From Castellaniella sp. S9 (GTDB lineage: Bacteria > Pseudomonadota > Gammaproteobacteria > Burkholderiales > Burkholderiaceae_B): a stretch of DNA of 39,457 bases. The notes beneath the pieces were generated by a model, which was not told the DNA's origin, ran no database searches, and worked only from the letters and a program-made list of their open reading frames with translations. The stretch is taken from the NCBI RefSeq assembly GCF_027257175.1, contig NZ_JAPFGD010000014.1:1-39457 (forward strand), in the 5' to 3' direction. Of this stretch, positions 1 to 39,457 are shown in pieces (the stretch's first letter is position 1; each line of letters begins with the position of its first letter). The position numbers and the translations under genes are program-made.

Positions 1-146
1 ACAAGGAGATGGTGCTGCCGGGCGACAACGTGTCGATGAAGGTGAGCCTGATTGCGCCGATCGCCATGGAGGAGGGCTTGCGCTTTGCCATCCGCGAGGG
101 TGGCCGCACCGTGGGCGCCGGCGTCGTCGCCAAAATCATCAAGTAA
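1..146 (+). CDS. tuf: Elongation factor Tu, C-terminal end (partial)
   Basis: This is the last 47 codons of an EF-Tu gene, cut by the left edge of the window and read from position 3. The residues [20 protein letters not shown] and the end [13 protein letters not shown] are the conserved third beta-barrel domain and C-terminus of EF-Tu, which delivers aminoacyl-tRNA to the ribosome as a GTP complex. The stop is TAA at 144-146. tRNA-Trp and secE follow, the usual arrangement for one of the two tuf copies in beta- and gammaproteobacteria. A second tuf begins at 39160, so the window is bounded by two copies of the same gene in direct orientation. Confidence 0.97.
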
Positions 147-192
147 TTTTGATGTACAATGGTGGGCTGTCCGCCCGCCATGTTCTCAAGAA

Positions 193-225
193 AACGGGGG
201 TGCGTGACCGCACCACCGTTTTTCG
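193..225 (+). terminator. Probable terminator after tuf
   Basis: The arms AACGGGGGTGCG (193-204) and CGCACCACCGTT (209-220) pair with one mismatch around a TGAC loop and are followed by TTTC, giving a T-run of five. A second hairpin lies just upstream, with arms at 159-167 and 173-181. Together they probably end tuf transcription before tRNA-Trp, or allow only partial read-through. Confidence 0.65.
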
Positions 226-232
226 GGGTTTT

Positions 233-308
233 AGGGGTATAGCTCAATTGGCAGAGCGTCGGTCTCCAAAACCGAAGGTTGAGGGTTCGATTCCTTCTGC
301 CCCTGCCA
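233..308 (+). tRNA. tRNA-Trp (anticodon CCA)
   Basis: The acceptor stem AGGGGTA (233-239) pairs with TGCCCCT (298-304). A D-arm (AGCTCAATTGGCAGAGC), an anticodon arm with CCA in GGTCTCCAAAACC and a T-arm with GGTTCGATTCC follow in order. The discriminator is G and the 3' CCA is encoded. The total is 76 nt. Its place between tuf and secE is conserved in many proteobacteria. Confidence 0.97.
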
Positions 309-351
309 CAGATCACATCGCCGCGCATGCCGCGGCGCCATCATCCGGATT

Positions 352-732
352 ATGTCGCACCAGAACGTAGAAACAGTCAGCCGCGCCGCCGATCGCATCA
401 AGCTCGGCCTGGCCGTGCTTGTAGTCGCTGCGGGCATCGTCGCATATTCGGTATTCGATACCCAGCCCATGGTCGTGCGCGTGGGCGCGTTCATCGGGGG
501 CCTGATCCTGGCCGCCGTGATCGCCTGGTTCAGCGAAACCGGCCGGCGCACCATCGGGTATGCGCGCGAGTCCTACAACGAGACTCGTCGCGTGGTCTGG
601 CCCACCCGCAAGGAAACCACCCAGATGACCGGGATCGTGTTTGCCTTCGTGGTGGCGATGGGCGTGTTGCTGTGGGTTGCCGACAAACTGCTGAGCTGGA
701 TCATCTATGGTCTGTTGCTGGGCTGGAATTAA
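352..732 (+). CDS. secE: Preprotein translocase subunit SecE
   Basis: This protein of 126 residues is the small essential subunit of the SecYEG channel in the inner membrane. It has the three-helix form found in E. coli: hydrophobic segments near residues 18-35, 41-60 and 93-120. The conserved cytoplasmic amphipathic region [14 protein letters not shown] lies before the third helix. The length is close to the 127 residues of E. coli SecE. It begins 43 nt after tRNA-Trp and lies 8 nt before nusG, forming the standard secE-nusG pair. The ribosome binding site is weak. A longer reading frame running through secE and nusG in another frame is a shadow. Confidence 0.97.
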
Positions 733-740
733 GGAACCGA

Positions 741-1274
741 ATGAGCAAGCGCTGGTATGTCGTCCATGTCTATTCGGGCATGGAGAAAAGCGTCCATAAG
801 GCGCTGGCCGAGCGCATCGAGCGCGCCGGCCTGCAGACGTCTTTCGGCCGCATCCTGGTGCCCTCCGAGGAAGTCGTCGAGATCAAGGACGGCCGCAAGT
901 CCATTTCCGAGCGCCGGATCTTTCCCGGCTACGTCCTCGTCGAGATGGACCTGACGGACGAGACCTGGCATCTGGTCAAGAACACCAACCGCGTCACCGG
1001 CTTCCTGGGTGGCTCGGGCAACCGGCCGGCGCCGATCTCCGAGCGCGAGGTCGAGAAAATCCTCTCCCAGATGGAAGAGGGCGTCGAGAAACCGCGGCCC
1101 AAGGTCCTCTTCGAGGTGGGCGAGATGGTGCGCGTCAAGGAAGGCCCATTTGCCGACTTCAACGGCAACGTCGAGGAAGTCAACTACGAAAAGAGCAAGA
1201 TCCGGGTGTCGGTGACCATTTTCGGTCGCGCCACGCCGGTCGAGCTGGATTTCAGTCAGGTCGAGAAGGTCTGA
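741..1274 (+). CDS. nusG: Transcription termination/antitermination factor NusG
   Basis: NusG (177 residues) binds RNA polymerase, suppresses pausing, and links it to Rho or to ribosomal protein S10. The N-terminal NGN domain starts [18 protein letters not shown] and contains the conserved FPGYVLVEM. The C-terminal KOW domain (about residues 125-177) has [19 protein letters not shown] and ends [13 protein letters not shown]. The ATG at 741 follows AAGGAACCGA, a usable ribosome binding site. The gene is in the secE-nusG operon and looks complete and ordinary. Confidence 0.98.
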
Positions 1275-1413
1275 TCGTTTTACCGCCAGGCCGCCCTACG
1301 GTAAAGCGTCCCCTCGTGGACGCAAACCGAAGGCGCAGCGTGGTGGCATTTATTAACCACCGGGGAGCCTGCCGCATCCAGCGACAGGCGTTCGTACCCG
1401 ACAGGAGCATCGC
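1275..1413 (+). promoter_or_regulatory. Structured leader of the rplK-rplA operon
   Basis: Three successive hairpins are visible between nusG and rplK. TTTACCG (1279-1285) pairs with CGGTAAA (1299-1305). GCGTCC (1306-1311) pairs with GGACGC (1318-1323). GGTGG (1342-1346) pairs with CCACC (1357-1361). In E. coli the L11-L1 mRNA leader carries the L1 autoregulatory site just before rplK, and this region is the natural counterpart. No U-run follows the first two hairpins, so they are not classical terminators. I did not find a convincing promoter here. Confidence 0.5.
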
Positions 1414-1848
1414 ATGGCGAAGAAAATCGTCGGCTTCATCAAGCTGCAAGTGCCAGCTGGTAAAGCCAACCCCTCACCCCCGATCGGCCCCGCGCTGGGC
1501 CAGCGCGGGTTGAACATCATGGAATTCTGCAAGGCCTTCAATGCCAAGACCCAAGGCATGGAGCCCGGGCTGCCGATTCCGGTCGTGATCACCGCGTTTG
1601 CCGACAAGAGCTTCACCTTCATCATGAAGACTCCGCCGGCGACCATCCTGATCAAGAAGGCCGTCAGCCTGCAAAAGGGTTCGGCTCGTCCGAATTCCGC
1701 CAAGGTCGGCTCGCTCACGCGTGCCCAGGCCGAGGAAATCGCCAAGACCAAGCAGCCCGACCTGACGGCTGCGGATCTGGACGCCGCGGTGCGCACCATT
1801 GCCGGTAGCGCGCGCAGCATGGGTATCGACGTCGAAGGAGTGGTGTAA
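1414..1848 (+). CDS. rplK: 50S ribosomal protein L11
   Basis: L11 (144 residues) forms part of the GTPase-associated centre with 23S rRNA and is needed for RelA activation. The N-terminus [21 protein letters not shown] and the proline-rich [19 protein letters not shown] are typical, and the C-terminal rRNA-binding domain ends [14 protein letters not shown] good AGGAG-type site (ACAGGAGCATCGC) precedes the ATG. rplA follows two bases after the stop, so the two genes are co-transcribed and probably translationally coupled. Confidence 0.98.
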
Positions 1849-1850
1849 TC

Positions 1851-2546
1851 ATGGCCAAGCTGAGCAAGCGTGCGGCGGCCATTGCCGCCAAGATCGATCG
1901 CGCCAAGTTCTATTCCGTGGCCGAGGCCCTGAGCCTGGTCAAGGACACCGCCACGGCCAAGTTCGATGAATCCATCGACGTGGCCGTGCAACTGGGCATC
2001 GACCCCCGCAAGTCCGACCAGCTCGTGCGCGGTTCGGTCGTGCTGCCCGCCGGCACCGGCAAGTCCGTGCGCGTGGCCGTGTTCGCCCAGGGCGAAAAGG
2101 CCGACGCGGCCCGTGCCGCCGGGGCCGACATCGTCGGCCTCGAGGATCTGGCTGACAGCATCAAGGCCGGCAACATCGATTTCGACGTCGTGATCGCTTC
2201 GCCCGACACCATGCGTGTCGTCGGCGCCCTGGGTCAGGTGCTGGGCCCCCGCGGCCTGATGCCGAACCCCAAGGTCGGCACGGTCACTCCGGACGTGGCG
2301 ACCGCCGTCAAGAACGCCAAGGCCGGCCAGGTGCAATACCGGACCGACAAGGCGGGGATCATTCACGCCACCATCGGCCGCGCGTCCTTCGAGGTCGAGC
2401 AGCTGCAAACCAATCTGGCCGCGCTGATCGAAGCGCTGAACAAGGCGCGTCCCGCCGCGGCCAAGGGCATCTACCTGCGCAAGGTCGCCGTCTCGTCCAC
2501 GATGGGCGGCGGTGCGCGCATCGAGGTGGCCTCGCTGGCCGCTTGA
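1851..2546 (+). CDS. rplA: 50S ribosomal protein L1
   Basis: L1 (231 residues) builds the mobile L1 stalk of the 50S subunit at the E site, and in E. coli it represses its own operon by binding the rplK leader. The conserved core MGPNPKxGTVTPDV appears here as [24 protein letters not shown]. The end [20 protein letters not shown] is also typical. Length matches the family (about 230). The ribosome binding site GAAGGAG lies inside the end of rplK. Confidence 0.98.
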
Positions 2547-2772
2547 GGCCGGCACAAGGAACTTTGGGCTGCGCCCGGCGCAAGCCGGGCGCCGCTGTCA
2601 AAGACCGCTGGAGCCCAGGCCCGCAGCATCGGGGCCGGGCTTAATCCCGGGCCGTTTGCCGGATCCAGCGTAGACGGCGCCCAGGAAGAATTCTTTATGA
2701 ACTCGACCAGGTGCGCCGCATTCGGTTGACGCGAGGGAACCTCCCGAGCGTCGTTAGATGGAGTGTTCAACC
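2547..2772 (+). promoter_or_regulatory. Long structured leader of rplJ-rplL (candidate L10 leader)
   Basis: This 226-nt gap is rich in secondary structure. A 9-bp hairpin with a GCAA loop has arms GCGCCCGGC (2571-2579) and GCCGGGCGC (2584-2592). A long-range pair CGCTGGA (2606-2612) with TCCAGCG (2664-2670) encloses further GC-rich pairing. In bacteria the mRNA upstream of rplJ is bound by the L10-(L7/L12)4 complex and limits translation, and this is the expected position and size for that element. The first hairpin has no U-run. The 3' part (2700-2772) is unstructured and carries the rplJ ribosome binding site. Confidence 0.6.
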
Positions 2773-3297
2773 ATGAGTCTCAATCGCCAAGAAAAGGCGG
2801 TGGTCATCGAGGAAGTCGCGGCTGAAGTCGCCAAGGCCCAATCGATCATCATCGCCGAGTACCGTGGTCTGGACGTCGCCTCCGTAACCGTATTGCGCAA
2901 GACCGCGCGAGAATCGGGCGTGTACCTGCGCGTGTTGAAGAACACGCTGGTGCGCCGCGCCCTGGCTGGAACCCCCTTCGAGGGGATCTCGGCACAACTG
3001 ACCGGACCGCTGATCTACGGGATCAGCCAAGACCCGGTCGGGGCCGCCAAGCTTCTGGCCGATTTCGCAAAGTCCAACGACAAGCTGGTCATCAAGAGCG
3101 GGGCTCTGCCCAACAGCCTCTTGGACCAAGACGGCGTCAAGGCCCTGGCCACGATGCCCTCGCGCGAGGAGTTGCTGTCCAAGCTCATGGGCACCATGCA
3201 GGCGCCCATTGCTCAGTTTGTGCGTACGCTCAACGAAGTGCCCACGAAGTTCGTGCGCGGCCTGGCGGCCGTCCGCGACCAAAAGGAAGCCGCCTGA
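2773..3297 (+). CDS. rplJ: 50S ribosomal protein L10
   Basis: L10 (174 residues) is the base of the L7/L12 stalk. Its N-terminal rRNA-binding domain starts [20 protein letters not shown] and contains [20 protein letters not shown]. The C-terminal helix that binds L7/L12 dimers ends [13 protein letters not shown] chose the ATG at 2773 rather than the in-frame ATG at 2758. It gives the usual MSLN start and length and has GGAG at about 10 nt upstream (GATGGAGTG), whereas the upstream ATG would overlap that site. It forms one operon with rplL. Confidence 0.97.
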
Positions 3298-3372
3298 GGC
3301 ATCCCCCGTGGGCCGTTCATCGTTACGAACGACAACCAAACCTGGCTCATATACCTATCTGGAGTTCTTAAA

Positions 3373-3756
<384 letters not shown>

Positions 3757-3771
3757 GACCTGGTTCACCCT

Positions 3772-3810
3772 GCCCGGGAAGCGCCAAGGCCTTCCCGGGC
3801 TTTTGCGTTT
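3772..3810 (+). terminator. Intrinsic terminator/attenuator between rplL and rpoB
   Basis: A perfect 10-bp stem GCCCGGGAAG (3772-3781) and CTTCCCGGGC (3791-3800) is followed by TTTTGCGTTT. In E. coli a partial terminator in the same interval lowers rpoBC expression relative to the ribosomal protein genes, and the same role is likely here. Confidence 0.85.
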
Positions 3811-3917
3811 CCAGAAAACCTGTGTTCGACACCCCCATGCGGGCCGAGCCGGGTTCTCTGGAGTCGTAAACCATGGCCGTGGTTGACGGCCTAAGCAACC
3901 CTCGAGTCGGAGTGCTC

Positions 3918-12292
<8,375 letters not shown>

Positions 12293-12371
12293 ACCGGCGC
12301 CGGGCAGTCCCCAGGGGCGGCCCGGCACAGGGTGAATTCCGGCGGTCCTTCACCGCCTGCCGTTGCCGCGT

Positions 12372-12398
12372 AACGCCCCCTCGTGGGGCGTTCTTGTT
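12372..12398 (+). terminator. Terminator of the rpoBC operon
   Basis: A perfect 8-bp stem AACGCCCC (12372-12379) and GGGGCGTT (12385-12392) with a CTCGT loop is followed by CTTGTT. It separates the housekeeping operon from the catabolic block that begins at 12.4 kb. Confidence 0.85.
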
Positions 12399-12441
12399 GC
12401 CTGCTCCGCACCCGTGAAGCGCGGCTGGCGCTCCAGAGTCT

Positions 12442-12470
12442 TTGACTATTTTAGAACTGAATTCTAAAAT
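12442..12470 (+). promoter_or_regulatory. Sigma70 promoter with embedded palindromic operator (IclR-type box 1)
   Basis: The -35 hexamer is TTGACT (12442-12447) and the -10 hexamer is TAAAAT (12465-12470), with a 17-bp spacer. A palindrome with 9-bp arms ATTTTAGAA (12448-12456) and TTCTAAAAT (12462-12470) fills the spacer and covers the -10. Its core AGAA-CTGAA-TTCT (12453-12465) recurs at four other places in this block. Position implies repression by steric blocking of RNA polymerase. The gene served is the acyl-CoA dehydrogenase at 12531. Confidence 0.85.
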
Positions 12471-12530
12471 CAAGGCCTTCTTCCCGGACGGCCGCCGGCT
12501 CTCCTTTCGACTTCCCACCGAGACTCATCC

Positions 12531-13700
12531 ATGGATCTGAACCTGTCCTCCGAGCAAACCATGCTGGTAGAAACCGTCCGCAAATTCGTCGAGCAGGAAT
12601 TGCTGCCGCTCGAGGAAGGCATCGAAGAAACGGGCAGTCTGGATCCGGCGCTGGCCCGCGCGCTGTTCGAGAAATCCCGCGCCAACGGCATGTATGCCAT
12701 GAACATCCCCGAGGAATTCGGCGGCGGCGGACTCTCGGCGCTGGACACCATGCTGGTCGAGGAACAGTTCGGCCATGCCAAGGACATCCTGATCCGGCGC
12801 GCCTTCGGCAATGTGTACGAGGTTCTGCTGGGCGCCAACGAGATCCAGCGCGAGCGCTGGCTGCTGCCGGCGGTGCGCGGCGACCGCACCTGCTCGATCG
12901 CCATCACCGAGCCGGGCGCCGGCTCGGACGCCGCCGCGATCCGCACCCGCGCCGTGCGCCAGGACGAGGGCTGGCGGCTCAAGGGCAGCAAGCACTTCAT
13001 CAGCGACGGCGAGTTCTCGGATTTCTTCGTCGTCTCGGCGGTGACCGATCCCGAGGCGGGTTCGCGCGGGATTTCGCTGTTCCTGGTGGACAAGGATCTG
13101 CCCGGGCTGGTGGTCGGGCGCAATCAGAAAATGATGGGCTTGACCGGCACCAGCCACGTCGAGCTGCATTTCGACGACGTGGCCCTGGACGGCGACTGCC
13201 TGCTGGGCGCCGAAGGCACCGGGTTCGGCCAGATCCTGCAGACCCTGGGCCGGGTGCGCCTGGCCCAGGTGTGCGCGCGGGCGGTGGGCAAGGCGACGCG
13301 CCTGCTGAACCTGATGGTGTCCTATGCCAATGACCGCAAGCAGTTCGGCCAGGCGATCGGGGATTTCCAGATGATCCAGCAGATGCTCGCCGACAGCGCC
13401 ATCGAAATCAACGCGGCGCGCTGGATGGTGTGGGATGCCGCCCAGGACATCGACAACGGCAAGGATCCGCGCGAAAAGATTTCGATGGCCAAGGTGTACG
13501 CCTCGGAGATGCTGGGCCGCGTGGCCGACCGCGCCGTCCAGGTCTATGGCGGCATGGGCTATTGCGCGGACCTGCCCGTCGAGCGCCTATACCGCGATGC
13601 GCGGATATTCCGCATCTTCGACGGGACCTCGGAGGTCCACCGCAGCGTCGTGGCCCGCAGCCTGCGCAAGCATGGCGAGGCCTTGTACGGCACCCTGTAG
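12531..13700 (+). CDS. Acyl-CoA dehydrogenase family flavoenzyme
   Basis: The protein (389 residues, normal family length) is an FAD-dependent acyl-CoA dehydrogenase, which introduces an alpha-beta double bond into a CoA thioester. The N-terminal helical domain (MDLNLSSEQTMLVETVRKFV), the middle beta domain with the FAD-binding SIAITEPGAGSDAAAIRT, and the C-terminal helical domain with YANDRKQFGQAI and QVYGGMGY are all present. At the position of the medium-chain enzyme's catalytic Glu (usually YEGT) it has RIFDGTSEVHR, so D364 is the candidate base, as in ACAD10/11-like groups. It is alone in its transcription unit behind a promoter with a strong operator. The substrate is not evident. A CoA ester made by the CoA-transferases of this block is the best guess from context. 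Confidence 0.9.
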   Translation: MDLNLSSEQTMLVETVRKFVEQELLPLEEGIEETGSLDPALARALFEKSRANGMYAMNIPEEFGGGGLSALDTMLVEEQFGHAKDILIRRAFGNVYEVLLGANEIQRERWLLPAVRGDRTCSIAITEPGAGSDAAAIRTRAVRQDEGWRLKGSKHFISDGEFSDFFVVSAVTDPEAGSRGISLFLVDKDLPGLVVGRNQKMMGLTGTSHVELHFDDVALDGDCLLGAEGTGFGQILQTLGRVRLAQVCARAVGKATRLLNLMVSYANDRKQFGQAIGDFQMIQQMLADSAIEINAARWMVWDAAQDIDNGKDPREKISMAKVYASEMLGRVADRAVQVYGGMGYCADLPVERLYRDARIFRIFDGTSEVHRSVVARSLRKHGEALYGTL

Positions 13701-13722
13701 GGCGCCGGCCGCCAGACAGAAC

Positions 13723-13738
13723 GGGGGCTCAGGCCCCC
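13723..13738. terminator. Small hairpin between convergent genes
   Basis: The arms GGGGGC (13723-13728) and GCCCCC (13733-13738) pair around TCAG. The hairpin overlaps the last codons of the minus-strand gene and lies just after the acyl-CoA dehydrogenase stop. There is no T-run on either side, so terminator function is uncertain. Confidence 0.3.
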
Positions 13739-14532
13739 AGATAGCGGCGTGCGCCGTCGATGCAGCGGCGCGCCCATTCCTCGTGGCCGAGCTTGGCCAG
13801 GGCGGCGTCGTTCGGGATTTCCAGGGAATAGGGGACGGCCGGCATGGCGTCCAGGATTGCGCGGATGTCGATGCCGCCTTCGCCCGGCACCTCGCGCTCG
13901 CTGCGCGCGGTGTGGATCAGGCCCTCGACCGTATCCGGGATCTCGGCGGCCGCATCGCAGACTTGGGCGAACCGGAACCATTCACGGGGCAGGCCGCGCA
14001 GTTCGTCCACGCTGTCGCGCGAACGGTCGAAATGCAGCGTGTCGACCACGATGCCCGCGTTGGGGCGGTTCACCGCGCGCAGCACCTGGGCCGCCGCCCG
14101 CAGGTCGGGCGTCTCGGTCCAGCTGGGATATTCCAGGCCCACCGACAGGTTCAGCGGCCGGGCCATGTCGCACAGGCGCGCGAACCGCTCGGTGGCGCGG
14201 CCGCGGTCGGGATCGGGCAGCTGGGCGAGGATGTGCTGCGCGCCCAGTTCGGCGGCGGTGTCGAGGACGGCGGCGTAGGTCTCGGGCTCGATCTCGGGCG
14301 GCATGCGCGCCAGTTCGATATCGAGCACGCGCACGCCGGTGTCGGCGAGCAGGGCCTGGACCTCCTTGAGCATTGCGCGGTCGTCCTGCAGGGCGAACAC
14401 GTGCTCCGTCGGGGTGACGGCCGTCAACCGCAGGCTGACGAAAGCGTAGCCGGTGCGCTGCGCGATGCGGATCATCTCGGTCGGAGGGCAGGTGAGCACC
14501 GTCAGATGCGCGAGCGAAAACTGGAAGGCCAT
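13729..14532 (-). CDS. TIM-barrel protein, sugar phosphate isomerase/3-dehydroshikimate dehydratase-like
   Basis: This 267-residue protein belongs to the xylose-isomerase-like TIM-barrel superfamily (COG1082 type). Four residues in expected metal-ligand strands are present: E134 (VGLEYPS), D164 (IVVDTLHF), Q190 (RFAQVCDA) and E238 (YSLEIPND). From memory, P. putida QuiC1, a 3-dehydroshikimate dehydratase, uses E134, D165, Q191 and E239. The near-identical spacing makes dehydroshikimate dehydratase a real candidate, although cyclitol or keto-sugar isomerases share the fold and similar ligands. It lacks the C-terminal HPPD-like domain of QuiC1. It is transcribed alone, away from aroE, from a promoter with an operator at 14573-14585, which supports a link to the IclR regulator at the far end of the block. 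Confidence 0.8.
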   Translation of the reverse strand: MAFQFSLAHLTVLTCPPTEMIRIAQRTGYAFVSLRLTAVTPTEHVFALQDDRAMLKEVQALLADTGVRVLDIELARMPPEIEPETYAAVLDTAAELGAQHILAQLPDPDRGRATERFARLCDMARPLNLSVGLEYPSWTETPDLRAAAQVLRAVNRPNAGIVVDTLHFDRSRDSVDELRGLPREWFRFAQVCDAAAEIPDTVEGLIHTARSEREVPGEGGIDIRAILDAMPAVPYSLEIPNDAALAKLGHEEWARRCIDGARRYLGA

Positions 14533-14567
14533 GGGAAGGATTCCTCGAAGAAGGCTGTTTGCCGATT

Positions 14568-14596
14568 AATATAGAATTAAATTCTGTACCACGCAA
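14568..14596 (-). promoter_or_regulatory. Minus-strand sigma70 promoter with operator in the spacer (IclR-type box 2)
   Basis: On the minus strand, TTGCGT (14591-14596) and TATATT (14568-14573) form -35 and -10 hexamers with a 17-bp spacer. The palindrome AGAATTAAATTCT (14573-14585) lies within that spacer and touches the -10. It serves the TIM-barrel gene that starts at 14532. The core is AGAA-N5-TTCT, as in the other boxes. Confidence 0.8.
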
Positions 14597-14636
14597 CATC
14601 AAAACAAAATCCAGTTCCCGCCATTACGCCCCCGGG

Positions 14637-14665
14637 TTTACGCTAAGATACCCGCACCGTATGCT
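14637..14665 (+). promoter_or_regulatory. Possible promoter of aroE
   Basis: TTTACG (14637-14642) and TATGCT (14660-14665) are spaced by 17 bp and end 34 nt before the aroE start. Each hexamer matches only four of six consensus positions, and no operator overlaps it. If real, aroE would escape the IclR control seen at the divergent gene. Confidence 0.3.
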
Positions 14666-14699
14666 TACACCTTTTCCCTCGCGCCCGCAGGAGCGTGCC

Positions 14700-15509
14700 A
14701 TGACAGACCGCTATGCCGTGATCGGCAATCCGATCGCCCAATCCAAGTCCCCCATCCTGCATACCGCCTTTGCCCGCCAGTTCGGGCATGACATTCACTA
14801 TGGCACCTTGCTGGCGACGCACGAGACCTTCGCCGACACCGTGCGCCGGTTCGTTGCCGAAGGCGGCAAGGGCATGAACGTCACCGCGCCGTTCAAGCTC
14901 GATGCCCTGGAGTTCGCCGATACGCTGTCCGAGCGCGCACGCTCGGCCCAGGCCATCAATACCCTGAAGTTCGAACCGGACGGCGTCCATGGCGACAACA
15001 CCGACGGGGTCGGCCTGGTCGGCGACATCCAGGACCGCCTGGGCGTCGCCCTCGAGGGCCGGCGGCTGCTGGTGATCGGGGCGGGCGGCGCGGCGCGCGG
15101 CATCCTGCTGCCCTTGCTGCAGGCCGGGCCCGACTACCTGCTGCTGGTCAATCGCACCGAGCACAAGGCCCACGACCTGCTGGGTGAACGGCGCCGGGCG
15201 GGCAAGGTCGAGGCCGGTCCGCTGGCGGCGGTCGCCGGCGGGCGTTTTGACGTGGTGATCAACGCCACCTCGGCCAGCCTGACGGGCGCTCATCTGCCAT
15301 TGGCCGACAGCGTGTTTGCCCCGGGTTCGCTCGCCTACGACCTGGTCTACGGCGACGGCGATACGGCGTTCATGACCGACGCCCGCGCATTGGGGGCGGC
15401 CCGGGTGTCGGACGGCCTGGGCATGCTGGTCGGCCAGGCGGCCGAGTCCTATCGCCTGTGGCGCGGCAGCCGGCCCGACGTCGAGCCCGTCATGGCAATG
15501 CTGAGGTAG
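14700..15509 (+). CDS. aroE: Shikimate dehydrogenase, biosynthetic type
   Basis: This 269-residue protein reduces 3-dehydroshikimate to shikimate with NADPH in aromatic amino acid synthesis. It has the substrate site SKSP (S15, S17), NVTAPFK with the catalytic K66, NTDG with D102, the nucleotide loop GAGGAARG and INATSAS. The start at 14700 is supported by GGAGCG upstream. A longer frame from 14559 would run through the promoter region. It is followed after 13 nt by a DMT permease, so the two are probably one unit. A second, different family member lies at 29447-30349. This one looks biosynthetic, although its place inside a catabolic block leaves room for a catabolic role. Confidence 0.93.
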   Translation: MTDRYAVIGNPIAQSKSPILHTAFARQFGHDIHYGTLLATHETFADTVRRFVAEGGKGMNVTAPFKLDALEFADTLSERARSAQAINTLKFEPDGVHGDNTDGVGLVGDIQDRLGVALEGRRLLVIGAGGAARGILLPLLQAGPDYLLLVNRTEHKAHDLLGERRRAGKVEAGPLAAVAGGRFDVVINATSASLTGAHLPLADSVFAPGSLAYDLVYGDGDTAFMTDARALGAARVSDGLGMLVGQAAESYRLWRGSRPDVEPVMAMLR

Positions 15510-15522
15510 GCGCCGGGAAACT

Positions 15523-16428
15523 ATGGACACTCAAGGCGACGCGCGGCCCTGGCTGGGGCCCGCGCTCATGTGCCTGGCCGGCCTCTGTTTCGCCTTCCTG
15601 GATACCGCGACCAAGTATCTCGCTGAATTCTATCCCCTGACCCAGGTCATCTGGGCGCGCTATACGGGGCAGACCCTGGTCCTGGCCCTGGTCTTTGCAC
15701 CGCGCATGGGCTGGCGCGTGCTGCATGCCCACAGCTATCCCCTGCAGCTGCTGCGCGGCCTGTGCCTGTTCGGCGCCAGCATGCTGGTGATCAATGGCTT
15801 CGCGCGTCTGCCGCTGACCGAGACCTCGGCCATTCTGTTCCTGGCCCCGTTGATCGTCACGCTGCTGTCGGGGCTGCTGCTCAAGGAAAAGGCCCGGCGC
15901 ATGGATTGGGTGGCCGTGTGTTGCGGCTTTGCCGGGGTGCTGATCATCGCCCGGCCGGGCGGCGGCCTGCTGACCTGGGCGATCCTGTTTCCCATCGGCA
16001 CAGCCGTCTGCAATGCCCTCTATCAGATCCTGACCCGCTCGACGCGCGCCTCCGAGCATCCGGTCACCAGCAACCTGTATACCGGCATGGTGGGTGCGGT
16101 GGTGCTCCTGCCGGCGATGCCGTATGTCTGGCAGCCCATGAGTTGGATCGATCTGTTGCTGGTCGGCGGCGCCGGCTGCATTGCCGCCACCGGTCACATG
16201 GTGATCACCAAGGCCTTGTCGTATTCGCCCGCTGCGACCTTGGGCCCCTACAGCTATTTCCAGCTCGTCTTCGTGGCCTTCCTGGGATGGCAGGTCTTCG
16301 GCACGGTGCCCGATGCCGTGTCCTGGATCGGCATCCTGGTCATCGCCGCCGGCGGCCTGATGATTTCGGTGCGGCGCGTGTTGCAATATGGGTCGTCAAA
16401 ATTTCATTCCATAAAGCGGTTGCGTTGA
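15523..16428 (+). CDS. DMT superfamily (EamA) permease
   Basis: This 301-residue inner-membrane protein has about ten hydrophobic segments and two internally similar EamA halves (for example LGPALMCLAGLCFAFLDTAT in the first half and VGGAGCIAATGHMVITKALS in the second). The C-terminus is basic (SVRRVLQYGSSKFHSIKRLR). Family members export or import small metabolites such as amino acids. The substrate cannot be read from sequence. It starts 13 nt after aroE and ends just before the promoter of the next operon. A hydroaromatic or aromatic metabolite is possible from the neighbour but unproven. Confidence 0.88.
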   Translation: MDTQGDARPWLGPALMCLAGLCFAFLDTATKYLAEFYPLTQVIWARYTGQTLVLALVFAPRMGWRVLHAHSYPLQLLRGLCLFGASMLVINGFARLPLTETSAILFLAPLIVTLLSGLLLKEKARRMDWVAVCCGFAGVLIIARPGGGLLTWAILFPIGTAVCNALYQILTRSTRASEHPVTSNLYTGMVGAVVLLPAMPYVWQPMSWIDLLLVGGAGCIAATGHMVITKALSYSPAATLGPYSYFQLVFVAFLGWQVFGTVPDAVSWIGILVIAAGGLMISVRRVLQYGSSKFHSIKRLR

Positions 16429-16448
16429 ATAGAATTGTGTTCTAAAGT
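16420..16448 (+). promoter_or_regulatory. Sigma70 promoter with operator in the spacer (IclR-type box 3)
   Basis: TTGCGT (16420-16425) and TAAAGT (16443-16448) are -35 and -10 hexamers with a 17-bp spacer. TAGAATTGTGTTCTA (16430-16444), with perfect 5-bp arms around TTGTG, lies in the spacer and touches the -10. It starts within the last bases of the DMT gene and probably drives the operon from 16495 to 25008. Confidence 0.82.
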
Positions 16449-16494
16449 ACGTCCGATCACCCGATGCTCATCGGGTTGTGACGAGAGGAATGCA

Positions 16495-17697
16495 ATGACG
16501 AAGGCCTTCGAGGGTATCCGCGTATTGGATTTGACGAACGTCCTGGCGGGCCCCTTTTGCGCGTATCAGCTTGCTTTGCAGGGAGCCGACGTGATCAAGG
16601 TCGAGGTCCCCGGCACGGGCGACCTCGCGCGTCAACTGGGTGCCGATGCCACGCTGAACGCCAATGGTATGGGCGCCTCGTTCCTCGCGCAAAACGGCGG
16701 CAAGCGCTCGATGACGCTCAACCTCAAGTCCGAAGCCGGCCGCGAAGTCCTGCTGCGCCTGGTGCGCAGCGCCGACGTGCTGATCGAGAATTTCCGCCCC
16801 GGGGTCATGGATCGGCTGGGCGTCGGCTATGAGGTACTGAAGGCGGCCAACCCGCGCCTGGTGTACTGCGCGATCTCTGGATTCGGGCAGAACGGCCCCA
16901 TGCGCGGCGCACCCGCCTACGACCAGATCGTCCAGGGCTTGTCCGGCGTGATGAGCATCACAGGGTCCGAAGCCTCGGCGCCGCTGCGCGTGGGTTATCC
17001 CATGGCGGACACCATCGGCGGCATCACTGCGGCCTTCGCCGTCGCCAGCGCGCTGGTCCGCCAGCAGCGCACGGGCGAGGGCGACTTCATCGACGTCTCG
17101 ATGCTCGATTCCACCATCGTCACCATGGGCTGGGTCGTGTCCAATTACCTCATCGCGGGGGTGGTGCCCCGCCCGATGGGCAATGAAAACTTCACCGCCG
17201 TGCCCTCCGGGACGTTCCGCACGGGCGACGGGCTGCTGAACATCGCCGCCAACAAGCAAGAACAATTCGAGGCCCTCATGCGCGTCATCGGCCGGCCCGA
17301 GCTGATCGAGGACGCGCGTTTCTCGCGTCGCGAGACGCGCAAGCAGAATCGGGCCGCCCTGACCATCGAGCTCGAACAGGCGCTTGCCGCCAAGTCCGCG
17401 CGGGACTGGGCCGACATACTCTCCGGCATTGGCGTGCCCGCCGGCCCGGTCCTGACCGTGCCCGAGGCGCTGGCCCTGCCTCAGATCCAGGAACGCGAAC
17501 TGACGGCGCGCTTCGAAGGCGTGCCGGGCGTGGATCGCCCCGTCGAGGTGGTGCGCGCCGGCTTCAAGATGGCGGGCGGCGACCCCGACGTCGAGACGCC
17601 GCCGCCGGCGCTGGGCGCCCACACGGACCAGATTCTCCAGGACCTGGGATATGCCCGGGACGAGATCGGCGCCATGCGCGCCAATGACGTGGTATAG
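16495..17697 (+). CDS. Class III CoA-transferase (CaiB/BaiF/Frc family)
   Basis: This 400-residue protein belongs to family III CoA-transferases, which move CoA between carboxylic acids through an aspartyl-anhydride enzyme intermediate. The N-terminus has FEGIRVLDLTNVLAGPFCAYQLALQGADVIKVE, the family's opening signature. The candidate catalytic Asp lies in GYPMADTIGG, the position of D169 in formyl-CoA transferase. GEGDFIDVSMLDS follows. ATG at 16495 has GAGAGGAA upstream. It is the first gene of the operon controlled by box 3 and is followed two bases later by a citrate-synthase-fold lyase gene. Activation of an acid to its CoA ester for that lyase is the likely role. Confidence 0.92.
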   Translation: MTKAFEGIRVLDLTNVLAGPFCAYQLALQGADVIKVEVPGTGDLARQLGADATLNANGMGASFLAQNGGKRSMTLNLKSEAGREVLLRLVRSADVLIENFRPGVMDRLGVGYEVLKAANPRLVYCAISGFGQNGPMRGAPAYDQIVQGLSGVMSITGSEASAPLRVGYPMADTIGGITAAFAVASALVRQQRTGEGDFIDVSMLDSTIVTMGWVVSNYLIAGVVPRPMGNENFTAVPSGTFRTGDGLLNIAANKQEQFEALMRVIGRPELIEDARFSRRETRKQNRAALTIELEQALAAKSARDWADILSGIGVPAGPVLTVPEALALPQIQERELTARFEGVPGVDRPVEVVRAGFKMAGGDPDVETPPPALGAHTDQILQDLGYARDEIGAMRANDVV

Positions 17698-17699
17698 AT

Positions 17700-18533
17700 A
17701 TGACTCGCAGCCAGACACCGCAGGCGGATGAACGGATCGACGAGGCCAGTCGCTGGTGGTCCACCGCCATCATCGACATCGAGCCGGGCAAGATCGGTAT
17801 CCGCGGCTATCCCATCCAGGATTTGATCGGCACGGTCAGCTTTGCCCAGATGATCTGGCTGATGCTGCGCGGCACCCTGCCCACCGAGCCCCAGGCCCGC
17901 CTGTTCGAGGCGGCGCTGGTCTCGGCCGTGGACCACGGGCCGCACGCCCCGTCGATCGCCATCTCGCGCATGGCCATCAGCTGCGGGGTAGACCTGAACG
18001 GCGCCTTGGGGTCGGCGGTCAACGTGCTGGACGATGTCCACGGCGGCGCCGGCCAGCAGTGCATGGCGCTCTACCTGGATTGCCGCGCGCGCGCCCAGCA
18101 GGGCGCCGACGATCCGATCCAGCAGGCCCTGGACGCCTACCGCGCCGAACACGGCAAGATCGTGCCCGGCTTCGGCCACCGCTTCCATCCGCGCGACCCG
18201 CGCGCCACCCGCCTGCTGGCCCTGGTCGACGAGGCCGTCGCCGAGGGCGTGGTGACCGGGGAATTCGCCGCCATCGGCCGCGGGGTCGAGGCCGTCCTGG
18301 AACGGGAAAAAGGGCGCCACATTCCCATGAACATCGATGGCGTGACCGCCGTCATCTATTCCGAGCTGGGCTTTGCCCCCGAACTGGGCCGCGGGATTTT
18401 CCTGCTGTCGCGCTCCGTCGGCATCCTCGCCCATGCCTGGGAGCAGATGCAGGAAGGCCGCCGCATCAAGGGGCCCATGCCGCCCAGCATCCCTTACGCC
18501 TATACCGGCCCTGAAACGGGATCCGTCAAGTAA
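17700..18533 (+). CDS. Short citrate-synthase-fold protein, citryl-CoA-lyase-like
   Basis: The protein has 277 residues, far shorter than citrate synthase (about 430), and matches the compact citryl-CoA lyase type. The catalytic triad positions are recognisable: H114 in DDVHGGAG, H160 in GFGHRFHPRDPRA, and D213 in MNIDGVTA. Such enzymes cleave or form a C-C bond between acetyl-CoA (or propionyl-CoA) and a keto acid. Coupling to the upstream CoA-transferase gene (2-nt gap) suggests an acid is first made into a CoA ester and then split to acetyl-CoA plus a keto acid. The exact substrate (citrate, citramalate or a larger hydroxy acid) is not determined. The end carries GRRIKGPMPPSIPY, typical of this subgroup. 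Confidence 0.82.
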   Translation: MTRSQTPQADERIDEASRWWSTAIIDIEPGKIGIRGYPIQDLIGTVSFAQMIWLMLRGTLPTEPQARLFEAALVSAVDHGPHAPSIAISRMAISCGVDLNGALGSAVNVLDDVHGGAGQQCMALYLDCRARAQQGADDPIQQALDAYRAEHGKIVPGFGHRFHPRDPRATRLLALVDEAVAEGVVTGEFAAIGRGVEAVLEREKGRHIPMNIDGVTAVIYSELGFAPELGRGIFLLSRSVGILAHAWEQMQEGRRIKGPMPPSIPYAYTGPETGSVK

Positions 18534-18548
18534 GCCAACGGAGACATC

Positions 18549-20309
18549 ATGCAAGAATTGATCTCGCACCAACTGGTCCGCTACCTCGAGGAACGCGGCG
18601 TCGAGCACATCTTCGGCCTGTGCGGCCACACCAACATCGCCGTCCTGACGGCGCTGGAGGGCAGTTCGATCCGCTTCGTCAATTCGCGCCATGAGCAGAT
18701 CGCCGCGCACGCGGCCGATGGCTATGCGCGCATGCGCAAAAAGGCGGCGGTCGTCCTCAGTCACCTCGGCCCCGGCCTGACCAACGCCTCCACCGGCATC
18801 GCCAACGCGGCCCTGGATTCGATCCCCGTGGTGGTCATCGCCGGCGATGTGCCCAGCCACTATCACGGCAAGCACCCCCACCAGGAGGTCAACCTGCACG
18901 CCGACGCGGCGCAGTGGGAAATCTACCGGCCCTTCGTCAAGCGCGCCTGGCGCGTGGACCGTCCCGACCTGTTCCCCGAGATCATCGAAAAGGCCTTCCA
19001 ACTGGCCGAAAGCGGCCGGCCCGGCCCCGTGCTGGTGTCGGTGCCCATGGACATCTTCTCGATGAAGATCGACACGGCCCTGTTCGAGCGCCTGCGGGCC
19101 CACACCAAGCAATTGGAAAAACCCTCGATCGACGACGTGCTGGCGCGGCGGATCGTCCAGGAACTGATCGATGCCGAACGGCCCGTCATCTACGCCGGCG
19201 GCGGCGTCATCCTGTCCGACGCGGCGCAGGAACTCGCCGAACTGGTCGACCATCTGGGCCTGCCCGTCGCCCACTCGTTGATGGGCAAGGGCGTGCTGCC
19301 CGACGACCATCCCCTGACGCTGGGCATGACCGGATTCTGGGGCACGCAGTTCGTCAATGACGCCTGCCGCGAGGCCGACCTGGTGCTGGGCCTGGGCACG
19401 CGCTTTACCGAGGCGGATTGCAGCTCGTGGGAAAACGAGTACACCTTCAGCTTCCCGCCGACCCGCCTGATCCACATCGACATCGATCCGGCCGAGATCG
19501 GCCGCAACTATCCCGCGCAAATCGGTGCCGTGGCCGACCTGCGCCAGGCCCTCAAGGTCCTCAACCGCGTGGCCCGCGAGATGCTGCCCGAGCCGCGCCG
19601 CAACGAGCCCCTGCGCCAGCGCATCGCCGACTACCGCCGCGAGTTCGCAGCCGGCAACGTCGAGGCCATCCAGAGCAACGACTTCCCCATGATGCCCGAG
19701 CGCATCCTGGCCGAGGTGCGCGAGGTCCTGCCGCGCGACGCCATCATCACCACGGACGTGGGCTGGAACAAGAACGGCGTGGGCCAGCAGTTCCCCGTCT
19801 ACGAACCGGGCAGCATCCTGACGCCCGGCGGCTATGCCACCATGGGGTTCGGCGCGCCCGGCGCCCTGGGCGCCAAGCTCGCCTGCCCCGACCGCGTGGT
19901 GGTGTCCCTGGTGGGCGACGGCGGTTTCGGCCAGAACCCGGCGGTGCTGGCGACGGCGGTCGAGGAAAACATCCCCGTGGTGTGGGTGGTGATGAACAAT
20001 TGCGCCTTCGGCACCATCGCCGGTCTGCAGAAAGCGCACTATGGCACCACGCTGGGCACGGTTTTCGTCAAGGACGGCAAACCCTACACCCCCGATTTTG
20101 CGGCGATCGCACGGGCCTATGGCGCCGAGGGCGTCCAGATCCAGAGCGCTTCAGAATTCAAGGATGCGCTCACGCATGCTATAAGCAGCAAGAAACCATT
20201 CGTCATCGATGTCTTGATGCGTAATAATCCAGTTCCCACGTCAGGACACTGGAACATTCTGGACATCTACTCACCCGGCCAAAAGATTTCCCATGTCAGC
20301 GTAGATTGA
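18549..20309 (+). CDS. Thiamine-diphosphate-dependent enzyme (IlvB/acetolactate-synthase-like)
   Basis: This 586-residue protein has the three-domain ThDP fold. The N-terminal pyrimidine-binding domain has the activating glutamate E49 in NSRHEQIAAHAADGYARM. A middle domain (about 190-330) follows. The C-terminal diphosphate domain has GDG at 456-458 and NN at 483-484. The family includes acetolactate synthase, oxalyl-CoA decarboxylase, benzoylformate decarboxylase and the inositol-pathway hydrolase IolD, and I cannot place it within these. The gene follows the lyase gene after 15 nt with GGAGA as ribosome binding site. A carboligation/lyase or decarboxylation step on a keto acid or cyclic dione is plausible. 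Biosynthetic acetolactate synthase is less likely because no small subunit gene follows. Confidence 0.87.
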   Translation: MQELISHQLVRYLEERGVEHIFGLCGHTNIAVLTALEGSSIRFVNSRHEQIAAHAADGYARMRKKAAVVLSHLGPGLTNASTGIANAALDSIPVVVIAGDVPSHYHGKHPHQEVNLHADAAQWEIYRPFVKRAWRVDRPDLFPEIIEKAFQLAESGRPGPVLVSVPMDIFSMKIDTALFERLRAHTKQLEKPSIDDVLARRIVQELIDAERPVIYAGGGVILSDAAQELAELVDHLGLPVAHSLMGKGVLPDDHPLTLGMTGFWGTQFVNDACREADLVLGLGTRFTEADCSSWENEYTFSFPPTRLIHIDIDPAEIGRNYPAQIGAVADLRQALKVLNRVAREMLPEPRRNEPLRQRIADYRREFAAGNVEAIQSNDFPMMPERILAEVREVLPRDAIITTDVGWNKNGVGQQFPVYEPGSILTPGGYATMGFGAPGALGAKLACPDRVVVSLVGDGGFGQNPAVLATAVEENIPVVWVVMNNCAFGTIAGLQKAHYGTTLGTVFVKDGKPYTPDFAAIARAYGAEGVQIQSASEFKDALTHAISSKKPFVIDVLMRNNPVPTSGHWNILDIYSPGQKISHVSVD

Positions 20310-20356
20310 CGGTTCAACCACGCAGCAGCCACACGACTTCACACAAGGAGACATGC

Positions 20357-21514
20357 ATGAAGACGCACACACTGTTCAAAAAATACGCCCTCGCGGGCGC
20401 CCTCGCCCTGGCGACGGCCGGCCTGGCCGCGCCGTCGCTGGCGGCCGACACGCTCAAAATCGCCGAAGTCGTCGAACTGACCGGACCGGGCACCACGGCG
20501 GGCACCAACTTCAAGAACGGTGCGGACCTCGCCATCAAGGAAATCAACGCCGCCGGCGGCGTCCTGGGGCGCCAGATCGTCACCACCTCGGCTGACACCC
20601 AGACCAACCCCGGAATCGCCAAGGGCCTGTCCCAGAAGGCGATCGACGATGACGCCTTCGCCGTGTTCGGCCCGGTGTTCTCGGGCTCGATCATGGTCAG
20701 CATGGCCACCACCGAGGCCGCCAAGGTGCCCAACTTCATCGGCGGCGAGGCTGCATCCATCACCCAGCAAGGCAACCCCTACGTTTTTCGCACCAGCCTG
20801 ACCCAGGCTGACGCCATGCCCAAGGTGGCGCGTTATCTGGACGGCCGCAAGGACATCAACAGCATCGCCGTCATCTTCGTGAACAACGACTTCGGCAAGG
20901 GCGGGCGCGACGCCATCATCGAGGCGCTCAAGAGCACCCACGTGAAGGTCGTCGAGGACATCTCGACCTCCACCGGCCAGGTGGACTTCAGTTCGGCGGT
21001 GCTCAAGGCCAAGCAAAGCAACGCCGATGCGATCTTCGCCTACCTCAACGAAGAAGAATCCGCCCGCCTGCTGCGCGAGCTGAAAAAGCAAGGTTGGGAC
21101 AAGCCCATCATCGGTGAGACCACCCTCACCGGCCAGAAGGTGATCGACCTGGCCGGCCCCGCCGCCGAGGGCGCCATCGCCCACGTCGGCCTCACCGTGG
21201 ACGCCCCGGGCATGCAGAAGTTCGGTGCCGATTTCCAGAAGGCCTATGGATACGTGTCCGACCACAACGGCATCAAGGGCTACACCGGCATCTACATCCT
21301 GAAGGCCGCGATCGAGAAGGCCGGCAAGTTCGACCGCGAGCTGGTGACCAAGACCCTGCACGGCATCCATATCTCGACCAAGGACCATCCGGGCGTCCTG
21401 ATGGATGTGTCGATCGACGACAAGGGCGACCTGGATCGCGAAAGCTTCCTGGTGCAAGTGGTCGACGGCAAGCAGAAAGTCATCGAGGTCCTGCCTGCGC
21501 TGGGCAAGAAGTAA
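20357..21514 (+). CDS. Periplasmic substrate-binding protein of a LIV-type ABC importer
   Basis: This 385-residue protein has a Sec signal peptide (MKTHTLFKKYALAGALALAT, cleavage probably after SLAA) and then a Peripla_BP_6 ligand-binding fold (KIAEVVELTGPGTTAGTNFKNGADLAI). Proteins of this type bind branched-chain amino acids, amides, aromatic acids or short carboxylates. I chose ATG 20357, the frame with the signal peptide. An overlapping ATG at 20353 is out of frame. AAGGAG lies 7 nt upstream. It follows the ThDP gene by 47 nt with no clear promoter between them, so it probably belongs to the same operon. The substrate is likely the compound degraded by this block. Confidence 0.93.
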   Translation: MKTHTLFKKYALAGALALATAGLAAPSLAADTLKIAEVVELTGPGTTAGTNFKNGADLAIKEINAAGGVLGRQIVTTSADTQTNPGIAKGLSQKAIDDDAFAVFGPVFSGSIMVSMATTEAAKVPNFIGGEAASITQQGNPYVFRTSLTQADAMPKVARYLDGRKDINSIAVIFVNNDFGKGGRDAIIEALKSTHVKVVEDISTSTGQVDFSSAVLKAKQSNADAIFAYLNEEESARLLRELKKQGWDKPIIGETTLTGQKVIDLAGPAAEGAIAHVGLTVDAPGMQKFGADFQKAYGYVSDHNGIKGYTGIYILKAAIEKAGKFDRELVTKTLHGIHISTKDHPGVLMDVSIDDKGDLDRESFLVQVVDGKQKVIEVLPALGKK

Positions 21515-21526
21515 GCCGGCACTTGG

Positions 21527-21562
21527 CCGCCGCTCCCCGGGATCCATTCCCGCGGGCGGCGG
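21527..21562 (+). other. GC-rich stem-loop between binding-protein and permease genes
   Basis: CCGCCGC (21527-21533) can pair with GCGGCGG (21556-21562), with further pairing inside. The 129-nt gap holds no other gene. Such structures after a binding-protein gene often stabilise its mRNA or reduce read-through, so the binding protein is made in excess. That role is an inference here. Confidence 0.3.
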
Positions 21563-21643
21563 ACGGACGGCCCCGGCGTCACGCGCCATGGCCGCCGCCC
21601 GAGACGGGATGCCGACCCACCATCCGTATAGGCGCAAGCCCAA

Positions 21644-22519
21644 ATGATAGATTTCGCACAACTCATAATCTCCGGGATGGCCACAGGGGCGATCTATGCC
21701 CTGGCCGCCCTGGGCTTCACCCTGCTGTGGCAAGCCTCCGGCACGATCAACTTCGCGACAGGCGAGTTCGTCATGCTGCCGGCCTTCTCCATGCTGGCCT
21801 TCCAGGCCCTGGGCGTGCCCTTGCTGATCAGCTTTTTTCTGACGCTCGTCGTGGCGACCGCGGTCCTGGGCTATGGCTTCAAGCGCAGCATCGTCGACCC
21901 GATGCGCAAATACGGCGTCATGCCGCTGGTCGTGGCCACCATCGGCCTGGCGCTGATCATGCGCAGCGGCGTACAGCTCTCATTCGGCGCGCAGGCGCTG
22001 CCGTTCAAGAATATCTTCGGCTATGAGGTCTTCAATATCGCCGGCGTCCACGTATCGGCCAGCGACCTGGGCACCCTGATCGTCACGTTCATCGTGGTCG
22101 TGGGGCTGCAGGCGTTCCTGCAGCGCACCGTCACAGGCCGCGCCATGCAGGCCGTGGCACAGAACACCGAATCGGCCGAGATCCTGGGGATCAAGGTCAA
22201 CCGGATGGTGTTCTACACGTTCGCGATCAACGCCATGCTGGCCACCTTGGCCGCCTTGCTGGTCACGCCGCTGTACCTGGCCAAGTTCGACATGGGCATC
22301 ACCCTGGGCCTGAAGGCCTTCCTCGCGGCCATCATCGGCGGGTTCAACAATTCGCGCGGCGCCCTGCTGGGCGGCATCATCATCGGCGTGAGCGAGAACC
22401 TGATCGGGGCCTACGTGTCCTCGGCCTACAAGGACGGCGCGGCGCTGGCGCTGTTCATGCTGGTCATCCTGTTCAAGCCCAACGGCCTGCTGGGCGCGCC
22501 CACAGAGCGCAAGGTCTGA
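21644..22519 (+). CDS. livH: LIV-type ABC transporter permease LivH
   Basis: This 291-residue inner-membrane permease has about eight hydrophobic segments. The N-terminus MIDFAQLIISGMATGAIYAL and the motif ALGFTLLWQASGTINFATGEF are characteristic of LivH. The cytoplasmic coupling region includes VTGRAMQAVAQNTESAEILG. The C-terminal conserved LLGGIIIGVSENLIGAYVSS is followed by ILFKPNGLLG. With livM it forms the membrane channel of the importer. The gene is complete. The ribosome binding site is weak. Confidence 0.93.
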   Translation: MIDFAQLIISGMATGAIYALAALGFTLLWQASGTINFATGEFVMLPAFSMLAFQALGVPLLISFFLTLVVATAVLGYGFKRSIVDPMRKYGVMPLVVATIGLALIMRSGVQLSFGAQALPFKNIFGYEVFNIAGVHVSASDLGTLIVTFIVVVGLQAFLQRTVTGRAMQAVAQNTESAEILGIKVNRMVFYTFAINAMLATLAALLVTPLYLAKFDMGITLGLKAFLAAIIGGFNNSRGALLGGIIIGVSENLIGAYVSSAYKDGAALALFMLVILFKPNGLLGAPTERKV

Positions 22520-22530
22520 GGGGGACGGCC

Positions 22531-23517
22531 ATGAAAAAAATCAATTGGATCCTGGGCATCCTGAGCATCGTCGCGCTGATCATCGCGCCGCATTTCTTCA
22601 AGACCTACGGCGTCTACCTGCTGACCTATTGGCTGGTCTACGTCATTGCCAATCTGGGCCTGAACCTCATCGTCGGCTACGCCGGCCTGAAGGCCCTGGG
22701 GCATGCCGCCTTTTTCGGCATCGGCGCCTACACTTCGGCGATCCTGATGCAAGCCGGCGTCGATTTCTGGCCGGCCATGGTGGTGGGCATGGTGCTGTGC
22801 TTCATCCTCGGCCTGCTGGTGGGTTTCCCCGCCTTGCGCGTGCAGATGCACTACCTGGCCTTTGCCACGCTGGGCCTGAACGAAATCATCGTGCTCATCC
22901 TCAAGAACGAGGAATGGCTCACCGGCGGCACATTCGGGATCTCGGGCATCGCGCGGCCCAGCCTGTTCGGCTACGTCTTCAAGGGGGCGATCCCGTATTA
23001 CTACTTCGTGCTGGCCTTCGCGATCATCGCCTTCCTGCTGTTGTGGTGGCTGATCCATTCGCCCTGGGGCAAGGCGTTCACGGCCCTGCGCGACAATCCG
23101 ATCCGCGCCGAGAGCCTGGGGGTCAATATCCAGCGCTACACGCTGCTGGCCTTCGCCATCGGCGGCGTCTACGCGGGGGTGGCCGGCTCGCTGTTCGCTT
23201 CGCTGGTGCAATTCATCGATCCCGCGCCTTTCGACGTGCAGATCTCCATCCTCATGTTCCTGATGGTGATCCTCGGCGGGCCCGGTTATCTGCTGGGGCC
23301 GGTGCTGGGCTCGTTCATCGGGGTGTTCGCGCCCGAGTGGCTGCGCTTTACCGAGGGCTGGTACCTGCTGCTGTTCGGCGGGGTGATCGTGATTCTGATG
23401 GTCTGGCTGCCGGGCGGCTTGCTGTCCCTGCGTCAGGCGCTGATCGCCCGCCGCGAGGCCAAGGCACATGAGGCGGCGCGCATCACCGCCGCCACGCAGG
23501 CAAGGAGGGGCGCATGA
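22531..23517 (+). CDS. livM: LIV-type ABC transporter permease LivM
   Basis: This 328-residue polytopic membrane protein carries the LivM signatures GLNLIVGYAGLKALGHAAFF and TALRDNPIRAESLGVNIQRY, the latter being the EAA-like loop that contacts the ATPases. A strong ribosome binding site (GGGGGA) precedes the ATG. The stop overlaps the livG start (ATGA at 23514-23517), so translation is coupled. The C-terminus is charged and extended (RREAKAHEAARITAATQARR). Confidence 0.93.
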   Translation: MKKINWILGILSIVALIIAPHFFKTYGVYLLTYWLVYVIANLGLNLIVGYAGLKALGHAAFFGIGAYTSAILMQAGVDFWPAMVVGMVLCFILGLLVGFPALRVQMHYLAFATLGLNEIIVLILKNEEWLTGGTFGISGIARPSLFGYVFKGAIPYYYFVLAFAIIAFLLLWWLIHSPWGKAFTALRDNPIRAESLGVNIQRYTLLAFAIGGVYAGVAGSLFASLVQFIDPAPFDVQISILMFLMVILGGPGYLLGPVLGSFIGVFAPEWLRFTEGWYLLLFGGVIVILMVWLPGGLLSLRQALIARREAKAHEAARITAATQARRGA

Positions 23518-24257
23518 ACCCGATACTGAGCGTCAAGGGGCTCAAGAAATCCTACGGCGCCATCCAGGCGGTGCGCGACGTGTCCTTCGAGGTCATGCCG
23601 GGCGAGATCTTCGGCGTGATCGGGCCCAACGGCTCGGGCAAGACCACCATGTTCAACAGCATGCTGGGGCAGATCCGGCCGGATGCCGGCCAGATCTTCC
23701 TCAACGGCAAGGACATCACCGAGCTGAATCCGCAGCAGCTCAGCATGCAGGGCGTGGGACGCACCTTCCAGACCCTGCAGGTGTTCGGCAACATGACGGT
23801 GCGCGACAACCTGATCGTGGCTGCGCAAGAGCACCGCGGCACCATGCTGCGGCGGCTGTTCGCGCCGACGGATTCGGGGCTGGGCGGCAAGGCCGACGAA
23901 CTCATCGATCTGTTCAATATCGCGCACGTCAAGCACAAGCCCGCCGGCTCGCTGTCCTATGGTCAGCAAAAGCTCGTGGACATCGCCATGGCGTTCATGA
24001 GCGATCCTTCGCTGGTGCTGCTCGACGAGCCCTGCGCCGGGGTCAACCCGCGGCTGGTGGGTGGCATCTCGCGCATGCTCAAGGAACTGAACCAGCGGCG
24101 CCAGGGCTCGTTCGTGGTGATCGAGCACAACATGGACTTCGTCATGGACCTGTGCCACCGCATCCTGGTGATGGTCGAGGGCGAGGTGATGATGGTGGGC
24201 ACGCCCGCCGAGGTGCGTGCCAACAAGCGTGTGCTCGACGCCTATCTGGGAAGCTGA
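23514..24257 (+). CDS. livG: LIV-type ABC transporter ATPase LivG
   Basis: This 247-residue ATP-binding subunit has Walker A GPNGSGKT, the signature LSYGQQK, Walker B VLLDEPCAGVNP and the switch histidine in VIEHNMDFV. LSYGQQK in place of LSGGQ is usual for LivG. An AGGAGG ribosome binding site lies at the end of livM, with a 4-nt overlap of the two genes. It drives transport together with LivF. Confidence 0.94.
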   Translation: MNPILSVKGLKKSYGAIQAVRDVSFEVMPGEIFGVIGPNGSGKTTMFNSMLGQIRPDAGQIFLNGKDITELNPQQLSMQGVGRTFQTLQVFGNMTVRDNLIVAAQEHRGTMLRRLFAPTDSGLGGKADELIDLFNIAHVKHKPAGSLSYGQQKLVDIAMAFMSDPSLVLLDEPCAGVNPRLVGGISRMLKELNQRRQGSFVVIEHNMDFVMDLCHRILVMVEGEVMMVGTPAEVRANKRVLDAYLGS

Positions 24258-24261
24258 CATC

Positions 24262-25008
24262 ATGTCCGACATTGCAATCGAATTTCAGGGTGTCGTGGCC
24301 GGCTACAAGGATTTCATGATCCTCAACGAGCTGTCCTTCCAGGCCCGCAAAGCCGCCATCACCCTGCTGCTGGGGCCCAACGGGGCGGGCAAGTCCACGG
24401 TCCTCAAGACCTTGTTCGGCCTGCTCAAGGTCCGTCAGGGCAAGATCCTGCTGCACGGGCAGGACATCACGCGCGCCGGACCTCGCGAGCTTCTCGCCCA
24501 GGGTCTGGCCTTCGTGCCGCAGGGCCGCAACCTGTTCGGCCAGCTCACGGTCTACCAGAATCTGGAGCTGGGCGGCATCACGCTGGGCATGAAGACCACG
24601 CACGAGCGCATCCCCGAGGTGCTGGACCGCTTTCCCAGGCTCAAGGAACGGCTGCATTCCCAGGCCTCGACCCTGTCGGGCGGCGAGCAGAAGCAGCTCG
24701 AGATCGGGCGCGCGCTGCTGTTGCGTCCCAGCGTGCTGCTGATCGACGAACCGTCCATCGGCCTGTCGCCGCAGATCGTGGCGGGGGTGTTCGAACTGCT
24801 GCGCAATCTGGTGTCGCAAGGCATGACGGTGCTCATGGTCGAGCAGAACGTCAACAGCGCGCTCAAGGTCTCGGACGATGCCATTGCGCTGGCCTCGGGC
24901 GCCTGCGTGCTGCACAAGCCCGCCGCCGAACTGCTGCTCGATCCCAACATCGAGCGCCTGTTCCTCGGGGCGGGCCTGCCGGATGAGGCCACGACCGACG
25001 CCGTATGA
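24262..25008 (+). CDS. livF: LIV-type ABC transporter ATPase LivF
   Basis: This 248-residue second ATPase subunit has Walker A GPNGAGKST, the signature LSGGEQKQLEIGRAL, Walker B VLLIDEPSIGLSP and the LivF-typical switch glutamine in MVEQNVNSAL. It starts five nt after the livG stop codon. A frame extending further upstream overlaps livG and is not preferred. It is the last gene of the operon, ending 28 nt before the convergent TetR gene. Confidence 0.94.
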   Translation: MSDIAIEFQGVVAGYKDFMILNELSFQARKAAITLLLGPNGAGKSTVLKTLFGLLKVRQGKILLHGQDITRAGPRELLAQGLAFVPQGRNLFGQLTVYQNLELGGITLGMKTTHERIPEVLDRFPRLKERLHSQASTLSGGEQKQLEIGRALLLRPSVLLIDEPSIGLSPQIVAGVFELLRNLVSQGMTVLMVEQNVNSALKVSDDAIALASGACVLHKPAAELLLDPNIERLFLGAGLPDEATTDAV

Positions 25009-25017
25009 CCGTCTGGC

Positions 25018-25037
25018 GAGGGCGTGCGCGCGCCCTC
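25018..25037. terminator. Hairpin between convergent livF and TetR genes
   Basis: GAGGGCG (25018-25024) and CGCCCTC (25031-25037) form a perfect 7-bp stem with a TGCGCG loop, overlapping the TetR stop codon. There is no T-run, but the place between convergent genes suits a bidirectional transcription end. Confidence 0.4.
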
Positions 25038-25716
25038 AGGCCAGCATGTAGCGCAGGACCAGCTCGATGACGTTGCGTCTGCGCCGCGCGTAGGTCGCGG
25101 GCGCCATGACGTCGCGCTTGAAGATCAGCGAGAACGTATGTTGGTTGGACACGTTGAAGAAACTCAGCGCGCTGATCGAGGCGTGGAGATCGATCGGGTC
25201 CAGGCCGGGACGGAACAGGCCTTCCTCGCAGCCGCGGGCGTAGATCTCGCGGATGCCGTTGATGGCGGGGATGTTGAGGTCCTTGATCGAGGGGGACTGC
25301 GCGAGGTAGCGCCCGTGGAGCATGTTCTCGTTCATGACCAGGCGCACGAAATCGGGATTCCGGGACTGGTAGTCGAAGGTGAAGCCCACCAGCGTGCGCA
25401 TGGCCTCGTCGGGCGGCAGGCTCTCGAGGTGCAAAGTCCCCTCGATGGCGCGGATCCGGCGATAGGATTCCTCGAGGGCGGCCAGGTACAGGCCCTGCTT
25501 GTCCTTGAAGTAATAGTAGATCATCCGCTTGCTGGTCGAGGTCTGCGCCGTGATCTCGTCGATGCGCGCGCCCGCCAGGCCTTTCTTGGCGAACTCGCGG
25601 ATGGCGACCTCGAGGATGTCCCGGCGGGTGGCTGCGGGATCATTGCTGCGGCCGCGGGCGGGCGTTTTCGGAGGGGTGGCGTCGGGCGAACCGGATGCCA
25701 GCGGTGAGCCGGACAT
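25036..25716 (-). CDS. TetR family transcriptional regulator
   Basis: This 226-residue regulator has a disordered N-terminus (about 30 residues, Pro/Ser-rich). The TetR helix-turn-helix domain follows, TRRDILEVAIREFAKKGLAG then ARIDEITAQTSTSKRMIYYY and FKDKQGLY. The ligand-binding domain resembles members that sense CoA esters or aromatic compounds, but the effector is unknown. It is transcribed away from the ketopantoate-reductase/VOC fusion operon, with a 109-nt shared intergenic region that contains a perfect palindrome 4 nt before its start codon. No ribosome binding site is visible before the ATG. Either the mRNA is leaderless or the start is elsewhere. Control of the divergent operon is the likely job. 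Confidence 0.9.
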   Translation of the reverse strand: MSGSPLASGSPDATPPKTPARGRSNDPAATRRDILEVAIREFAKKGLAGARIDEITAQTSTSKRMIYYYFKDKQGLYLAALEESYRRIRAIEGTLHLESLPPDEAMRTLVGFTFDYQSRNPDFVRLVMNENMLHGRYLAQSPSIKDLNIPAINGIREIYARGCEEGLFRPGLDPIDLHASISALSFFNVSNQHTFSLIFKRDVMAPATYARRRRNVIELVLRYMLA

Positions 25717-25719
25717 AGG

Positions 25720-25731
25720 GTATTTAAATAC
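25720..25731. promoter_or_regulatory. Perfect palindrome in the TetR/panE-like intergenic region
   Basis: GTATTTAAATAC is a perfect 12-bp palindrome in an AT-rich stretch directly before the TetR start codon. TetR family operators are short palindromes in such divergent intergenic regions, so this is the best candidate operator. No clear -35/-10 pair was found for the plus-strand operon. TTAATC (25760-25765) and TAGAAT (25782-25787) with 16 bp spacing are only weak matches. Confidence 0.45.
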
Positions 25732-25825
25732 TCAATGGATCACATTTGGATTATTGCATTTAATCACGATGACCGCCCGCCTAGAATGGGATGGTCATAA
25801 GGCGGACGACGGCCTGGAGGACGGG

Positions 25826-27103
25826 ATGAAGATTTGTATATTGGGCGCGGGCGCCCTGGGATGCGCCATCGGGGCGGGCCTTGCACAAGGCGGCGCCGAG
25901 GTGACGTTGGTCAATCGCAACGCGGCGCACGTCGACGCCATCAACGCCGAGGGCCTGCGCCTGCGCGACCATGACGGCGAGCGCCGCGTCCGCATCCGGG
26001 CGGAGACCTCGCCCGCCGGGGTCGGTCCGGTCGACCTGGTCATTCTGCTGGTGAAATCCTTCCATACGCGCGAGGCCATGGACCAGGCCGGGCCCCTGCT
26101 CGGCCCCCAGACCCTCGTGTTGTCCCTGCAAAACGGCCTGGGCCATGAGGACATCCTGGCCGAGTACGTCGGCCGCGAGCGCGTGCTGGCCGGCAAGACC
26201 TATGTCGGCGGCAGCCTGCTCGGGCCGGGGCACATCATCTACGGCGTGCGCGGCAAGGAGACCGTGATCGGCGAACTCGACGGCCGCGTCACCGACCGGG
26301 TGCGCGCGGTCGCCGGCGAGTTCGAGCGCGCCGGCATGCTGATCGAGGTCAGCGACAACATCATGGGCACGATCTGGGACAAGCTCCTGATCAACGTGGC
26401 CACCGGTGCGGTCACCGCCATTGCGCGCATGCCTTATGGACCGCTGTACGAATTCGCGCCTCTCGAGGCGGTGGGCGTGGCGGCGGTGCGCGAGGCGATG
26501 GAGATCGCCCACGCCAGCGGGGTGCGCCTGACCTTCAGCGATCCGCTCGAGGCCTGGCGCAAGGCCGGCGCCGGCCTGCCGGCGGATTTCCGGACCTCGA
26601 TGCTGCAAAGCCTGGACAAGGGCAGCGTCACCGAGATCGATTTCGTCAATGGTGCCGTGGTCGAACGCGGCGCCCAGCTGGGCATCGCGACGCCGGTCAA
26701 CAGCACGCTGGTTGCGTGCGTCCAGGGTATCGAGCGCATGCTGGGGCAGGTGGCACCCAAGCGCCCGCCCGGTGTCGACCACGTCGCTGTGCGAGTGGCG
26801 GACATCGACTGGAACATCCGCTTTTTCGAGGCCGTCCTGGGCATGCCGCTGCGCGAGGCCGACGGCCCGCCCGAGGCGCCGCGCCAGGTCTGGCTCGAAG
26901 GCGGCATCCAGCTCATCGCCGCCTCCGGCGCAGCCACCGACGCCGCGCCGGCGCAGCCCTGGATCGCCCATGTCGCGATCCGGGTGCGTGGCCTGGAGGC
27001 CGCGCTCGCGCGGGCCGCGGAGTGGCCGGTGACCGCCCTGCCGCAAGGCCCGAACTGGCTGCGCACACCCGACGGCATCGCGCTCGAATTGTTTGAGTAT
27101 TGA
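25826..27103 (+). CDS. Ketopantoate-reductase-like protein fused to a VOC domain
   Basis: This 425-residue protein joins two folds. Residues 1 to about 315 are a 2-dehydropantoate 2-reductase (ApbA/PanE) unit: GAGALGCAIGAGLA binds NADP, LVKSFHT, LQNGLG and IWDKLLINVATGA supply the usual catalytic Lys and Asn, and TSMLQSLDKGSVTEIDFVNG is the C-terminal signature. Residues about 322-425 are a vicinal-oxygen-chelate domain with DHVAVRV, GGIQLIA, AHVAIRV and ALELFEY, keeping a likely metal-ligand set. PanE proteins are usually about 300 residues without this tail. I chose ATG 25826, which has GGAGGACGGG upstream. It begins an operon with a MaoC hydratase and a CoA-transferase, so reduction of a 2-keto acid other than ketopantoate is likely. 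Confidence 0.88.
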   Translation: MKICILGAGALGCAIGAGLAQGGAEVTLVNRNAAHVDAINAEGLRLRDHDGERRVRIRAETSPAGVGPVDLVILLVKSFHTREAMDQAGPLLGPQTLVLSLQNGLGHEDILAEYVGRERVLAGKTYVGGSLLGPGHIIYGVRGKETVIGELDGRVTDRVRAVAGEFERAGMLIEVSDNIMGTIWDKLLINVATGAVTAIARMPYGPLYEFAPLEAVGVAAVREAMEIAHASGVRLTFSDPLEAWRKAGAGLPADFRTSMLQSLDKGSVTEIDFVNGAVVERGAQLGIATPVNSTLVACVQGIERMLGQVAPKRPPGVDHVAVRVADIDWNIRFFEAVLGMPLREADGPPEAPRQVWLEGGIQLIAASGAATDAAPAQPWIAHVAIRVRGLEAALARAAEWPVTALPQGPNWLRTPDGIALELFEY

Positions 27104-27116
27104 AAGGATCGAACCG

Positions 27117-27572
27117 ATGAAGGAACTCTATTTCGACGAGGTCGAGGTCGGCGCCGAGGGCATCTCGCCCCCGTTCACCGTGACCGCGGCGCACATCGAC
27201 ACCTATGCCGACCTCACCGGCGACCACACCCCGGTCCATACCGACGAAGCCTACGCCCGCACCACGCCGTTCGGCACGCGCGTGGCCCACGGCCTGCTGG
27301 GCCTGGCACTGACCGATGGCCTCAAGACGCAGGCCGACCTGCGTTTTGTGCCCGGCATGTCGCTGGGCTGGACCTGGGATTTCGCGGGGCCGATCAAGAT
27401 CGACGACACGGTGCAGGTGCGCTTTCGCGTGGCCAGCGCCCGCCTGTCGCGCAGCCGCCCAGGCTGGGGCATCCTGGTGCTCCCGGCCGAATTGCGCAAC
27501 CAGCACGGCGAGGTCGTGCAGCGCGGCGAGCACCGGCTCATGATTCCCTGCCGCCCCGATTCCACACACTGA
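27117..27572 (+). CDS. MaoC-like (R)-specific enoyl-CoA hydratase/dehydratase
   Basis: This 152-residue hot-dog-fold protein has the hydratase-2 motif in YADLTGDHTPVHTDEAYART, with the expected Asp and His, followed by FGTRVAHGLLG. Members add water to enoyl-CoA or mesaconyl-CoA type esters. It starts 13 nt after the PanE-VOC fusion with GAAAGGATC as ribosome binding site. The class III CoA-transferase gene that follows suggests both act on one CoA ester, for example a mesaconyl-CoA-like or other unsaturated dicarboxyl-CoA. The substrate is an inference. Confidence 0.88.
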   Translation: MKELYFDEVEVGAEGISPPFTVTAAHIDTYADLTGDHTPVHTDEAYARTTPFGTRVAHGLLGLALTDGLKTQADLRFVPGMSLGWTWDFAGPIKIDDTVQVRFRVASARLSRSRPGWGILVLPAELRNQHGEVVQRGEHRLMIPCRPDSTH

Positions 27573-27582
27573 GAGACACCAC

Positions 27583-28815
27583 ATGACAACGCAAGCACGC
27601 CCCCTGGAGGGCTTCCGGGTCATCGACTACAGCCACTTCCTGGCCGGTCCCTACCTGTCGCGCTGCCTGGCCGCCCTGGGCGCCGAGGTGATCAAGGTCG
27701 AGCGCCCCACCGAAGGCGACGCCGGACGGCATCATCCCTACTTCATCGATGGCCAGAGCGGCTACTTCCTGCAGCAGAACATGGGCAAGAAAGGCCTGTG
27801 CGTCAACCTGAAGGATCCGCGCGGCCGCGACATGCTGGAAAAGCTCGTGGCCACCGCCGACGTCTTCGTCGAGAACTATCGACCCGGCGCGCTGGCCAAG
27901 CTCGGCCTGGGCTACGAGGCGCTCTCGGCCCTGAACCCCGGCCTGGTGTATTGCTCGGTCTCGGCCTACGGCCACACCGGGCCCGAATCCCACCGCGCGG
28001 GCTTCGGCCTGATCGCCGAGGCCAAGAGCGGCATCATGGCCATGGTCGGCTCGCCGGGCGAGGCGCCGCCGCTGCTGCGCATCGCGCTGGGCGACATGTA
28101 CACCGGCATCCACGGCGTGGCGGCCATCAATGCCGCCCTGCTGGGGCGCGTGAAATCGGGCCGTGGCCAGCACATCGACCTGTCGCTGTACGACTGCCTG
28201 GTGTCCATGCACGAGTATGCGGGCCAATGCTATACGCTCTCGGGCGGCCGGATCATTCCCGAGCAGACCGGCCACGACCTGCCGGACTCGACGCTCTATG
28301 GCGTGTTCACGGCGCGCGACGGCTACCTGGTGATCGCCGCGCAGGTCGACGCCGCCTGGAAGCGCCTGGCGCTGCTGGTGGGCGGCGAGGCCTTCGCCGC
28401 GGACACGCGCTTTCATACGGCGGCGGGGCGCAATGCGAACCGCCTGGATGCCTTGCCTGTGGTGCGCGCCTGGACCGAAACGCGGACCGTGGCCGAGTGC
28501 CTGGCGGCGCTGGACGCCATCGACGTGCCTTGCGCCAAGGTGCAGGACATCGGCGAGGTGCTCCATGACCCCCAGATCCAGGCGCGCGGCATGGTGGTGC
28601 GCCAGCACCATCCCGTCCTGGGCGAGGTCGAGCTGCTCAATACCCCGTTCCGGTTCTCGGGCTGCGATACCACCATCCGCGAACCGGCGCCGCTCATGGG
28701 CCAGCACAACCGGCAGATCGCCGAGGAACTCGGCTTCGGCCCGGCCGACATCGACGCCATGATGCGCGACGGCGTGTTGTACCAGGAGGCGGCGGTCGCC
28801 GAGCTGGAAGCCTGA
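27583..28815 (+). CDS. Class III CoA-transferase (CaiB/BaiF/Frc family), second copy
   Basis: This 410-residue protein has the family opening LEGFRVIDYSHFLAGPYLSR and RCLAALGAEVIKVERP. The candidate catalytic Asp lies in ALGDMYTGIHG, and SGRGQHIDLSLYDCLV follows. It is clearly diverged from the copy at 16495, so it is not a recent duplicate and probably uses a different acid or CoA donor. It is the last gene of the PanE-VOC - MaoC - CoA-transferase operon and is followed by a terminator hairpin shared with the convergent dehydroquinase gene. Confidence 0.92.
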   Translation: MTTQARPLEGFRVIDYSHFLAGPYLSRCLAALGAEVIKVERPTEGDAGRHHPYFIDGQSGYFLQQNMGKKGLCVNLKDPRGRDMLEKLVATADVFVENYRPGALAKLGLGYEALSALNPGLVYCSVSAYGHTGPESHRAGFGLIAEAKSGIMAMVGSPGEAPPLLRIALGDMYTGIHGVAAINAALLGRVKSGRGQHIDLSLYDCLVSMHEYAGQCYTLSGGRIIPEQTGHDLPDSTLYGVFTARDGYLVIAAQVDAAWKRLALLVGGEAFAADTRFHTAAGRNANRLDALPVVRAWTETRTVAECLAALDAIDVPCAKVQDIGEVLHDPQIQARGMVVRQHHPVLGEVELLNTPFRFSGCDTTIREPAPLMGQHNRQIAEELGFGPADIDAMMRDGVLYQEAAVAELEA

Positions 28816-28832
28816 GACGCCCGCGCGGGCAC

Positions 28833-28859
28833 GAAAAAAAGGGGCGCCACGCGGCGCCC
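28833..28859. terminator. Terminator between convergent CoA-transferase and dehydroquinase genes
   Basis: GGGCGCC (28842-28848) and GGCGCCC (28853-28859) form a 7-bp stem. A run of seven A residues (28834-28840) precedes it, so on the minus strand the hairpin is followed by a T-run and is a good terminator for the minus-strand gene. On the plus strand it is followed only by GTTTCG, so it works less well in that direction. Confidence 0.75.
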
Positions 28860-28891
28860 GTTTCGTTGCCCCCGGCCGTCGCCGGGAGGGC

Positions 28892-29338
28892 TCAGGCCTG
28901 TTTGGCCTGGGCCGCGGACACCGCGGCGCGCAGCGCCAGCAGGTAGCTGTCCACGCCGAAGCCGCAGATCTGGCCCAGGGCGATCTCGGCGAAGACCGAC
29001 TTGTGGCGGAATTCCTCGCGGGCGTGGATGTTGGACATGTGCAGCTCGACGATGGGCACCGTCAGGATCGCCAATGCGTCGCGCAAGCCGTAGCTGTAGT
29101 GGGTCCAGGCGCCGGCGTTGATCAGGACCGCGTCCACGCCGTCGGTGTAGGCCTGGTGGACGCGCTCGCACATCGCGCCTTCGCAGTTGGTCTGGTAACT
29201 GTCGATCTCGACGCCCAGTTCCTTGGCCAGCTCGGCCAGTTGCGCGTCGATCTGTTCGAGCGTGATGGTCCCGTATTGCTTGGGATCGCGCTTGCCGAAC
29301 ATATTGTGATTGATGCCATGGAGCATGAGGATCTTCAT
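28892..29338 (-). CDS. aroQ: Type II 3-dehydroquinate dehydratase
   Basis: This 148-residue protein interconverts 3-dehydroquinate and 3-dehydroshikimate. The active-site residues are present: R17 and Y22 in GKRDPKQYG, N74 in INAGAWTH, E53 in QTNCEGAM, H100 in VELHMSN, and AREEFRHKS. It departs from the common form at some conserved places: HGINHNMFG instead of NGPNLNLLG and INAGAW instead of INPGAY. This suggests a catabolic paralogue rather than the biosynthetic enzyme. CAGGAAG is the ribosome binding site. It follows a quinate/shikimate dehydrogenase gene on the same strand with a 108-nt gap that contains small GC hairpins. Confidence 0.9.
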   Translation of the reverse strand: MKILMLHGINHNMFGKRDPKQYGTITLEQIDAQLAELAKELGVEIDSYQTNCEGAMCERVHQAYTDGVDAVLINAGAWTHYSYGLRDALAILTVPIVELHMSNIHAREEFRHKSVFAEIALGQICGFGVDSYLLALRAAVSAAQAKQA

Positions 29339-29446
29339 GTCGAGTGCTTCCTGTGGATGTCTGTCTGGGTGTCGGGGGGCGCCCCTGTCTTGGGGCGGCC
29401 TTGCGGTTGCGATGAGTCCGCGTGCGGACCCATGCCCATGATTCTA

Positions 29447-30349
29447 TTACGTGCGCAGTTTGTCGAGCGCCGCGGCGCGCTTGGCCAGCACCTCGGCGAC
29501 GTGGGCGGCCATGCGCGGCGCGTCCGCCGGGATGCCGTTCGTGTACAACTCGAACGCCCGGGCGGCCTGGTGCACCACCATGCCCAGGCCATCGATCGTG
29601 TGGCACCCCTTGGCCCGGGCGACGCGCAGCAGCTCGGTCTCGAGCGGGAAATAGATGAGCTCGGAGAGCCAGTGGCGCGATTCCAATAGCTCGGCCGGCA
29701 AGGGCGTGCCGGGATGTTTGCGCATGCCCACGGGTGTTGCGTTGACGAGGCCGTCAGCCTCGCGCATGGCCGCGGCGAGGTCGCCGCCGGCGCGCACCGT
29801 GGCGTTCGGAAAACGGGCCTGCAGCGCCTGTGCCAGGGCCTCGGCACGCCCGGCGGCCGGGTCGAACACGGTCAGCCCTTGCGCCCCCAGCCCCAGGATC
29901 GCGTCGGCGACCGCGGATCCCGCGCCGCCGGCGCCCACCTGAACCACGCGCCCCACCTCGCGCGCCCCGAGGTGTTCGCGGATGTTCTGCGAGAAACCGT
30001 AGTGATCGGTGTTGTGCCCGATGCGTCGGCCGTCGCGCAGGACTACGGTGTTGACCGCGCCGATTGCACGCGCCTCGTCCGAGAGTTCGTGCAGGTGGGG
30101 GATGACGGCCTGCTTGCAGGGATGAGTGATGTTCAGGCCGGCGAAACCGAAGCGTTCGGCGGCGGTGAGCAATTCGTCCAGGTGCGCGGAGGTCAGGCCC
30201 AGCACGTCCAGGTCGATCCGCTGGTAGATGCAGAGAATGCCGTGGCGGGCCGCCTCATCCTCGTATAGGGTGGGGCTGAGGGATTCGCCGATGCCCTCGC
30301 CGATGAGGCCGAGCAGCAGGGAAGGGGTGTCAGAGTCAGGATGCATCAT
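29447..30349 (-). CDS. Quinate/shikimate dehydrogenase, catabolic type (AroE/YdiB/QsuD-like)
   Basis: This 300-residue member of the shikimate dehydrogenase family probably oxidises quinate or shikimate with NAD. It has GLIGEGIGESLSPTLYEDEA, NITHPCKQ with catalytic K79, NTDHYGF with D115, the Rossmann loop QVGAGGAGSAV, and VNATPVGM. The GLIGEGI opening and NITHPCKQ are features of catabolic shikimate/quinate dehydrogenases rather than of biosynthetic AroE, which is present separately at 14700. It is the first gene of a minus-strand pair with aroQ. A strong promoter and a palindrome lie directly upstream. The first two codons are both ATG, so the start could be three bases later. Confidence 0.9.
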   Translation of the reverse strand: MMHPDSDTPSLLLGLIGEGIGESLSPTLYEDEAARHGILCIYQRIDLDVLGLTSAHLDELLTAAERFGFAGLNITHPCKQAVIPHLHELSDEARAIGAVNTVVLRDGRRIGHNTDHYGFSQNIREHLGAREVGRVVQVGAGGAGSAVADAILGLGAQGLTVFDPAAGRAEALAQALQARFPNATVRAGGDLAAAMREADGLVNATPVGMRKHPGTPLPAELLESRHWLSELIYFPLETELLRVARAKGCHTIDGLGMVVHQAARAFELYTNGIPADAPRMAAHVAEVLAKRAAALDKLRT

Positions 30350-30361
30350 GGTTCCATGGAT

Positions 30362-30381
30362 TATGTACTAAATCGTACATA
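30362..30381. promoter_or_regulatory. Palindromic operator before the quinate/shikimate dehydrogenase gene
   Basis: TATGTAC and GTACATA are perfect 7-bp arms separated by TAAATC. The site covers the expected transcription start and early leader of the minus-strand aroE-like/aroQ unit. It does not match the AGAA-N5-TTCT boxes or the TetR-side palindrome, so a different regulator is implied. Confidence 0.6.
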
Positions 30382-30386
30382 GCGGC

Positions 30387-30416
30387 ACTATAGGAGGCCT
30401 ACCAGGATAGCGTCAA
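30387..30416 (-). promoter_or_regulatory. Promoter of the quinate/shikimate dehydrogenase - aroQ unit
   Basis: On the minus strand TTGACG (30411-30416) and TATAGT (30387-30392) are good -35 and -10 hexamers with an 18-bp spacer. Transcription would start near 30380, at the edge of the palindrome at 30362-30381. Confidence 0.7.
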
Positions 30417-30444
30417 ACGGAACGGGCTCAGGAATTTCCTGGGC

Positions 30445-30476
30445 TTGAATTATTCTGTTTGACAGAATATGATTCT
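30445..30476 (+). promoter_or_regulatory. Promoter with overlapping palindromes (IclR-type box 4)
   Basis: TTGAAT (30445-30450) and TATGAT (30468-30473) are -35 and -10 with a 17-bp spacer. The spacer holds the palindrome ATTCTGTTTGACAGAAT (30452-30468). AGAATATGATTCT (30464-30476) overlaps the -10 and is the same AGAA-N5-TTCT box as elsewhere. Three half-sites in a row recall the three-repeat operator of the IclR-family regulator PcaU. It serves the Gfo/Idh oxidoreductase at 30518. Confidence 0.75.
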
Positions 30477-30517
30477 ATTGGAAAGAACTGAATCCAAGGC
30501 TTCCGAGACGCTCGCCC

Positions 30518-31576
30518 ATGACTTCGAAATCCAAGATCGCCATGCTGGGCGCCGGCCTGATCGGGCGCCAGCACATCCTGCGCATCCAGGCCAGCCCCTC
30601 TTGCGAACTGGCCGCCGTGGTCGATCCGGCGCCCACCGCGCGCGCGGTGGCCAACGAGGCCGGCGTCCCGTATTACCCCAGCCTGGCCGCCCTGTTCGCG
30701 GCGGGCCGCCCCGACGGCGTCATCATCGGCACGCCCAACGCGCTGCATGTGCAGCAGGCCCTGGAATGCCTGGCCGCCGGCGTCCCCGCCCTCATCGAAA
30801 AACCCGTGGCCCACACCCTCGCCGAGGGCGAGCGCCTCGTGCGCGCGCTGGACGGCGCCGACGTGCCGTTCCTGGTCGGGCATCATCGCGCCCACAGCCC
30901 CATCATGGCGCTGGCGCGCGAGGTGGTGCGCAGCGGCCGTCTGGGCCGCCTGGTTGCCGTCAGCGGCAGCGCCATGTTCTGCAAGCCGGATGACTACTTC
31001 GCCGAGGCGCCCTGGCGGCGCGAGCCCGGCGGCGGCCCCGTCCTGATCAACATGATCCACGAGATCGACAACCTGCGCGCGCTGTGCGGCGAGGTCGTCG
31101 AGGTCCAGGCCATCATGTCCAATGCCGTGCGCGGATACGCCGTCGAGGATACGGCGGCCCTGGCCCTGCGCTTCGACGGTGGGGTGCTGGGCACTTTCCT
31201 GCTGTCCGACACCGCCGCCTCGCCCCGCAGCTGGGAGCAGACCTCACAGGAAAACAAGGCCTACGCCACCTACCCGGACGAGGATTGCTACATCCTGGCG
31301 GGCACCATGGGGTCGCTTGCCGTGCCGACCATGCGGCTGCGCAGCTATGCCGACGCGGCCGACCGTTCGTGGTGGAAACCCTTTCAGACCGAGGCCCTGG
31401 ACCTGCGCCGCGAGGATCCCCTGGCCCTCCAGATCGAGCATTTCGCCGCCGTCATCCGTGGCGAGGCCGCCCCCCTGGTCAGCGTGCGCGACGGCGTGCA
31501 GAACCTGCGCGTGGTCGAGGCCATCGGCCGTGCCGCCCGCGAGGGCCGCTCCGTATCCGTGCCGCCCCCGGCCTGA
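30518..31576 (+). CDS. Gfo/Idh/MocA family NAD(P)-dependent oxidoreductase
   Basis: This 352-residue protein has an N-terminal Rossmann domain (KIAMLGAGLIGRQH, GxGxxG) with the cofactor/catalytic motif EKP at 94-96. The C-terminal substrate domain has INMIHEIDNLR, where D184 and H181 are the expected catalytic residues. Members oxidise sugars, inositols and related cyclic polyols. A cyclitol-like hydroaromatic acid would be a reasonable substrate in this context, but the sequence does not show it. It is the first gene of a pair with an aldehyde dehydrogenase, controlled from the promoter with box 4. Confidence 0.9.
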   Translation: MTSKSKIAMLGAGLIGRQHILRIQASPSCELAAVVDPAPTARAVANEAGVPYYPSLAALFAAGRPDGVIIGTPNALHVQQALECLAAGVPALIEKPVAHTLAEGERLVRALDGADVPFLVGHHRAHSPIMALAREVVRSGRLGRLVAVSGSAMFCKPDDYFAEAPWRREPGGGPVLINMIHEIDNLRALCGEVVEVQAIMSNAVRGYAVEDTAALALRFDGGVLGTFLLSDTAASPRSWEQTSQENKAYATYPDEDCYILAGTMGSLAVPTMRLRSYADAADRSWWKPFQTEALDLRREDPLALQIEHFAAVIRGEAAPLVSVRDGVQNLRVVEAIGRAAREGRSVSVPPPA

Positions 31577-31615
31577 GGCCGACACCCATTTGATTCAGAC
31601 GAGGTGCAAATCCCC

Positions 31616-33091
31616 ATGTCCCTGCCCCAATACCAGCATTTCATCAACGGCGCCTACGTGCCGCCCGCAACGGGCGAATATTTCGACACCGAGGACCCCT
31701 ACACGGGCGAGGCCTGGGCGCACATCGCCCGCGGCAGCGCCGCCGACGTGGATGCGGCCGTGGCCGCGGCCAAGGCCGCCTTCGAGGGACCCTGGGGCGC
31801 GCTGACCCCCACCCGCCGCGGGCAGTTGCTGCGCCGGCTGGCCGACCTGGTGATCGAGCACGCCCCCCGCCTGGCCGAAATCGAGCAGCGCGACAACGGC
31901 AAGCTGTCCTCCGAGGTCGTCGCACAGGTGCGCTACATGGGCGAGTACTTCCATTACTACGCCGGCCTGGCCGACAAGGTGGAAAGCAAGGTCATTCCCA
32001 CCGACAAACCGGGGGTGTTCACCTACACGCGCTACGAGGCCAAGGGCGTGGTGGCCATCATCACCCCCTGGAATTCGCCGCTGACGCTCACCAGCTGGAA
32101 GCTCGCGCCGGCCCTGGCGGCCGGTTGCACGGCCGTGATCAAGCCCTCGGAATTCACCTCGGCCTCGATGCTGGAATTCGCCGCCTTGTTCGAGCAGGCG
32201 GGCTTCCCGCCGGGCGTGGTCAACGTGGTGACCGGCTTCGGCCCCGAGGTCGGCGAGCCCCTGGTGTCGCACCCCGACGTGCCCCACATCGGCTTCACGG
32301 GCGGGGAGCTGGCCGGCAAGCGCATCTACGAGGCCGCGGCCCGCAACCTGAAGACCGTCACCCTGGAACTGGGCGGCAAGTCGCCCAACATCATTTTCGA
32401 CGACGCCGACCTGGACCAGGCCGTCAAGGGCGTGGTGTCCGGGATCTTTGCCGCCTCGGGTCAAAGCTGCCAGGCCGGATCGCGCGTGCTGGTCCAGGAA
32501 GGCATACACGACGAGCTGGTCCGCCGCCTGATCGATTTCGTCGGCACGGCAAAACTCGGCGATCCGACCCAGCCCGACACCCAGATCGGGCCGATCGCCA
32601 CCCGCCCGCAGTTCGAGAAAATCCTGGGCTACATCCAGGTCGCGCGTGACGAGGGCGCGCAGTGCGTGCTGGGCGGCAAGGCGCGCAGCGACCTGGGTGC
32701 GGGCCAGTTCATCGAGCCCACGATCTTTACCGGCGTGGACAACCGCATGCGCATCGCCCAAGAGGAAGTCTTCGGTCCGGTGCTGTGCATCATTCCCTTC
32801 AAGGACGAGGCCGATGCCATCCGCATCGGCAACGACATCCTCTATGGCCTGGCCGGGGCGGTCTGGACACGCAGCCTGCACCGCGCGCTGTACGTGACCG
32901 AACGCCTGAAGGCCGGCACGGTCTGGGTCAATAATTATCGCGCCACCAGCGTCACCACGCCGTTCGGCGGGTTCAAGCGCTCGGGCATCGGCCGCGAGTC
33001 GGGCTCCGACGCCATCTACGAATACCTGGATACCAAGAGCGTCTGGATTTCCACCGACCTGGACGTGCCCAACCCCTTCATTCGGCGCTGA
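31616..33091 (+). CDS. NAD(P)-dependent aldehyde dehydrogenase
   Basis: This 491-residue member of the ALDH superfamily oxidises an aldehyde to an acid. The catalytic nucleophile is C285 in SGQSCQAGSR and the general base is E251 in LELGGKSPN. GVVAIITPWNSPLTLTSWKL and EEVFGPVLCIIPF are also standard. The cofactor loop reads FTGGELAGK instead of the common FTGSTxxGK. I chose ATG 31616, 11 nt after GAGG. A GTG at 31604 would add four residues. It follows the Gfo/Idh gene by 39 nt and ends at the convergent TIM-barrel gene. Confidence 0.93.
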   Translation: MSLPQYQHFINGAYVPPATGEYFDTEDPYTGEAWAHIARGSAADVDAAVAAAKAAFEGPWGALTPTRRGQLLRRLADLVIEHAPRLAEIEQRDNGKLSSEVVAQVRYMGEYFHYYAGLADKVESKVIPTDKPGVFTYTRYEAKGVVAIITPWNSPLTLTSWKLAPALAAGCTAVIKPSEFTSASMLEFAALFEQAGFPPGVVNVVTGFGPEVGEPLVSHPDVPHIGFTGGELAGKRIYEAAARNLKTVTLELGGKSPNIIFDDADLDQAVKGVVSGIFAASGQSCQAGSRVLVQEGIHDELVRRLIDFVGTAKLGDPTQPDTQIGPIATRPQFEKILGYIQVARDEGAQCVLGGKARSDLGAGQFIEPTIFTGVDNRMRIAQEEVFGPVLCIIPFKDEADAIRIGNDILYGLAGAVWTRSLHRALYVTERLKAGTVWVNNYRATSVTTPFGGFKRSGIGRESGSDAIYEYLDTKSVWISTDLDVPNPFIRR

Positions 33092-33098
33092 CGCCTCG

Positions 33099-33110
33099 GC
33101 CCCCGGGGGC
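33099..33110. terminator. GC palindrome between convergent genes
   Basis: GCCCCCGGGGGC is a perfect 12-bp palindrome in the 30-nt gap between the aldehyde dehydrogenase and the convergent TIM-barrel gene. There is no loop and no T-run, so a termination role is only suggested by position. Confidence 0.25.
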
Positions 33111-33121
33111 TGGGCCGGCCC

Positions 33122-33988
33122 TCAACCCAGCCGCAGACGGTTGAGCGGCAGGCGCCGCCGCAGGACCTGGGTATTGACCCAGGCCATGGAGCGCGCGCCC
33201 AGGCGCGCCACGGCGTGCGCCGGCAATTGCCGGTAGTCCTCGTTGAACACCAGCAGGCTGTAGTCGCCCGCGTATCCCATCCAGTCCACGTGCCGCACGA
33301 AGGCCGCGACCGCCTCATGCAGCACGCCGTCGCCGGGAAACACCCGCATGTGGTCGGCGTTGCCCTCGCTGCGTTCCTGGAAGACCGGCACGCTGAAATC
33401 GGCAAGCTGCACGAGCGAGATCTTTTCCGGCGGGATGTCGTTGAGGATGTCGAGGGCCTGGCCCCCGGCGATGAAATGGAAGGCATCCAGCACCAGGCCG
33501 AGGTTGGCGTGGTCGACGCGAACCACCAGGTCCCAGGCGCTGCGGGTGTCCGACACCGCGCGGCCCCAAGGAATGGCCTTGAAGCCCACGCGCACGCCCG
33601 TCGGGACGGCCAGGTTGGCGAGCTTGCGCAGGTCGGCCTCGGCGCGGCCGGGGTCGTGCTGATGGCCGGCCGCCGCCGAGGCGCACACCAGCAGCAGCGG
33701 CGCCCCCACGTCGACGCATACGTCCAGCAGCGCCTTGACGATGTCCAGCTTGTATTCATGCGCCGGGCCGCTCATGCCCTCGTAGTTGCGCATCAGCTGC
33801 AGGCCGGTGACCTGCAGCTTGCTGTCGCGCACCAGCTTGACCGCCGCCCGGTAGCCGCGCGGGTGGTGGGCCAGGTCGCGCGCCCACAACATGACTTGCG
33901 AGAACCCCGCCGCCTCGGCCGCCGCGAGGCGTTCCTCGAGCGGGCCGGCCATGCAGGCCAGATCGATGCCGAAGCTCTCGCGGTTCAA
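33122..33988 (-). CDS. TIM-barrel protein, dehydroshikimate-dehydratase-like but with altered metal site
   Basis: This 288-residue protein resembles the N-terminal TIM barrel of QuiC-type 3-dehydroshikimate dehydratases (AIPWGRAVSDTRSAW, LGLVLDAFHF, ISLVQLADFSVP, RVFPGDGVL). Of the four expected ligands, D168 and Q194 are kept. The first is K137 (FKAIPWG, normally EALAWG) and the last is L246 (YSLLVFNED, normally SLEIFND). Spacing 137-168-194 equals that recalled for QuiC1 (134-165-191). Activity as a normal metal-dependent dehydratase is therefore doubtful. I chose the TTG at 33988, which overlaps the upstream stop (TTGA) and follows GGGGGGCG. The longer frame runs through the upstream gene. 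It is the third gene of the iclR operon. Confidence 0.82.
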   Translation of the reverse strand: MNRESFGIDLACMAGPLEERLAAAEAAGFSQVMLWARDLAHHPRGYRAAVKLVRDSKLQVTGLQLMRNYEGMSGPAHEYKLDIVKALLDVCVDVGAPLLLVCASAAAGHQHDPGRAEADLRKLANLAVPTGVRVGFKAIPWGRAVSDTRSAWDLVVRVDHANLGLVLDAFHFIAGGQALDILNDIPPEKISLVQLADFSVPVFQERSEGNADHMRVFPGDGVLHEAVAAFVRHVDWMGYAGDYSLLVFNEDYRQLPAHAVARLGARSMAWVNTQVLRRRLPLNRLRLG

Positions 33989-34884
33989 GTCGCGCCCCCC
34001 GCGGCCTCGTCGTCGGGCGCCGTATGGTGCACGAACTCGAAATTCACGTCGTAGGACATGGCCGCGGTAATCGCGCCGTGGCTGTCCGGACGGATGAAGG
34101 CATTGTCCTGGAAGGGTACGCCGCGCGCCTCGAGTGCGCGCACAGTGCCCGGCACGTCGGGCGAGCCGAAGGCCAGCCGCGCGAATTGCTCGTACCATTC
34201 GGTGTCGTACAGCGCGTCGCCCACGGGCTCGACCAGCTGCAGGTAGAAACGCGCACAGGGGCTTTGCAGAATGGTGCCGTGCGGCAGGATGCCGAAATGC
34301 GTGTCGGGCGGCAGCACGCGGAACCCCAGCAACTGGCCGTAGAAGTCGATCCATTCGGCGCTGCGGTCCGGGTTGATGTACTGCACCACGCCGAACACGT
34401 GCAGGCCCGGCACGACGGGCTCGACTGCGCGCTCGTCGCCGAGGTAGTCGAAATCCACGTCGTAAATCGAGAACGGGCGGCGATGGTCCACCAGATAGAT
34501 GATCGAGTCGCCCACGCCGTGGATGCCAGGGATGTTCAATTCCATGGCGCCTGCGCGCGTCGGGATCGGCCAGGCTCCCCATTGCATGCAGCGTTCGTAG
34601 GCCTGGTTGGCGTCGGCCACGCGCACGGCGATGGCGCTGATCTGGTTGTCCTCCTCGGGGTGCGCCAGGGCGGACAGCGAGACCGGGTCCGCATTGATGA
34701 TGACGTTGATCGGCCCCTGGCGGTAGAGGAAGACCTCGCGCGAGCGGTGGCGGGCGATCAGGCGAAACCCCAGTTGCGCCAGGACGGCGCCCAGCTCATC
34801 GGGGTGGCGCGACAAATACTCGATGAACTCGATGCCACGCATGCCCAGGGGATTGGCCTCGGCGGCTGGATCGGCGGCGCTCAT
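33985..34884 (-). CDS. VOC-superfamily protein, HPPD-like (QuiC C-terminal-domain-like)
   Basis: This 299-residue protein has two VOC modules. The first (about 17-145) contains MRGIEFIEYLSRHPDELGAV and LGFRLIARHRSREVFLYRQG then PINVIINAD. The second (about 160-290) contains LHVFGVVQYINPDRSAEWID and FYGQLLGF, with the end DVNFEFVHH. RHRSxxVxLxRQGxINxxxN is strongly reminiscent of the C-terminal HPPD-like half of QuiC-type dehydroshikimate dehydratases. A free-standing HPPD-like dioxygenase is the alternative. Its start overlaps the iclR stop (ATGA) and its stop overlaps the TTG start of the TIM-barrel gene, so all three are translationally coupled. The gene order, VOC then TIM, is the reverse of the fused enzyme. 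Confidence 0.83.
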   Translation of the reverse strand: MSAADPAAEANPLGMRGIEFIEYLSRHPDELGAVLAQLGFRLIARHRSREVFLYRQGPINVIINADPVSLSALAHPEEDNQISAIAVRVADANQAYERCMQWGAWPIPTRAGAMELNIPGIHGVGDSIIYLVDHRRPFSIYDVDFDYLGDERAVEPVVPGLHVFGVVQYINPDRSAEWIDFYGQLLGFRVLPPDTHFGILPHGTILQSPCARFYLQLVEPVGDALYDTEWYEQFARLAFGSPDVPGTVRALEARGVPFQDNAFIRPDSHGAITAAMSYDVNFEFVHHTAPDDEAAGGAT

Positions 34885-35591
34885 CGGGCCGGCCCGTCCG
34901 TCCCGGGCCAGCGCCCGCCCAGCGCCTCGCTGAGGGTCGCGGCGTGCTGCGCCAGGATGGGGATGATCTGGGCCACCTTGTCGTCGCTGAAACGGTACTT
35001 GGGACCCGAGACCGAGATCACGCCCGCCAGTTCCTGCCCGATCGAGAACACCGGCGCGGCCACCGCGCCGATCTCGGGGTCGCGCTCGCCCACCGAGACC
35101 TCGTGGAGGGAGCGCCGGATGGCATCGTACTTGGCGCCGGTTTCGCCGCTGAAGGCCAGCATCACGTGGCCCGATGCGCCGATGCGCAGCGGCAGCGAAT
35201 CGCCTTCGTGCACCGAATCGCGCACCGAGCGCGGCGCATCGACCCGGTGCAGGCAGACGCGCGAGTCCTTTTCCCGCACGAAGAACGACGCGCCCTCCTG
35301 CAGTTCGTTGACGAGCTTGCGCAGCACGGGCACCACGAGGTCGGCGCTGCGGAAGTGCTTTTGATACAGCGATCCCAGGTATAGGGGCTTGGGCCCGAGG
35401 CGGTAGGTGCCGTCCTCGAGGCGCCGCAGGTAGCCGAATTTCTCGAGGGATTCGGCCAGGCGCAGCGTGGTGCTCTTGTAGAAGCCCGAGCGCTTGGAGA
35501 TGTCGGTCAGGGTCAGACTGCCGCCGCCGTCGATGAATACGTCCAGTATGGTCAGCGCGCGGTCCACCGCGGCAACGCCTTCACGAGTCAT
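34881..35591 (-). CDS. IclR family transcriptional regulator
   Basis: This 236-residue regulator has the N-terminal winged helix-turn-helix (AAVDRALTILDVFIDGGGSL then TLTDISKRSGFYKSTTLRLA) and the C-terminal effector domain (about 75-225) with LRIGASGHVMLAFSGE and GVISVSGPKYRF. IclR regulators of aromatic and quinate catabolism (PcaR, PcaU, PobR) bind palindromes and can repress or activate. It heads a coupled operon with the VOC and TIM genes. An AGAA-type half-site cluster lies in its own promoter region, and matching boxes occur at four other promoters in the block. It is therefore the strongest candidate for master regulator of the block. The effector could be a pathway intermediate. Confidence 0.93.
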   Translation of the reverse strand: MTREGVAAVDRALTILDVFIDGGGSLTLTDISKRSGFYKSTTLRLAESLEKFGYLRRLEDGTYRLGPKPLYLGSLYQKHFRSADLVVPVLRKLVNELQEGASFFVREKDSRVCLHRVDAPRSVRDSVHEGDSLPLRIGASGHVMLAFSGETGAKYDAIRRSLHEVSVGERDPEIGAVAAPVFSIGQELAGVISVSGPKYRFSDDKVAQIIPILAQHAATLSEALGGRWPGTDGPAR

Positions 35592-35640
35592 GTTCTGGCT
35601 CCATCGCAGTCTGCGAAAATTGGGATGTAAATATCATAAC

Positions 35641-35666
35641 CGAATCGTGTTCTATTTTTGTGTTCT
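35641..35666. promoter_or_regulatory. Operator-like half-site cluster at the iclR promoter (box 5)
   Basis: CGAATCGTGTTCT (35641-35653) is a near match to AGAA-N5-TTCT with one altered base. GTGTTCT is repeated at 35647-35653 and 35660-35666. On the minus strand a -10 TATGAT (35633-35638) lies just downstream, while the -35 region is poor. A palindrome plus a direct repeat is the layout described for PcaU. Autoregulation of iclR is implied. Confidence 0.6.
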
Positions 35667-35693
35667 GGTGTGCGCACCTGGTGCGAACGGACC

Positions 35694-35722
35694 TTGCTTG
35701 CCTACGTCAGGCATGGTAATAT
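35694..35722 (+). promoter_or_regulatory. Promoter of the str operon (rpsL-rpsG-fusA-tuf)
   Basis: TTGCTT (35694-35699) and TAATAT (35717-35722) are separated by 17 bp, with TGG directly before the -10 (extended -10 TGn). This is the best promoter match in the 357-nt gap before rpsL and points away from iclR. Confidence 0.8.
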
Positions 35723-35948
35723 GCCGGGCTTACCAAAGCCTTTGGATGGCGCCTTGCGCCGCCTTGGCCTGGTAGATCGGGGGCGATGGATATCGCCCCA
35801 GTGCAAGACCCGCTCTTTACGTCATTCGTTTCAGGCGGATTTTGTGCAAATCGCCTGAACGGCCGTCCCGAGAACCGATCGGGGTTGCCCGGGGCCCCCC
35901 GGATATCGACGTAAAAACGTACGCGAGTACAAAGGATGCGTAAAGGTC
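35723..35948 (+). promoter_or_regulatory. Structured 5' leader of rpsL
   Basis: The leader of about 220 nt contains two clear hairpins. GGGGCGAT (35780-35787) pairs with ATCGCCCC (35792-35799) around GGAT. TTCAGGCG (35830-35837) pairs with CGCCTGAA (35852-35859). No T-run follows either, and no open reading frame of note is present. The rpsL ribosome binding site AAAGG lies at its end. It may take part in growth-dependent control or mRNA stability, but I recognise no named RNA family here. Confidence 0.45.
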
Positions 35949-36323
35949 ATGCCTACCATTAGCCAACTGCTGCGCAAGCCGCGCGAAGTCAGCCGCGAGA
36001 GCAGCAAGAGCCCGGCGCTCGAGAACTGCCCGCAGCGCCGCGGCGTCTGCACCCGTGTCTACACCACCACCCCGAAAAAGCCGAACTCGGCCCTGCGCAA
36101 GGTCGCCAAGGTGCGCCTGACCAATGGCTACGAGGTCATCTCGTACATCGGTGGTGAAGGCCACAACCTCCAGGAACACTCGGTGGTCCTGGTGCGCGGC
36201 GGTCGTGTCAAGGACTTGCCGGGTGTGCGCTACCACATCGTGCGCGGCTCCCTGGACCTCCAGGGCGTCAAGGACCGCAAGCAGGCCCGTTCCAAATACG
36301 GCGCCAAGCGTCCCAAGAAGTAA
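35949..36323 (+). CDS. rpsL: 30S ribosomal protein S12
   Basis: S12 (124 residues) sits at the decoding centre. [32 protein letters not shown] and [15 protein letters not shown] are conserved. Lysine 43 and the lysine of RVKDLPG (E. coli K87/K88 region), where streptomycin-resistance changes occur, are unaltered, so a susceptible sequence is predicted. It is the first gene of the str operon. Confidence 0.98.
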
Positions 36324-36479
36324 TCCGCCCCGCACCGTTCCAAATTTGCTGTACCCGGCCGCTCGTCGGCCGTCATCGTGCAGCCGCGGCATGGCGCCGC
36401 GGCATGTAAGTGGTCCTCTCGGAATAGAGGGCCGTGGCCGCCCCAGGCGGCTCAACTGAAACGTCACAAGGAAATCGAA
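36324..36479 (+). promoter_or_regulatory. rpsL-rpsG intercistronic region with three hairpins (candidate S7 site)
   Basis: Hairpins are visible with arms CGGCCG (36356-36361 and 36367-36372), GCCGCGGC (36383-36390 and 36396-36403) and CCTCT/AGAGG (36415-36419 and 36426-36430). In E. coli ribosomal protein S7 represses its operon by binding the rpsL-rpsG interval. This 156-nt region is the positional counterpart, but sequence similarity to the E. coli site was not tested. Confidence 0.45.
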
Positions 36480-36950
36480 ATGCCCCGTCGCCGCGAAGTA
36501 CCCAAGCGTGAAATCCTCCCCGATCCCAAGTTCGGCAGCGTCGAACTGGCGAAGTTCATGAACGTCGTCATGCTCTCGGGCAAGAAGGCCGTCGCCGAGC
36601 GCATCGTCTATGGCGCCTTCGACCAGATCCAGGCCAAGACCGGCAAGGAGCCCATCGAAGTCTTCAACCTGGCCATCAACAACATCAAGCCCGTCGTCGA
36701 GGTCAAGAGCCGTCGCGTCGGGGGCGCCAACTACCAGGTGCCGGTCGAGGTGCGCCCCGTGCGCCGCCTGGCCCTGGCCATGCGCTGGCTGCGCGAGGCC
36801 GCGAAGAAGCGCGGCGAGAAATCCATGGACCTGCGCTTGGCTGGTGAACTGATGGATGCCGCCGAAGGCCGCGGCGGCGCCATGAAAAAGCGCGAGGACA
36901 CTCACAAGATGGCAGAGGCGAACAAGGCTTTCAGCCATTTCCGCTGGTAA
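36480..36950 (+). CDS. rpsG: 30S ribosomal protein S7
   Basis: S7 (156 residues) nucleates assembly of the 30S head and binds 16S rRNA near the E site. [23 protein letters not shown]-type helices with [20 protein letters not shown], and the C-terminal [20 protein letters not shown] are the normal family features. The ribosome binding site is AAGGAAA, 9 nt upstream. fusA follows after 30 nt. Confidence 0.98.
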
Positions 36951-36980
36951 CCCAGACGGTCAATTACTAGGACACACATC

Positions 36981-39083
36981 ATGGCCCGCAAAACCCCCAT
37001 CGAGCGCTATCGCAACATCGGTATCTCTGCGCACATCGACGCAGGGAAGACCACCACCACCGAGCGCATCCTGTTCTACACCGGCGTCAACCACAAGATT
37101 GGCGAAACCCATGAAGGCTCCGCCACCATGGACTGGATGGAGCAGGAACAGGAACGCGGCATCACCATCACGTCGGCCGCGACCACCGCGTTCTGGAGCG
37201 GGATGGAGCACCAGTACCAGGAACACCGCATCAACATCATCGACACCCCGGGGCACGTCGACTTCACCATCGAGGTCGAACGTTCCATGCGCGTGCTCGA
37301 CGGTGCCTGCATGGTGTACTGCGCCGTGGGCGGTGTGCAGCCTCAGTCCGAGACCGTGTGGCGCCAGGCCAATAAGTACGGCGTGCCCCGCCTGGCCTTC
37401 GTCAACAAGATGGACCGCACCGGCGCGAACTTCTTCAAGGTCTACGACCAGCTGCGGCTGCGCCTGAAGGCCAACCCCGTGCCCATCGTCATCCCCATCG
37501 GCGCCGAGGACAACTTCCGTGGCGTCATCGACCTGACCAAGATGCGCGGCATCGTCTGGGACGAAGCCTCCCAGGGCACCAAGTTCGAATACATCGACAT
37601 TCCCGCCGAGATGGTCGACCAGGCCAACGAATGGCATGAAAAGCTGATGGAATCGGCCGCCGAGGCCAACGAGGAACTGATGAACAAGTACCTCGAGACC
37701 GGCTCGCTGACCGAGCAGGAGATCGACCGCGGCATCCGCCTGCGCACGATCGCCTGCGAGATCCAGCCCATGCTGTGCGGCACCGCCTTCAAGAACAAGG
37801 GCGTGCAGCGCATGCTGGACGCGGTCATCGACTACCTGCCGTCGCCAGTCGACATCCCCCCGGTCCGCGGCACGGACGACGAGGGCAACGAGATCGTGCG
37901 CAAGGCCGACGACGGCGAAAAGCTGTCGGCGCTGGCCTTCAAGCTGATGACCGACCCCTTCGTCGGCCAACTGACCTTCATCCGCGTGTACTCGGGCGTG
38001 CTGCGTTCGGGCGATACGGTCTTCAACCCGATCAAGGGCAAGAAAGAGCGCATCGGCCGCATCCTGCAGATGCACGCCAACAACCGCGCCGAGATCAAGG
38101 AGGTCGTGGCGGGCGACATCGCGGCCGTGGTCGGCCTCAAGGAAGTCACCACCGGCGAAACCCTGTGCGACGTGGGCGATCACGTCCTGCTCGAGCGCAT
38201 GGAGTTCCCCGAGCCCGTGATCTCGCAGGCCGTCGAGCCCAAGTCCAAGGCCGACCAGGAAAAGATGGGCATCGCCCTGCAGCGCCTGGCCGCCGAGGAT
38301 CCGTCCTTCCGTGTACGCAGCGACGAGGAATCCGGCCAGACCATCATTTCCGGCATGGGCGAACTGCACCTCGAGGTGCTGGTCGACCGCATGCGCCGCG
38401 AGTTCGGTGTCGAGGCCAACGTCGGCAAGCCCCAGGTGGCCTACCGCGAGACCATCCGCAAGACCTGCGAGGAAATCGAAGGCAAGTTCGTCAAGCAGTC
38501 CGGCGGCCGCGGCCAGTACGGCCACGTCGTGCTCAAGCTCGAGCCCCTCGAGGCGGGCGGCGGCTACGAGTTCGTCGACGCCATCAAGGGCGGCGTGGTG
38601 CCGCGCGAGTACATCCCGGCGGTCGACAAGGGCATCCAGGAAACCCTGCCCGCGGGCGTGGTGGCCGGCTACCCGGTGGTCGACGTCAAGGTGACGCTGT
38701 TCTTCGGTTCCTACCACGACGTGGACTCGAACGAAAACGCTTTCCGCATGGCTGCTTCGATGGCCTTCAAGGACGGCATGCGCAAGGCCAGCCCCGTGCT
38801 GCTCGAGCCCATGATGGCCGTCGAGGTCGAGACGCCCGAGGACTACGCCGGCACGGTCATGGGCGACCTGTCGTCGCGCCGCGGCATGGTTCAAGGCATG
38901 GACGACATTCCCGGCGGCGGCAAGATCATCAAGGCCGAGGTTCCGCTGGCCGAGATGTTCGGCTATTCCACCAGCCTGCGTTCGCAGACCCAGGGTCGCG
39001 CGACGTACACGATGGAATTCAAGCAATATGCCGAGGCGCCGCGCAACGTCGCCGACGAAGTCATCGCGGCACGCACGAAGTAA
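36981..39083 (+). CDS. fusA: Elongation factor G
   Basis: EF-G (700 residues) catalyses ribosomal translocation and, with RRF, ribosome recycling. The GTPase motifs are [17 protein letters not shown] (G1), [11 protein letters not shown] (G2), DTPGHVDFT (G3) and NKMDRTGA (G4). Domains II-V follow with [19 protein letters not shown] and [15 protein letters not shown]. The length is standard, and the gene is complete within the str operon. Confidence 0.99.
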
Positions 39084-39091
39084 ACAAACCG

Positions 39092-39117
39092 TCCGGCCGG
39101 GCAGGCGCCCGGCCGGA
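39092..39117 (+). other. Strong hairpin between fusA and tuf
   Basis: TCCGGCCGGGC (39092-39102) and GCCCGGCCGGA (39107-39117) form a perfect 11-bp stem with an AGGC loop. No T-run follows, so it is more likely an mRNA-processing or stability element, or a partial pause site, than a full terminator before tuf. Confidence 0.5.
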
Positions 39118-39141
39118 ACACCCAACTCATTCATTTCCTAG

Positions 39142-39457
<316 letters not shown>

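Follow-up and report, generated by a model that had tools for sequence, protein, structure and literature searches.

A palindromic box shared by five promoters of a catabolic block in Castellaniella sp. S9, the putative operator of a local IclR-family regulator

Among the operators given in PMC8222616, those coming closest to the sites described here are the group 2 IclR operators, with the consensus TGRAACAN1-2TGTTYCA, the three-box sites of PcaU, PobR and HmgR, and the operator of GenR of Corynebacterium glutamicum, ATTCC-N7(5)-GGAAT. Literature searches on quinate/shikimate and on half-sites both led to this same source; no paper was found on Castellaniella with IclR, none on an IclR-family binding motif with a CoA transferase or transporter in Betaproteobacteria or Aromatoleum, and nothing usable, among the abstracts listed, on citryl-CoA lyase/CoA transferase. 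The stretch of Castellaniella sp. S9 DNA analyzed here (the window, 39,457 nt, about 1% of the genome) carries AGAAY-N3-RTTCT at five places, one of them with one mismatch, which agrees with the GRAAC-N3-4-GTTYC spacing of group 2, and the order and spacing of the half-sites (xGAAY-N3-RTTCx, plus another half-site at a distance of 7 nt that is exact at gfo alone) are like those of the group 2 and three-box operators in that source (PMC8222616). The likeness extends to the site centres, at 47 to 72 bp ahead of the start codon, as described there for IclR sites, and to the site at the gfo promoter, two tandem 17-bp palindromes whose centres are 20 bp apart, as compared with 18-22 nt for the tandem IclR sites described (PMC8222616).

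The letters, however, fit those of group 2 as listed there only in part: each of the five boxes has A/T for G/C as its outer base (AGAAY, not GRAAC), positions 2 and 14 of the consensus differ in 5/5, and 7 to 10 of its 14 letters are matched (PMC8222616). The gfo palindromes match 12 and 11 of the 17 positions of the group 1 consensus given there, a score of 12 being not rare (reached at 48 of 23,500 block positions), and the four alternating half-sites of gfo contrast with the three-box and tandem sites described in that source (PMC8222616). GenR shares the N7 spacing and a half-site near-identical to that of RTTCT-N7-AGAAY, but differs in the penultimate C/G for T/A and belongs to another host phylum and another pathway (gentisate), while the operators listed for PcaR/PcaU/PobR (TIGR02431) are GTTCG-type (PMC8222616).

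An earlier note on this DNA had reported exact AGAA-N5-TTCT boxes at 12453-12465, 14573-14585, 16431-16443 and 30464-30476, and a variant with one mismatch at 35641-35653, beside iclR; all five are present as claimed, the variant 50 bp upstream of iclR, and no further box with up to one mismatch occurs in the window. The first (AGAACTGAATTCT, plus strand) lies in the promoter spacer (TTGACT 12442-12447, TAAAAT 12465-12470) of the proposed target acdA, an acyl-CoA dehydrogenase gene by profile match (12531-13700, plus strand), with its centre 72 bp before the ATG. The second (minus strand) falls between timA (13729-14532, minus strand), a proposed target encoding a TIM-barrel enzyme that is weakly QuiC-like (E 9e-6, a score well short of the family cut-off), and the divergent aroE2 (14700-15509, plus strand), a possible target whose shikimate dehydrogenase product exceeds two family cut-offs and whose start codon was chosen by reading; it sits within a minus-strand TTGCGT/TATATT promoter ahead of timA, its centre 47 bp before the timA ATG. 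The third (AGAATTGTGTTCT, plus strand) occupies the spacer of TTGCGT/TAAAGT, centred 58 bp before caiB1, which, together with genes for a citryl-CoA lyase, a ThDP enzyme and an ABC transporter (the latter named by reading translations), would form a proposed target operon at 16495-25008 (plus strand), as the close spacing of these genes suggests. The fourth (plus strand) belongs to the gfo promoter (TTGAAT 30445-30450, TATGAT 30468-30473), ahead of a proposed target operon (30518-33091, plus strand) of a Gfo/Idh/MocA oxidoreductase and an aldehyde dehydrogenase, the latter likewise named from its translation. The fifth (AGAACACGATTCG read towards iclR, minus strand) stands immediately upstream of a possible -10, TATGAT, with its centre 56 bp before the ATG of iclR (34881-35591, minus strand), which encodes the proposed binder of 236 aa; the QuiC-like gene pair downstream (TIM barrel and HPPD-like; 33122-34884, minus strand) is probably co-transcribed with iclR, judging by overlap or near-overlap. 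An Rfam search of the window returned tRNA only.

The filling of the 17-nt spacers at acdA, timA and caiB1 by the box, and the overlap of the fourth box with the -10 of gfo, were likewise borne out. The accompanying description of the first three as good sigma70 promoters stands for acdA but goes too far for timA and caiB1, where TTGCGT has 3/6 consensus bases; among the box promoters, a promoter scan listed those of acdA and gfo and no others, and none was listed at iclR.

When spacings of 0 to 12 nt were tested in seven intergenic stretches, only 5 occurred, at four of the stretches, and four exact copies were reached in 0/300 shuffles of the window and in 0/2000 rounds of shuffling those seven stretches. 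Five copies with one mismatch allowed were reached in 37/100 shuffles, which is ordinary, so it is the four exact copies, together with conservation, that carry the weight. Across the whole genome, AGAA-N5-TTCT has 18 exact copies, 4 of them in the window (P about 3e-5), as against 17 for a reversed control pattern, so the loose box is at genome background overall, whereas the tight form AGAAYNNNRTTCT has 8 copies, 4 of them in the block (P 8e-7); three of its other four copies are inside reading frames and only one is between genes, the genome copies at C2, C3 and C33 being within reading frames. In its tight form the motif thus escapes the refutation set in the earlier note, that of being common away from the block. 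A loose genome scan with TAGAAYNNNRTTCTA, allowing up to two mismatches, gave 53 matches versus 79 for the reversed pattern, and is therefore background, offering no basis for naming additional regulon members; three zero-mismatch copies were among the matches listed, two in the block and one at C1:421842. The ordinary one-mismatch count and the background level of the loose pattern might suggest chance palindromes in A+T-rich promoter DNA, an explanation that clustering, spacing specificity and cross-genus conservation in register make barely credible.

As for that conservation, the box before timA, caiB1 and gfo/aldh is kept in three further genomes of the genus (G002, G006 and G007), and at caiB1 and aldh/iclR it is also present in Aromatoleum and Thauera. 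The exact form at acdA is found in 0/3 relatives, with a one-mismatch AGACCTGAGTTCT in G006 and G007; the timA box is exact in all three, the caiB1 box recurs in the three and in Aromatoleum, and with a single mismatch in Thauera, always in the same register behind the -35, and the ...TTCG departure of the iclR box is repeated in both orthologues of the genus. Upstream of iclR, the GAAYNNNRTTC core is seen at 10/12 orthologue loci, or about six independent cases, because some loci are duplicated or closely related (L018 and L019 are one contig by length and content, the matches of L021 and L027 are alike and in near-identical places, and L020, L022 and L023 are close relatives). Box and iclR gene are linked across genomes, except in Zoogloea, where two orthologues of 66 and 65% identity have no box at the locus. 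Among the 28 distant homologue loci that were retrievable as loci from 48 matches listed outside the genus, three have an exact tight box, and at the other 25 it is absent from up to 400 nt upstream. In six genomes of the genus where neither orthologue nor block was detected (G006 excluded), the tight form has 18 copies versus 10 for the reversed control; no close homologue of block genes is near the copies in G008 (C2) and G009, the resemblance in the G008 stretch being limited to iclR, the ThDP enzyme and livK, with matches of 29 to 31% roughly 4 to 7 kb away from the box, and no block gene adjoins the copies in G005, at G006:C8 and at G007:C1 near 980 kb.

The same comparisons bear on the other regulator found in the block, a TetR-family protein identified by profile search (25036-25716, minus strand), which G002, G006 and G007 retain along with the block and which could be proposed as the binder. 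There is, however, no box near tetR in the window or in the relatives, nor at any of 17 outside homologue loci, and the Aromatoleum and Thauera stretches examined have boxes yet no tetR homologue at E 1e-20. With the box at 0/18 tetR loci, the window's own included, this candidate was rejected as highly improbable.

The gfo box had been taken alone in the earlier note, where the longer array around it went unseen: at 30452-30488 (plus strand), RTTCT-N7-AGAAY-N3-RTTCT-N7-AGAAY, a four-half-site operator candidate with the box in its middle, spans the spacer and the -10 of the gfo promoter. This array is kept in G002, G006 and G007 and, with one mismatch allowed, is found in 11/399 genomes of the order, 8 of which have a detected homologue of the local IclR, such homologues being found in at least 39 genomes (a lower bound, up to seven candidates per genome having been scored; P 5.5e-7). 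With its own genus left out, 6/9 array genomes have the homologue (P 3e-5), a reversed control array is absent among the matches listed, and outside the genus the homologue is no more than 1.1 kb away from five of the six arrays, while the sixth precedes a caiB1 homologue at the edge of a contig; the 3/11 array genomes without a detected homologue count against the linkage. A third half-site at N7 is exact at gfo only; the corresponding position is GTTGC at timA and caiB1, a 4/5 match that is also the -35 element, and matches 2/5 at acdA and iclR. A half-site scan of 29 sites, which were hand-picked, include four-box homologues and are not independent, has a second peak 20 nt upstream (5/5 in 11/29 sites, at least 4/5 in 14/29), traced in part to a conserved RTTCY and A-tract that precede the -35 at both caiB1 and timA.

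The linkage of arrays elsewhere to homologues of the local IclR also weighs against a regulator from another part of the genome binding the boxes, alone or with the local protein. Such a regulator might be the IclR paralogue beside the copy at C1:421843 (TAGAACTGTGTTCTA), which is intergenic, its neighbours being the paralogue's iclR gene and an ABC transporter of the polar amino-acid type; that copy, however, has no exact N7 half-sites, and its promoter has, by reading, further palindromes of the GGAA/TTCC kind at which the paralogue itself may bind, so this explanation seems unlikely. The assignment of the box to the local IclR, made in the earlier note, is instead supported by conservation, co-occurrence with IclR homologues and operator architecture, and, on this sequence evidence, the box can with good confidence be regarded as the core dyad of the putative operator of the protein encoded at 34881-35591, which very probably binds these promoters and its own.

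That protein belongs to the IclR family by its helix-turn-helix (HTH_IclR, 52.4 bits, cut-off 22) and C-terminal domain (IclR_C, 62.5 bits, cut-off 24), both above the Pfam cut-offs; its orthologue in Castellaniella defragrans is 83% identical. In NCBIfam it matches the PcaR/PcaU/PobR subfamily TIGR02431 best (E 2.6e-24), with 85.9 bits against a cut-off of 284.75, and therefore it falls outside that subfamily. Proteins whose recognition helix begins with Tyr (Y-K/P-S-T) have the box, or the array with up to one mismatch, within about 1.5 kb on either side more often than the others (7/13 versus 1/17; Fisher one-sided 0.005), the residue having been picked after the alignment had been viewed, with one of the 13 having entered through its array.

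The sign of control is a separate matter. PcaR of Pseudomonas is an activator despite binding over the -35 and -10, and position alone therefore does not give the sign. The same IclR on the same sites could be an activator, or dual depending on promoter and effector, like the PcaR/PcaU/PobR branch, and this is a possibility of some substance, though the less likely one: the best NCBIfam match, below cut-off as it is, and the poor -35 (3/6) at two target promoters fit it, and the source cited describes repressors, activators and dual regulators in the IclR family (PMC8222616). The boxes, however, keep a fixed register inside the spacer or across the -10, a position typical of occlusion, and the acdA and gfo promoters are near consensus; judged by such features of the promoters, the local IclR probably acts as a repressor.

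For repression by the local IclR, one dimer would sit on AGAAY-N3-RTTCT, and a second might use the half-sites 7 nt to either side, the set of which is complete at gfo, while at timA and caiB1 the -35 element GTTGC would take the place of the third half-site. Covering the spacer and -10, the protein would exclude RNA polymerase until an effector, possibly an intermediate or an acid of the quinate/shikimate type, released it, and the weaker site at iclR would provide autoregulation. It may also be tentatively suggested, with the odds somewhat against it, that this IclR clade reads modular AGAAY/RTTCT arrays with fixed spacings, two to four half-sites per promoter, with dimers pairing across 3 or 7 nt and the number of half-sites setting the strength of control for each unit.

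The proposed five-unit regulon adds another case to a familiar mode of regulation. With one IclR regulator very probably shared, these dispersed catabolic genes most likely respond as one, and some 20 loosely annotated genes become a single regulon open to test, for which the regulator is named and the operators are predicted at the level of single bases. The predicted natural operators, in which a single IclR would meet two, three (degenerate) or four half-sites, would, moreover, be suited to probing the alternative dimer pairing proposed for the family.

The window is a contig (C6) from a genome of 3.8 Mb; its catabolic block of approximately 23 kb (12.5 to 35.6 kb; 12293-35948) is flanked by rpoC and rpsL-rpsG-fusA (names taken from reading of the translations), with rpoC adjoining the equivalent block in two relatives (G002 and G007) as well. 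The block encodes an acyl-CoA dehydrogenase, TIM-barrel enzymes, shikimate dehydrogenase-like proteins, family III CoA transferases, a citryl-CoA lyase, a ThDP enzyme, a type II dehydroquinase, a Gfo/Idh/MocA oxidoreductase (gfo), an aldehyde dehydrogenase (aldh), a QuiC-like pair and a branched-chain-type ABC transporter (the transporter and aldh being named by reading), and its substrate is presumably of the quinate/shikimate type. At 25772-27103, a C-terminal glyoxalase-type domain is fused to a ketopantoate reductase-like protein, and a QuiC-like 3-dehydroshikimate dehydratase (33122-34884) appears split into a TIM-barrel gene and an HPPD-like gene. The regulators found are one TetR gene and one IclR gene, the latter being, as the earlier note had it, the only one of its family in the block.

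Each of the five AGAA-N5-TTCT boxes of the earlier note was found at its stated position, before acdA, timA, caiB1, gfo and (as a one-base variant) iclR; when spacings of 0 to 12 nt were compared across seven intergenic stretches, 5 nt alone turned up. Genome-wide, the loose box is at background level (18 copies versus 17 of the reversed pattern), but four of the 18 lie in the window; the tight box AGAAYNNNRTTCT, whose inner Y and R are present in all five window sites, has eight copies versus three of its reversed control, and half of the eight lie in the block; of the other four, three fall within reading frames and one is intergenic, beside a different iclR gene. Near 421843 on contig C1 (L055:3544-5269), a second iclR and a polar amino-acid-type ABC transporter are divergently oriented, and the gap between them contains, besides a single perfect TAGAACTGTGTTCTA, several palindromes of GGAA/TTCC type.

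Across the four block-bearing genomes (own, G002, G006, G007), 15 of 32 AGAAYNNNRTTCT copies lie in the block; six other genomes of the genus hold 18 copies versus 10 of the reversed control. All three relatives keep the exact box at timA/aroE2, at caiB1 and in the aroE1-gfo/aldh gap; in G006 and G007, a second aroE2-like gene has a further box nearby. No relative has an exact acdA box: a one-mismatch form stands there in G006 and G007, and G002 shows none within 130 nt. An iclR orthologue was found in three of the ten genomes of the genus searched (own, G002, G007), both relatives retaining the same one-base departure in its box; the G006 contig ends ~80 bases past the gfo box, too early to tell whether iclR is present. 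Farther away, the caiB1 box of Aromatoleum (exact) and Thauera (one mismatch) stands in the same register behind GTTGC, 17 nt before TATTAT. A Thauera contig and a MAG labelled Thiobacillus (L021 and L027) gave identical matches at almost identical coordinates, and the MAG label may be wrong.

The loci of homologues of the two regulators point to IclR as the binder: in the 400 nt upstream of the gene, 10 of 12 IclR orthologue loci (at least 64% identity; about six independent) have the core GAAYNNNRTTC, which the two Zoogloea loci lack there, and the box was found at none of 17 outside loci of TetR homologues. Of 28 distant IclR homologue loci (30 to 49% identity), three have an exact tight box in the same upstream interval, where ~0.04 would be expected at equal base frequencies, and a 48% identical homologue from the alphaproteobacterium Neoroseomonas has the loose box AGAAATTATTTCT upstream. 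By score, the local protein falls below PcaR/PcaU/PobR membership.

PMC8222616 describes IclR sites of group 1 (GTTYC-N7-GRAAC) and group 2 (GRAAC-N3-4-GTTYC), three-box sites that join the two arrangements, tandem sites standing 18-22 nt apart, and centres mostly at -20 to -80. The window boxes agree with these in spacing and in position (centres 47 to 72 bp ahead of the start codons), but only partly in letters: they share 7 to 10 of 14 with the group 2 consensus, and the two gfo palindromes score 12 and 11 of 17, so the box is best regarded as a candidate IclR-like operator with a half-site of its own, probably bound by the local IclR protein.

When the flanks of 29 chosen sites were scanned, RTTYY-type half-sites were in excess 7 nt upstream (21 with at least four of five letters, six with five) and 7 nt downstream (10 and seven, respectively), many of the four-letter cases being the -35 GTTGC itself. 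Another peak, with five letters at 11 of the 29 sites, lies 20 nt upstream. A conserved RTTCY plus A-tract, which may be a UP element or a further half-site, precedes the -35 at caiB1 (16405-16425) and timA (14591-14611), some 20 nt upstream of the box. The gfo promoter has both N7 half-sites in exact form, so that RTTCT-N7-AGAAY-N3-RTTCT-N7-AGAAY spans 30452-30488, and two of the only three exact RTTCT-N7-AGAAY in the genome are located here. Among 399 genomes of the order, this array is exact in five and within one mismatch in 11, eight of which belong to the 39 with a detected IclR homologue (a lower bound, at most seven candidates per genome having been scored). Outside the genus, G147, G334 and G359 have the array ~90 to 205 bp from where the homologue match starts, in G242 and G212 it is ~1.05 kb away, before a neighbouring gene, and in G167 it stands at the edge of a contig, ahead of a caiB1 homologue; the one-mismatch arrays of G098, G306 and G367, where no IclR homologue was detected, are probably due to chance.

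In the most probable reading, the effector-free IclR protein would occlude the spacer and -10 of the target promoters, and the weaker box 5 would allow putative autoregulation of iclR. Activation by the same protein is a less likely alternative, as two target promoters are weak and IclR-family members activate from similar places. As a predicted operator, the box is a sound finding of an ordinary kind, somewhat unusual at gfo.
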